Source of the DNA: Planctomyces sp. | GTDB lineage: Bacteria > Planctomycetota > Planctomycetia > Planctomycetales > Planctomycetaceae | DNA length: 50,939 nt | Reading direction: 5' to 3' | Assembly: GCA_016795105.1 (NCBI GenBank) | Contig: JAEUIH010000054.1 | Coordinates: 1-50,939, forward strand | Shown: piece after piece, positions 1-50,939 of the stretch | Position numbering within the stretch: the stretch's first letter is position 1 | Layout of the letters: the number at the start of each line of letters is the position of its first letter | The notes under the pieces: generated by a model | What the model was told of the DNA's origin: nothing | Databases searched by the model: none | What the model saw: only the letters and a program-made list of their open reading frames with translations | Translations under genes and position numbers: made by a program

Positions 1-131
1 AGGCTTTTGCCTGGGCAGCCGCGGAAATGGCTCGCAAGTATCCCGGTGCCGTCAGCACGCTCGAATCACTGCAGGGATTGATCAACCAGTACCTCGCCTC
101 CCGTGGCATCAAACGACCGGCGAAACCTTAG
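1..131 (+). CDS. C-terminal end of a hypothetical protein (truncated by window edge)
   Basis: An open frame enters from the left edge and ends at a TAG at 129-131, giving the last 43 residues of a protein. The visible part is Ala-rich at first, then has a short amphipathic helix-like stretch and a basic tail ending in KRPAKP. It reads in the same direction as the tail genes that follow, 41 bases before the next start, so it probably belongs to the same phage-type cassette. No family can be recognised from this fragment. Confidence 0.55.
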   Translation, partial: AFAWAAAEMARKYPGAVSTLESLQGLINQYLASRGIKRPAKP

Positions 132-172
132 TGTGTCGAGTTTCTTCCTCCGTCTGAACAGGATTCTTTGCT

Positions 173-961
173 ATGTCCGGAACTGATGCTTTCCTGTGGT
201 ACAACGTCGGTGACTGGGGCCGTTATGGTCTCGCCATCCCGAACTTCTCCAATGACACGCGTTCGCAGAACGACACCATCCGTTATCTCACGGATGTGAT
301 GGGCCGCAATCTGCAGGCCATCCTCTGGCATCCGGATGCTCGCCTGCGAACACCGCCATCGATCAACACGCTCACTCGCATCCACAAACTCTGCACCCGC
401 GCTCGATCCATCCTGGCCAGTCGTGCGGTTCCGGCCGCCACTCCCAACATGGAAACGGCCCACGCACTGCCGGCTCCGGAAGAGTTTCTGGTCTATCCGA
501 CGCCGTACTTCCGCGTCCGCAACCAGTGGCTTAAGCAGTATGCGGGCCTGATCCTCCTGTCACTGACAGAATCGATGCAGCACCAGGAAAACGCTCGCCC
601 GCTGGAGATCAGCCTCGCGTTCTCAGGACTGATTGGTCAGTACATCCAGCGAGTCTATCGACTGATGGCGACAGAACTGTTTCGAGTCCCGACCGATGAA
701 GCATCGAAACCGGACTTCACTCTGACCGACGAACAGCTGGCGACCTACAACCCCTCGGTCTGGTTCACGAGTACCGAAATGCTGGACACCGTGCCGCCGC
801 TGGAAGACTGGCCGACGGAAGACGACCTGCAGGTGCTGACCGACGGCATTCCGATCAGTCAGTTGCCGGTGCTCGGTCGCTGGCCCAGCGGACCGGTGGG
901 CGCCGCGAGCGGTACAGCAGTGATCTCGAGTGAGTCATTCGCTCCAGCACCAGGTGCGTAA
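173..961 (+). CDS. Hypothetical protein of phage-type cassette
   Basis: This is a 262-residue soluble protein with no signal peptide or membrane segment. The middle (about residues 110-185) looks helical, and the last 60 residues are Pro/Gly/Ser-rich and probably flexible. I do not recognise a family. It lies just upstream of an SNase gene and a tail tube gene, in the place where many siphoviruses encode head-tail connector or tail-completion proteins, but nothing in the sequence proves that role. The ATG at 173 has no clear ribosome binding site, as is common in planctomycete-like genomes. Confidence 0.6.
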   Translation: MSGTDAFLWYNVGDWGRYGLAIPNFSNDTRSQNDTIRYLTDVMGRNLQAILWHPDARLRTPPSINTLTRIHKLCTRARSILASRAVPAATPNMETAHALPAPEEFLVYPTPYFRVRNQWLKQYAGLILLSLTESMQHQENARPLEISLAFSGLIGQYIQRVYRLMATELFRVPTDEASKPDFTLTDEQLATYNPSVWFTSTEMLDTVPPLEDWPTEDDLQVLTDGIPISQLPVLGRWPSGPVGAASGTAVISSESFAPAPGA

Positions 962-1006
962 CACGGGCTGAAACTAACTGATAAGCCATGACGGAGGGAG
1001 AGTCGC

Positions 1007-1351
1007 ATGTACGAATATCGCGCACGGATTGTTCGCGTGATCGACGGCGACACGGTGGAAGCCGAGGTCGATCTCGGCTTCCACATCTCCTCCCGCATGA
1101 TGCTGCGACTGTTCGGCATCAACACACCCGAGATCAAAGGCCCGACTCGACCCGCTGGGCTGGCCGCCCGGGACTATCTCCAACACCTGATCCAGTCACA
1201 CACCGACTCCACCAGCCGGCTCACGATCCGCACGCAGAAGGATGCGACCGAGAAGTACGGCCGCTGTCTCGCGACGCTGCTCGCCGGCGACGTGAATCTC
1301 AATGAAGACCTGATCGCCGCTGGCCATGCCGTGGTGGCGATGTATGAATAG
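1007..1351 (+). CDS. SNase-family (thermonuclease-like) nuclease, short form
   Basis: This 114-residue protein has the staphylococcal nuclease (TNase) fold signature: VIDGDT near residue 10, RLFGINTPE near residue 36 and EKYGR near residue 85. In the family these regions carry the calcium-binding Asp and the catalytic Arg, Glu and Arg, and all are kept here, so an active Ca2+-dependent phosphodiesterase is likely. There is no signal peptide, unlike secreted nucleases, so it should act in the cytoplasm or be carried with the tail. A strong GGAGGGA ribosome site precedes the ATG. It sits 15 bases before the tail tube gene, which ties it to the tail cassette. Confidence 0.85.
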   Translation: MYEYRARIVRVIDGDTVEAEVDLGFHISSRMMLRLFGINTPEIKGPTRPAGLAARDYLQHLIQSHTDSTSRLTIRTQKDATEKYGRCLATLLAGDVNLNEDLIAAGHAVVAMYE

Positions 1352-1366
1352 CAGGAGTCGGAGACC

Positions 1367-1807
1367 ATGGGTGTCAAACTGGGACTGCATGCCAAGCTCT
1401 ATCGCAACACCGGGAGCGCAGGCACACCGGCGTGGAATGAGATCGCGAACGTCCGCGATGTCACGCTGAATCTGGAGACCGGCGAAGCGGACGTCTCCAC
1501 GCGTGGCAACGGCGGCTGGCGTGCCAACATCGCCACGCTCAAAGGCGCGACTCTGGAGTTCGAGATGATGTGGGACACGGCCGATGATGACTTCACAGCC
1601 ATCCGCGAGGCCTTCCTAAACAACACGCCGATTGAGTTTGCCGTGCTGGATGGAGCCAGCAATCAGCCGGGATCCCAGGGACTCCGAGCCAGCATGGCCA
1701 TCATCAACTTCACTCGCAGCGAACCGCTCGAAGAAGCCATCAAGGTCAGCGTGACCGCCAAACCAACTTATTCGTCGACCGCACCGACCTGGATGACCGT
1801 TACGTAG
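1367..1807 (+). CDS. Phage tail tube protein
   Basis: The 146-residue product looks like a siphovirus or TP901-type major tail tube protein. It has a short N-terminal segment, a 'NVRDVTLNLETGEADVSTR' stretch typical of tube proteins near residues 28-46, a beta-rich core and a Thr/Ser-rich C-terminus. Such proteins stack as rings to form the tail tube. A GGAG ribosome site lies before the ATG. The position before a tail assembly chaperone and a tape measure gene is the canonical order for long-tailed phages and strongly supports the call. Confidence 0.8.
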   Translation: MGVKLGLHAKLYRNTGSAGTPAWNEIANVRDVTLNLETGEADVSTRGNGGWRANIATLKGATLEFEMMWDTADDDFTAIREAFLNNTPIEFAVLDGASNQPGSQGLRASMAIINFTRSEPLEEAIKVSVTAKPTYSSTAPTWMTVT

Positions 1808-1843
1808 TTTCTCTGTTCCCCCTGAAACTGAGGCCATTCCGTC

Positions 1844-2284
1844 ATGCACACGTTTACCGATACTCAGGGCCGCCCGTGGACCATCACGCTCAACGTCGAT
1901 GCCATCCGCAGGGTGCGGTCCGTCCTGAACATCAATCTGCTCGAAGCCATCGAAGGCAAGCTGCTGGAGCGACTGATCACTGATCCCGTCCTGCTGTGCG
2001 ACATCCTGTTCGTCGTCATTCAGCCGGAGACTATTGCCAAAGGGATCAGCGACGAAGATTTTGGCAGGGCACTGGGTGGCGATGTGCTCGAAGCCGCCAC
2101 GACAGCCCTGCTGGAGGAACTCGTCGATTTTTTCCCCAGCGCGAAGCGAGCCGTGTTCCGCAAAGCGCTGATCAAGCTGAAACAACTGGAGACTCTGGCG
2201 ATCGACACGGCGACGCAGCGACTGGAGAGTCCCGAAATCGAACAGAGAATGCAGACGGCACTCTCTGCGACGTCTGGCAGCTGA
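1844..2284 (+). CDS. Tail assembly chaperone, short form (gpG-like)
   Basis: This 146-residue, mostly helical protein occupies the slot between tail tube and tape measure genes, where tail assembly chaperones are encoded. The N-terminus (about residues 1-20) suggests a small beta unit and the rest forms helices ending in Lys/Leu/Glu-rich segments. These chaperones bind the tape measure protein and recruit tail tube subunits. A second open frame, -1 relative to this one, continues past its stop and encodes the typical second domain, as in lambda G and G-T. The assignment rests mainly on gene order and on that second frame. Confidence 0.65.
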   Translation: MHTFTDTQGRPWTITLNVDAIRRVRSVLNINLLEAIEGKLLERLITDPVLLCDILFVVIQPETIAKGISDEDFGRALGGDVLEAATTALLEELVDFFPSAKRAVFRKALIKLKQLETLAIDTATQRLESPEIEQRMQTALSATSGS

Positions 2285-2577
2285 TCTGGCAACTGGCGGG
2301 CATCGCCGGAGTGTATCCCGGACCACTGACACTGCGAGAACTTGTCTGGCTGGCCGAAGCCCGACAAAGGGATCAGTGGAACCATACCGCGTCTGTGATG
2401 GCCCTGATCGCCAACGTAAACCGGGATCCGAAGAAAGGGCGTCTCGCCAAACCTGACGACTTTCATCCGCTCCGCAAACACTGTCACCAAACCGAATCCA
2501 CCCAACGCCAACCACCCGTCGCCGACATTTCGATTCTCAAGGCGGTCTTTGTGGATCGCCGGTCTCCGCTGGGATAG
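2263..2577 (+). CDS. Tail assembly chaperone, T-domain reading frame (probable frameshift product)
   Basis: An open frame in -1 relation to the preceding gene runs to a TAG at 2575-2577 and ends 6 bases before the tape measure ATG. From about 2281 it encodes a protein-like segment with PLTLRELVWLAEARQRDQWN followed by a PDDFHPL motif, the pattern of the T domain of tail chaperones. It lacks a convincing start codon near its beginning, so a G-T fusion by -1 frameshifting near the end of the upstream gene is the simplest explanation. I did not find a perfect slippery heptamer there. The only one in the overlap is T TTT TTC at 2128-2134, which seems too early. The left boundary given is approximate. 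Confidence 0.6.
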   Translation, partial: LCDVWQLIWQLAGIAGVYPGPLTLRELVWLAEARQRDQWNHTASVMALIANVNRDPKKGRLAKPDDFHPLRKHCHQTESTQRQPPVADISILKAVFVDRRSPLG

Positions 2578-2583
2578 TGGGTC

Positions 2584-4578
2584 ATGGCAGCCAACGCACA
2601 GGCCATTCGCGCAGGACGAGCGTTCGTCGAGCTGTTCGCTGACGACACCAAGCTCGTGCGCGGACTGCGAGCCGCCGAACGGAAGCTGCAGGCGTTCGGG
2701 GCCGGCGTACAGACCATTGGTAAATCGCTGTTCGGGCTGGGCTCGGCTGTTGTCGCACCGATCCTCGGAGCCGTGGCGGCGTTTAACGATGCCGGCAGCC
2801 AGCTGGATGATATGAGTCAACGGACGGGAGTTTCTGTTGAAGCGCTGTCTGAACTGGGATACGCCGCTCAGCTGTCCGGATCCAATCTGGAGACGCTGGA
2901 AGGCGGCGTCCGCAAGATGCAGAAGTTCCTGGCATCGGCCGCTGAAGGGTCCGAGGGAGCGACAAACTCGCTGGCCGCTTTGGGACTGACGATCGCCGAT
3001 CTTGCGGGACTCAGTCCCGATCAGCAGTTCGAACGAATTGCCGATCGGATTTCGAAGATCAAAGATCCGGCCCTGCGTACTGCTGCTGCCATGGAGATCT
3101 TCGGCAAGACCGGGACTGAACTGTTACCGATGATGCAGAACGGAGCGGCCGGGATCCAGGCGTTCCGGCAGGAAGCACGCGACCTTGGTATCGTCATGAG
3201 CACGGAGGATGCACAATCCGCAGCCGCCTTCGGTGATGCGCTCGATCAGTTGTGGGCCGTGCTCAAGTCTGGTGTCTATGCCATCGGCGGGGCTCTTGCT
3301 CCGCTGCTGACGGAACTGGTGCAGTCGACCTCGCACATCATCACGACGGTTGTGAAGTGGATCCGTGAAAACAAAGCTCTGATCGTCACGGTCTTCAAGA
3401 TTGCCGCGGGAGTTGCGGCTGCCGGGGCTGCGTTGTTTGCACTCGGAGCATTGATCTCCGGCGTGGGTGCCGCGTTTGGTGTCGTGGCGACGATCATCAC
3501 TGGCATCGGCACCGTCCTGGCAACCCTCGGAACGATCGTGGCGGCCTTGTTGTCGCCGATTGGACTGGTGATCGCGGCAGTCGTCGCGCTCGGTGGTTAT
3601 CTGCTCTATGTCTCAGATGCAGGATCCGCGGCACTGACATGGTTGTCCGAGACATTTCACGCGTTGAAAGACGAAGCCCTCGCCGCCTGGAAAGGCATCG
3701 GCGATGCACTAGCCGCCGGTGATCTGGCACTGGCGGCGAAGATTCTCTGGCTGACGCTGAAGATGGAATGGCAAAAAGGTGTCGCGTTCCTCGAGGAACA
3801 CTGGATCCGCTTCAAGGAGTTCTTCGTCAGCCTGGCAGCCGATGCGTTCTATGGCACCGTGTCGCTGCTGGTCGACGCGTGGGCCGGGATGCAGGTCGCC
3901 TGGGTCGAAACGACTGCCTTCATGTCGGATGCCTGGACGCTCTTCACCAGCAGTCTCACCAAAGGCTGGAGCACCGCTCAAAACTTCATCAGCAAAGGCG
4001 TCCTGAAGCTGATGCAGTTGTTCGACAGCGAACTGAACGTCGAAGAAGCCGCAAAAATCCTCGACGAAGAACTGCAGAAACGCAACACCGCTGTGGATCA
4101 GCAGCTGCAGGAACAAATCGGGGCCAGCGATCAGCAGCGGCAACAGCGGCGATCACAGATCGAAACCGAACGCCAGGGGGCGCAGGCGGAAGTGACTCAG
4201 ACCGCCGAAGCTGAGCGGCAGGCTCGTGAGAAACAAAACGCCAATGATCTGCAGGCCTCGTCCGATGCACTCTCTGAGGCCCGACGTGAATGGGAAGCGG
4301 CCATCGCTGAAGCGGCCGCCAAACAGAAAGATGCCAACGCTCCGGAACTTCCAGATCGTCTGCGCAAAGCTCAGGACAATCTGGCGGGTATGGAAGACAG
4401 CCTCGTCAATGTCCGCGACCAGCGACTGAGTACCACCGGCACGTTCAACGCTGCCGCCGTCCGAGGTCTGGGCGGCGGGTCCGCCGAGGAACGGACAGCC
4501 AGAGCCACCGAAGCCACCGCCCAATCCGTCAAAAAGCTCGAAGAACGATCGCGCCTCGGCCAACCCACTTTCTCTTGA
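2584..4578 (+). CDS. Phage tail tape measure protein
   Basis: The 664-residue product has the PhageMin_Tail type organisation. The N-terminus (about 1-230) contains the DDTKLVRGLRAAERKL and DDMSQRTGVSVEALSELGY motifs and the IFGKTGTELLPMM segment typical of TP901-type tape measure proteins. The middle (about 225-345) is Ala/Gly/Val/Ile-rich and hydrophobic, with several membrane-like helices. The C-terminal part (about 470-600) is strongly charged and coiled-coil-like. Tape measure proteins set tail length and help DNA cross the membrane. The length predicts a fairly short tail, at the usual roughly 1.5 Angstrom per residue. It follows the chaperone frames directly. Confidence 0.9.
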   Translation: MAANAQAIRAGRAFVELFADDTKLVRGLRAAERKLQAFGAGVQTIGKSLFGLGSAVVAPILGAVAAFNDAGSQLDDMSQRTGVSVEALSELGYAAQLSGSNLETLEGGVRKMQKFLASAAEGSEGATNSLAALGLTIADLAGLSPDQQFERIADRISKIKDPALRTAAAMEIFGKTGTELLPMMQNGAAGIQAFRQEARDLGIVMSTEDAQSAAAFGDALDQLWAVLKSGVYAIGGALAPLLTELVQSTSHIITTVVKWIRENKALIVTVFKIAAGVAAAGAALFALGALISGVGAAFGVVATIITGIGTVLATLGTIVAALLSPIGLVIAAVVALGGYLLYVSDAGSAALTWLSETFHALKDEALAAWKGIGDALAAGDLALAAKILWLTLKMEWQKGVAFLEEHWIRFKEFFVSLAADAFYGTVSLLVDAWAGMQVAWVETTAFMSDAWTLFTSSLTKGWSTAQNFISKGVLKLMQLFDSELNVEEAAKILDEELQKRNTAVDQQLQEQIGASDQQRQQRRSQIETERQGAQAEVTQTAEAERQAREKQNANDLQASSDALSEARREWEAAIAEAAAKQKDANAPELPDRLRKAQDNLAGMEDSLVNVRDQRLSTTGTFNAAAVRGLGGGSAEERTARATEATAQSVKKLEERSRLGQPTFS

Positions 4579-4646
4579 GCGTCACTCCGTGTTGCTCCTT
4601 GTGCGTTTTCTGAACACCGAAAACTGAAAACCGAAAACTCTTCGTC

Positions 4647-5441
4647 ATGCCCGTCACCGTTCTGGAAAAATGGGACTCACGCGATACCACGCTGGCGGAA
4701 TCCAGTGCGGTTGAGCTCCGTTTTCTGGTCACCGGGACCGACAACGATGCGGAAGTCGCAGCACAGGTGCTGCTCGACAGTCCGGCCTTCTACAACGGTT
4801 TGCCGCGAGAAAGCGTCACGTTCGCACGCATCGGCGAGAAGGAATGGGAAGCCACCGTTCGCTATGCGACGCAGCCAGCCACCGATACCGAACCATCCTT
4901 CACATTTGAAACGGGTGGAGGCACCGCACACATCACGCAGGCGATCGGCACATCCGGCGTGTACGTCGCACCCGGTCAAACCGCCCCTGACTTCAAAAAT
5001 GCGATTGGCGTTTCGCGTGATTCGGTCGACGGCGTGGACATCGTTGTGCCCACGTACAAATGGACAGAGACATTCCGGCTGCCGGCAGCCATTGTCACCA
5101 GTAGCTACAAGGCATCGCTGTTTAATCTGACTGGGCGTGTGAACCAACTCGCGTTCCGAGGATTTCAACCGGAAGAGGTATTGTTTGAAGGGGCTCGTGG
5201 CAGCCGTCGCGGTGCCGGTGACTGGGAGATCTCGTTTGCCTTTGCTGCCTCACCGAATGTGACCGGCCTGAGCATCGGCAGTATCACGGGCATCAACAAA
5301 AAGGGCTGGGAGTATCTGTGGTGTCGCTACGCGGACTTTGAAGACGAAGCAGCTCAGATGCTGGTGAAGCGCCCTGTCGCGGTCATCGTGAATCGCGTCT
5401 ATCCGTCCGGCAACTTTTCACTGCTGGGGATCGGATCATGA
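4647..5441 (+). CDS. Putative distal tail/baseplate protein
   Basis: This 264-residue beta-rich protein has no signal peptide and no family I can name. It lies directly downstream of the tape measure gene, where siphoviruses encode distal tail (Dit) or baseplate hub components, and its stop overlaps the start of the following fibre-like gene by 4 bases (ATGA), so the two are translationally coupled. The middle contains DIVVPTYKWTETF and the C-terminus has GWEYLWCRYADFED, both with the aromatic-rich look of structural tail proteins. The 68 bases before it contain short 'accgaaaact' repeats. The function is inferred from position only. Confidence 0.5.
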   Translation: MPVTVLEKWDSRDTTLAESSAVELRFLVTGTDNDAEVAAQVLLDSPAFYNGLPRESVTFARIGEKEWEATVRYATQPATDTEPSFTFETGGGTAHITQAIGTSGVYVAPGQTAPDFKNAIGVSRDSVDGVDIVVPTYKWTETFRLPAAIVTSSYKASLFNLTGRVNQLAFRGFQPEEVLFEGARGSRRGAGDWEISFAFAASPNVTGLSIGSITGINKKGWEYLWCRYADFEDEAAQMLVKRPVAVIVNRVYPSGNFSLLGIGS

Positions 5442-8386
5442 CGGGCGATCCCTTTCGACGTGTGCAGCCAGGCCAACCACTGCAGATTCCGGCCGCCGCC
5501 TACAACGCGTTCCTTGATGCGTCAGCGGCGTATCAGCGGAACCAACAGACTGGTGTGCGATCGGGATCCGCTGAGTTACGCTCCTCAACACTGATTCGCG
5601 TTCGGAATACCAGCGGCCGCGATCTGAAGCAGTTTGAAGTGCTCGGCATTGAAGCCCCCATCTTCGATCCGCAGGACTCGCTGGACGCCTTCCGACGTGA
5701 AGTGACATTCCGCGGCGTCGTTCCGGATGAACAGGAACACTCCGGACGCTTTGTCGTCCTGCAGGAACCGGTCCGCAACAATGGTGTCGGTCTGGCTGTG
5801 ACCGTCGGACTGACGATTGCCCGCTTGTACGATCCGGAAGACGGTCCCGAAGGATTCTACGCCGACGTTCGGCAGAACATCGTCACCAGCGTTCGTCGCC
5901 GCACGAAGACCATCGCTCCGATCGTTTGGGCCGATGATGTGCTGGGAGAGAACGATCTTCGTTGGGTTGTGATTCATCTGAATCCGCAGCCGGTTCGACC
6001 CACCACGACGACCACCACCTGCAGTCCGACCACGGGACATTGCCTGTACGAAGCGGAATTCGACGTCGATGATCCGGAAGTAACGAAATGGGTGCTGGTC
6101 CTGGATGAAAACCGGGAACCCGTCGATCGCTGCACCTACAACTATTCGTGCCAGCCACCAACTCCGGATCCCACACCTGAACAGGCGGAAGCCGGAGAGC
6201 AGCGTCGAACGTGCTGCACGGGATCGACGACATCGACCACCACGACACCCGCTCCCTGTTCCGGATCATGCACGTGGACATGGGATGCCACTGCGAAAGC
6301 GTGGACGATCCAGTCGTCGGACTGTGCAGCGCAGTGTGCCTGTGATGTTCCGCAGTTCTGCGGACAATCGGCCGCAGAATCCACTCGTACCGACTGCATT
6401 TCTGGTGGGGCACCGCGACCACCGTATTGCGGCGGATCCACCACCACCTGTCCGCCGGCGACGACGTCACCCAACGGCGGCTGCGGGACGGGCTGCACGT
6501 GGTATTACCGATTCGGTGGCTGGCATCTCATCGAGAACAACTGCACAGGCCCTAATTGTTCGTGCTGTCCGCCGGTTGGAATTCCCGCCGGAGATCCCGA
6601 GTGCCAGACCAACAACACGGGCTGCTGTTTTCCTCCACCGCCTCCGCCGCCGCCACAACCGCCGGGCTGTACTGGTTCCTGCGACTGGGTCTGGGAACCA
6701 ACACGAAACATCTGGGTTCGAATTTCCGGCAACTGCAGTGGCGGCGGCCCGGCTGGCTGTGCCTGCGCACCACCGAGCTATCCCGGTGTTGACTGTAACA
6801 CGCGCGGAAGCACCGGATGCTCGGTGCCTCCTGGCGGAACCACGACGACCTACGATCCCTGTGAACCACCACCATCCACAACGACGGGCGACCCCAACAA
6901 CTGTGAAGGCTTCTGTCGCTGGAAGTGGAACGGAACCGCATGGGTCCTCCAGTCTTCAACATGTGCCGAGTTCTGTCCGTGCGATTCCGCACCGCCATTC
7001 CCCGGCACACAGAACGGTCAGGTTCAGCAGGTGCGCTGTACCTTTGCCGTCGGCTGCTGTGAGAAGTTTGGTGATGAATGGGACCTGCCCGTCATCGGTC
7101 TTGGTCTTTGTAAGTCCGAGATTCACCAGACGCTGCACATGGTGAAGATCGGTCCCGGCTGCTGGCAATGGTCCAACATCTTCGACTGTGGTGACTTCGC
7201 GCAACTGACGGTTTGCTGCAAAGGCAACGGCACAATTCAGGCCTCGTTCAATGTGCCATGTGCCGTCCCGTCTGCTGGTCCATGCACGGTTTCAAGCGTC
7301 GATTGTTCGAAGACACCACCGACGTTCTTGTTTCAGTGCTATTCGGCGGATGTGTCCAAGTGCAAGTGTTGTGACGAAGATCCGCCAACGACCACCACGG
7401 CGGGTCCGACAACAACCACAACACCGGCCCCCACGACGCCACCGCCGACCACCACGTCGACGACGTCCACAACCACGTCCACCACAACCACAACGACGGG
7501 GGCTCCCACAACGCCGCCTCCAACGACGACGACGTACAACCCACCGCCGCCTCCGACAACGTCTTCGACCAGCAGTTCGACGAGTACCACGACTGCCGGC
7601 CCGGGCACGACGTCAACGTCCACGTCGACTTCGACAACGTCCACAAGTACGTCGACCTCAACATCAACGACGACTTCGACTTCCACGACCACAACATCGA
7701 CCACGACAACCACCCCGGCCCCGACGACGACCACCTACAATCCACCGCCACCACCGGTGACGACTACCACGCCGGCGCCCACGACAACTTCGTCCACAAC
7801 CACGGGAGGCCCGGGAACAACGTCATCGACTTCGACAAGTACGTCCACGTCGACTTCGAGCACGACCTCCAGCACGACAACGTCGACGACCAGTTCCACC
7901 ACCACATCAACAACCACAAGTTCGACGACGACCACAACTCCGGCCCCGACGACAACGACCCTCAATCCGCCGCCGGTGACCACAACGACATCGGCACCAA
8001 CCACGTCTTCGACCACCACAGCTTCCGGGACGAGTTCGACTTCGAGCTCGACATCCAGCACCAGCACTTCGTCGAGTACCACAACCAGCACGCCAACGAC
8101 TTCAACGACTCAGGCTCCGGCCACCACCACGAACAGTCCACCGCCACCTCCGCCTGTGACCACAACACAGCTGCCGCCGGCGACGACGACAGCCGCGGCC
8201 ACAACGCAGGCCCCGGTCACAAGTACGTCCAGCAGTTCGTCGACGTCGAGCTCCACCAGTTCCACGAGCAGTACCTCGACGTCTACCACCTCCAGTTCAA
8301 CTACCACGTCATCAACGACCTCGAGCACCACGACTGTCCCACCGAGCACCACAACCCCTGGCGGTTTTACTCCTCCGGAACTCTGA
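5438..8386 (+). CDS. Fibre-like protein with Cys-rich repeats and a mucin-like Thr/Ser/Pro tract
   Basis: The 982-residue product has three parts. Residues 1-190 form a globular domain, beginning MTGDPFRRVQPGQPLQIPAA. Residues about 270-645 contain four copies of a Cys-rich unit near 274, 349, 411 and 489, each with a Cys pair, one to three Trp spaced in the middle, then a cluster such as CxC or CC; they are joined by Thr or Pro linkers. Residues about 650-975 are almost only Thr, Ser and Pro, with TTTTPAPTT and TYNPPPPP blocks. The tract resembles an O-glycosylated mucin-like stalk, and two glycosyltransferase genes follow at once. It overlaps the preceding tail gene by 4 bases, so it is probably a tail fibre or receptor-binding protein. 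No known fibre domain is recognised. Confidence 0.6.
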   Translation: MTGDPFRRVQPGQPLQIPAAAYNAFLDASAAYQRNQQTGVRSGSAELRSSTLIRVRNTSGRDLKQFEVLGIEAPIFDPQDSLDAFRREVTFRGVVPDEQEHSGRFVVLQEPVRNNGVGLAVTVGLTIARLYDPEDGPEGFYADVRQNIVTSVRRRTKTIAPIVWADDVLGENDLRWVVIHLNPQPVRPTTTTTTCSPTTGHCLYEAEFDVDDPEVTKWVLVLDENREPVDRCTYNYSCQPPTPDPTPEQAEAGEQRRTCCTGSTTSTTTTPAPCSGSCTWTWDATAKAWTIQSSDCAAQCACDVPQFCGQSAAESTRTDCISGGAPRPPYCGGSTTTCPPATTSPNGGCGTGCTWYYRFGGWHLIENNCTGPNCSCCPPVGIPAGDPECQTNNTGCCFPPPPPPPPQPPGCTGSCDWVWEPTRNIWVRISGNCSGGGPAGCACAPPSYPGVDCNTRGSTGCSVPPGGTTTTYDPCEPPPSTTTGDPNNCEGFCRWKWNGTAWVLQSSTCAEFCPCDSAPPFPGTQNGQVQQVRCTFAVGCCEKFGDEWDLPVIGLGLCKSEIHQTLHMVKIGPGCWQWSNIFDCGDFAQLTVCCKGNGTIQASFNVPCAVPSAGPCTVSSVDCSKTPPTFLFQCYSADVSKCKCCDEDPPTTTTAGPTTTTTPAPTTPPPTTTSTTSTTTSTTTTTTGAPTTPPPTTTTYNPPPPPTTSSTSSSTSTTTAGPGTTSTSTSTSTTSTSTSTSTSTTTSTSTTTTSTTTTTPAPTTTTYNPPPPPVTTTTPAPTTTSSTTTGGPGTTSSTSTSTSTSTSSTTSSTTTSTTSSTTTSTTTSSTTTTTPAPTTTTLNPPPVTTTTSAPTTSSTTTASGTSSTSSSTSSTSTSSSTTTSTPTTSTTQAPATTTNSPPPPPPVTTTQLPPATTTAAATTQAPVTSTSSSSSTSSSTSSTSSTSTSTTSSSTTTSSTTSSTTTVPPSTTTPGGFTPPEL

Positions 8387-8405
8387 CACGTGGATTGAGG
8401 CAGTT

Positions 8406-10181
8406 ATGAGATTGACGATTGGCATGGCAACGTATCGTGACTTTGATGGCGTTTACTTTTCCCTGAATGCCCTGCGACTTTATCACGCAGACGTGATGCA
8501 CAACGTGGAACTGGTGGTGGTCGACAATGATCCGGAAGGACCACAGGCGGAACGGCTGCGAGGATTTCTGGGGCAGGTGGCGGAAGGTGCCGGGGTTCCG
8601 TATCCGGCCGACCGAAAACCGGTCCGTGATTTTCCTCAGCCGTACAACGTCCAGTATGTGCCTTTGCCTGGCAACACCGGTACCTCTGCACCGCGCGATC
8701 ACATTTTCAAGGTCGCCACAGGCGATGCGGTGCTCGTGATTGATTCGCACGTTCTGCTCTGGCCGGAATCCGTGCGGCGGCTCATGGACTTCTACAAGCG
8801 GCATCCGGACTGTCGAGATCTGCTCTCAGGCCCCCTGGTACTGGATAGTCTGGCCGGAGTCCACACGCACTTCGCCGACAAGTGGCGGGATGGCATGTGG
8901 GGCACATGGGATACGGATGCCCGCGGCATCTCCGTCCACAATCCGCCGTTTGAAATTCCGGCTCAGGGATTGGGACTGTTTTCCTGTCGGCGTGATGCCT
9001 GGCTGGGATTCAATCCGCACTTCCGGGAGTTCGGCGGCGAGGAGTGGTACATCCATGAGAAGTACCGGCAGGCCGGAGCCAAATGCCTGTGCCTGCCGTT
9101 CCTGCGATGGCAGCATCGGTTCGCGGATCCGGCCGCCGGTCGCACCTATCGCCGCAGTGTGGAAGGCAAGATCCGGAACTACGTCCTCGGCCATCAGGAG
9201 TTGGGATTGTCGCTGGATCGCCTGCGTCGGCACTATGTGGAAGGCCTGAACGAAGATCCGCAGTCGCCGATCAATTCGGACGGCCGTCTGACTGGAGAAC
9301 AGTTCGATGCCCTGGCCGCTGATCCGGTGACGTATCCGCCGCGCGTGTCCTCCTGCAACGTCTGCAAATCGCAGTCACAGGCCTATGAGGGAATGTCGCT
9401 GGAGGACATGTTTCAGAAAGCTCGCAGCACACCGTCCGACATCAATGAGCACTGCGACAAGCTCCGCGAACTTGCCAGTCAGTCGGAAACGGTCATCGAA
9501 TTCGGTATGCGGCATGGAGTGTCCACGGTGGCACTGCTGGCCGGCCGGCCGAAACGGATGATCTCGTACGATTTGAATCATGACCCGATCGCCGAGATCC
9601 TGAAGTCAAAGCAGGGAACCACGGACTTTTCGTTTGTGCAGGGCGATTCGCTGTCCGTGCACATTGATCCGTGCGATCTGCTGTTCATCGACACACGGCA
9701 CACGGCGGACCAGTTGACGAATGAATTTCAGCGACATGCCGTCAAGGTCCGTCGGTGGATTGTGCTGCATGACACGCAGATCTTCGGCGAACGTGGTGAA
9801 GATGGTGGACCGGGCCTTCTGCCAGCCGTACGTCGATTCCTGAACGAGAATCCCGAATGGTCCGTCGTCCATCACACACAGGCGAATCACGGACTCACGG
9901 TCCTCAGTCGCGATCCGCAGGACAAACCTGCATTGCCCGGCACAATCAAGATGGCTGCCAACTTCGCCAAGTCACTGGCCGCTCATGTGGCTGATGGACT
10001 GCAGAAGGTTGAAGCTCCGGAACTCCAGCACCGCCTCGAAATCTGCACGCTGTGTGATCAGCGCAACGACGATCGCTGCAGTGTCTGTGGTTGCTACCTG
10101 GCGGAAAAGGCATCCTGGCGATCCAGCGAATGTCCACTTGGAAAATGGAATCAGAAACAAGAGGTGTCCCATGTCGAGTGA
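8406..10181 (+). CDS. Glycosyltransferase family 2 / SAM methyltransferase fusion with C-terminal Cys cluster
   Basis: The 591-residue protein is a fusion. Residues 1-265 form a GT-A family 2 glycosyltransferase, with an N-terminal MRLTIGMATYRDFDGVYFS, a VVVDNDPEG nucleotide-binding strand, a VIDSH metal site and an EFGGEEWYIHEKYR acceptor-site region. Residues about 335-520 resemble a class I methyltransferase of the CmcI/Methyltransf_24 type, with VIEFGMRHGVST as motif I, DLLFIDTRHT and VLHDT. The last 47 residues hold a Cys cluster (CTLC, CSVCGC, then another Cys) that could bind zinc. It would transfer and possibly methylate a sugar. It starts 19 bases after the Thr-rich fibre gene and overlaps the next glycosyltransferase by 11 bases, so the three probably act together. 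Confidence 0.75.
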   Translation: MRLTIGMATYRDFDGVYFSLNALRLYHADVMHNVELVVVDNDPEGPQAERLRGFLGQVAEGAGVPYPADRKPVRDFPQPYNVQYVPLPGNTGTSAPRDHIFKVATGDAVLVIDSHVLLWPESVRRLMDFYKRHPDCRDLLSGPLVLDSLAGVHTHFADKWRDGMWGTWDTDARGISVHNPPFEIPAQGLGLFSCRRDAWLGFNPHFREFGGEEWYIHEKYRQAGAKCLCLPFLRWQHRFADPAAGRTYRRSVEGKIRNYVLGHQELGLSLDRLRRHYVEGLNEDPQSPINSDGRLTGEQFDALAADPVTYPPRVSSCNVCKSQSQAYEGMSLEDMFQKARSTPSDINEHCDKLRELASQSETVIEFGMRHGVSTVALLAGRPKRMISYDLNHDPIAEILKSKQGTTDFSFVQGDSLSVHIDPCDLLFIDTRHTADQLTNEFQRHAVKVRRWIVLHDTQIFGERGEDGGPGLLPAVRRFLNENPEWSVVHHTQANHGLTVLSRDPQDKPALPGTIKMAANFAKSLAAHVADGLQKVEAPELQHRLEICTLCDQRNDDRCSVCGCYLAEKASWRSSECPLGKWNQKQEVSHVE

Positions 10182-10866
10182 ATTGCCATTTGTCTCGTGC
10201 CTGTGTCCCACATATCGGCGGCCGAAGCTGCTCGAGAACTCCATCGCCTGTTTTCTCGCGCAGGACTATCCGACCGATCGCCGGGAACTGATCGTGCTGG
10301 ATGATGCCGGCGAGTTGCAGAGTCAGAACAGCGAAGGCTGGCAGATCATCAGCATTCCGCGACGGTTTCGGTCACTGCCGGAGAAGTTCAACGCTCTGGC
10401 GGGACTGGCCCGTGGTGAGATTCTCGTCGTATGGGAAGACGACGACATCTACCTGCCACATCACATCAGCAGCCACGTGGCGGCGATGAATGGTTACCTG
10501 TGGTCGAAGCCGTCGAAAGTGCTCAGCGACTACACCGACCAGATCGAGGAAGAAGATGCCACCGGCCGTTTTCACGCCAGCCTCGCGTTCACACGGCTGG
10601 CGTTTGAACAGGTCGGCGGCTGGCCACTGACGCTGCGAGGCGACTTTGATCAGCAGCTGATCTCGCGACTCAACAGCATCGGTCCCGCCGGAGACCCTTG
10701 CAGCGTTGTGAGTCCGTCCTACGTCTTCCGATGGAGATCAACGGGAGCCTATCACGGGCAGGCATTGATGCGGGGACCGGATGATGAACAGTGGTATCAA
10801 CGAGCATTTTCGGATGACGATTCAACCGGATCACGTGACAAAGCTCGGCGGCTGTCTAGTTTTTAA
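10171..10866 (+). CDS. Glycosyltransferase family 2
   Basis: The ATG at 10171, overlapping the preceding gene by 11 bases, gives a 231-residue GT2 enzyme. It has the N-terminal SCLCPTYRRP strand, LIVLDDAGE, and WEDDDIYLPHH, which is the metal-binding DxD region of the GT-A fold. The C-terminal part keeps the GGWPLTLRGDFDQQL acceptor-site segment, so the enzyme looks complete in its core. The final residues (ARRLSSF) and the TAA overlap the end of mcrC on the other strand by 11 bases. That may be a natural convergent overlap, or the mark of a junction where the defence block was inserted and replaced the original 3' end. Its likely target is the Thr/Ser-rich fibre encoded upstream. Confidence 0.8.
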   Translation: MSSELPFVSCLCPTYRRPKLLENSIACFLAQDYPTDRRELIVLDDAGELQSQNSEGWQIISIPRRFRSLPEKFNALAGLARGEILVVWEDDDIYLPHHISSHVAAMNGYLWSKPSKVLSDYTDQIEEEDATGRFHASLAFTRLAFEQVGGWPLTLRGDFDQQLISRLNSIGPAGDPCSVVSPSYVFRWRSTGAYHGQALMRGPDDEQWYQRAFSDDDSTGSRDKARRLSSF

Positions 10867-12211
10867 GCCAGGCACTCAGTGCCTTTACTGCTTCCCGTTT
10901 CACTTGCGAAATATCCCGAAGTAGATTCAGTCCAATAACCGCCAATCGCACTGGAGATTCACCGTCAAGAGGTCCTTGGACAAATTGGAGATCCGTTTCG
11001 AGATGGATATGCTCGCCGCGTGCATCCCAAAATGGGACGACAAAGAAACCCATCGCCGCGCGTTTCATTCGCATGTAGACGTACAGCTGGTTCCAGTCAG
11101 ACGCCTGAATCGCAAGACGAATCCGTCCCGGGTCCCCCAAGTCGGCGGCATGTGTTCGCTGAAGAACTTCCTTGTATTTTGTATCACCCACGACAGCGAC
11201 GCCGTTGGGACCTGCAAGGAAAATGTCGGGCTGATGGCGTTGTGTTTGTCGACCGACCAGGAAGTCCCATTCATGTTGAAAACGATGGTGCCACGCAGAA
11301 TCCGAAAGTGCATCTCTGGCAATCGACTCAGCAAACTTCTCAAAGATTCTTGGTGCATCGAGAACTATGGGAGCTGCGTGTCCGCCCGACACAGGCAAGT
11401 CGCTTCCCTGTAGCAGCATCTTTGCCCAGGCGAGCGCACGACGATAATAACCCGACGTGCGTCCCAACCGGGACCGGTGGAAGTCCGTGCTCGTGATTGG
11501 GATGTCGGAAACTGCACTGAACCATGAAGTCAACTGATGAAAAGGTTTCCATATCAACCTTGCCGCTTCAGTGGAGATGGTTCGTCCCATAGCCTTCAAC
11601 GCCCGGGCTGCGGCCCAGAGTATGCGGTTATCCCAGTTGTCGACGTTAAATTCTTCCCACTCGCACGGCAGTTTGTGCGGTCTTCCCAGAATCCCGTTAC
11701 GCACATACGCGGAGATGTTCAGGCGGCCGCGGACAAAACCACGCAACTCTCCCTCCTCGGACCGGTAATACGAGCGAAAGTCGCGCCGGCAGAGTTCTGT
11801 GAGCAGATTGGCGTAATGCTGACTCAGAAACAGAAGGAAGCGATGGGGGCCCCGTCGGCCTTCCCAGCCGGACATCTCACTGAAAACCGAAGCGCCCTCG
11901 CTCAACGCCACAAGTTCCAGAAATCTCCGCAAACCCAGGGCTTCATCATGCTGGCAGCCTTTCGGGGCAATCATCAGTAGTCGGTGCTGTCCTTCCACGG
12001 AGAATGGAAGAATACCGACATGGTCACAGGCAAGGACTGCAGGCTTGCCACGGTGAAAACCTTCCGCCAGCCAGCCGTTGGCCAGATATCGCTTTAGTGA
12101 TGCACGATGTTCAAAGAGTAGCTCCGACTGAACCGGATCCTGACAAGAGCCGTATTCAAGAAGCGTCAGCGTGCGATCAAGACTGATGGTTGAGATTTCA
12201 ACGGAAGTCAT
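10856..12211 (-). CDS. mcrC: McrC, 5-methylcytosine-specific restriction nuclease subunit
   Basis: The 451-residue protein matches the McrC family. The N-terminal half is a beta-rich partner-binding domain (ILPFSVEGQHRLLMIAPK near 67-84). The C-terminal half carries a PD-(D/E)XK nuclease core with PD at 328-329 and GDTKYK at 342-347, giving D329, D343 and K345 as likely catalytic residues, after EKF at 291-293. McrC binds the McrB ring, stimulates GTP hydrolysis and cuts DNA containing modified cytosine. Its start lies 2 bases after the mcrB stop, so they are one operon. It is the last gene of the minus-strand defence block and its stop overlaps the converging glycosyltransferase gene. Confidence 0.9.
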   Translation of the reverse strand: MTSVEISTISLDRTLTLLEYGSCQDPVQSELLFEHRASLKRYLANGWLAEGFHRGKPAVLACDHVGILPFSVEGQHRLLMIAPKGCQHDEALGLRRFLELVALSEGASVFSEMSGWEGRRGPHRFLLFLSQHYANLLTELCRRDFRSYYRSEEGELRGFVRGRLNISAYVRNGILGRPHKLPCEWEEFNVDNWDNRILWAAARALKAMGRTISTEAARLIWKPFHQLTSWFSAVSDIPITSTDFHRSRLGRTSGYYRRALAWAKMLLQGSDLPVSGGHAAPIVLDAPRIFEKFAESIARDALSDSAWHHRFQHEWDFLVGRQTQRHQPDIFLAGPNGVAVVGDTKYKEVLQRTHAADLGDPGRIRLAIQASDWNQLYVYMRMKRAAMGFFVVPFWDARGEHIHLETDLQFVQGPLDGESPVRLAVIGLNLLRDISQVKREAVKALSAWLKN

Positions 12212-12213
12212 GG

Positions 12214-13629
12214 TCAGGTTAGGCAGTCATCTAATGATCGAGTGAAATACTCTTGCAGTGAATCATCGCCCGGTACGACAGAGTGGTACTCCCGCAACAG
12301 CGGCTGGACCTGATACTTCCATTTCATCTGAACCTGTTGCTTGCGAGTTTTGGCCGTTGCTCCCGGTGATGGCAGGAAATATGACTGGCCAACTCCAAAT
12401 TCGATTGCGGAACCGACCTCTTGCATACTGCGAAGTCTCTTGTTCAGGCGGTCCATGAGGTCCGCCAGCTTTTCGCCGTACGCAGCATCTCCCGCAGCCT
12501 TCCAGACGTTACGCACGACTGCCGATTCCGGATCCATCGGATAAAGCCCGAAGCGACGACGAACGGCCACATCAATGTGCCCAATCGAACGGTCAGATGA
12601 ATTCATCGTGGCGATCACGAAGAGGTTATTCGGAACGACCATGTCGTCTCGATCATCGCAGCGAAACGGAAGCGTGATCTTCGTGTTTCGATACTCCAGT
12701 GCATAGACGAGTTCACCGAGAAGCTTGGGCAGGTTTCCGCGGTTGATTTCGTCGATGATTAACACCGCATCCGATTTCTGGCCCTCAGCCTTTCTGCACA
12801 GTCGCAAGAACGAACCGGCTTTGGTTTCAAATTGGAGTTTCGAGTCCTTCTCTGCAGGGCCAATGCCACCGACGAATTGCTCATACTCATAAGAGGGGTG
12901 AAATACGACAAGATCGAAGAGCCCCTCCTCACGATACTCATTGAGTTCTGCTTCGACTTCCTCATCAGTCGTCTCGGGCTCGACATCATTGCCTCTTAAA
13001 ACGCTCAACGCGATGCGTTTCGATTCCCGGGTCTTGCCGGTTCCAGGCGGGCCGTACACGATGATTTGTTTCAGTTGTTGCAGTAGTGCTTTCATGCTTT
13101 CTTCCACTTCGGAACTCTGGGAGGCGACATCTCCGCTGGGCAGCAGCCTGTTGAGCTTCTCTTTGAGGCTTGGATCTCGTTTCAGGTAGGCGTCTTTGAT
13201 CTTTTGACATTGTTCGGAACTCAACTGGATGACAGTGCGTGGTACGCTTCCGCCGCCGAAAATACCTTTCTCGAGTTCAACCGACAGATTGATTTGCCAG
13301 TCAACGATACGGCAGTGGCGATGCTCCTTTGCATTCTTTCGCGGATTCTTGTCGCTTTTTGGTGGAAGATAGGAACTTTCAACAACACCAATCCCGACTG
13401 CCTCGCTGGCTCCCTTATTCGCAACGACAGTGTCTCCAGGTCGAACCTCGTGGACGAATTCCCAAACCTGTTTCATGCTTTGGGGACCGACTAGCTCCGC
13501 AAGGCCCTCTTTCGACAGCCGTGATAGGTCTCTCTGGTTCGCCCAGTTGATCGTTATGCACCGCTGTTCACGCGTTTCTTCCCAAACGCGGGCCTTGTCG
13601 CCAGGTGCGATTTTCCAAACGGTGCTCAT
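12214..13629 (-). CDS. mcrB: McrB-type AAA+ GTPase with N-terminal EVE/PUA-like domain
   Basis: I chose the ATG at 13629 (471 residues); a TTG six codons upstream is possible but has no better ribosome site. Residues about 1-135 resemble an EVE/PUA-superfamily domain (WKIAPG at the start, ITINWA, then VRPGDTVVANKG and VGIGVV), a fold known to read modified bases in other McrB proteins. The AAA+ part has Walker A GPPGTGKT (193-200), Walker B LIIDEINRG (about 290-298) and MNSSDRS (about 342-348), the McrB counterpart of MNTADRS. It would bind modified DNA and translocate with McrC, whose gene follows 2 bases later. A 94-base gap separates it from the abortive-infection-like gene upstream. Confidence 0.9.
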   Translation of the reverse strand: MSTVWKIAPGDKARVWEETREQRCITINWANQRDLSRLSKEGLAELVGPQSMKQVWEFVHEVRPGDTVVANKGASEAVGIGVVESSYLPPKSDKNPRKNAKEHRHCRIVDWQINLSVELEKGIFGGGSVPRTVIQLSSEQCQKIKDAYLKRDPSLKEKLNRLLPSGDVASQSSEVEESMKALLQQLKQIIVYGPPGTGKTRESKRIALSVLRGNDVEPETTDEEVEAELNEYREEGLFDLVVFHPSYEYEQFVGGIGPAEKDSKLQFETKAGSFLRLCRKAEGQKSDAVLIIDEINRGNLPKLLGELVYALEYRNTKITLPFRCDDRDDMVVPNNLFVIATMNSSDRSIGHIDVAVRRRFGLYPMDPESAVVRNVWKAAGDAAYGEKLADLMDRLNKRLRSMQEVGSAIEFGVGQSYFLPSPGATAKTRKQQVQMKWKYQVQPLLREYHSVVPGDDSLQEYFTRSLDDCLT

Positions 13630-13723
13630 TCCAGATACCTGTTCCAATAACTTTCGCTGACGTCACACTCCGCGATTTGAATCTTATGGAGATTTAGACG
13701 CAAGAGCCGTCGCCAGATGTTGT

Positions 13724-14812
13724 TTAAGAACGCTGATTTGAGTCGTTATTTGCCGGTTCCTGCTCGAAGTAGCTGATCTCAGGAATACGGTGCCAGATGT
13801 ATTCGGGGCCTTTGTCGAGCAATGCATCGAACACACGGTATTTGGTGAGCAGATGCTTTAGATCCGTGCCATCGGCGAAGTGACTCAGCCCGTAGTAGAG
13901 AAGCAGGTGCATTTCAGGGTCAGATAGTTGTGCATTGTAGAGTCGAACCAGCTGCGTCTGAAGTTCCTTGTCATCATCTCTGGCGGCGTCAAAGCTGGTG
14001 TCGATGTATGCCAGGATTGTCGATTGTAAGCGGAAAACGTGCCCGAGGATTGCTCCGATTCGCTTCTCGTAAAACTCACGAAATCCGTCTCGAATCGAGC
14101 ATAACTCGAGGCGTAGTGACAAGGTTTTGCCATCAAAAGCGGGGATTCTTGTTTCGGCGTGCCCTTTGGGGGGAATGATCTGGTCAGTTGGTGCCGGTAG
14201 TGGCTTTGTGCATCCGAGGTGCGACTGGTGAAGCAGCATGCGCCGACGGCCGACGAAAAATCCAATTGTGGCCACTGTCATCGCTCGATCTGAACTCGAC
14301 TGGTCAATTGCTCCGAGGAGATCGTTCTCAATCTGACACAGGGCATGCTGTCCGGAGAGAGTTGCCGCTTTGGGATCGTCTCCACTGCCGCTGCCCAGTG
14401 GATTGACTGGACGGTAAGTCACTTCGCGGATCGCAGCTCTCCACTCCTGCATCAGCGTGAAGAGATGTTGCTCTTTTCGCTGCAGCAAGAACTCTCGTTT
14501 CTGTTCGTCCACTTGTTGTTGCTGTGATTTGAATGCCTTGAAGGCGGCGGTCGCAGCGAGGGCTGATACAAGGGCATTGAATACACCAAAGCTGTCGCCG
14601 AAGACGCCGGTCCGCGACCACGCGCCGCCAAGGAAGTAGAAACCTGCAACAAATGCCAACCATACGAGAATGGCGGCAATCCATAGCCAGTGGCGACGGA
14701 TTGATTGCCACGCATGCTGGAGCCAATTCTCGTTGCGAGTTGTCAAAGAATCGGGGGAGTTGAAGTGTTTCATTGCGTACTTCGCGGAGGATGGATGTGA
14801 TCTGATTGGCAC
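13724..14812 (-). CDS. putAbiC-like putative phage abortive infection membrane protein
   Basis: Two hydrophobic segments lie near residues 40-65 and 75-95. The second holds GVFGDSFGVFNALVSALA, the hallmark of the 'putative phage abortive infection protein' (putAbiC) family. A Gln/Lys-rich coiled-coil-like helix follows (about 95-125). The C-terminal part has LVRLYNAQLSDPEMHLLLYY, matching the family's 'RAQLSxxEllLLfYng' region. Such proteins are thought to sense infection from the membrane, but no biochemical activity is established. The start may be the GTG at 14812 or the ATG at 14773; neither has a clear ribosome site. It begins 9 bases after the unknown 257-residue gene, in the same operon. 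Confidence 0.7.
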   Translation of the reverse strand: MPIRSHPSSAKYAMKHFNSPDSLTTRNENWLQHAWQSIRRHWLWIAAILVWLAFVAGFYFLGGAWSRTGVFGDSFGVFNALVSALAATAAFKAFKSQQQQVDEQKREFLLQRKEQHLFTLMQEWRAAIREVTYRPVNPLGSGSGDDPKAATLSGQHALCQIENDLLGAIDQSSSDRAMTVATIGFFVGRRRMLLHQSHLGCTKPLPAPTDQIIPPKGHAETRIPAFDGKTLSLRLELCSIRDGFREFYEKRIGAILGHVFRLQSTILAYIDTSFDAARDDDKELQTQLVRLYNAQLSDPEMHLLLYYGLSHFADGTDLKHLLTKYRVFDALLDKGPEYIWHRIPEISYFEQEPANNDSNQRS

Positions 14813-14821
14813 GTACGCGAT

Positions 14822-15595
14822 TTACTCTTCGTTCTCATTTACCATCAAAGAAGGCCATGACCCAGATTCAACGCATGTGCGAATGTCTTCGAGGCAAGTT
14901 CGTTTGTTGATGCCAATGTGGACAAGACGGCCGTACGTCCTGCCTCCGTGTCCACGGCGCTGAGGCTCTAATCGGCGGCTGGCTACCGTGTATGCCTGAT
15001 TCAGGCTATTCACCAAAACTTTTACATACCCTGTCCCCAATTCAACCTGATCCTGTTCGACTCGCATGATGTCCGCTTCACGTTCCAGGGACAGCACTTT
15101 GTCGACGTAGATCGTGACCTCTGAGCGGCAGTCGCAGCACTCGAGTCGATGGCCCTTTCCCGGACGCATCTGCAGCCGTTCTTGTGTCTTTAGGCAAACT
15201 CGCTCGGCTTCAGCGATCAACTCCGGAGGCTTAAGTAATCGTGCGACTTCCGCTTCCGTCATACCGATGACAAAACGCTCCCCGGGCTCAAACACATCAA
15301 ATATGTCATCCTCACTTGTCCAGGGATTCAATGCAGACGGCAACCTTCCAAAAAAAGATCGGAGGTCTGGCGCGGCACGAAGGGACTCCCAGAGCCAAAT
15401 CATGTGTTGATCGCTGGTAAAGGTCTTCTGCAGTTCAGGAGATTCGCGTAGAACGAATACCCAGTCCCGAAAGCTGACAGGCGGTTCTTCGCTTGACGAT
15501 GTCATGTCATGAAGCACACGGGCACCTACACACAAGAGTTGAGCCGTGGTATCAAGACTGTCGGAAAAGTAACGCGAATGTGTGCTCTTGGCCAT
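14822..15595 (-). CDS. Unknown protein of the defence operon
   Basis: This is a 257-residue soluble protein with no signal peptide or membrane helix. The N-terminal half (about 1-110) is acidic and helical. The middle contains a Cys motif, ECCDCRSEVT, near residues 150-160, preceded by CLKTQERL, which could form a small metal site. The C-terminal 60 residues are rich in Arg/Gly/His (RRGHGGRTYGRLVHIGINKR), which may contact nucleic acid. I do not recognise the family. A good ribosome site (AAGGGGA) precedes the ATG at 15595, and the gene sits 20 bases after its upstream neighbour and 9 before the putAbiC-like gene, so it is almost certainly part of the operon. Confidence 0.65.
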   Translation of the reverse strand: MAKSTHSRYFSDSLDTTAQLLCVGARVLHDMTSSSEEPPVSFRDWVFVLRESPELQKTFTSDQHMIWLWESLRAAPDLRSFFGRLPSALNPWTSEDDIFDVFEPGERFVIGMTEAEVARLLKPPELIAEAERVCLKTQERLQMRPGKGHRLECCDCRSEVTIYVDKVLSLEREADIMRVEQDQVELGTGYVKVLVNSLNQAYTVASRRLEPQRRGHGGRTYGRLVHIGINKRTCLEDIRTCVESGSWPSLMVNENEE

Positions 15596-15615
15596 GCTAT
15601 TCCCCTTGTCCTTCT

Positions 15616-16125
15616 CTAAGTGGAACTAAACCCGCCACTTCGTCCCATATGAATATGCGAAGGCCAGTTATTGGCGTCCCATTGCGATAAAGGGATAAAG
15701 CTGCCATCGGCACTGACTGGCGGACCCGGGTGTGGGTCGAGGCGGGTTTGGTAGGAGTTGCCGGTTCGGATGGCGGTTTGCATGGCGTCGTAGATTTCGA
15801 GGATGATTCGTTTGGTGCGGTAGTCGCCGTTGTATTTTTCTTCGTCTTTGCGGCGGACGATGGGGAAGGTGTCCATGATGTAGCTGACGGCGTCGCGGGG
15901 TTTGGGAAAGCTGGCTTTGAGGCGGGCGAGGTCTTCGGGGGATTCTTCGTGGGGGCAGCCGTCGGATTTTCGGGCTGGACACCAGTCACCGTTTTCGTAT
16001 GCGGGTAGGTAGTGGTGCATGAACGCGGCATCAATGTCTGCGCGGAGTTGCCGAGATACGATTCGCCCCAACGCAGCGGCATGTCTGCGGCATTGCTCCA
16101 TTTGGCGGCTGCCTGTGTGGCTCAT
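15616..16125 (-). CDS. Small protein resembling the C-terminal domain of Eco57I-like methyltransferases
   Basis: The 169-residue product contains SYIMDTFPIVRRKDEEKYNG followed by YRTKRIILEIYDAM (about residues 80-115). The methyltransferase encoded just upstream ends with the matching YILSTFPTQQRYQEEQYGEF and RSRRMILDAF. Both are preceded by a similar 'RA(D/E)IDA' segment. In large type II/ISP and PglX-like enzymes this motif lies at the far C-terminus. The gene starts inside the stop codon of the methyltransferase gene (ATGA, 16122-16125), so it is translationally coupled. It contains no methyltransferase motif. It could be a duplicated accessory or specificity piece, or a remnant of a second R-M protein. 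Another frame is open over the same bases, but this one carries the family-like residues. Confidence 0.7.
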   Translation of the reverse strand: MSHTGSRQMEQCRRHAAALGRIVSRQLRADIDAAFMHHYLPAYENGDWCPARKSDGCPHEESPEDLARLKASFPKPRDAVSYIMDTFPIVRRKDEEKYNGDYRTKRIILEIYDAMQTAIRTGNSYQTRLDPHPGPPVSADGSFIPLSQWDANNWPSHIHMGRSGGFSST

Positions 16126-19100
16126 GACGGAACTCCCGTCGTTGTAGCGGCGGAGAAACGTGGCAATGCGACAAACGCATCCAAGATCATTCGGCGGGAA
16201 CGGAATTCACCGTATTGCTCTTCCTGATAGCGCTGCTGCGTGGGGAAGGTTGAGAGGATGTATTCCAACTCGGGGCGAGTCAGGTCGAAAAGGTCTCGGG
16301 CGACGATGGCGTCGATTTCGGCTCGAATTTGCAAGCGGGCGTCTTCGTTCGGTTCGCCGGGTATCTGATTTGGATCATCGGTTGCGGTCACCCAGCCGTC
16401 GGTTGCGAGCTGATTCCAGAATGGAATCATCTCGGGTCCCGTACATGAAAGGCGAAGACTGCGAACTACCAACTCGCGGACACGTGGGTCATCATGGTCA
16501 AGTCGTGGAAACGGGAAGCTGTCGAGAATTGTGTACGCCATTGAAAGGCTGGTTTTCTTGCGGGCGATGAAGTCCATCGAATACGAATTCGCTACAGCGA
16601 TCCAGAAAAGCATGTACCAGTCGAATTCATCATCGGTGAACCGAATCGTTGGTACCTTATGACCGCATAAAACTCCACGAGGTATCAGCGACGATACAAG
16701 TGTCCGTTCATTGGTTGGACTGGCAACGTCACAGAACCCGATGCGGAATTGACCCATTCGTTCGATACACTTTTCTGGCACGCGTTCTCTCGCAACGTAC
16801 CACTGCGGCGACACGCATTTGTCGGCGTTTCCGAACGGCAGGTCCTCCCAAACTGCAGCTCGGCCTCGTCCACTTCGGTATCCCTTCGCACGATGATCGA
16901 ACTGGGAAACCATTCGTCCTTCGTACAACGGAATTCCAGATGGATCTTCATCGAAGAGTGCGCGATCGGTCCCCATGTCGATCTCGCGCATGTAAACACG
17001 TCGCGGTGGGCCAGCAGTCTCATCACCAAACGCCGGCCAGCGGTACATTCTGGCGGCGATGTCGATGTCCATTTGATTGCCGAGCTCCATAATCGCCAGT
17101 GCGTCCGGGGAGAACTCGCGAACGAGACGCACCGGAATCGACAGGTAGCGCCCCGACTTCACGTCGGCTAGACCGGAAATCGACCGGATGTTGAACGCTG
17201 CACGGAACGTGTCAGTGGTGTCGCCCACAGGGGCGGCGTACAGGCAGAATTTTGTTCTCGAATCAACGTCCTTGAACCACACTTCGTTTGCGTTCTCGAA
17301 GCCATAAAGACAATCGAGCCGGCACGTTTCGTAGAGGGCCTGACGGATCGCCATGCAGTTTGCGCCGTTGTAGAGGCCTTCGGGAACGAGTTGCGCCGCC
17401 CAGCCACCGCGACGCGTCAACGACAATGCAGCCTCTACGAACATGCGGTAGACATTGAAATCGCCCTTGCCCAGATTGCCTGGCGCGAACATTCGAAAAC
17501 GACCGCTCTGCTTAATAAAGTGGACCAAAGCATAGAGGTCTCGGCAGTTTTCCTCCCAGCGTGCGGCGATTACTGGGTCCTGGAGCAACGACTCGATGAT
17601 CTTTTTTTGTCCGTCACGATCCTGAAAACGAACCTGCGGGTCATACGTTGAGAAGAATTCCTTCGCATCTGGGCTCAACGTGTCCCAAGGCGGATTTCCC
17701 AGCATCAAGTCGAAGCCGCCACAGGAATGGACTTCCGGGAACTCCAGATGCCAGTGGAAGAATTGGTCGTGTTTCAAATGGTCTGTGACCAATGTCTCGA
17801 TATGCTCGGGCAGCGGGTGATCATCAGCGATATCGGAGATGAAGCGTTGCGTCACACCGACGGGTTCGGTCGTTCCTGCTCGCATCACCTTTCGCTGAAC
17901 GAACGCCGTGCACCAGGTATCGGCAATGCGTTTCTTCTTCAGGTACTCAGGGGCCTGCTTGCTGCGGGCAAATGCCTCGCTCTTTTCGCGGACTTGAGTC
18001 GGATTGTCGTCCGGCAACTCCTCCAGACTGGTCGCTGCCTGCAGCAATTGCAATTGTGCTTCTTCGTCCTGCCGTTGGAACAGTCCGCCAAAACCCCGAC
18101 GTTCGCGCGCATTGAGCCGCTTGAGTGCGGAACAGGCGGTGCTATCGTCCCCTTCGAGCGGCTTGAAGGCTTCGTCCGGGATTCCGCCAATGATGAGTTC
18201 CGGAGTTGTGCCGATCAAGCTATTACCGACTCGAATGTGGTGGTCCAGAAACGAGAGCGGTCTTCCAGGCTCCAACGCTTCCAGCCAGAGACTGACACGG
18301 CAAAGTTCGGCCGACATGGGGTTGATGTCTACGCCGTACAGACAGCGACCGATGACGTCCCTCAGCGCGTGCTGGTAGAGCAACGGCGACGGTTCGCTTT
18401 CTCCTTGAGCATTCGCTCGTATGCGAGCCAAGTGTCTGGCCAAGCGGTGGGCTGCCCCGACCAAAAAGTGCCCACTTCCAACGGCCGGGTCGCAGACTTT
18501 CAGATCGAGGATGGCTCTTTCGGCCTCGGCACCATTTCTTCCCCGCACTGCGTCTTGCACGACTGGTTCAAGCGCCGTATCGAGCAGGAATTGAACCAAC
18601 GAATCGGGCGTGTAGTAGCTGCCAGATGTTTTCCGGTCGTTGCCGGCGAATTCTGCAAAAGTAAATCGCTTGCCGTCACCGCTGATCTGTGGCGTAAGAG
18701 CCAGCAGTGTTTCGTAGACTCCACCCAACTCTTCTGAGCCAAGGTTCTTGTAGTCCACAGGACGAAGGACTTTTCCCTGTCGAGTGAATGCCAGGTGCCG
18801 CAGTGCTTCCAGGAAGTCGGCGTTGGTCAATTCGACAGGGTTGGAAATCCCCAGGCTCGCAGCATTTAGGTTCGCTGTACTTTCCGGGTTCCAGAGAAAA
18901 CTGCCCAGCACCGGAAGTGCAAGATGCTGCCGCACGGCTTCAAAACGATCTTCGCCGCACAACGCTCCAATCAGCAGCCCGAACTGATTCCAAAGGTCTC
19001 CGTGCCGACTGCCTTTGATCTTGCTCGCCAAATGCCGCAGTCGATTGGTGCTGTAGTGGGTTGCATATCGCTCACGAGCCGTGGCTGCTTCTGGAGTCAT

Positions 19101-20051
19101 TTCTCGTGGATGCAGCAGCGATTCGCCTTCCATAGTGCGATCTTCGGCAACGAACAGGAAGATCAGCCGGTAGACGATTCGGAGTAACTGCCCGTGCAGA
19201 TTCGCAAGCGGCAAATCACCAGAACGCAGGGCTTCACGCAGTGCCGTGTTGTGAGGATGGCTGACAAACGCTTCCCCGAGGATCTGCAGGGACTTTTCGA
19301 CCCCTGCCTTCAGGTCACCGAGTGCTCGTGTGCCGTCTTCAGCAGCGACCTTTGTCCATTGCTCTAGCCAGCAGGTTTCCGGTTTATTTTCCGTCTGTGG
19401 TAGAAACCGCGTGGCATGTACGGTCAGCCAAAGTAGTACAAAGTCCGGGAACACGTCTCCTGCAAACATCGCATCCAGATCGAACTCAAGATACGACTGT
19501 CGCGACAGGGCCTGATTGTCACGGAGAATTCTGAATCGCAGTCCATTCGACACAATTCCCCACAGATGATTAGTACTGCGGTTCAGGAATTCCTGAACGA
19601 GACCGTGGGGATTGGTCGTCGCTCCTCGAACACCGGTCGCTCTTCGGTCGAGACTCAGGCCACAGCCGATCAAGTGGATAGCGGTTGCACCGAAGAAGCG
19701 ATTGATGGGATACGTTTTCTCCTCGATGACTGGTCCAGCGGACGCCGGGAGAACACCAAAGCCCAGTTCCCGAAGCAGAGGCAGGTTCCATTTGTCGTTT
19801 GTCAATGCGGTGGCCGGTTCACCCTCCGGAAGATTCCGAACGGCTACTCGAAAATCGGCCCAATATCTTTTGAGGCGTGTCCATGATTGGGTGATAACTT
19901 CATTCAGCCGATCGGCTTCCAGCAGCCCATAGTCTGTCAAACGCGAACCTGGCAACGTGCCTTTGGCGTCGCTGACGCGGCGGAGCAGGTCCGGAGGCAG
20001 CAGACCGCCTTCAGATCGAACCGTCTGGAACTCATTCTTTGTGCGAGCCAT
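16122..20051 (-). CDS. Eco57I-like N6-adenine DNA methyltransferase (DISARM DrmMI/PglX-like)
   Basis: The 1309-residue enzyme has an N-terminal helical region (1-470), a SAM-binding motif I VCDPAVGSGHF at 519-529, a GVDINPMSAELC segment at 573-584 and the catalytic NPPW at 786-789. The N6-adenine motif is therefore complete. The C-terminal 500 residues contain the target-recognition-like region and end with the TFPTQQRYQEEQYGEFRSRR motif of this family. I see no nuclease motif in the N-terminus, so it is probably a modification enzyme rather than a single-chain restriction enzyme. It starts 2 bases after the SNF2 gene. An SNF2 helicase next to such a methyltransferase resembles drmD-drmMI of class 1 DISARM. 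It should mark self DNA at an unknown site. Confidence 0.85.
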   Translation of the reverse strand: MARTKNEFQTVRSEGGLLPPDLLRRVSDAKGTLPGSRLTDYGLLEADRLNEVITQSWTRLKRYWADFRVAVRNLPEGEPATALTNDKWNLPLLRELGFGVLPASAGPVIEEKTYPINRFFGATAIHLIGCGLSLDRRATGVRGATTNPHGLVQEFLNRSTNHLWGIVSNGLRFRILRDNQALSRQSYLEFDLDAMFAGDVFPDFVLLWLTVHATRFLPQTENKPETCWLEQWTKVAAEDGTRALGDLKAGVEKSLQILGEAFVSHPHNTALREALRSGDLPLANLHGQLLRIVYRLIFLFVAEDRTMEGESLLHPREMTPEAATARERYATHYSTNRLRHLASKIKGSRHGDLWNQFGLLIGALCGEDRFEAVRQHLALPVLGSFLWNPESTANLNAASLGISNPVELTNADFLEALRHLAFTRQGKVLRPVDYKNLGSEELGGVYETLLALTPQISGDGKRFTFAEFAGNDRKTSGSYYTPDSLVQFLLDTALEPVVQDAVRGRNGAEAERAILDLKVCDPAVGSGHFLVGAAHRLARHLARIRANAQGESEPSPLLYQHALRDVIGRCLYGVDINPMSAELCRVSLWLEALEPGRPLSFLDHHIRVGNSLIGTTPELIIGGIPDEAFKPLEGDDSTACSALKRLNARERRGFGGLFQRQDEEAQLQLLQAATSLEELPDDNPTQVREKSEAFARSKQAPEYLKKKRIADTWCTAFVQRKVMRAGTTEPVGVTQRFISDIADDHPLPEHIETLVTDHLKHDQFFHWHLEFPEVHSCGGFDLMLGNPPWDTLSPDAKEFFSTYDPQVRFQDRDGQKKIIESLLQDPVIAARWEENCRDLYALVHFIKQSGRFRMFAPGNLGKGDFNVYRMFVEAALSLTRRGGWAAQLVPEGLYNGANCMAIRQALYETCRLDCLYGFENANEVWFKDVDSRTKFCLYAAPVGDTTDTFRAAFNIRSISGLADVKSGRYLSIPVRLVREFSPDALAIMELGNQMDIDIAARMYRWPAFGDETAGPPRRVYMREIDMGTDRALFDEDPSGIPLYEGRMVSQFDHRAKGYRSGRGRAAVWEDLPFGNADKCVSPQWYVARERVPEKCIERMGQFRIGFCDVASPTNERTLVSSLIPRGVLCGHKVPTIRFTDDEFDWYMLFWIAVANSYSMDFIARKKTSLSMAYTILDSFPFPRLDHDDPRVRELVVRSLRLSCTGPEMIPFWNQLATDGWVTATDDPNQIPGEPNEDARLQIRAEIDAIVARDLFDLTRPELEYILSTFPTQQRYQEEQYGEFRSRRMILDAFVALPRFSAATTTGVPS

Positions 20052-20053
20052 CT

Positions 20054-22888
20054 TTACTGTAACCTTGGCAGAAGAACATAAGCGCCCAGAATATCGACCG
20101 GAAGAACAGGCTCGATGCTGACCCGGCCTTTGACCTTTGATGCCTCGCGGACTCGTTCATGGGCTTCGAGTTGGGTTGCAGCTCGTTCGGCGGCCACAGC
20201 CTCGAGTGACTGCTGCATGGCTGGCAGTGACTTCACCATCAACCCGATTTGCTGTTGAATGGCAGTTGCGACAAGGTTTTGTTCCGGCCGAGCCGCTAGA
20301 AGTTGTTCTGCCTCTGCTGCAGAAAGCCAGGAAAGATTGGCAGCCAAACCTTTTGCCGCAATCGGCAGCACTTCTTCGCACAGAATCGTCTCGCTCGCAG
20401 TCCCGGAAATCTTCAAGTGAAAGCGAAATCGTGCAATCACTAGAGTTGTTCGGGCCTGCACCAGCGATGTGGAAACGACGCCGCAACGACATGCGAGGGG
20501 AGCGGCATCTCGTGCAGCGGCGTCAAGTGCCTGGTCGATGGTCCAGCCCGCCAGGCCTTCAACGATCGGACTCGTCCGCCCCAGATACGTTTCACCTTCC
20601 AGAAGCGGCAGATCAAATCGTCCAGTGAATGCGTCATCCCGTCCGACAGCCTGCCGCAACGCACGCGGCGTTTCCAGATTGAGATGCACGGTCATCGCAC
20701 CGTCGCGTTCCTGAATCGGGACGTTGGCGGCCTGCAGGACAGTTCGAACGAACTTCTTCACGTCCTCGCTGCGACCGATAGCTTCACGCACGCTTCGCAA
20801 CTCTGCAGCTACAGAATCCTTATCGAGAGCATGCTGGGCAAAACGTGAACGGCTGGCCTTCTCCTTCTCCCGTGCGTTGTCCCACTCCGCGTGAAATGTT
20901 TCGACCTGTTCGGTCTCTTTGTCGCCGAAGTCAAAGGTCCTTTGTTTCTCGTCGTTGCGGGTCATCTCACGGAACAAGGCTCCTTCGAACAGAGTCTCCG
21001 CGATCTGTTCACTTGAGCCTGGCACCGCGACGGTCACGCCTAGGTCGCTCTTGATGCTCTTATGCTTTCGAATCAGGACGTCGAGAATGACTCCGTCGAT
21101 CGGGTTGTCTTTGCCGTAGTAAGTAATTACGCGGACTTCGGGCTTTTCCTGCCCGAACCGGTCGACGCGACCTTCTCGCTGTTCATGACGTGTCGGGTTC
21201 CAGCACAGGTCATAGTGCAGAATGGCGTTGAATGACTGCTGGAGATTCACGCCTTCCGACAGACAGTCGGTGCAAACGAGGACATACTCTCCGCCAGACT
21301 TGGTCAGCGTCTCGATTCGTGACTCGCGCTCCGCAGGTGGCAGCAGACCAGTCACTGATTCGATCTGCACTTTGGCTGGAAGAGCCTGACGGAGATGTCG
21401 GGCGACATACTCGGCGGTGTCGACGAAACGACAGAAAATGATTGGCCGGAAATCAGCTTTCAGAAGAGCTTTGATCTCTTTGATGGCTCCCTGAAGTTTC
21501 GAATCCGAATCGCCAGATAATTCCTGAGCCCGCTTTGCGAACGCCAGCATTCTGCGTCGCGACGATTCGGCTTCATTCTCTGTATCGGAGCCCGGACTGA
21601 AGTCGATGGCCGCCACATCATCGGCGTCATCCTGATCCAGAACCGTCCGACGCCCGACGTCTTCAATCTCTTCTTCTTCGGCCTGATCGACGGCAGCTCG
21701 GTTTCGCAGGGTCGCCACGGCTGCTGCCGGACTGGACGAGAAACATCGCAGCAAGGCGAGAGCAGACCAATATCGGACGCGGCGTTTTCGTTTGTCGCTT
21801 CCTCCATCAGAAACGAATTCACGGGCGAACTGAACAATATCATTGAACAGTTGACGGTATTCGTTGCTGAAATTGTATGTCTGCTCTTTGTCGAGTCGTG
21901 TGGGGAACGACGTGTCGGTTTCGAGGTAGTGGCGAATGTCGGCACGGCGACGCTGAACAAGGTGTCGTGCCAGTTTTCGACGGAGTCCTTCCCGTTCAGC
22001 TCGATCAATATCTGCCGGAAGTTCAAAGAACTCTTCGTCGAGCAGGCCTAGCAATGATCGGAAAGCACCTTCGTTCCCGCTGTGAGGCGTTGCTGTTACC
22101 AGGACAATGTGGCGATCCGGTTTCGCAGCAATCTTTCGAATCAGTTCGAAACGCTTTTGTCGGCCTCGTCCCACGCCACCAATCAATGTGCAGCTGTGAG
22201 CTTCATCTACGATTACAAATTCCGGACACTTCATTTCGAAGTCAGCAGCACGTCGGTCGGTCTTGATGAAGTCGGTCGAGACGACGACGAACGGATGACG
22301 GTCAAACACCGAGACGCCAATCGGCAGGTTCCGTTCAAGTCGCTGGATCGTACTGCTGAGCACCAGTTCCGCTTCGATGTGGAACTTTTCGAGAAGTTCC
22401 TTCTGCCATTGCTCCGCCAGATGAGGCGGACAGAGAACTGCGAGGCGACTAATTTCACCACGGTCCAGGAGTTCTCGTGCCACGAGGGCAGCTTCAACGG
22501 TCTTTCCGATCCCAACGTCGTCGGCAATCAGCAGTCTGACCGGATCCAGCTTCAGTCCCATCATCAGTGGGACAAGCTGATAGGGACGCGGTTCGACAGC
22601 GATGCGTGCAAAACTGCGGAACGGGCCGGCAGCCGCCCGCGTCGAAAGCCTGGCTGCCTCCCGTAATAGATGTCCCGACCTGAAGTCACCGATGTCGTCT
22701 GCCGAAGGGAGCGGAAATGTGGCCGACTCAACCGTTTCAACGGCTGGCAGGATCCCGACGATCTCCTCATCCAGTCCGCCAACGGGGCGAACCATCAGAA
22801 GTTCATCTGTCGACTCCGGGAGAACGACCCATTCGCGGCCTCGCGATCGGACCAGTGTGCCGGGTTTGGAAAGCGTAACAGCACTCAT
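20054..22888 (-). CDS. SNF2/SWI2-type helicase (DISARM DrmD-like)
   Basis: The ATG at 22888 overlaps the stop of the upstream helicase gene by 4 bases and gives 944 residues. An ATG 17 codons further upstream lies inside that gene and is less likely. Motifs are Walker A DDVGIGKT (about 123-130), DEAH (about 228-231), VTATPHSGN, and the C-terminal lobe motifs TDCLSEGVNLQ and QREGRVDRFGQ, all typical of SNF2 and RapA-like DNA translocases. An acidic linker (EEEEIEDVG) separates the lobes. The last 250 residues are helical with no recognised domain. It probably moves along double-stranded DNA to help the restriction complex tell self from non-self. The length and the methyltransferase neighbour fit DrmD, but that name needs a profile search. 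Confidence 0.85.
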   Translation of the reverse strand: MSAVTLSKPGTLVRSRGREWVVLPESTDELLMVRPVGGLDEEIVGILPAVETVESATFPLPSADDIGDFRSGHLLREAARLSTRAAAGPFRSFARIAVEPRPYQLVPLMMGLKLDPVRLLIADDVGIGKTVEAALVARELLDRGEISRLAVLCPPHLAEQWQKELLEKFHIEAELVLSSTIQRLERNLPIGVSVFDRHPFVVVSTDFIKTDRRAADFEMKCPEFVIVDEAHSCTLIGGVGRGRQKRFELIRKIAAKPDRHIVLVTATPHSGNEGAFRSLLGLLDEEFFELPADIDRAEREGLRRKLARHLVQRRRADIRHYLETDTSFPTRLDKEQTYNFSNEYRQLFNDIVQFAREFVSDGGSDKRKRRVRYWSALALLRCFSSSPAAAVATLRNRAAVDQAEEEEIEDVGRRTVLDQDDADDVAAIDFSPGSDTENEAESSRRRMLAFAKRAQELSGDSDSKLQGAIKEIKALLKADFRPIIFCRFVDTAEYVARHLRQALPAKVQIESVTGLLPPAERESRIETLTKSGGEYVLVCTDCLSEGVNLQQSFNAILHYDLCWNPTRHEQREGRVDRFGQEKPEVRVITYYGKDNPIDGVILDVLIRKHKSIKSDLGVTVAVPGSSEQIAETLFEGALFREMTRNDEKQRTFDFGDKETEQVETFHAEWDNAREKEKASRSRFAQHALDKDSVAAELRSVREAIGRSEDVKKFVRTVLQAANVPIQERDGAMTVHLNLETPRALRQAVGRDDAFTGRFDLPLLEGETYLGRTSPIVEGLAGWTIDQALDAAARDAAPLACRCGVVSTSLVQARTTLVIARFRFHLKISGTASETILCEEVLPIAAKGLAANLSWLSAAEAEQLLAARPEQNLVATAIQQQIGLMVKSLPAMQQSLEAVAAERAATQLEAHERVREASKVKGRVSIEPVLPVDILGAYVLLPRLQ

Positions 22889-25800
22889 GCCTGAGGAACT
22901 CCAAAGATATCCGGGTGCTGGCGGAAGATCGACATCCAATCGGCTGCGTGATGAAAGCGAATTACGGTGATTCCATTAGCGATCAGATTCTCACTGATCT
23001 GTTCGTCAGCCCGTATCGTGTCTGGCTGGTCATGGACCGGACCGTCGATGTAGATGGCTGTATTGAAATCACGGTAGAAGAAATCTGGTCGTGTCATGCA
23101 GTAATCGACGAGGTACTGGGCATCACTCGGCGGACGAAACATGTAGCGGTCGATCATGTCGAGCCACCGTTTCTCCAGCTGACTGTCGCAACGGCGACGA
23201 AGCTCCACCATCCGTTCGCCTCGCGAACCCATACCGCCCGCTGGACGACACTCCGAGCGGGCCAGCTCTGCGAGAATATCGCGGATCAGAAAGCGATCGA
23301 GCTGTTGGTGGTCTGGCTGATTGAAATAATCGAGCAGGCACTCGTAACAGGCCTTGCCGCAAGCGTCGGCTTTCAGGTCTTCCAGTGTCTCCGGATCGAA
23401 GTGGCACACCGCCAGTGCGCGACGAGCGATGGCCGGAATCACCGACGGATCTTCTGCCAGCTGCCTCAAAACGCCAGCACCGCCTTCCGATGATTCGTAG
23501 AACAGGATTTCGTTCCGTTCTTTCGGTGACGGCAACGGTTCGGAGGTCAATTCCCGAGGCTCAAGCTGGAAGTGCTTCAGAATCGCTTCCTTGAACGCTG
23601 CCTGCAGACTTGCCATTTCCGGAAGACTGCGCACTGGCTCGAAACGAATGACCAGTGCGTTCTTTGTATCGTTCACAAAGGGGACGACACGCATTTGCCG
23701 TCCGGCTGAGGCATCTTCCTGATCGTCCTCGTCGGCTTGATTCCGTCCCCAGTAACCGCGTTCCAGATCCAGCCAGAAGCCGGAGTTTTCATTGGGTTTC
23801 TGCGTAGCCCATCCCAGATTGATTCGATACAAGTCCGTTGCGTCGGCGTAGCTGAGCTTCATGGCCAGATTGCCATCCACGTAAACTTCCGCATCTTTGC
23901 GATCGAGCTTTCCGCCAATCTCTGGGAATCGGTAGGACGTGACCAAACGGTAACCAAACCGCTGACGTTCTTCTTCGTCGCAGGTAATTCGCTGTGCCAG
24001 CTTCAGGCTGCAGTTCTGCAGCTGAACCAGGTTTTCGACGATCGCCAGTCCCTCGAGTGCGGTGCCACATCTCTCACAGACCTCGCTGAGATTCGTGCCA
24101 ACTTCCAGATGACCATACCCACACTTGAGGCACCGTTTAATGGTGGTAGTGACGAGCGAATGTGTCTCCTCGATGTCCTCAGAACCGAAATCGAGGTTGA
24201 CCTTGTAGACCCGATATCGAGCGCCTTCGTGATAGACCAGGGCACGCGGACCGAATTCGGAGATTGCCAAAAAACGCGGACGCGAAACGTACTCATCACG
24301 TCCCTTCCTGCGTCGGCGGGCAGGAACGAATGCGGAAATCGGCAGTCGCGGAAAGTTGTAACCAGGCAGGAATCCTTCTGCTGCAAAATACCGGTAGGAA
24401 TAGAAGTCGCCTTCGTAAATGCCTTCCGCTTCTGTGAGCAACCGGATTTGCGTTTCTGCCTGTGACCGAAGCCGTGATGAGTGTTTTCGCTCCGGCTCTG
24501 GACGGGAATGGTCCAGAATAATCTTATGATGCAGTTCACGCTGACGGACGGCAGCACGGTACATTTCGCGCCAGCGTTCGCAGGCTCTGTCGAATGATCG
24601 CTCAATCTGTTCGAGCACCTCACGCGTCCAGTTTGAATGGAACCAGCCTGCCGTTGCGAGATGGTCAGCAATCGTCGCTACGAGGTCATTCGCCTTTTCA
24701 AGAGCCCTCGCTCGATGAGCAGGATTCACCAGCGCTTCGCGGAGGCTATCCTTCACAGGGAGATGGATCTTGCCCTCTTCCCGGCGAATCTCCAGAACAG
24801 ACATCAGTGTTTTGCCGAGATCTGGTTTCACGACTTCCATCCAAATCGCATGGATGTGCGATCGAACCAAGTCTCGATTTCTCAAGTCGATTCGCGGTGC
24901 TGCGACCGATCCTGCAACCATGTGTCGCGGCTGACGAAAGTAGTACTGATCGTGTGGACTCTGCCCCGCGCAGTATGTGTAAACCAAGGCTGGCTGACCG
25001 CCTCGGCCCGCGCGTCCGCTGCGCTGAGCATAATTGGCGGGCGTTGGGGGAACGTTTCGGAGATTGACGACGTTGAGCTGCGAGATGTCGACGCCCAGTT
25101 CCATCGTCGGAGAGCAGAACAGCAGCGGCAAATCAGCACTTCGGAACCGATCCTCCCGTTCTTCCCGATCTTCCGATGCAACTTGCGCTGTATGCTCCCG
25201 TGCTTCCAGCAAACATTTCAGGTCGATGAAATTGCGGTAACATTCCACAAAGTACTTATTGACCTCCGGTGGCATTTCCCCGGATTCCAGAAGTCGAGTT
25301 CGATCGATCGGACGAATATCGCCGTTCCCAGCAATCCAACGGAGAGCGTCGTGATTCAACTGATATCCTGGAATGTCACCACTGCGAACCTGTTCCAGAA
25401 TCCCATATCGCCGCAGGGCCATGAATAGAAACTGAATCGCCTTGTCGACATCCTCCCTCGAGAGTTTCGTGCCCGGAGCAAGGTGTTCCAGCATCATTCG
25501 CTTCAGGTAGCGGCCAAAGCTACCAAAGGACGAGACAAACAGACCGCTTTGTTCCTTTGGTTGCTTCGCACGGGGATAGGCAACTTGGGACCGCACCAAC
25601 TCACGAGTGTCTTCCAGATACCAAACGGTCCCTTCCAGCAGACGAGGATTGGTCTGCTCAACCAGATCAAGGTGCTTTTGCGGATCGAGAGAATCGACCT
25701 TGATTGCAAGACTGCGACGAAGGACATCGAGAAGCGTCCTGAGAATTTCCTCTCGAACATCCTGTGGGCAAGCGCGCAATCCCGGTGGAGTTTCCACCAT

Positions 25801-28134
25801 CACTTCGGATTCACGATCGATACGGACTGTGAACCCGGTCTTCCAAAGTTCGTCTTCACTCAACAGGCTGTCATCACCGGTGAGACCTTCGTAATCGAAC
25901 GTCAGCATCCCGCAGTCTTCAAGGTTTGGCGCTGTGACTCGCCAGCCACGCTGCAGGTCGCGATACAGATAGTAGTCGATCACACGCCGCAACGCTTCTT
26001 TCGTCGCGTTTCGGGCAGGACCACGCACGTCCGAATCGGCCGCATACTCATCGAACTCAAGCGACAGGGCTTCGAAGACGCTGCGAGACAAATCACCGTG
26101 AGATAGCCCGGCTTCCCCTTTTGCCGTTGCCGCTTTGTGCAGTGCCGAACGCAGCAGTGCGACCTGAGCGAAGTCATTGAAGTGCCCTGCCTGCAGTGAT
26201 GCGTCTTGTCGGTTGTCAGTGAAGCTGAGTAGCTTTCTCGCCTCAGCCTTCAGGCTTGAATTGCTCTGCAATTCGATCAATGCCCGCACTGCGAGAATCG
26301 TCGTCGCCGTACTGCGGCTGTCGACTCCGAGTGTCGCCAGCTTTTGTCGTTCTGAGCGTTGCAGTCGCGTATATGCCACGCCGCAGTGTGGATGCAGGCA
26401 GAACAGAAAATTGTTGCGAATCAAGGCCGCTTCAATGCCATGACCTTCAGCGACCAGCATGCCCTGGGGATTGACGTGCACAATCTCTGGCAGATCTCGA
26501 CGCTGGTCAGGCCGAATACGTTCTGTTCCCTGAGCGGTCATTTCTTTCATGAACGATGGCAGTCGATCCAACACCGCCGGACCATCGCCTGCCGGCCATG
26601 GATGTTCTTTTGATACGAAGAGATATGCATCAACGGATTTTTCGTCGTCGGCATCTCGACGGTTTTCTCGTGGCGTCAGGCACTGACCGTCCTTCTCCCC
26701 CTTGAGCGTCACGCGATAGTACGCGGTTCCACAGTGACGGCAGAACGCCATGGGATAAAGCAGTTTTTCCGGCTCCTTCGGGTGTGCTACCTGCTTATGG
26801 ATACTGAGATATCGATCCGTCTCCGGCTCAATGGTCGCCCATACCGTGTCGCCTCGTGTGAAGAACTGATGCAAACGGAACGCAAAGATGGGAAACCTCG
26901 CGGATTCATTTCGCCGAAGATTTGATCCTTTCATCAGGAATTGCTGGATCACCGGCACGCAGGCCGCTGCATCGACCCCAGTAGCTGCAGCCAGTGATTG
27001 GGCGGCACTCTCTTTTCCCCTTAGCCGTTGCGGCGCTTGCCGAATCAACCGCCCGGTGGACTGTTCTGTTCGAACGCCGAATGTGCTTTCGATCCATGAA
27101 GCCAGCGGATGGTTCCGAAACTCTTCGTAGTCTTCAGGCGGGCTTTTGGAGTCCACTGTGCTTCGTATGGATTCCGCAAATGCAGCGTCAGTAAATTCAA
27201 TCTCCGGAGTGGAACGTTCGAGCGTTTCTCCAATGACCTGATCCGGCTCAATGGAGGTACCGAAGAGCGTAGACGCCACAGCGGCTACAGCTTTTTTTTG
27301 ATCGAGGGAGTTTCCTTCACTGGCCATCGTCGCAGATGTTCCGACGCAGATCATGTCGTGTCCACCGAACGCGAGTCGGCAACGACGAATGAGGAGGGCA
27401 ACGTCAGCCCCCTGCCGGCCGCGGTACGTATGGAGTTCGTCAAAGACCAGATAGCGAAGTCCCTGTGCGGCCCGGACGATCTCCCGATCTTCCGTTCGCG
27501 TCAGCAGCAGTTCAAGCATCATGTAATTGGTCAGCAGGATATCGGGAGGATTGCTGCGAATGGCCTCGCGTTCCTCTCCCTTCTCCTGGCCGGTATATCG
27601 AGCATAGCGAACCGGTGATTGGCCTTCGGGATAGCCTTTTTTCAGGAACTTCGCCAGTTCCTCATCCTGGCTGTTTGCCAACGCGTTCATGGGGTAAACG
27701 ACGATCGCCTGAACGCCTCGTCCCGTACCCCGGCGAAGGATGTGGTCGACGATCGGCACGATGTACGTCAGACTCTTTCCAGAGCCAGTTCCGCTGGTTA
27801 GAACATAGCTTTTGTTCTCTTTGGCTTTCCGGATGGCTTCCGCCTGATGCATGTGCAGCGTTAGTTGCTTGCCGGTGTGGTCTGTATCCGATTTGTCGGC
27901 GCGAAAAATGCGGCGGCATTCCGAATGCAGCAGCTTTTGGTCCACCAGCGAGTCGATCGTGCCGCCCGGAAGAAATGTCGGATTGAGCTGTAACAGTGGC
28001 TCCGGCCAAAGCTCCCCATCCTTAAGCGCCTCTTCGACCTTCGCGTTGATCCCAGGGTCCGAAATCTTGATGAAACTGCGTGTGTACCTTTCGTAGTCCT
28101 CGACGAGGCGATTTCGCAGATCAAACACGTCCAT
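22885..28134 (-). CDS. Giant DEAD/DEAH helicase with DUF1998 and C-terminal nuclease-like domain
   Basis: The 1749-residue protein has Walker A SGTGSGKS (114-121), DELH (232-235), SAT (267-269), then a second lobe with SPTMELGVDIS (1008-1018) and QRSGRAGR (1037-1044). A zinc-ribbon-like set follows (C1335, C1338, C1353, C1356), then a DUF1998 region with ESSEGGAG (1547-1554) and C1577, C1592, C1596, C1599, as in MrfA and DruE-type proteins. The last 110 residues resemble a Vsr/DUF559 endonuclease: E1640, PDFF (1683-1686), YIDG (1695-1698), H1701 and a closing GITVIRFHH strand. It is the first gene of the operon and overlaps the SNF2 gene by 4 bases. It may do the work of separate helicase, DUF1998 and nuclease subunits. 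The nuclease call is weaker than the helicase call. Confidence 0.85.
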   Translation of the reverse strand: MDVFDLRNRLVEDYERYTRSFIKISDPGINAKVEEALKDGELWPEPLLQLNPTFLPGGTIDSLVDQKLLHSECRRIFRADKSDTDHTGKQLTLHMHQAEAIRKAKENKSYVLTSGTGSGKSLTYIVPIVDHILRRGTGRGVQAIVVYPMNALANSQDEELAKFLKKGYPEGQSPVRYARYTGQEKGEEREAIRSNPPDILLTNYMMLELLLTRTEDREIVRAAQGLRYLVFDELHTYRGRQGADVALLIRRCRLAFGGHDMICVGTSATMASEGNSLDQKKAVAAVASTLFGTSIEPDQVIGETLERSTPEIEFTDAAFAESIRSTVDSKSPPEDYEEFRNHPLASWIESTFGVRTEQSTGRLIRQAPQRLRGKESAAQSLAAATGVDAAACVPVIQQFLMKGSNLRRNESARFPIFAFRLHQFFTRGDTVWATIEPETDRYLSIHKQVAHPKEPEKLLYPMAFCRHCGTAYYRVTLKGEKDGQCLTPRENRRDADDEKSVDAYLFVSKEHPWPAGDGPAVLDRLPSFMKEMTAQGTERIRPDQRRDLPEIVHVNPQGMLVAEGHGIEAALIRNNFLFCLHPHCGVAYTRLQRSERQKLATLGVDSRSTATTILAVRALIELQSNSSLKAEARKLLSFTDNRQDASLQAGHFNDFAQVALLRSALHKAATAKGEAGLSHGDLSRSVFEALSLEFDEYAADSDVRGPARNATKEALRRVIDYYLYRDLQRGWRVTAPNLEDCGMLTFDYEGLTGDDSLLSEDELWKTGFTVRIDRESEVMVETPPGLRACPQDVREEILRTLLDVLRRSLAIKVDSLDPQKHLDLVEQTNPRLLEGTVWYLEDTRELVRSQVAYPRAKQPKEQSGLFVSSFGSFGRYLKRMMLEHLAPGTKLSREDVDKAIQFLFMALRRYGILEQVRSGDIPGYQLNHDALRWIAGNGDIRPIDRTRLLESGEMPPEVNKYFVECYRNFIDLKCLLEAREHTAQVASEDREEREDRFRSADLPLLFCSPTMELGVDISQLNVVNLRNVPPTPANYAQRSGRAGRGGQPALVYTYCAGQSPHDQYYFRQPRHMVAGSVAAPRIDLRNRDLVRSHIHAIWMEVVKPDLGKTLMSVLEIRREEGKIHLPVKDSLREALVNPAHRARALEKANDLVATIADHLATAGWFHSNWTREVLEQIERSFDRACERWREMYRAAVRQRELHHKIILDHSRPEPERKHSSRLRSQAETQIRLLTEAEGIYEGDFYSYRYFAAEGFLPGYNFPRLPISAFVPARRRRKGRDEYVSRPRFLAISEFGPRALVYHEGARYRVYKVNLDFGSEDIEETHSLVTTTIKRCLKCGYGHLEVGTNLSEVCERCGTALEGLAIVENLVQLQNCSLKLAQRITCDEEERQRFGYRLVTSYRFPEIGGKLDRKDAEVYVDGNLAMKLSYADATDLYRINLGWATQKPNENSGFWLDLERGYWGRNQADEDDQEDASAGRQMRVVPFVNDTKNALVIRFEPVRSLPEMASLQAAFKEAILKHFQLEPRELTSEPLPSPKERNEILFYESSEGGAGVLRQLAEDPSVIPAIARRALAVCHFDPETLEDLKADACGKACYECLLDYFNQPDHQQLDRFLIRDILAELARSECRPAGGMGSRGERMVELRRRCDSQLEKRWLDMIDRYMFRPPSDAQYLVDYCMTRPDFFYRDFNTAIYIDGPVHDQPDTIRADEQISENLIANGITVIRFHHAADWMSIFRQHPDIFGVPQA

Positions 28135-28184
28135 AGGTCAAGACTCGTTTCAGGTGACATCGCGGGAGTTGTCGGCCGTTTCTG

Positions 28185-28238
28185 AGTAAACCCGCAAGTC
28201 ACGCAGGGACGAACCTCTGCATCACTTGCCTGTTTACT
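28185..28238. promoter_or_regulatory. Large imperfect inverted repeat, probable operator of the XRE regulator
   Basis: The divergent gap between the giant helicase and the XRE gene holds AGTAAACCCGCAAGT (28185-28199) and ACTTGCCTGTTTACT (28224-28238), which match as an inverted repeat at 13 of 15 positions. The symmetry continues inward through GCAG on the left and CTGC on the right, so the arms span about 22 bases around a centre near 28211. This is the size and shape of a dimeric or tetrameric HTH operator, placed where a regulator could control both its own gene and the defence operon. Binding is inferred, not shown. Confidence 0.65.
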
Positions 28239-28291
28239 GCAAACAGCTTACGATGGCTCCCCTAGGGACGCAACCGGACCGGGGAATTGTG

Positions 28292-28630
28292 ATGAAGTTC
28301 GGCGAGAAAATCCGAGAGTTTCGAAAATCCCGAAATCTCACCCAGAAAGAGTTGGGAGATTTGGTGGGCGTCGGCTTCGCCTACGTCAGCAAGGTCGAGA
28401 ACGAGCGCCTGGATTTTGGCGACTACCCATCGGAAGAACTGATACGAAAGCTCGCCGCCGCTCTTTCCGCAGATGAGGACGAACTCATGCTCTTGGCGAA
28501 GAAGATCCCTGAGCACATTCGCCAACGCGTCTTCGAACGGCCAGATGCCTTCCGCAAGTTTGCTGATCTTGGCGACGCTGATCTTGATCGGGTGCTGGAG
28601 GAACTGGAAGAGAGACGCCGGAAAAGATGA
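28292..28630 (+). CDS. XRE-family HTH transcriptional regulator
   Basis: I chose the ATG at 28292, giving 112 residues. An upstream TTG at 28226 lies inside the inverted repeat and adds a sequence with no family look. Residues about 1-65 form a Cro/C1-type helix-turn-helix (IREFRKSRNLTQKELGDLVG, then VGFAYVSKVENERLDFGDYP). The C-terminal 40 residues are helical and may dimerise. It is divergent from the defence operon, 157 bases from its first start, with the inverted repeat in between, so autoregulation and repression of the operon are likely. Downstream on the same strand, 46 bases away, is a small unknown gene. Confidence 0.9.
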   Translation: MKFGEKIREFRKSRNLTQKELGDLVGVGFAYVSKVENERLDFGDYPSEELIRKLAAALSADEDELMLLAKKIPEHIRQRVFERPDAFRKFADLGDADLDRVLEELEERRRKR

Positions 28631-28676
28631 TTGTGTCTTCACAATGCAGTAGAGAAATCGAAAGGCAAACGATTAC

Positions 28677-28979
28677 ATGACTGAACCACGAAGGCTGCGA
28701 CTTGGCACCGATGGCCCATCGCCCACTATCTACGAAGAAGAAACTCGCATAGCCGTACTTCAGGCCACGGTGCCGCACTATTTGCCTGGCTTCGATTCTG
28801 CAATCGAAAAGGCGATCGCTGACGCGCGAGGCGGGTCTCCAGTACTCATTTTGCACCAAGACGCATTTGCTGCTGGCTACGATGACGATGAATACACGTT
28901 GCTTGGAATGGCGATCAAGTACGCTGGGCTGCGCGGAGTGACCGTCCAGGTCATGGGTAAGAATGGCGCAATTTTCTGA
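28677..28979 (+). CDS. Small hypothetical protein downstream of XRE regulator
   Basis: This is a 100-residue protein with no signal peptide or membrane helix. The middle suggests alternating helices and strands (VLILHQDAFAAGYDDDEY, then a GVTVQVMGKNGAIF ending), compatible with a small alpha/beta fold. I do not recognise a family. It follows the XRE gene by 46 bases and is probably co-transcribed with it. An inverted pair, GGCTGAAA at 28981 and TTTCAGCC at about 29030, flanks its 3' region but has no T-run, so a terminator is not certain. Confidence 0.5.
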   Translation: MTEPRRLRLGTDGPSPTIYEEETRIAVLQATVPHYLPGFDSAIEKAIADARGGSPVLILHQDAFAAGYDDDEYTLLGMAIKYAGLRGVTVQVMGKNGAIF

Positions 28980-29325
28980 CGGCTGAAATTGGTAACATCA
29001 CACGAAGGCCTTTGGGCACGTTGCTGCAGTTTCAGCCCAAGCCAAGGGAAACACATCCTACGCAGCCCACCCGAAGTATGCGATCATCGAGACGATGTAC
29101 TTTCAGTATCACCTTTACGACGTGGCGGGAGTCGATATTGATCCACAACTTCTGAGTTCCCCAAGAAAATGGGTGTCCCTTACACCTTTTCCGCATTTGA
29201 GATTCTGCCGAAGTCGAATTCGTATCGACGCTCCGACAAGTTGTAGTTTGACAGTGTGAGCCCATGAGATTCAGTACCAGATTGCTACGAAGTATCGTAT
29301 CATCTTGGCCTAAGGGAGGCCGAGA
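28980..29325. other. Intergenic region with a possible gene remnant
   Basis: This 346-base gap has no gene with a convincing start. A plus-strand frame without a start codon, about 28996-29259, contains protein-like stretches such as SYAAHPKYAIIETMYFQYHL followed by YDVAGVDIDP, then loses coherence before a TGA at 29257-29259. It may be the decayed end of a former gene. The last bases contain a strong GGGAGG ribosome site for the SIR2 gene. An antisense frame over the same bases has no family features. Confidence 0.3.
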
Positions 29326-31809
29326 ATGGCGATCGATTGGATGAATGTTGATTTTCAATTCCTAAAGAACCGATTGTTGAGTGGCCGAGTCGCACTCTTT
29401 GCAGGAGCGGGATTCTCATTCGACGCGAAGAATTCAAGTGGCAATCGGCCGCCTCTCGGCGACGGACTCGCGGAAGAACTCTGCAAGCACGCCGGAATGC
29501 CATATTCTGGCGAGCCACTCTCGGTTGTTTACGAAGCAGTGGAGCCGCGTTTGGGTTCCAACAACCTCTGGCGACTACTGGAAGAACTCTATTCCATTGA
29601 GTCGATTGCAGACTGGTACTCAATTGTACGGGCAGTCACATGGCATCGCATCTACACGCTCAATATTGACTCATTGTTTCCGGTCTTGTTCCGGACACCG
29701 GCGAATCAGAAGCTGAAGCAGATTGTGAATCCGTCGCCCTACGAGGAACGAGATCCCCTTTTTGGTTCGGTACAGTGCATTCACTTGCACGGCTCAGTTC
29801 TTCACAGGGCAAATGGGCTTGTTTTCACTCTGCCAGATTTTGCCCGCACAACAGGTACTCCTAATCCTTGGTATCAGGTTCTAGCAGACGATATCTATAA
29901 CCAATCAATACTCTTTGTGGGAACCAAACTCGAGGAATCGGTCTTTCATCACTACGTACATCTCCGTGAACCAAAAACTGGAGGCATTTCCGAAACACGG
30001 CCCAAGTCGTTTTTGGTTTGCCCGGGAATTGGTCCTGTGCGAACAAACGCACTGGAATCACGCAATATTGTCGCTATTGATTGTACGGCAGAAGATTTCT
30101 TTCGTCAGTTGGAATCACAGGTCGGTTTACGTGAACTTTCAGTTGCGAACGTGCGAAGTCGCGTATTTCCACATGCTATATTTCGTAACGACTCGATGGA
30201 CCTGGACGATGCTGTCGCACGCAACTTTGATCTGATTCGCAGTGATAGTCTGCCGTATCAAGTGAAGCCGAAGGCTGCCGAATTCTTCATGGGGTCGGAA
30301 CCCCACTGGTTCGATATCGCGGAACAGAGAGATGCGCCCCGAGAAATGGTCGCTAGGTCATTTGATGTACTTCTGGAATCGTCAGATCAGTTTCGGTGCT
30401 TTGTACTTCATGGCCCAGCCGGAAGTGGAAAGTCGACTTCAGCCATGCGACTTGCGACAAGTTTGGCGGATGGCGGCGAGGTTGTCTTCTATGCAAACCC
30501 AATTGACCGCCTCGATCTGGCACCGTTACTCCGACTCAACAAGACTTTTCAAGAGCAGTGCAAGCGGGCGTATGTGTTTATTGATGTCTTTTCTCGGCAT
30601 GTTGCGGCGCTCGAGACTGTCACGACCGAGCTCTTAGCGTCGTTTAACGTAACTCTGATTCTGATAGACCGTACTAACAGATACGTAAACAAAGGCAAAC
30701 CTATTACGGCATTGTCCCCAATTGAGATTCGGATGCCGGATTTATCCGAGGGGGACGTAAATGCTATTCTTGACAAGCTAAGAACGTTTGGTTTTTTGGG
30801 AGTGTTGCGAGAAAAGTCTCGAGCAGTTCAGGTCGCAGCATTCATGGAGCGAGCAGAGAAGCAATTGTTGGTAGCCATGCGCGAGGCAACAAGTGGCAAA
30901 GGCTTTGACGTTATACTTCGCACAGAGTTCTCAGAACTCGACCCACAGGCAAAACTGGCTTACACGATTGCCTGTATTGCCGTCGCACATGGTGCTCCAG
31001 GAGTCTATAAGCGACATTTGATGCCGTGTTTGGATCGGACCGCTTTCGCTAAGCATCTTGTAATCGAGGACTTGCTTCGCGGGGTCCTTGTGTCTGGAAA
31101 TGAACAAGGAACCCTCGTCAAACCTCGCCATGGTTTAATCGCGCAATGGGTGGCCAAGGAGATAGCACCGATGGGCATTAAAGTTGAGGCCACAGTCCGA
31201 TTCCTGCGGCAAATATCAGGCGAGATCATTCCGAACGAAATCAGGCGAAGATCACCGGCCTATCTGGCGTATCGAGGTATGGTCAACTCGGCTGGTATGC
31301 GAGAGACATTTGCCGACGATTTTGAAGCCATTCTCGGCGTCTATGATGAACTGACTCCGTTGTATGATCATGATTTTTTATTCTGGCTGCAGTATGGTAT
31401 GGCAAACCTTGATGCCGGTCGAATTGATGTCGCGGAAAACTATCTGAATCAATCTTTGGCAATTCGTCCGAACAATTACCAGACGCGACATCAACTTGGC
31501 TGCCTCTATCTGGTTGCTGCTCAAAGAGCTGAGAATCCTGTAGCTGTGGTCGCGAGGGCAGAGGAAGGGCGTCAGTTGTTGTTGGAGCAAATTCGATTGC
31601 ATGGTGACGAGAACTCCTATGGATATCATGCATATCTAACCCATGTTGGCCGGTGGTTCGCAAAAGCGCGGAATCAAATCTCTGACTCTCAATGGGACGA
31701 TCTGCTCGCAATTGCTCGCGAGGCGACTGCAAAGTACGGCAGAGATGAATTGATTCGAGAGGCTCGGAAGGAGATTGACCGGCAGTATATGCTTAGGGCC
31801 GTGAAATGA
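29326..31809 (+). CDS. SIR2-STAND-TPR protein, probable NAD+-depleting anti-phage effector
   Basis: The 827-residue protein has an N-terminal SIR2 domain (about 1-265) with GAGFSF (27-32), TLNID (111-115), HGS with the likely catalytic His155, and FVGTKLEE (198-205). A P-loop NTPase of STAND type follows, with GPAGSGKS (363-370) and the Walker B-like AYVFIDVF (415-422). The C-terminus (about 640-800) has TPR-like helices (DVAENYLNQSLAIRPNN). In related defence proteins the C-terminus senses a phage protein, the NTPase oligomerises and SIR2 destroys NAD+. A GGGAGG ribosome site lies 6-7 bases before the ATG. The base composition is visibly more AT-rich than the tail cassette, which fits horizontal transfer. 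The phage trigger is unknown. Confidence 0.85.
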   Translation: MAIDWMNVDFQFLKNRLLSGRVALFAGAGFSFDAKNSSGNRPPLGDGLAEELCKHAGMPYSGEPLSVVYEAVEPRLGSNNLWRLLEELYSIESIADWYSIVRAVTWHRIYTLNIDSLFPVLFRTPANQKLKQIVNPSPYEERDPLFGSVQCIHLHGSVLHRANGLVFTLPDFARTTGTPNPWYQVLADDIYNQSILFVGTKLEESVFHHYVHLREPKTGGISETRPKSFLVCPGIGPVRTNALESRNIVAIDCTAEDFFRQLESQVGLRELSVANVRSRVFPHAIFRNDSMDLDDAVARNFDLIRSDSLPYQVKPKAAEFFMGSEPHWFDIAEQRDAPREMVARSFDVLLESSDQFRCFVLHGPAGSGKSTSAMRLATSLADGGEVVFYANPIDRLDLAPLLRLNKTFQEQCKRAYVFIDVFSRHVAALETVTTELLASFNVTLILIDRTNRYVNKGKPITALSPIEIRMPDLSEGDVNAILDKLRTFGFLGVLREKSRAVQVAAFMERAEKQLLVAMREATSGKGFDVILRTEFSELDPQAKLAYTIACIAVAHGAPGVYKRHLMPCLDRTAFAKHLVIEDLLRGVLVSGNEQGTLVKPRHGLIAQWVAKEIAPMGIKVEATVRFLRQISGEIIPNEIRRRSPAYLAYRGMVNSAGMRETFADDFEAILGVYDELTPLYDHDFLFWLQYGMANLDAGRIDVAENYLNQSLAIRPNNYQTRHQLGCLYLVAAQRAENPVAVVARAEEGRQLLLEQIRLHGDENSYGYHAYLTHVGRWFAKARNQISDSQWDDLLAIAREATAKYGRDELIREARKEIDRQYMLRAVK

Positions 31810-32432
31810 CTCCTGCCAATACTCGGCAGATTGTCGGTCGCGACCAAGGTTGTTGGCGTTAGTTGTGTTTGTTCTAAGGATAACGTGAATGGGTTGGATG
31901 GTGTTTCGCGAGGAACGACGTGTGAGATCCGGTCAAGGAGTCGGCGAATCGTGTCGCCCGCTCGGCGGAAGTAGGCGTGGATCAGGCCGCCGAGTGTGGT
32001 GCTGGAAACGATGTCGCTCAATCGAACAATTACGGGCTCGTCAGAAGGAATTGCGAAATCCCGGAGTCGCCCCGGCTGTTTTTACGAGGCGGCCTCAGCA
32101 CAGAACGCAAATTTCTCCCGAAAGCTCGAAGCGGTCCCATTTGTGACGACATATTGCCTCGCTCATGCATTTCGCATTTTCCAATTGTCTCAAATCGTGT
32201 TCGAAGAGGGTTGGTTTCACACCGCTAGAAGCCCGTTGTCGAAACCATTTCGACAACGGGCTTTTTTCATGCGCCCCCGCTGAGAGCCCCCCGCAAAAGC
32301 CTCGCCCACCTGAGAACGCGTTTCGTCCCGCGTAGGCGAGTCTCTCCGAGACTCGCAACCTTCATGACCTGGAACTGGTCGCGCTTTCTGTAGCACAGAC
32401 CTCGCGTCTCTGAGAGACGCGGCTACAACGGC
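31810..32432. other. Intergenic region with hairpins and a terminator
   Basis: I see no gene in this stretch. It contains the terminator at 32229-32267 and two perfect hairpins: GCGAGTCTC/GAGACTCGC at 32336-32356 with a 3-base loop, and CGCGTCTC/GAGACGCG at 32403-32421 with a 3-base loop. The latter two resemble short palindromic filler elements that are common between planctomycete genes. Short frames present on both strands have no recognisable features. Confidence 0.5.
32229..32267 (+). terminator. Rho-independent terminator
   Basis: A perfect stem (GCCCGTTGTCGAAA at 32231-32244 with TTTCGACAACGGGC at 32248-32261) has a 3-base loop and is followed by a run of six T (32262-32267). The A residues before the stem pair with the first T residues and extend it to 16 base pairs. 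It lies about 420 bases after the SIR2-STAND-TPR stop and no gene intervenes, so it probably ends that transcript. The preceding A-run is too short for strong activity from the other strand. Confidence 0.8.
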
Positions 32433-32614
32433 TGACCCCCACTGGCTTCACTAAGCAGTTTCGGATTTTCCAAATCGCATTTTGGGGTTATGCGACCTTG
32501 CGGTTATGCCACGCACAGGACGCGCGTGTCTTCGTTCCGATCTGTCGACGAGATTAGGAAGGATTGGTATCGTTGATCAATCGATCCTGACATCTCCCGA
32601 ACAGGTCGTGAACC

Positions 32615-32794
32615 ATGAAGAAAAGTCGAATAGAACAGATTGTTGCCAGCTTGCCCGAGACGGTCGACGTCGATGACCTTATTGAGCGACTGCATCTACT
32701 CGATAAGATCGAGCAGGCCGAGAAGCAGTTGGCTCGCGGTGAGGGAGTCTCGCATGAAACGGCAAAACAGAGACTGAGCCAGTGGCTGCCATGA
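32615..32794 (+). CDS. Small antitoxin-like protein, copy 1
   Basis: This 59-residue, highly charged helical protein begins MKKSRIEQIVASLPETVDVD and ends with SHETAKQRLSQWLP. The layout (N-terminal helix, 'DxxDLIERLHLLDKIEQAEKQ' middle and 'GEGVSHETAKQRLSQWL' end) matches small addiction-module antitoxin-like proteins whose last segment is 'ISHEEAKQRLSKWL'. No RelE/ParE-type toxin follows directly; the next gene, 44 bases on, is of unknown function. A near copy lies 590 bases downstream. The antitoxin role is inferred from the family look only. Confidence 0.65.
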   Translation: MKKSRIEQIVASLPETVDVDDLIERLHLLDKIEQAEKQLARGEGVSHETAKQRLSQWLP

Positions 32795-32838
32795 GCCGTA
32801 GCACTCTGGTGCCTTCGAAGTTTTGAGGGTGGTATTCT

Positions 32839-33045
32839 GTGTCAGACGTTCAGCAGAGATACGACAAACTGATTGATGAGATGCCGATCCACGTCAAAGT
32901 GGCTCGGGCGGCAGAGATGTTTCAATGGTCCCGCGACTGGCTCATGCGTCAGGTTCTGGCAGAGAAAGGTCTGATGTCGGAAGAACGCCTTCGGCTGGAA
33001 ATCGCAATGAGGATGTACGGCCATGACCCCCACTGGCTTCACTAA
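32839..33045 (+). CDS. Small 'MSDVQ' protein, copy 1 (C-terminus altered by duplication)
   Basis: The GTG start at 32839 gives 68 residues. Residues 1-60 form a helical domain (YDKLIDEMPIHVKVARAAEM, then FQWSRDWLMRQVLAEKG and EERLRLEIAMRMYG). The last residues (HDPHWLH) come from the beginning of the second duplication unit, so this copy has lost the tail found in copy 2. The family is not recognised. It lies 44 bases after the antitoxin-like gene and may form a small two-gene module with it. Confidence 0.55.
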   Translation: MSDVQQRYDKLIDEMPIHVKVARAAEMFQWSRDWLMRQVLAEKGLMSEERLRLEIAMRMYGHDPHWLH

Positions 33046-33204
33046 GCAGTTTCGGATTTTCCAAATCGCGTTTTGGGGTTATGCGACCTTGCGGCTATGG
33101 CGCGCACAATACACATGTGTCTTCGTTCCGATCGTCGATGAGATTGGGATGGATTGGTATCGTTGATCAATCGATCCTGACATCTCTTGAACAGGTCGTG
33201 AACC

Positions 33205-33384
33205 ATGAGAAAAAGTCGAATAGAAGAGATTGTTGCCAGCTTGCCCGAGAAGGTCGACGTCTATCACTTTATTGAGCGACTGCATCTAATCGATAAGATC
33301 GAGCAGGCCGAGCAGCAGATAGATCGCGGTGAGGGAGTTTCGCATGAAACGGCAAAACAGAAACGGAGCCAATGGCAGCCATGA
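33205..33384 (+). CDS. Small antitoxin-like protein, copy 2
   Basis: This second copy is also 59 residues long and starts MRKSRIEEIVASLPEKVDVY. It keeps the GEGVSHETAKQ segment but has changes such as Q-K-R-S-Q-W-Q-P at the end instead of Q-R-L-S-Q-W-L-P, which removes a conserved Leu pair. This copy may be drifting. It is followed at 45 bases by copy 2 of the 'MSDVQ' gene, as in the first unit. Confidence 0.6.
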   Translation: MRKSRIEEIVASLPEKVDVYHFIERLHLIDKIEQAEQQIDRGEGVSHETAKQKRSQWQP

Positions 33385-33428
33385 GCCATATCACTCCGTT
33401 GTTTTCGAAGTCTTGAGCGTGGAATTCT

Positions 33429-33743
33429 GTGTCAGACGTTCAGCGGAGATACGACAAACTGATTGATGAGATGCCGATCCACGTCAACGTGGCTCGCGCG
33501 GAAGAGATGTTTCAATGGTTTCGCTACTGGATCATTCGACAGGTGCTCGCGGAGAAAGGCCCGATGTGTGAAGAGAGGCTTAGGCTTGAAATCGCCATGA
33601 AGATGTATCGCCATGAAGAGTCCGTCCGACAACTGATTGAGAAAGCCCTCTCTCATGTTTCCCATTGCAGCGTTTCGCGGGACTGTTCAACGTTTCGTGC
33701 AGATCCTCCATTCCACCATCTCGGCACAATCGCGGAATCCTGA
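33429..33743 (+). CDS. Small 'MSDVQ' protein, copy 2 (longer form)
   Basis: The GTG start at 33429 gives 104 residues. The first 60 match copy 1 (YDKLIDEMPIHVNVARAEEM, FQWFRYWIIRQVLAEKG). The protein then continues with RHEESVRQLIEKALSHVSHC and a less structured Cys/Ser/His-containing tail. Whether the tail after about residue 75 is original is unclear, because the second duplication unit ends near 33614. The function is unknown. It is probably coupled to the antitoxin-like gene before it. Confidence 0.55.
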   Translation: MSDVQRRYDKLIDEMPIHVNVARAEEMFQWFRYWIIRQVLAEKGPMCEERLRLEIAMKMYRHEESVRQLIEKALSHVSHCSVSRDCSTFRADPPFHHLGTIAES

Positions 33744-33792
33744 ATCACGAATTTGGGGTACGGAACCAGAGGCTCTAGGCTAAGTCGTCGCG

Positions 33793-34209
33793 CTACTGAC
33801 TGAGCTGTCGCTGAGATTCATCGCGAATCGATGCCCCGCTGAGCGGATAGATGTATGCTCCATCGATGATCAAGCCGCCGAGTTTTCTGCCGCCAAAATT
33901 CGTCGGGAAACGATCACTACCATTCCGGACAGCATCCACAGCTATCAGATCTCTACTCTCAATCAGCCTGACATCTGAATTCTGGACCCACTGTCCAGTT
34001 GAATTGACAAGTTCGCGATTGACCGTGACGAATGCCTGTGCCAGTCCCACACGTTCTACGTCTGAAGAAGCGATGTAAAGTCGCCACTCATCCTCGTCCG
34101 TGATAAAAGCCCAAAGACCAACCGTCACATCAAAACCTTTTGACCGAAGACGCCTGAGCAACTGCTCACCTGCATCTTTCTGTTCATCTACCAGTGCTTT
34201 GATATCCAT
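33793..34209 (-). CDS. Hypothetical partner of HEPN protein
   Basis: This 138-residue alpha/beta protein begins with a helix (MDIKALVDEQKDAGEQLLRR) and continues with strands (FDVTVGLWAFITDEDEWRLY, ASSDVERVGLAQAFVTVN). I cannot name the family. Its start overlaps the end of the HEPN gene by 22 bases, so the two are translated together. HEPN genes are often paired with a small partner that neutralises or targets them, and this is the natural candidate here. Start choice is supported only by the overlap. Confidence 0.6.
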   Translation of the reverse strand: MDIKALVDEQKDAGEQLLRRLRSKGFDVTVGLWAFITDEDEWRLYIASSDVERVGLAQAFVTVNRELVNSTGQWVQNSDVRLIESRDLIAVDAVRNGSDRFPTNFGGRKLGGLIIDGAYIYPLSGASIRDESQRQLSQ

Positions 34210-34607
34210 TTCAAGACTCCGTCAGGATCGTTCGTGATGGCATTGTACAGGGTTCGGGCGTCTGTTTCTGACTTTTGATGATACCGACATGTTTCTGTCC
34301 AGGTTACAGCAATGCTCCAAAAACTGCTGAATACATGATTCGTCTTAATCTCGTGACGATGGGCTGGTTCCAGGTCGGCTTGTCTCAACAAGTCGTCGAA
34401 CTTGTGAGTCCAACACTTTTCGGAAAACCTCTTGTCAGTGAAAATTACTCCTGTCTCATCGACGAATTTGAGGATACAAGCCTTCAATCCAGTCTCAACT
34501 GCGTATCCGATGAGATAGTAGGCGGCACTCCAACGCCCAGTGTCCAGCAGGAGCCGGGAATCTTCCACGCGGTCAGCTGCCAACTGCTTCAACTCGGTCC
34601 GATTCAC
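34188..34607 (-). CDS. HEPN-domain protein
   Basis: I chose the GTG at 34607, which follows GGAG by 7 bases, giving 139 residues; starts up to 34658 are also open. The segment DSRLLLDTGRWSAAYYLIGY followed by AVETGLKACILK (about residues 18-50) is typical of HEPN domains, and the second half ends with WTETCRYHQKSETDARTLYN. The canonical RNase motif R-x4-6-H is not evident: only RYH is seen. Some HEPN proteins without it act as binding modules, while others are RNases or are AMPylated by a MNT partner. It overlaps a small partner gene by 22 bases, giving a possible toxin-antitoxin-like pair. Confidence 0.7.
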   Translation of the reverse strand: MNRTELKQLAADRVEDSRLLLDTGRWSAAYYLIGYAVETGLKACILKFVDETGVIFTDKRFSEKCWTHKFDDLLRQADLEPAHRHEIKTNHVFSSFWSIAVTWTETCRYHQKSETDARTLYNAITNDPDGVLKWISKHW

Positions 34608-34659
34608 TCGTCCACTCCAAAACCTAATTTCTTGTCGACGCCACAAGGCGACCATCACA

Positions 34660-35159
34660 GCTTGGAAAATGCGACGGTTCTAGTTTTCCAGATTTCCACA
34701 GATTAGATCATTTCAAATCAAAGAAACAAACTGCAAACGATGTCTGGTCACTGCAAATGCAGCGTTCCGCCATCCGTCGCAAATCGTCTTTCTTTCGCGG
34801 ACACATAACCCGACGACAGCATATATCACCTTCTGCAGCAACTGGTGAGTTCCGGTTGGCAGGAAGGCAGATCCGGGATGAAGGCACGCAGCAAGAAATC
34901 GCTCACAGCTGAAGAGTGATGCCGGGGGGTGGCGGCAATTCTGGCACTTGCGGTCCGCCGAAATCTGCAGGATGAGCAGAACTCCCAGGTTCTGAGCACT
35001 GACGTTTCGAACAGAGTTGAACTCGTTCTCGAAAAAAAAACGGCTCAGTGTGTCTCGCGTACCCGAGGGCTCGGGTCTGTCGAACGCGTAGGCGATGCAG
35101 ACCCAGGTAAACGAACAACGCTTGATGCTGCGCGGAAGTCAGAGACAAGGAGAAACGGA
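34660..35159. other. Intergenic region without recognisable gene
   Basis: I see no supported gene in these 500 bases. Frames on both strands between 34900 and 35200 overlap each other and lack family features. The stretch lies between the HEPN pair and the next plus-strand genes, so it may mark the right edge of the accessory region. The run of nine A near 35032-35040 is the only notable local feature. Confidence 0.4.
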
Positions 35160-35411
35160 ATGATTGCGGACGAGGTTGATATTGAATCCAGAGCACTGCA
35201 TCAGCTGTCGGTGAGCAAGCTGCACGAGGCCAATGATCAGCAACTGGAACACAGCGTATCGCTCAAACGCACGACGGTGGACGCTCGCACATTTCAGGAT
35301 CTGATCAATACAATCGAACAACAGTGTGAAATTGCCGCGGTGACCAAAGCCACAACCGGACGACCCCAGCATGTTTACCAACTGCTCCGGAGCACCCTAC
35401 CATGTGAATGA
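35160..35411 (+). CDS. Possible small hypothetical protein
   Basis: The ATG at 35160 follows AAGGAG by about 6 bases, which is a better ribosome site than most in this window. It gives 83 residues with an acidic N-terminus (MIADEVDIESRALHQLSVSK) and a helical end (EIAAVTKATTGRPQHVYQLL). The frame is open further upstream, but that part looks non-coding. No family is recognised and an opposite-strand frame overlaps it, so it may be a remnant or spurious. Confidence 0.35.
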   Translation: MIADEVDIESRALHQLSVSKLHEANDQQLEHSVSLKRTTVDARTFQDLINTIEQQCEIAAVTKATTGRPQHVYQLLRSTLPCE

Positions 35412-35614
35412 ACTTCGACCGAACGAACCCGTTGGTGAAGGTTCGGTATCTCAAACCGTGAAGGAAGGTGAAGGCAGTGGAGAGAAGGGTGAAAGAAGGA
35501 AGGAGTTCTGAATAGGTACTCCGCCCGCAATTTGGACAGGAAACGCCATCGGGAGCAGTCGCCATTCTCAGCGCAGTTTGTTTTAATTGGCCGAGTATAT
35601 GCAGGAGAAGACGC

Positions 35615-36264
35615 ATGGAATCACGCACATTTGCCATCTTGCGAAACTCAGCGATCGTTATATCCCTTGGTTGTCTGATCGTCGGATGCAAACAGGAGCA
35701 CGAGTCAATGACCGATCATCAGTTTGACGATCTCTATATTGCGCCCAGCAGTGAAAGTCAGGCTCGTGTTGATCGTCTTTTGCGAGTCTGTCAGACAAGT
35801 ACGATCAAACAGTCGCCTTTTACCTTGTTGCCAACGACGGTAATAATTTTCAAGGCAGGGATATCTGGGATGTGATGCTGTGTCTGGGACTCAATTGGGG
35901 AGACATGGACTGTTTCCACTGGACGAATCCCGGAGGCACCGGTGACGATTCGTTCTTCAGCGTCGAAACGTCAATGGCCCCAGGTTACTTCCTCCCCGAA
36001 CAGATCGCTGCCGGTGAGTTACAGACATCGGACCTGGTTTTTATCTTTAGCGTCCCACGCACGTGTGAACCCACTGAAGTCGCCAAACGCATGGATCTTG
36101 CTGTCAAATACTGTCAGAAGCGTCTTGGCGGGAATATTCACTACGCACTCAACGATCGAGAACTCCCACTGAAAGAACTCATGACGAGGATTGATCAAAT
36201 GTCTTCAGGACTGAAAGAACTCGGATTTGAACCCGGGACCGGGTCAGCCCTGCGGATGCTCTGA
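35615..36264 (+). pseudogene. ZipA-C-like lipoprotein gene interrupted by a -1 frameshift
   Basis: The first frame (from ATG 35615, after AGGAG) encodes a lipoprotein signal with lipobox LIVGC at about residues 21-25 and a linker ending [12 protein letters not shown]. At the T-run 35778-35781 the reading must move to the -1 frame, after which it runs as [20 protein letters not shown], then [20 protein letters not shown] and [20 protein letters not shown], ending at 36264. The second part resembles the C-terminal FtsZ-binding domain of ZipA (GLxWGDMDxFH, FS, PGxF). One missing T would restore a single protein of about 216 residues. It could be a sequencing error, a decayed gene or a slippage site. 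A lipid-anchored ZipA-C-like protein would be unusual. Confidence 0.65.
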
Positions 36265-36479
36265 TACTTATCCAAAATTGCCTGCCGCACCTTATCGGTA
36301 ACATGGCAGGAAGCGACCAGCGATTTCGTGTTCGACAAACCAGCAATTGTCGACGAATTGCGTCTGGGTTGATATTGTTGTTCAATGAATCTCGGCGTCG
36401 CTGATCGAAGTTGCCAGGCCCCATGAATTCCGAGTTTCGATGTCCTTTTCAGCGTTTGGGCTGTTAGTTGGAGATGAAG

Positions 36480-37994
36480 ATGCAGAAACGAAAGAAGTGT
36501 GTTCGGTGTTTCGCGTTACTCATCCTTCTGGGGCTGATGGTCTTTGAGGCTCCGGAATCATGGTCGCAACAGTTGGAGGACAGCAATCAGTCGAGCCAGA
36601 AATCGGGACGCAGGAAGAATCGCGCAGCGGTCAAGGCTGAACCTGCTGCCTCCCCCGTTAGAATCAAGCGTGCTCCATTGAAATCGGATCTGGAGGAGTT
36701 TCCACTACCCGGTGTAGTGAGTCGTACCTGTGTCGGTGGCGGAGGACGAATGATCTTTCTTCTCATCCCTGACCTGAAGAAGCTTGCCGTATTCGACGTT
36801 GAGAAATCAAAAATCACTCATTATTTGCCAGCGCCTCAGGAGGACGCTTACATCGCAGCGGGGATCGACAAGCTGTTCATCGCCAGTCAGACGTCGGGAA
36901 CATTGGAGAGATATGACCTGGCGACGTTCAGGAAGGAAGTGACTGCAAAACTTCCGGTGGAGGGCAGGATCGGTGCATTGTTGATGGGATCGGCTTCAAT
37001 TGGTCCCTTGTTTATCTGCGGAGTTGACGGAATGCTCGCTGTGGATTCCATTTCACTGACCGAGCATTCTTTCAATTGGCTTCGTCACAATGGTGAGTCC
37101 AGTGATCGTTCACCATTCTCATTTCAGAATGACACTCCCCAACTGCAGATCAGCGCCAATGGGCGAGTGATCGTAAACTGCAGTCGGGGCGGCCTTTCGA
37201 TTTTCAGACGCCACGGTAAGCACTCATTCATGGGTGCCGAGGCGACAACCCAGAGCGGACGGATCCAGAATGGAATTCCCAGCCCGGATGGCCGCATCAT
37301 TTACGGCGACGGCCAGGTGTTCAGTGTTACAGGAGTACCGACCAGTCAACGAAGCAGAGAGTCCAGCGGTGGATGGCTTGTGCCGTCCGTAGAAAATGCG
37401 TTTTACGTCTCACTTCAGCAATTGGGAAATCGCAATAACACACTGGAACTGGGGCTTGCAATCGGAGTTCAGGGGGAGCATCAGTCGGTCATTAACATCG
37501 AAGAACCAGTTGGTCTGGATGGCCTGGTCAGTTATCCGAGCGGGCAGACCGCTCGGTTTGATCAACATATCTTCTTTGTGCCGGACGCAAATGTTCTCGC
37601 AGTGCTGCCTTTATCAAAAGACAGACTATTCCTGCATAGAATCGACATTGAGAAACAGCTCGATGAAGCAGGAATCGACTACCTGATTGTTGTAAGTCAG
37701 GCTCCCAGCGAGGTCGTGCCAGGGAGAGAGTTGAAGTACCAGATTGAGGCTCGAGCAAAGAAGGGAGAAGTCGAATACGTTCTTGAATCTGGCCCGGATG
37801 GCATGACATTGTCAGCGGACGGTCTTGTGGAGTGGCCTGTCCCTGCAAGTCTTGCAGACGATGAAGTGAATGTCATCATTACTCTTCGTGATTCCACCGG
37901 TCAGCAGATTTTTCACAACCTGAAGCTGGAGAAATGTGATCCTGAAAACGATACGGCCCCAAAGAGCCTGGAGAATCCTGCGCTGCCAGAGTGA
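36480..37994 (+). CDS. Secreted hypothetical protein, beta-propeller-like with C-terminal Ig/cadherin-like domain
   Basis: The ATG at 36480 follows GGAG by 6 bases and gives 504 residues with a signal peptide (MQKRKKCVRCFALLILLGLM, cleavage probably after ESWS). After a Ser/Lys-rich linker, residues about 75-390 form short repeated strand units (LAVFDVEKSKITHYLPAP, LERYDLATFRKEV) in the style of planctomycete beta-propeller proteins. Residues about 400-490 (VVPGRELKYQIEARAKKGEV, GLVEWPVPASLADDEVNVII) resemble an Ig-like/cadherin (He_PIG-type) domain. It is probably periplasmic or surface exposed. The binding partner is unknown. It ends just before a small membrane protein gene. Confidence 0.7.
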   Translation: MQKRKKCVRCFALLILLGLMVFEAPESWSQQLEDSNQSSQKSGRRKNRAAVKAEPAASPVRIKRAPLKSDLEEFPLPGVVSRTCVGGGGRMIFLLIPDLKKLAVFDVEKSKITHYLPAPQEDAYIAAGIDKLFIASQTSGTLERYDLATFRKEVTAKLPVEGRIGALLMGSASIGPLFICGVDGMLAVDSISLTEHSFNWLRHNGESSDRSPFSFQNDTPQLQISANGRVIVNCSRGGLSIFRRHGKHSFMGAEATTQSGRIQNGIPSPDGRIIYGDGQVFSVTGVPTSQRSRESSGGWLVPSVENAFYVSLQQLGNRNNTLELGLAIGVQGEHQSVINIEEPVGLDGLVSYPSGQTARFDQHIFFVPDANVLAVLPLSKDRLFLHRIDIEKQLDEAGIDYLIVVSQAPSEVVPGRELKYQIEARAKKGEVEYVLESGPDGMTLSADGLVEWPVPASLADDEVNVIITLRDSTGQQIFHNLKLEKCDPENDTAPKSLENPALPE

Positions 37995-38158
37995 TATGTC
38001 GAGCGGGACTACGGAAGAGTTTGTCAAACAAATCGATGAACCGTCTGACGATGATGCCCCTTTGGGTTTGCCTGTCGGCCCAGGCAGAATTCAAATTCGT
38101 AGTTGCAGGATACAAAAAAACAGAGCCACCCACGGTTGGGGTTTCGCTCCAGATCGTC

Positions 38159-38692
38159 ATGAAAATGTCAGGCTACGACATGGGCCCACCGCAAATCGCA
38201 GAAAACGACATCGTTGTGATCGTATCCGACGGCCATCCATGGGGAATCCGTTCTGGAGATGCGGGAATCGTGCTTCGGTGCATCGATGACGGAAGGACTT
38301 TCGAGGTTGAGTTCATCGGTGTTGATAGTTCCGCAATTGCCATTTTGACTCTCCATATTTCTGAATTCAGGCTCGCAGGAGTTGATGAATTTCCTGCTCT
38401 TCGAGCGTACAACAGAGCGAAGCACCTGAGTGCAGGATTTCGTGTGCGATATTCTCTATGGCTCGGTCTTGCCGTCCTCTGCGGAGCATTTTCGGCAAAG
38501 GTTCTCGAGCCAATTGCGAAGATTCCTGTTTGGCAATTGTATGCAGGGATCATCTCAACCCTTTCATTCATCGTGTCCATCCCATTCTTCATCGTGATGA
38601 GTCAGAAATCGAAGCTTGCGAGTGATCTCCTTAAAATGCTGATTCTGATCGTGACTATCTTTAGCATGATCGCGGTGTATATATCGCTGTGA
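38159..38692 (+). CDS. DUF4926-like protein with membrane helices
   Basis: From the ATG at 38159 the protein has 177 residues. Residues about 10-75 (IAENDIVVIVSDGHPWGIRS, GDAGIVLRCIDDGRTFEVEF) match the DUF4926 pattern, a small beta domain usually found alone. Three hydrophobic segments follow (about 95-115, 120-140 and 155-175). The frame is open back to 37991, and a second frame from ATG 37996, two bases after the preceding stop, encodes a plausible start (MSSGTTEEFVKQIDEPSDDD) before losing coherence. The true gene may begin there and shift frame near 38080-38100. Domain function is unknown. Confidence 0.6.
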   Translation: MKMSGYDMGPPQIAENDIVVIVSDGHPWGIRSGDAGIVLRCIDDGRTFEVEFIGVDSSAIAILTLHISEFRLAGVDEFPALRAYNRAKHLSAGFRVRYSLWLGLAVLCGAFSAKVLEPIAKIPVWQLYAGIISTLSFIVSIPFFIVMSQKSKLASDLLKMLILIVTIFSMIAVYISL

Positions 38693-39245
38693 TGCATATT
38701 GCCTGGAGCGATCGAACGGATGACTGCAGAATGAGAGTCATTGTGTGACGACTCCGCAATCGCGTCTCTGCAATCACTGTCATTTCAGACAGGGCGCACA
38801 GCTGCGGCTGAACTCGCACCAGGGTAGAAACGCTCAGGATGCTGCCGGTGGAATTTAATTCCTGCTCGATAAGCCGATCGGGTTGGGAGAGAGTGTGATT
38901 TGTTCTTCTCTTTAGTTTCCAAACCTATTCACCTCTGGCACAGGGCCAGAGGGGTTTAGACCAGATTCACCTCTGGCACAGGGCCAGAGGGGTTTAGGGC
39001 TGATTCAGCTCTGGCACAGGGCCAGAGAGGGCTGTTGATCCAACCGTTGTGGGTGCGGGAGCGAGGATACGATGAGTGGTTGTTTTCCTGCACCAAACTG
39101 CGATGTGCCGCGTTAACGGTGCTGAGCCTCCTGTTTCAAAATCGAGGTGCTCACGGGTCGGGGTTTCACCCTCAGTTGATTCACCCGAATCTTTCGCCCT
39201 AAAATCTCTGAGACCGATGTCTTGCCATACTGACGTAGCGCTGGT
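38693..39245. other. Intergenic region
   Basis: No gene is supported in these 553 bases. The main feature is the set of three 38-bp tandem repeats at 38927-39034, listed separately. The stretch separates plus-strand membrane protein genes from the minus-strand epimerase gene, so both transcripts converge here and the palindromic repeats may act in termination or RNA stability. Confidence 0.5.
38927..39034. repeat. Three tandem palindromic repeats, 38-bp period
   Basis: Copies start at 38927, 38965 and 39003. Each contains ATTCACCTCTGGCACAGGGC and CCAGAGGGGTTTAG or close variants. Within each copy, CCTCTGGC and GCCAGAGG form an inverted repeat around a short ACAGG centre, so each copy can fold into a hairpin. 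The third copy has changes (AGCTCTGG, AGAGAGGG) that weaken it. The repeats lie between two converging genes. Confidence 0.8.
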
Positions 39246-40187
39246 CTATTTCCACAGATCCTGCAGGGCGTTTCGAATGGTGGGATGGCAGAATTCAAAG
39301 CATTCCTCGCTGAGTCGCTTCGAATGGACGTATCGACCATAAAGAGCGAGTTCCGGATCTGTCCTCAGGAGGAACCTCGCACCAAAGCGGACCATCCACG
39401 AAGATGCCGGGAGACCGATCGGCATCCCAGTGACTCGTCGGAGTTCACGCATGAACTCAACCTGAGAGACGGGATTCGGTGCAGACGCAACATAAATCCC
39501 TCGCATTTGGGCGTTCGTCAGGCCTCGCTCAAACAGTCTGTTCATGTCCGTCTCGTGAATCCAGCTCATGCCCTGAGTGCCACTGCCGATGCGTCCTCCG
39601 AGACCGAGCCTCACCATCGGTAAAAGCTTATTGAGAGCCCCCATGCCCGCGCCAATGTCCCGTCCCACGACAAAACTGGTTCTCAGTACCACGCCACGCT
39701 GTTCAGGCAGGACACTCTCAGAAAAAGCCTCTTCCCACGCTCGGCCGACAAATGGTGCAAGGCCGTATCCCGGAGGCGATTCTTCATCGCACAATTCTGT
39801 TGGTGGGTCTCCATAGATGTGAGCGGTACTCATCTGCACCCATACCGGCGGCGGTGAATCGATGTTGCGCAATGCAGCCCCGAGAATGCGAGTTGATTCA
39901 ACCCGGGAACGCAGAATTTCGTCCTGATGGTCCGGTGTCTTGATGCAGTCAACGCTGCGTCCGGCGAGGTTCACAAGTCCGTCGGCCGCGTTCAGTTCCT
40001 GTTTCCATTCACCCAGCGTTCTTCCGTCCCATCTTCGGTGTTTCCACGGACCTGTAACAGCTGGCTTACTTCGTGAAAGGATCACCACCGACGCCCCACG
40101 ATCGGAAAGATACCTGGCGAGTGACATTCCCAGGAAGCCGCTTCCACCGGCGATGACGAACTTCAGTGATTCAGGATTGGTCGCCAT
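39246..40187 (-). CDS. TIGR01777-family NAD(P)-dependent epimerase/oxidoreductase
   Basis: The ATG at 40187 follows GGGGGAAG and gives 313 residues; the frame is open further upstream but without family residues. The protein starts with a Rossmann motif, [20 protein letters not shown], and contains [21 protein letters not shown] (S and Y of the short-chain type active site), [12 protein letters not shown] and [12 protein letters not shown], which match the TIGR01777 (YfcH/SulA-like) family. These are extended SDR proteins, usually of unknown substrate. It is the last of three minus-strand genes, 145 bases after the hydrolase gene. Confidence 0.85.
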
Positions 40188-40332
40188 CGAACTTCCCCCA
40201 AAAGGACAGGTGCAATTCGGTGCGTACCGCTGTTCTGTGGAAGAATTAACGCTCATTTCTCAGCGTTTGCCCAACTCAATGTCACGTCTGGTTGGCATCT
40301 GCGTCTTCGAAAGACACAGGTGTGTGGGGGAG

Positions 40333-41382
40333 TCAGTGCTCGTTCACGCCGAAGACCAGCGGCTTGGCCTTTTCAAACTGGCTGGTCACATCACCGTGCA
40401 ACTCAAAAATCCGTTTTTCAACTTTCAATTCCTGCTCGTCCAGGCCCTTAGAAAAGTCAAGTTTGCTGGTGTCGATCCAGACGACGTTGGGAGCGAGAGT
40501 ACTCTCGAAGTAGTACTGTCCGCTGGTCAGGTCGACGACTGTTCGGAAGTAGGTTGGCGAGATATTTGGCTTCTCAGGATCTCCCAAACCAAAGGGCACT
40601 GATGTATTCCGCATTACGCTGAAGATATAAGCTGCACCTTCGCCCGGCGTGGCTGGTTTGGGCAGGGCGTTTACATACACAGCGGCACGCACGAAGCGGT
40701 CCATTGATTTTCGCTCGCCAGGAAGCGGCTTGTCTCCACCGAAAGTGCGGTACTGCTTTAAGTTCTCGATCTGCTTTTGATAGGCTGGCTCGTTGGTCAT
40801 CACTGTGTAACGTCTGTCATGATGAATTTGGGCCTTTCCGCCGATGTACTCAATCACCGCCGAGTCGCCGGACTTGTCCTCGAGCGAAACGTGGAGCATG
40901 GTGGGCGCGCCGTTTGGAAGTACAATCGGTTCGATCTGGAAAGCGAAAGATTTTTGCGCCTCAACGGCCTCGGCGACGGTCGCATAGTTGTCCAGATAGT
41001 ACTGAGCCCACTGCAGGACGCCGATTCCTTCCATCCTGGGATCACGCTTGCCAAAATCACAAACTTCGGCAAGATAAAGAACGTGTACGCTGAGGCCCTT
41101 CTCATTCACGCCTTGATGTGTGGCGTTGTCGTACGCGGTAAGAGCAACGCTGCCATACTTTGATGTCCACTTATGAGGGTTTTGTGTGACCGCTCCCACA
41201 CGATCAATGCCGCGTGGAAACAGTCGGAAGGCAGAGTCGACTTTGCCTGTCCAATCGTTAGTGCGACCAACGTAAACATGTCCTCCCTCAGGGGCCCAGA
41301 GAACTCGCGTACAAGGTTTTGCGGTCGACGCCGTCAGCAGCCCCACACAGAGTACAGTCCAAAAGCAGATGGTCTTTCGCAT
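40333..41382 (-). CDS. Secreted linear amide C-N hydrolase (choloylglycine hydrolase family)
   Basis: The ATG at 41382 follows GAGGA by 6 bases and gives 349 residues. A signal peptide (MRKTICFWTVLCVGLLTAST) ends just before AKPCTRVLW. In this Ntn-hydrolase family the Cys exposed after processing is the nucleophile, so C24 of the mature-start region is the likely catalytic residue. The downstream pattern YVGRTNDWTG, YGSVALTAYDNATHQGVNEK and YTVMTNEPAY fits the family (R, D and N of the active site). It would cut a linear amide such as a bile-acid, penicillin or N-acyl amide bond, in the periplasm. Its substrate here is unknown. Upstream, 178 bases away, is a lipoprotein gene on the same strand. 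Confidence 0.85.
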   Translation of the reverse strand: MRKTICFWTVLCVGLLTASTAKPCTRVLWAPEGGHVYVGRTNDWTGKVDSAFRLFPRGIDRVGAVTQNPHKWTSKYGSVALTAYDNATHQGVNEKGLSVHVLYLAEVCDFGKRDPRMEGIGVLQWAQYYLDNYATVAEAVEAQKSFAFQIEPIVLPNGAPTMLHVSLEDKSGDSAVIEYIGGKAQIHHDRRYTVMTNEPAYQKQIENLKQYRTFGGDKPLPGERKSMDRFVRAAVYVNALPKPATPGEGAAYIFSVMRNTSVPFGLGDPEKPNISPTYFRTVVDLTSGQYYFESTLAPNVVWIDTSKLDFSKGLDEQELKVEKRIFELHGDVTSQFEKAKPLVFGVNEH

Positions 41383-41560
41383 GTCGATCCTCAACATAAA
41401 ATTGATGTACGCAGAACAATGCACCGTCTGATTTCAGCCAGTTGCTCGACAGCAACTGGAGACTGAGCACCCGGCGGGCCGCTCCAAATAAGCCACATGG
41501 CTACTCTAGATCGCTCGGCTTGTGTTGGCCTTGCGATTGTAAAGAAGTTCGTGACCATTG

Positions 41561-42046
41561 TCATCGTCGGAGTCGGTGGTTCTTCGATGTGATCGCGACC
41601 GAGTCCCACAACTCCTGTTCTTTCAGATGGGTGTCTGAACGATCACCTCGTGAAATGAACGTGAGGTCTTCAGCCTCAATGATCCGGAGAGCAACATCAA
41701 GCGAAGCGGGTGGCCTTTCCCTGAGTCGACCGTTTGGGGGACCGATGAGGATGAAGTCACTGTGAAAGACAGGAACCCTCTTGTCTGAAAAACCATCAAG
41801 GACGAACTGAATTTCGGCTGCAGGTGAGAAGGATGAAACCCATATTCCCGTCTCGTCATAGAACATTGGTAAGTTCACACGAAGCAGACCACTGTCTCGC
41901 AGACAGCTTGTCGTGGCAACTGACAGCGTTGCCTCTGGAGGATCTGGCTTTGAAGAATCTGGCTTCCGGGGCGGAGGCGTCTCGGTGCACCCGCATGCCA
42001 AATACAGGCTCGCCAAAATAAGGACTGTTGCGAAGCTGCGACCCAT
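41561..42046 (-). CDS. Hypothetical lipoprotein
   Basis: This 161-residue protein has a lipoprotein signal: MGRSFATVLILASLYLACGC with the lipobox LACGC. A Pro/Lys/Ser linker (about 23-40) follows. The remaining part (about 41-161) is beta-rich (GLLRVNLPMFYDETGIWVSS, IQFVLDGFSDKRVPVFHSD) and ends in a helical basic tail. No family is recognised. It is divergent from the ECF sigma factor gene, with 227 bases between the two starts, and reads in the same direction as the hydrolase gene. Confidence 0.65.
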   Translation of the reverse strand: MGRSFATVLILASLYLACGCTETPPPRKPDSSKPDPPEATLSVATTSCLRDSGLLRVNLPMFYDETGIWVSSFSPAAEIQFVLDGFSDKRVPVFHSDFILIGPPNGRLRERPPASLDVALRIIEAEDLTFISRGDRSDTHLKEQELWDSVAITSKNHRLRR

Positions 42047-42273
42047 CAGTTCGTGTTATCCCCATATTCTTGGTGTGGCAACGAATTTGCCGACGATCAA
42101 AGTCATTGGGCGTGCAGGGAGCAGGACACATTTGCGAAGGACTTCCAGAATGCGCAGCTTTCGGCCAATTCCGCAAATCTTACGGACTTCGATAGAGTTT
42201 ACCGAAGGATCTCGATGTTGCCGCGCAGAGTATTGCTGAGGCGATTCCCTTCACTTTTACTGTGGCGAAATCA

Positions 42274-42900
42274 ATGACCAGCGACCTGGATCGAGGCATC
42301 GCACAGAGACTGCGAGACCGTGATAAGTCTGCGTGGAATGCCGTTTGTTCGGAATATTCGAGAGATCTGTTTGGATTCGTCCTGAGACTTGTTGCATTTG
42401 AACAGTCGACTGCGGGCGACATTGTTCAGGAAGTCTGGCTTGAGAGTCTGAATCGCATCGCGAGATATGACCCGGAACGGGCCGAGTTTCGTGTGTGGTT
42501 GTTTGAGATTGCTCGGCGACGAGTTGCCCTGTTTTGGCGAAGAAAAGCGGCAGCTCCGGACCACGAAGGCCTGCACGAAGACCTTCCGATGGATCCGCAG
42601 TTGCTGCCGACAGAGATTCTGGATCGCCTTGACCGCTCGGCCATTGTCCGCGCTGCTTTGCTGGCCATGTCTCCAGAGCGATGCCGAGTGTTGACTGCCA
42701 AATATCTGGAAGACCAGACGGTTTCCGAGATCGCAGCAAAGGAAGGGAAATCCATAAAGGCAGTCGAATCCCTTCTGACCAGATCGCGCGACGAGCTGCG
42801 CGGACTATTAGGCGCTCATTTTTATTCGATCAAGTCTCACGAAGCAGCCTTTCGTTGTTCAGGTTCCGTTCATCCTTCAGCACCGGAGGTTCATTCATGA
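42274..42900 (+). CDS. ECF-family RNA polymerase sigma factor
   Basis: From ATG 42274 the protein has 208 residues (a GTG four codons upstream is possible). Region 2 is visible as AWNAVCSEYSRDLFGFVLRL and QSTAGDIVQEVWLESLNRIA, with FRVWLFEIARRRVALFWRRK. Region 4 is visible as LTAKYLEDQTVSEIAAKEGK followed by SIKAVESLLTRSRDELR. It recruits RNA polymerase to a specific promoter set. Its stop overlaps the start of the next gene by 4 bases (ATGA at 42897-42900), so it is coupled to a membrane protein likely to act as its regulator. The C-terminal 25 residues (HEAAFRCSGSVHPSAPEV) are an extra tail. Confidence 0.9.
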   Translation: MTSDLDRGIAQRLRDRDKSAWNAVCSEYSRDLFGFVLRLVAFEQSTAGDIVQEVWLESLNRIARYDPERAEFRVWLFEIARRRVALFWRRKAAAPDHEGLHEDLPMDPQLLPTEILDRLDRSAIVRAALLAMSPERCRVLTAKYLEDQTVSEIAAKEGKSIKAVESLLTRSRDELRGLLGAHFYSIKSHEAAFRCSGSVHPSAPEVHS

Positions 42901-44591
42901 ATCCACAAACAAAGACGGATTTAGTTCCCGCAGACGACAGGATCCGCGAGTTGCTGTACGTGGCAGATCGCGACGATTTTGAACTCAGTGATGGGTTGCT
43001 GGACCGAATTCAGACCTCTCTGATGGAGTCCATCGACTCGCATCAAACATCCGATGACATGCATCAAACATTCGGCGGTGTCTATACGCGAGTGAAGAGT
43101 TCAATGGCGTCAGGACGTCTCAGGGCCTGGGTAACAGCTTGCGTCGTTGCCATGTGCCTGGTTGTTTCCCTGATGACATTTCTGCGTTCGCCGGAAGTGC
43201 TTGGAGATGTCTTTTCGGCGCTCAGGTCGCAGCCGCGTGTCCACATTCGCTGTCAGGACATTCACGGACAAGACATTGAAGCGTGGATCTCTGATGAGCG
43301 TTTTTCGGTGAAGCGGGCAGACTCGGCGTTCGTGTTCGATCGTGTGAGCAAGGCTGTCGACACGTACTATCCTGCGAAGCAGCGAATTGTCCGCAGCGTT
43401 CCATCGTTTCAGCATGAGCCACCGGCCTTCGATTCCCTCGTGGAGCTGCTGAGACTCCTCCCGGGAACTAATGACCGCGTCGGAGGCATGAAGCTTGTGA
43501 GTCTGAAGTCTGAGCCCGACAGCGCGGACGCCGCTGCTGTCAGACATTCTATCGAACTTGCTTCGCCGCCATCACATCTCAATGGGACAATCAAAGTAGC
43601 TCTGGATGTGATCACTGAGTCAAAGACAAGCCTGCCATCGGAGTGTACCGTTAGAATTCGTCAGTCCGGCCAGAATGATCCGTTGGAACGCACGGTGAAG
43701 CTGGTATTCGACTATCCACGTGAAGTTCCTCAATCCGTTCATGAACTTGGAGCGTCTGCAGACGCGAAGCTCGTCGATACAACGAACCCGGAATCCGATC
43801 CCTTGTATGCGAAAGTACAGACAGCATTGGAACGTGGACGTCGCGGACTGAAAAGATATGTGGCACTGGCCGGCACAGATCCACGAGCACCGCAGTATGC
43901 AATCTGGCGAAGTGACCGACGGTGGAGGGTCGATGACCTGGGTGGTTTTCAAGCCGGACGGATTTCCGGCGATCCAGGTCTGATACCATCGGAGGTTGAT
44001 CTGACGCACTGGAAAGACCACGTTTCCGGAGGAGGTCATACGCTGATGCTCTTTGACGGTGTCGACATGTGGGATCGCAATGCAGAAGAACTTGTGAAAC
44101 GCGTACCCCCGCCGTTTGCTCCAAAGCAGCTTCGCGATTCTGAATGGATCGGAACTATGACTCTGGAACGTATGGCCTATCCGTTTCTTGGAGAGGAAGA
44201 TGGGTTCGTCATGGCTATGACTGAGGAATCACCCGGAGGACTTGTGCTTGTCGAATACAGCTCGGTTGTGACGACGGATGAACTCGCCCATCGCACGAAG
44301 AGATACTGGCTGAATCCGGAATATGGCTATGCTGTAGTCAAATGGGAGTACACCGACGCCACCGGCTCAGAGGATGCGTTCAGGGCAACTATGGGATCTC
44401 GTAAAACCATGATTCATTTGAATGCGGAATACCAACAGTCTCCCGATGGTATCTGGTATCCCGGAGCTGTTCGCGAAGTCGGCAAACAGTTCTTTCAAAC
44501 ACCAGACAACCCAGTGTTGATCGATGACTGGATGTACTACGTGGTGGATTTCTCAGCCGATATCAGTGAGGGACTCTTCGAGACTCCGTAA
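42897..44591 (+). CDS. Single-pass membrane protein coupled to ECF sigma factor (possible anti-sigma factor)
   Basis: The ATG at 42897 follows GGAGG and overlaps the sigma stop, giving 564 residues. A cytoplasmic N-terminal part (about 1-70) contains DDRIRELLYVADRDDFELSD and lacks a zinc-type HxxxCxxC anti-sigma motif. One membrane helix (AWVTACVVAMCLVVSLMTFL, about residues 75-95) leads to a long extracytoplasmic beta-rich region that is Trp/Tyr-rich. The arrangement fits planctomycete ECF-associated membrane regulators. Whether it inhibits the sigma factor is inferred from context. The outer part may sense a signal at the cell surface. Confidence 0.7.
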   Translation: MNPQTKTDLVPADDRIRELLYVADRDDFELSDGLLDRIQTSLMESIDSHQTSDDMHQTFGGVYTRVKSSMASGRLRAWVTACVVAMCLVVSLMTFLRSPEVLGDVFSALRSQPRVHIRCQDIHGQDIEAWISDERFSVKRADSAFVFDRVSKAVDTYYPAKQRIVRSVPSFQHEPPAFDSLVELLRLLPGTNDRVGGMKLVSLKSEPDSADAAAVRHSIELASPPSHLNGTIKVALDVITESKTSLPSECTVRIRQSGQNDPLERTVKLVFDYPREVPQSVHELGASADAKLVDTTNPESDPLYAKVQTALERGRRGLKRYVALAGTDPRAPQYAIWRSDRRWRVDDLGGFQAGRISGDPGLIPSEVDLTHWKDHVSGGGHTLMLFDGVDMWDRNAEELVKRVPPPFAPKQLRDSEWIGTMTLERMAYPFLGEEDGFVMAMTEESPGGLVLVEYSSVVTTDELAHRTKRYWLNPEYGYAVVKWEYTDATGSEDAFRATMGSRKTMIHLNAEYQQSPDGIWYPGAVREVGKQFFQTPDNPVLIDDWMYYVVDFSADISEGLFETP

Positions 44592-44630
44592 TAATGTCAG
44601 TCGACTTTCCCAGTCGACGAAGCTGGCGTC

Positions 44631-45372
44631 TTGACCACGGAAGACGCGGAAGAGACGGAAGAATTGCAGTCAGGGTCGGACCTTGAACCACGAAAGACAC
44701 GAACCACACGAAAGAACGGCGGGGGTGAAGAGTTCGGGAGATGGCAGAAGAATTGGGGCAGGAGAATGGTTGAGTCTGGCATTTTTTTGCCCCCATTCTC
44801 TTGCCAATTGAGAAGACTTCAGGACAGAGTTTGTGGCTTTGAATTCAAGTCGCAGGTAGGGCTGTCGTTTTGACCACGGAATACGCGGAAGAGACGGAAG
44901 AATCGCAGTCAGGGTCGGACCTTGAATCACGAAAGACACAAACCACACGAATGAACGGCGGGGGTGAAGAGTTCGGGAGATGGCAGAAGAATTGGGGCAG
45001 GAGAATGGTTGAGTCTGGCTTTTTTTTGCCCCCATACTCTTGTCAATTGAGAAGACTTCAGGACAGAGTTTGTGGCTTTGAATTCAAGTCGCAGGGAGGG
45101 TTGGCGTCTTGACCACGGACGACGCGGAAGAGACGGAAGAATCGCAGTCAGGGTCGGACCTTGAATCACGAAAGACACGAACCACACGAAAGAACGACGG
45201 AGGTAAGGAGTTCGGGAGATGGCGGAAGAATGGGGGCAGGAGAATGGTTGAGTCCGGTATTCTTTTGCCCTCATTCTCTTGTCAAACTAGAACACTTAGG
45301 GGCTGTGTTCGCGGTTTTGTGTTCGAATCGCAGGCAGAGTTGGGGTTTTGACCACAGAATACGCGGAAGGGG
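44631..45372 (+). repeat. Tandem repeats, 239-bp period, three copies plus a partial fourth
   Basis: Copies start at 44631, 44870 and 45109, exactly 239 bases apart, and a partial copy begins at 45348. Each starts TTGACCACGGAAGACGCGGA and includes GGGTCGGACCTTGAA, a CACGAAAGACACGAACCAC block and a T-rich, C-rich segment near its end. Each copy contains an 80-codon open frame in which the stop of one overlaps the TTG of the next. The third copy is more diverged. These bases resemble planctomycete filler repeats rather than genes. Confidence 0.85.
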
Positions 45373-45699
45373 CGGACCGGGGGGCTCGTCATCACGGCGG
45401 AGCTTGATGAGTACTTTTGTGTGTCTTTCGTGGTTACCAATCACGCTGACTGCGCGCTGGATGTAGTCGGAATCGCGGATGGGGAATCGAAAGAACGATG
45501 ATGGGGAAAGGGGCCGGCAGACTGAACGTTTTGCAGACGCTCGCAGACGCTTCTCGCAATGATTGACTATTCCTCAGTTTTGACCGCGCAACGACATGTC
45601 TTTGGTGAGAGGTGAATTTAGGCATCTCTTGCAAGACGCCCTGAAGCCTGGTTATCCTAAAAAGGTTGCTGAACCGACCTCCACCCGCTGGAATGCCAT
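45373..45699. other. Intergenic region before giant surface protein gene
   Basis: I see no gene in these 327 bases. They include a short TGTGTCTTTCGTGGTTACC segment near 45419-45437, which is complementary in style to the CACGAAAGACAC block of the preceding repeats, and an AT-richer stretch before the start of the giant gene. The promoter of that gene should lie here, but no clear boxes can be named. Confidence 0.4.
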
Positions 45700-48600
45700 A
45701 TGTTGCCACTAAGATGTTCACGCCGCCGTACTAGATCCAACCTCGCCGGAAGATTGCAGACACTGGAAACAAAGGCTTTACTGGCATCGTTTTATGTCAA
45801 TGGGGGGACGGGTGCCGCTGGCAATCCTGGAACTGCGGAAGCCCCCTTTCGGACGATTCGCGATGGCGTTGCAGCGGCTATGGCAAACCCGGGTGATGAC
45901 GAAGTTGTGATCGAGCCATTCACCGGTCGAACAACGGTTGGTGTTTACTTCGAAACGATTCCTCTGGTTGTTGGGTATAGTCCGGAGCAATTTTTGGGAT
46001 TTCCTTCAGCGAATGGCGGCATTGTGATTCGCGGAGCAACCGGGAATGCAGCGGATGTGGTGATTGATCCTCCATCAACCTATGCCTTTGGGATCGATAT
46101 TCCATTTCCGGTCACAATTCAGGATCTCACAATCTCCGGAAGTTCTGCACACGGGATCCTGAATCGATCGACGGCCCCGGTCGTTGTTGACAATCTTCGG
46201 ATCATCAACAATCCCTCCGGGAGCGGCATTCTTTCAGTCGATGGGGATACGACAGTCCGGAACACCTTTCTTTCGGGCAACTATCAGGGCATGTGGGTGG
46301 GTTCAGAAGGGAACGTCTCCACCGCAGCCAGCCTGACGGTGGAGAACACGGTTTCTCAGAATAACACCTTTCATGGCATCGTTGCGAAGGTGACCGGCAC
46401 GATCACGCTGAAGAACTACAGCGGACTTTCGAATCCGCTGTCGGGATTCAATTCCTATGGCGGCAGTCATGTGATCATTGAGGGTGGAGAATTTCGCAAC
46501 AATGGCCGAAATGGAATCCGGCTGGACGGTGCTGGCGGAGTTGATATCTCTGGAGTTCATGTGGCTGGAAACGGAAACGTGAATCATCAGGACCAGATTG
46601 GGGGAGGAGGATTACAGATCATCCCAGCCTCCAGCCTTCCAATTTCGATTCGAAATGCGACTTTGATTGACAACGAAACACAGGGTTCTGGAGGAGGTTT
46701 GGAAGTCTGGTCAACGAACTCGAACTATCACCCTGCCATCACGATTTCTGATTCCGTGATTTCTTTTAACCAGACAAGTCGAATCGCGCAGACATCGCGA
46801 CGTGGGGGAGGAATCTCAATTGTCGGCTGGGCGGATGTTACAGTTGAACGGTCAACAATCAGAAACAATCTCTCCTATCTGGGAGGCGGCGTTCATGCAT
46901 ACCTGTACTTCGACTCGAATACAGGAATCGGCTCACGACTGAAGGTTGTTGATTCTGCCGTATTCGGCAATGAAGCGGATACCACTGCAGGCGGGATCAC
47001 TGTCTATGGTGGAGACTTCCAGCTTCTGTCCTCAACTGTCTCAGACAATACTGTCGGCACAGGGGCAGGGGGCGTTTCGGCGGCTAGTCGAACTGGTTTG
47101 ATGGTGAATTCAACAATCTCTGGGAATTCTGCAACAATTGGTCAGTTGAACGGAACCGTAAATGCCGGTGGTGTCATATCGCAGCCAAACGATTCATTTC
47201 AGATTGTGAACTCGACAATCGCATTCAACTCCGGACTCAATGTCGGGGGACTCTACAGCAGCGGCCCTGCGACGACGGTGGCAAACACCTTAATCGCCGC
47301 GAACGTTCATTTGTCGAACCAGCTTTGGGAGGACGGAGGTGTAGATACTTACGGAGAAGTCTTGTCGCATGGCGGTAATCTCGTAGGGGAACTTATCAGA
47401 ACCTGGGGGTTTAATGCTTCCACGGATTTGACAGGGACAACGACGGCACCGCTTGATGCTCGATTGGGGCCGCTGCAGGACAACGGCGGGTTGACGCAGA
47501 CGCATGCATTGCAACCGGGCAGTCCGGCAATTAACGCAGGATTGAACAGCATCGTCGGCCTGACAGTACCTGAACTGGATCAGCGTGGGATTCAACGTCC
47601 CCGAGGATTTTCTGTTGATATCGGATCGTTCGAATCTGGTCCACTTCCCGACCTCCGGATGGACTCTGTTGTGCTCAACGGCAGTTCAACTCTGACCGTC
47701 AATTACACGATCCTCGACAATGATGCGCCAATTTTCGACCTGACGTTCCTGAAGTCCGCAGATTTGGTTGTGGAACCTGCGGACGAGTTGCTGGAAACGA
47801 TCACGATCAGCGATCCTGCGCTGCGAACAGTCGGCTCTCACACGATTCAACTGACCATTGGCAGTGCGGTTGGCCAGGTTTCGCTCCCAGGCACGGATAC
47901 TCCCGATGACGAATCAGAATATGAGCTGCTCGTTGTGATCAACCGCAGCAACACAGTCATCGAATCAGATTCAGATCTGCTGGAAGACAATGTGGCCAGG
48001 TTGACAGGTCTCTACCAGATCAACTCTGCAGTGTTTGTGTATGGAGACGACAACAATGAGTCGTATGTCGCGACGAGGGTCGGGACAACCCAGTATCGGA
48101 TTACCCGAAACGGGGTTATTGTTGGCTCATGGCCTCAGAGTTCCGTGAACACGTTTCGGTTTCGTGGGGGAGCGGGGAATGACACACTGAGCATCAGCAA
48201 CATTGCCGTTCCTGCGTTGCTGATTGGCGGTCAGGGAGACGATTCTCTTACAGGTGGCACTTTATCTGATGTGCTGATCGGAGGAGCTGGAAATGACTCT
48301 CTGATCGGAGGCACCGGAAATGATGGATACCGATTTGATGTTGACCTGTTGCTCGGTTCTGACACCATCACAGATTCTGGTGGCATCGACCTTCTTGATT
48401 TTTCGCAAACCGAATTCCACAACATCACGGTTAATCTTGGGCTCATCACGAGTCAGACCGTTGCCGACGGACGTCTATTGTTGACACTGACCTCGTCTTC
48501 CAGCATTGATCAGGTCACTGGCGGACACGGGAACGATCTCATAACGGGGAATAGCCTTGCGAATGTTCTGAATGGTGGTTCAGGTGACGACAGCATTTCC

Positions 48601-50214
48601 GGATTAGGTGGGAACGATACCATCAACGGCGGCAGCGGCAACGACACTCTGGATGGAGGTGCTAATAACGACACGTTTTTATTCAATGCAGACACAGATG
48701 GCGGAAGTGACTTTTTGGTCGATGCAGCCGGAACAGACACAATTTCGTTTGAAAACTCTACAGCCGACGTTGTCTTCAGCCTAGGACTTGCCGGGCTACA
48801 GGCGGTCAATGGTGGACTACTTTTGGTCACGCTGGCTTCCGCAAGTATCATCGAGAATATTACTGGCGGGGCAGGAAATGACATACTCACTGGAAACACG
48901 CTGGCAAACGTTCTCATTGGGGGGCCAGGAGACGACCTGCTCTCCGGTGCCAATGGCAACGACACTTACCTGTTCGTCGCCAACAATCTTCTGGGGTCGG
49001 ATACCCTGACGGACAGTGTTGGGACAGAGACGATTTCATTTGCTGGTACGATGAGTGGCGTTGAGTTTACTCTCGGGCTCACTTCGCTTCAGGTGGTGAA
49101 CGCCAACGTTTCAGTGACTCTCTCCGCCGTCACATTTGATAATCTCATTGGGGGTTTTGGAGATGATCACCTGACCGGCAGCACTGGAAACAATGTGATC
49201 ACTGGTGGAGGCGGAGACGACATGCTGGCGGGCAGCACTGGCAGCGACACATATCTTTTCGACGCTGACCTGCCGCTTGGTATAGACACAATCATCGAAA
49301 CGGGTTCAGGCGTGGACACGATTGATCTGTCAGCGACCACTACCAGTTCTGTAGTTGTCGATCTTTCTACAACCACGGTACAGATCGTAAACGCAAACCT
49401 CTCACTGATCCTGCAGACGGCATCCATAATCGAAGCTGTTCGGGGTGGTTCGCAGAATGACGTTTTGACAGGTAATAGTCTTGCGAATACGCTCACCGGC
49501 AACGCCGGCAATGATACTCTGATTGGCCTCAATGGTAATGACCTTCTCATTGGCGGGGCTGGGAATGACACTCTGGATGGCGGGGCGGGTGACGATCAGT
49601 ATCAGTTCGACACTGACAGCCAACTGGGGATGGACACTGTTCTTGATGCGGCAGGAGTTGACGCGATCGACTTCACACTGAGCACGACTCGCAGCGTCAT
49701 CGTGGATCTGTCCGTTACAACATCGCAGATCATAAATTCAAATCTGACACTGGTGATTCCGGAGGAGCTGGAAATCGTTCTTGGATCGGCGTTGAATGAC
49801 ACCATTCGAGGCAATGCGCTGGCAAATGTGCTCATTGGTAACGCCGGGAATGACACTCTTGAAGGTCGTGGTGGAAACGACATTCTTGTTGGAGGGTTGG
49901 GAGCCGATGTTCTGAACGGGGGCTCTGAACAGGATGTCCTGATTGCCGGACGAACGTCGTATGACAGCAATCTTGCTTCTTTCAGAACACTGTCCGCAGC
50001 ATGGAACTCTCCGGATCCCTACAACACCCGAGTCAATAGTCTTCGTTTGGGGGTTGGCTCACCAGTTGTAAAACTCAAAGCAAAATCCACTGTCCTGAAC
50101 GACACACTCGCCGTTGACCAGCTTTCCGGAAGTACTGAGGAGGATTGGTTCTTCGCCGCTCTGGACGACGTTCTCACCGATTTGACTGTCGGTGAATTCG
50201 TCGATGCGTTGTAA
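45700..50214 (+). CDS. Giant surface protein with right-handed beta-helix and RTX-like repeats
   Basis: The 1504-residue protein starts MLPLRCSRRRTRSNLAGRLQ and then TLETKALLASF, the planctomycete 'LExxxLLA' type N-terminus. Residues about 30-650 form a right-handed parallel beta-helix (PbH1-type Asn/Ser/Gly repeats such as NTTIS and VIIEGGEFRNNGRNGIRLDG) and end with a choice-of-anchor Q-like segment. Residues about 840-1450 hold at least five modules of about 100 residues; each contains nonapeptide RTX-like runs (GGAGNDTL, GGSGDDS), a DTYLF or DTFLF turn and an LTGNSLANVL signature. The RTX runs probably bind Ca2+. The C-terminus (about 1460-1504) is a short non-repeated tail. It is probably exported and surface attached. 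Confidence 0.85.
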   Translation: MLPLRCSRRRTRSNLAGRLQTLETKALLASFYVNGGTGAAGNPGTAEAPFRTIRDGVAAAMANPGDDEVVIEPFTGRTTVGVYFETIPLVVGYSPEQFLGFPSANGGIVIRGATGNAADVVIDPPSTYAFGIDIPFPVTIQDLTISGSSAHGILNRSTAPVVVDNLRIINNPSGSGILSVDGDTTVRNTFLSGNYQGMWVGSEGNVSTAASLTVENTVSQNNTFHGIVAKVTGTITLKNYSGLSNPLSGFNSYGGSHVIIEGGEFRNNGRNGIRLDGAGGVDISGVHVAGNGNVNHQDQIGGGGLQIIPASSLPISIRNATLIDNETQGSGGGLEVWSTNSNYHPAITISDSVISFNQTSRIAQTSRRGGGISIVGWADVTVERSTIRNNLSYLGGGVHAYLYFDSNTGIGSRLKVVDSAVFGNEADTTAGGITVYGGDFQLLSSTVSDNTVGTGAGGVSAASRTGLMVNSTISGNSATIGQLNGTVNAGGVISQPNDSFQIVNSTIAFNSGLNVGGLYSSGPATTVANTLIAANVHLSNQLWEDGGVDTYGEVLSHGGNLVGELIRTWGFNASTDLTGTTTAPLDARLGPLQDNGGLTQTHALQPGSPAINAGLNSIVGLTVPELDQRGIQRPRGFSVDIGSFESGPLPDLRMDSVVLNGSSTLTVNYTILDNDAPIFDLTFLKSADLVVEPADELLETITISDPALRTVGSHTIQLTIGSAVGQVSLPGTDTPDDESEYELLVVINRSNTVIESDSDLLEDNVARLTGLYQINSAVFVYGDDNNESYVATRVGTTQYRITRNGVIVGSWPQSSVNTFRFRGGAGNDTLSISNIAVPALLIGGQGDDSLTGGTLSDVLIGGAGNDSLIGGTGNDGYRFDVDLLLGSDTITDSGGIDLLDFSQTEFHNITVNLGLITSQTVADGRLLLTLTSSSSIDQVTGGHGNDLITGNSLANVLNGGSGDDSISGLGGNDTINGGSGNDTLDGGANNDTFLFNADTDGGSDFLVDAAGTDTISFENSTADVVFSLGLAGLQAVNGGLLLVTLASASIIENITGGAGNDILTGNTLANVLIGGPGDDLLSGANGNDTYLFVANNLLGSDTLTDSVGTETISFAGTMSGVEFTLGLTSLQVVNANVSVTLSAVTFDNLIGGFGDDHLTGSTGNNVITGGGGDDMLAGSTGSDTYLFDADLPLGIDTIIETGSGVDTIDLSATTTSSVVVDLSTTTVQIVNANLSLILQTASIIEAVRGGSQNDVLTGNSLANTLTGNAGNDTLIGLNGNDLLIGGAGNDTLDGGAGDDQYQFDTDSQLGMDTVLDAAGVDAIDFTLSTTRSVIVDLSVTTSQIINSNLTLVIPEELEIVLGSALNDTIRGNALANVLIGNAGNDTLEGRGGNDILVGGLGADVLNGGSEQDVLIAGRTSYDSNLASFRTLSAAWNSPDPYNTRVNSLRLGVGSPVVKLKAKSTVLNDTLAVDQLSGSTEEDWFFAALDDVLTDLTVGEFVDAL

Positions 50215-50586
50215 TCCGAAGTCTTCGGAACAGCGAGGAGCACATTGGAGATCTGCTGGTCTATACAAAAAAGCATGAAATTCACAGAGCGAGCGGTTTC
50301 GGTCAGGTTGTGAGGATCTGCAGGCAGGTTGCGGCAATCTGTCGAGCTGGGTTCAGGATGGGTTCGGTTGAATTCTGTCGATTTGTTTTTGCCATGTTCC
50401 GAATTCACCACCGAACAACAAAAGCACGGAAGTGCCACTAACCAGAAAGATCGCACCGGCGACTTGGAGTGAAGCGGCTACTGTCTTCACTGTCTGTGGA
50501 AAGTCTGGATCGATGTTACTACGGCTGAATCCGTCCAGACTGACGTCAATGTCGCGTCCCGAGAATCACTCGACGCGACGTGGCTG
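50215..50586. other. Intergenic region after giant surface protein gene
   Basis: I see no gene in these 372 bases. Directly after the stop is a short hairpin, TCCGAAGTCTTCGGA (50216-50230), without a T-run, so termination there is uncertain. Frames on both strands between 50300 and 50580 are short and overlap each other. Confidence 0.4.
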
Positions 50587-50939
50587 CTATCGTGAGCCCG
50601 CGTTCTTTGCCACGATTTCGTTGACCATCTGCAAGTCCTCCGCACTGATCACAACAACATCTTCGCTGATCATGAATCTCTCAATGTCCGCATCTTCAGG
50701 ATACATCTGCTGATTGTAATCGGCTTCGAGTTCCTGGAGCTCTGCTAAGACCGATTCGCCCGCATCCTTCAGTTGTGCAAGTCTGACCTGTCGATCGGTG
50801 GAGAAATTGACTCCCGTGATGCCAATTACTTTATCAGGTTCTTCACGGGATTTAGTGGCAGCCAGTTGAATTGACGGGGATTTTGTGGATGCGAGAATTG
50901 GGCTCAGAAAGGGGTCTGAGCATGGAGACGTTGAAATCC
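50587..50939 (-). CDS. Hypothetical protein (5' end beyond the window)
   Basis: A minus-strand frame is open from the right edge and ends at a TAG (50587-50589), giving the last 117 residues of a protein. The middle contains KVIGITGVNFSTDRQVRLAQ and then a charged helical stretch (KDAGESVLAELQELEADYNQ), and the end contains ERFMISEDVVVISAEDLQMV. The first part is rich in Ser/Pro/Thr. No start is in the window, so size and family are unknown. It converges on the giant surface protein gene. Confidence 0.6.
   Translation of the reverse strand, partial: ISTSPCSDPFLSPILASTKSPSIQLAATKSREEPDKVIGITGVNFSTDRQVRLAQLKDAGESVLAELQELEADYNQQMYPEDADIERFMISEDVVVISAEDLQMVNEIVAKNAGSR

Follow-up and report, generated by a model that had tools for sequence, protein, structure and literature searches.

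A Planctomyces defence locus fitting ARMADA Type I, with a chimeric methyltransferase, its displaced native tail and an McrBC module

The stretch of Planctomyces sp. DNA analysed here (contig JAEUIH010000054.1 of assembly GCA_016795105.1, 50,939 nucleotides, referred to as the window) contains eight open reading frames, all on the minus strand, that span positions 28134 down to 10856, and these raise the question of whether they encode one new defence system or a known system with additional genes. Our answer is that the cluster is an ARMADA system joined by a recurrent partner, McrBC, and by rare extras, not a new eight-gene system. A preliminary description had placed the genes head to tail, and on recomputation the frames and all seven junctions proved real, with a single stop codon per frame, located at its end. 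The genes for the YprA-like and SNF2 helicases overlap by 4 bases when the latter begins at the ATG at 22888 instead of the TTG at 22939 given in the ORF list, the SNF2 gene is separated by 2 bases from the methyltransferase gene, and this overlaps the gene for a 169-residue protein by 4 bases. The gaps that follow are, in order, 20, 9 and 94 bases, and then 2 bases before mcrC; the 94-base gap, which precedes mcrB, was computed with the ATG at 13629 as the mcrB start. The operon lies between phage tail genes and a SIR2-STAND gene. A simple scan of positions 10500-29500 found no excess of promoter-like sites (2, as compared to 8.3 in shuffled sequences) or terminator-like sites (19, as compared to 18.8), and neither proves nor disproves a single transcript.

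By gene content and order, the first three genes fit ARMADA Type I, for which a 2025 preprint by Bell et al. gives the order YprA-like helicase, BrxHII/SNF2-like helicase, PglX-like methyltransferase (PMC12458937), the order that is also found here. The first gene (22885..28134) encodes a YprA-like (DruE-like) helicase of 1749 residues that has the MZB/DUF1998 domain characteristic of ARMADA, a C-terminal nuclease-like domain, Walker A and DELH motifs, and matches to the DEAD, Helicase_C, MZB and DruE3 (1e-117) profiles. The second (20054..22888) encodes a BrxHII/RapA-like SNF2 helicase of 944 residues, which is matched in PADLOC by BrxHI/BrxHII (9.9e-58 and 2.4e-49), DrmD (5.1e-84) and DpdE (3.5e-245). 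The third (16122..20051) encodes a PglX-like adenine N6 methyltransferase of 1309 residues, as judged from matches to Eco57I, N6_Mtase and DrmMI (1.1e-63) and from its DPAVGSGHF and NPPW motifs. The ARMADA Type II marker, a GajB-like helicase with a RelE-like domain (ArmD) in last position, is absent from the eight genes, and the YprA gene is first, not third. The profile matches agree with the earlier view that the core joins drmD and drmMI homologues, as in DISARM, with a Druantia-like DUF1998 helicase. The accompanying claim that no described system has this composition does not hold, as the hybrid core is that of ARMADA (PMC12458937) and its link to McrBC is also published (PMC11090510).

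Likeness to other systems is partial. Class 1 DISARM shares the drmD-like and drmMI-like genes, but in place of a split drmA/drmB this operon has one helicase with a fused MZB domain, and neither DrmB nor DrmC is among the listed best matches of the eight proteins. Druantia Type III shares the DruE-like helicase, but the SNF2 and methyltransferase genes set this locus apart from it, and none of the eight proteins matches DruH. A Dpd assignment of the SNF2 helicase was rejected, as the NCBIfam DpdE model scores below its cut-off (184.5 vs 500) despite the strong PADLOC match, and none of the other seven proteins is matched best by a Dpd model.

Relative to ARMADA Type I as presented in the 2025 text (PMC12458937), the locus has the same three genes in the same order, but its methyltransferase is a chimera whose native tail is a separate gene, and genes for a 257-residue protein, a putAbiC-like protein and McrBC lie behind it. 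In two trees, residues 1-620 (18192..20051), the native N half, group with the clade of loci L004-L018, L067 and L075 (100/100), whereas residues 780-1309 (16122..17714) group with a different ARMADA methyltransferase lineage (L054, L021 and L081; 100/100). Together with the identity profile along the protein, which also indicates a chimera, the trees show at the sequence level that two lineages are joined in this enzyme. The C half, presumed to comprise target recognition, a spacer and a foreign tail, presumably chooses the target, and we infer that the module exchange altered the motif that is methylated. The likely course of events is that the foreign C half, own stop codon included, displaced the native C half, and that the native tail remained as the overlapping 169-residue gene.

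That the 169-residue gene (15616..16125) is a methyltransferase tail, as had been suggested, is borne out by homology, which begins at residue 27 of its product. The protein shares 63-64% identity with clade-A tails (64% with the L007 tail), as compared to 40% over 43 residues with the tail of its own methyltransferase, and when scored with a tail profile from which the window sequence was left out it reaches 119 bits, fifth of 77. These comparisons show, as a matter of homology, that the gene derives from the C-terminal tail of the native methyltransferase of the N-half clade. Profile searches matched the protein to no known family, and a structure model of the tail (pLDDT 76.3) found no solved structure at an E-value of 0.001 or better. 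A second tail is present at nine loci, of which L071 was dropped because its second tail belongs to a second whole methyltransferase, leaving orphan tails behind 8 of 66 related methyltransferases. Four of these are weak (L013, L014, L025 and L067, all below 30 bits), that of L052 is a short local repeat, and reversed frames, used as a control, returned 0 matches. Two or more copies of other segments occur at 0/59 loci for the YprA C-terminus, 1/69 for the SNF2 C-terminus, 1/62 for the SNF2 N-terminus, 2/79 for the methyltransferase N-terminus and 4/80 for the methyltransferase middle; one-sided Fisher tests of the 8/66 orphan tails, which ignore kinship among the loci, yield 0.005, 0.014, 0.021, 0.025 and 0.105, respectively, and a test of only the four tails of at least 30 bits yields 0.074 against 0/59.

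The 169-residue protein could also be a working subunit, acting in trans as the native tail of the chimeric enzyme. Its sequence is undecayed, its GC3 of 66.5% is of the coding type, the 4-base overlap would suit coupled translation, and at L172 a stand-alone 285-residue C-terminal piece has the same overlap (L172-L174 were chosen for holding tails and are left out of the orphan-tail counts). A recent split would, however, give the same picture, the other orphan tails are mostly broken or short, and the L172 contig ends before the rest of its methyltransferase. Moreover, the genomes of L054 and L021, the closest loci with this C half, contain no separate tail gene, so that such a tail is not generally needed, and we regard the subunit role as doubtful, if worth keeping in mind.

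Behind the tail gene lie two genes, for the 257-residue protein (14822..15595) and for a putAbiC-like protein of 362 residues (13724..14812), neither of which was found at any of the 80 related loci. The 257-residue protein matches no family in Pfam, NCBIfam or PADLOC and has no relatives in viral contigs or phage records; among 98 relatives one weak match of 75 residues was found (G094), and a plasmid collection yielded one 21% relative, which adjoins an SNF2 helicase gene of a Nostoc plasmid and as a query finds only itself. A two-row profile, run without a positive control, detected it in 0/4 and 0/292 further genomes, and its single-sequence structure model was useless (mean pLDDT 34.9). 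The putAbiC-like protein, in which one N-terminal hydrophobic stretch is visible by eye, passes the curated cut-off of PF16872 (38.1 bits vs 22; 2.2e-9) over residues 255-331 only, and has no match in plasmids or viral contigs.

The last two genes form the complete McrBC that had been recognized from the start. McrB (12214..13629) is a GTPase of the NxxD type (NSSD) with an unnamed N-terminal domain, matching AAA_5 and solved E. coli McrB (2.1e-28), and the McrC nuclease (10856..12211) matches PF10117 (3.5e-33) and has a PD...DTK motif of the PD...DxK form. The NSSD motif ruled out a CoCoNuT, whose McrB-like GTPase has NxD and a coiled coil, and an EVE domain in the N-terminal part was dropped from consideration, as in its relative L112 the EVE match covers residues 38-170, whereas the part resembling the protein described here covers residues 420-516. 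The classical target of McrBC is modified cytosine, and the NPPW motif marks the methyltransferase as an adenine N6 enzyme, so the clash between modification and McrBC that the preliminary description anticipated is not evident.

A frequent link between a DISARM-like cassette and canonical McrBC was reported in 2024 (Bell et al., PMC11090510), in a census that terms the association particularly prevalent. The window resembles this arrangement in gene content, with YprA/DUF1998, SWI2/SNF2 and PglX genes adjoining an NxxD-type McrBC, but three genes separate its methyltransferase from McrB. Loci of Nocardioides (pNOCA01), Micromonospora (L070) and Amycolatopsis (L080) likewise have the ARMADA core followed by McrB and McrC on the same strand, but their McrB gene overlaps the methyltransferase gene directly, and McrB of L070 and L080 has a DUF4357 N-terminus, unlike that of the window. 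McrBC lies immediately downstream of the core, with 4-base overlaps, in L070, L080 and L180, at least 5 kb downstream on the same strand in L179, divergently upstream in L149 and on the opposite strand in L021; on two plasmids, McrC follows ARMADA. BREX with BrxU, as portrayed in PMC8565348, similarly combines methyltransferase-based defence and Type IV restriction, which complement each other in protection, but has different core genes and a GmrSD-type BrxU in place of McrBC.

Whether all eight genes co-evolved to act together from one promoter, as first proposed, can be judged from the neighbourhoods of related loci. Head-to-tail order and operon-like junctions speak for this reading, as do the published prevalence and the same-strand McrBC behind ARMADA in L070, L080, L179 and L180. 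The first three genes are indeed constant (all three are present in 58/80 related loci, in the same order and on one strand in 58/58), but the others vary: two of them were found at none of the 80 loci, McrC shares the ARMADA contig in only 4/47 genomes, in differing arrangements (one divergent, one on the opposite strand), and a 94-base gap precedes mcrB. The ARMADA-linked McrB proteins also fail to form one group, albeit in a weakly resolved tree. The pattern named beforehand as evidence against one system, conservation of only the first three genes, is thus largely what is seen, with McrBC recurring beside ARMADA in differing arrangements, and we consider a single eight-gene system quite improbable. 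At the other extreme, the core and McrBC may have arrived separately in a defence island and do no joint work; the phage tail and SIR2-STAND flanks, the unconserved extra genes and the variable McrBC arrangement would suit such chance clustering. The published association, and the fact that in several phyla McrBC is again found immediately after the core, with the 4-base overlaps noted above, nevertheless make chance clustering unlikely. We favour, with reasonable confidence, an ARMADA Type I core whose methyltransferase underwent module exchange and left its native tail behind, together with a separate McrBC and rare accessories. A point against this reading is the class sample, in which only 1/22 YprA loci has an adjoining McrC, namely the window itself.

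As the McrBC link and the hybrid core were already known, the new part is the chimeric methyltransferase with its displaced native tail as a separate gene. How ARMADA chooses its DNA target is not stated in the portions of the 2025 description used here (PMC12458937), and a chimera found in nature, its breakpoint zone delimited and its displaced native end next to it, makes it possible to test directly which parts set the motif and which bind the helicases. Judging from the orphan tails, ARMADA may change its specificity and take up cargo, e.g. Type IV restriction enzymes, at the 3' end of the methyltransferase gene. More speculatively, the specificity half may be an exchangeable cassette and the conserved tail a separable docking domain that works in trans, such that the 169-residue protein would enable the original helicases to cooperate with a target-recognition module of foreign origin, and orphan tails elsewhere would be traces of earlier exchanges of the cassette and of cargo insertion at the 3' end of the methyltransferase gene; we offer this as a tentative and rather unlikely idea.

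In the model that we favour, the methyltransferase would mark an adenine motif in host DNA, and the SNF2 and YprA-like helicases, the latter with its C-terminal nuclease-like domain, would attack unmarked DNA. McrBC, a separate Type IV restriction module at a position where ARMADA loci often hold restriction or defence cargo, would act against phages that evade the core by means of modified DNA, and the putAbiC-like and 257-residue proteins would be rare accessories, perhaps a backup layer. Further traits of ARMADA are an active Vsr-type nuclease fused to the YprA C-terminus, a BrxA-like insert, a beta-barrel zinc module and a MarR-like domain. A Pfam search of the nuclease-like domain gave no nuclease match; its residues E1654, P1683-D1684, D1697-G1698 and H1701 are kept in relatives. 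The YprA-like helicase also contains CxxC pairs at residues 465, 1335, 1353 and 1596.

The operon comprises eight frames on the minus strand of the window, running from 28134 down to 10856, and all overlaps and gaps listed in the preliminary description are reproduced, given ATG starts at 22888 (SNF2 helicase) and 13629 (mcrB). Its first three genes match the gene set of ARMADA Type I, which the sections consulted of PMC12458937 (a preprint of September 2025) describe as YprA-like, BrxHII-like and PglX-like genes, with YprA generally first, as it is here. The same sections cite an earlier result that canonical McrBC is frequently tied to a DISARM-like cassette, an association that, in the part consulted of PMC11090510, is particularly prevalent for one McrB group in which an NxxD motif is present; the window's McrB carries this type of motif (NSSD). 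Both the ARMADA core and its McrBC link have thus already been published, and the extra genes are rare among related loci, so the eight genes cannot be upheld as an undescribed system. The operon is an ARMADA Type I core joined by a Type IV partner that recurs elsewhere and by extras that are rare; the feature worth pursuing is its methyltransferase, a natural chimera whose native tail has been left stranded.

The YprA-like helicase contains DEAD, Helicase_C and MZB domains (Pfam), Walker A and DELH motifs, and a predicted C-terminal nuclease-like domain whose E, PD, DG and H residues are conserved in relatives; its nearest PADLOC model is DruE3 (1e-117). The SNF2 helicase (Walker A, DEAH) is covered end to end by PADLOC PDLC02853 (“DpdE”, 3.5e-245), so that annotation by name only would suggest Dpd, and also matches DrmD (5.1e-84) and BrxH (9.9e-58). 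A Dpd system was rejected because the protein scores under the cut-offs of the NCBIfam DrmD and DpdE models; the PADLOC name therefore does not make the operon a Dpd system. The methyltransferase is of the Eco57I/N6 type (Pfam; PADLOC DrmMI, 1.1e-63) and carries the motifs NPPW and DPAVGSGHF. Pfam also identifies the putAbiC domain (38.1 bits, cut-off 22), AAA_5 in McrB and PF10117 in McrC, the latter with PD...DTK, and the 169- and 257-residue proteins match no family in Pfam or PADLOC. The term “putAbiC” is absent from the part consulted of PMC11090510, a statement that concerns that paper alone. A second putAbiC protein in the window's genome (L147, G000:C45:2039-2308) outscores the window's own match. 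The 257-residue protein has a distant relative on a Nostoc plasmid (L086, 1546-11131), where that relative is flanked by a NERD-domain protein and an SNF2-like helicase that is broken by a transposase gene.

To place these genes among their relatives, the methyltransferase was used as a query with one genome per species, and the best 80 of 311 loci (L004-L083) were kept. The complete core is present in 58 of the 80, always on one strand in the order YprA, SNF2, methyltransferase; most of the remaining 22 are truncated, but L053, a long locus, has no YprA upstream. The preliminary description's reading of the eight genes as one system is not borne out here, as relatives of the 257-residue and putAbiC-like proteins occur in none of these best 80 loci and McrC shares the ARMADA contig in only four of 47 genomes. 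The window's McrB was matched in three of the 80 (L030, L070, L080) and its McrC in two, and the McrC family model was positive in 12 of the 47 genomes (the 47 account for 48 of the 80 loci). By position, McrC lies directly downstream of ARMADA in L070 and L080, divergently ~2 kb upstream of YprA in L004 (seen in L149), and, in L021, at a contig end ~3.6 kb downstream and on the opposite strand; it is on a different contig in eight genomes (L028, L040, L043, L046, L053, L054, L068 and L060/L067). Among 248 genomes sampled from the class, 22 have a YprA match (E 1e-50 or better), 50 an McrC match and three a putAbiC match. YprA and McrC occur together in five, and among the matches listed they adjoin only in the window; in the other four they lie on separate contigs or 2 Mb from each other.

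The plasmid collection holds 71 records matching YprA, of which 10 loci were opened using an incomplete gene table. Two of these carry annotated McrB and McrC genes behind ARMADA: directly in Nocardioides pNOCA01, and beyond an IS element and small genes in Deinococcus radiodurans MP1 (L179, 15001-33627). The MP1 core is ARMADA-like, and its methyltransferase gene is split. Within the limits of that table, four loci (two Rhodococcus, Roseomonas, D. radiophilus) show two helicases and a methyltransferase-sized gene, annotated as hypothetical in Roseomonas, without annotated McrBC, and a Thermus match has no other core gene annotated. In one further locus an EVE-domain gene follows the methyltransferase, another locus is bare of annotation, and one record stops before the methyltransferase. 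In a weakly resolved 33-row McrB tree, in which the window's McrB is a loosely placed long branch, the five ARMADA-linked rows (including L030, where no McrC was found) do not form one group, requiring 4 changes versus a shuffled mean of 4.8 (a count this low or lower came up in 96 of 500 shuffles).

The methyltransferase is 52-97% identical to those of L004-L018 per 75-residue step up to residue 600, passes through a mixed zone of dropping identity at residues ~620-780, and is mostly 15-35% identical to them from residue 826. From that point its identity is 58-65% to L054 (as far as residue 1200) and 28-61% to L021 and L081. In half-by-half trees of 27 chosen rows, the N half (1-620) groups with clade A (L004-L018, L067 and L075) and the C half (780-1309) with L054, L021 and L081, each with support of 100/100. 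Because the C-half tree requires 7 changes for clade A plus the window, the C half has also been exchanged in other ARMADA methyltransferases. In BREX PglX, the motif is read by a C-terminal domain, followed by spacer helices and a conserved last region of unknown function (PMC11341690, in part), and by analogy the ARMADA C half may be organised likewise; “target recognition” appears once in the sections consulted of PMC12458937, concerning zinc modules. A literature search on this topic gave PMC12458937 and one further preprint, of 2026.

The 169-residue protein aligns from residue 27 onward to clade-A C-termini (64% identity to L007, 63% to L005 and L004), whereas it matches the tail of the adjoining methyltransferase at only 40% over 43 residues. 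A profile of 45 tails, with the window left out, scores it at 119 bits, fifth of 77 loci, whereas the tail still attached to the window's methyltransferase reaches 34 bits. The alignment and the profile score show that this gene is the displaced native tail and that it has not decayed. Whether it also has a needed function was weighed both ways. Its 4-base overlap with the methyltransferase gene favours such a function, as does a stand-alone 285-residue C-terminal piece in L172 with the same overlap, on a contig that stops before the remainder of the gene, but the genomes of L054 and L021 have a C half of this kind and lack a separate tail. The L081 genome, also with this kind of C half, has several further tail pieces. 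L172 (6045-7594, minus strand) has two C-terminal methyltransferase pieces, one behind the other and sharing 4 bases, at the contig end.

Second tails occur in nine of 66 tail-bearing loci among L004-L083, all downstream and on the same strand. L071 was dropped, its second copy being a whole methyltransferase, which leaves eight: L013, L014, L025, L046, L052, L067, L068 and L081. Four of the eight tails score below 30 bits, and that of L052 is a local repeat. At L052 (4145-5021), a short tail segment stands in several tandem copies behind the methyltransferase. Genes separate the methyltransferase from the orphan tail in L014, L025, L046, L067, L068 and L081. In L046 they encode a RAMA-bearing GmrSD enzyme and an nSTAND3 protein whose Mrr match falls slightly below cut-off; in L081 one encodes an HNH-domain protein with a NACHT match below cut-off. 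Five control segments gave 0 to 4 loci among 59-80 (one-sided Fisher 0.005 to 0.105). The excess of orphan tails is suggestive, and hints that ARMADA methyltransferase genes repeatedly undergo exchange and insertion at their 3' ends.

In the ARMADA Type II experiments, as given in the sections consulted of PMC12458937, each of four genes, most motor motifs and NPPW were needed, and defence was non-abortive. By analogy with these experiments and BREX, the methyltransferase would mark host DNA, while the two helicases, together with the nuclease-like domain of YprA, would attack phage DNA that lacks the mark. McrBC could add protection against modified phage DNA, by analogy with BREX and Type IV restriction, which are said to complement each other (PMC8565348, in part).

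The window is a complete contig (C341, 50,939 bases) of an 8.9 Mb genome in 391 contigs. The first 10 kb have a G+C content of 59-61%; most of the operon lies at 52-57%, and most of the right half at 51-54%. On the left flank, genes for a major tail protein and a tape measure (1367-4578, plus strand), phage tail genes reaching the contig start, are a prophage or phage-like remnant. The mcrC gene (10856-12211, minus strand) converges with a glycosyltransferase-like gene (9985-10866, plus strand), overlapping it by 11 bases. Upstream of the operon, a divergent gene (29326-31809, plus strand) encodes a SIR2/nSTAND5/TPR protein that matches no PADLOC family and scores only 15 bits against Avs5 (cut-off 1000). 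Farther right are a weak, below cut-off HEPN match (34188-34658, minus strand) and a protein of 1504 residues with beta-helix and RTX-type repeats (45700-50214, plus strand).
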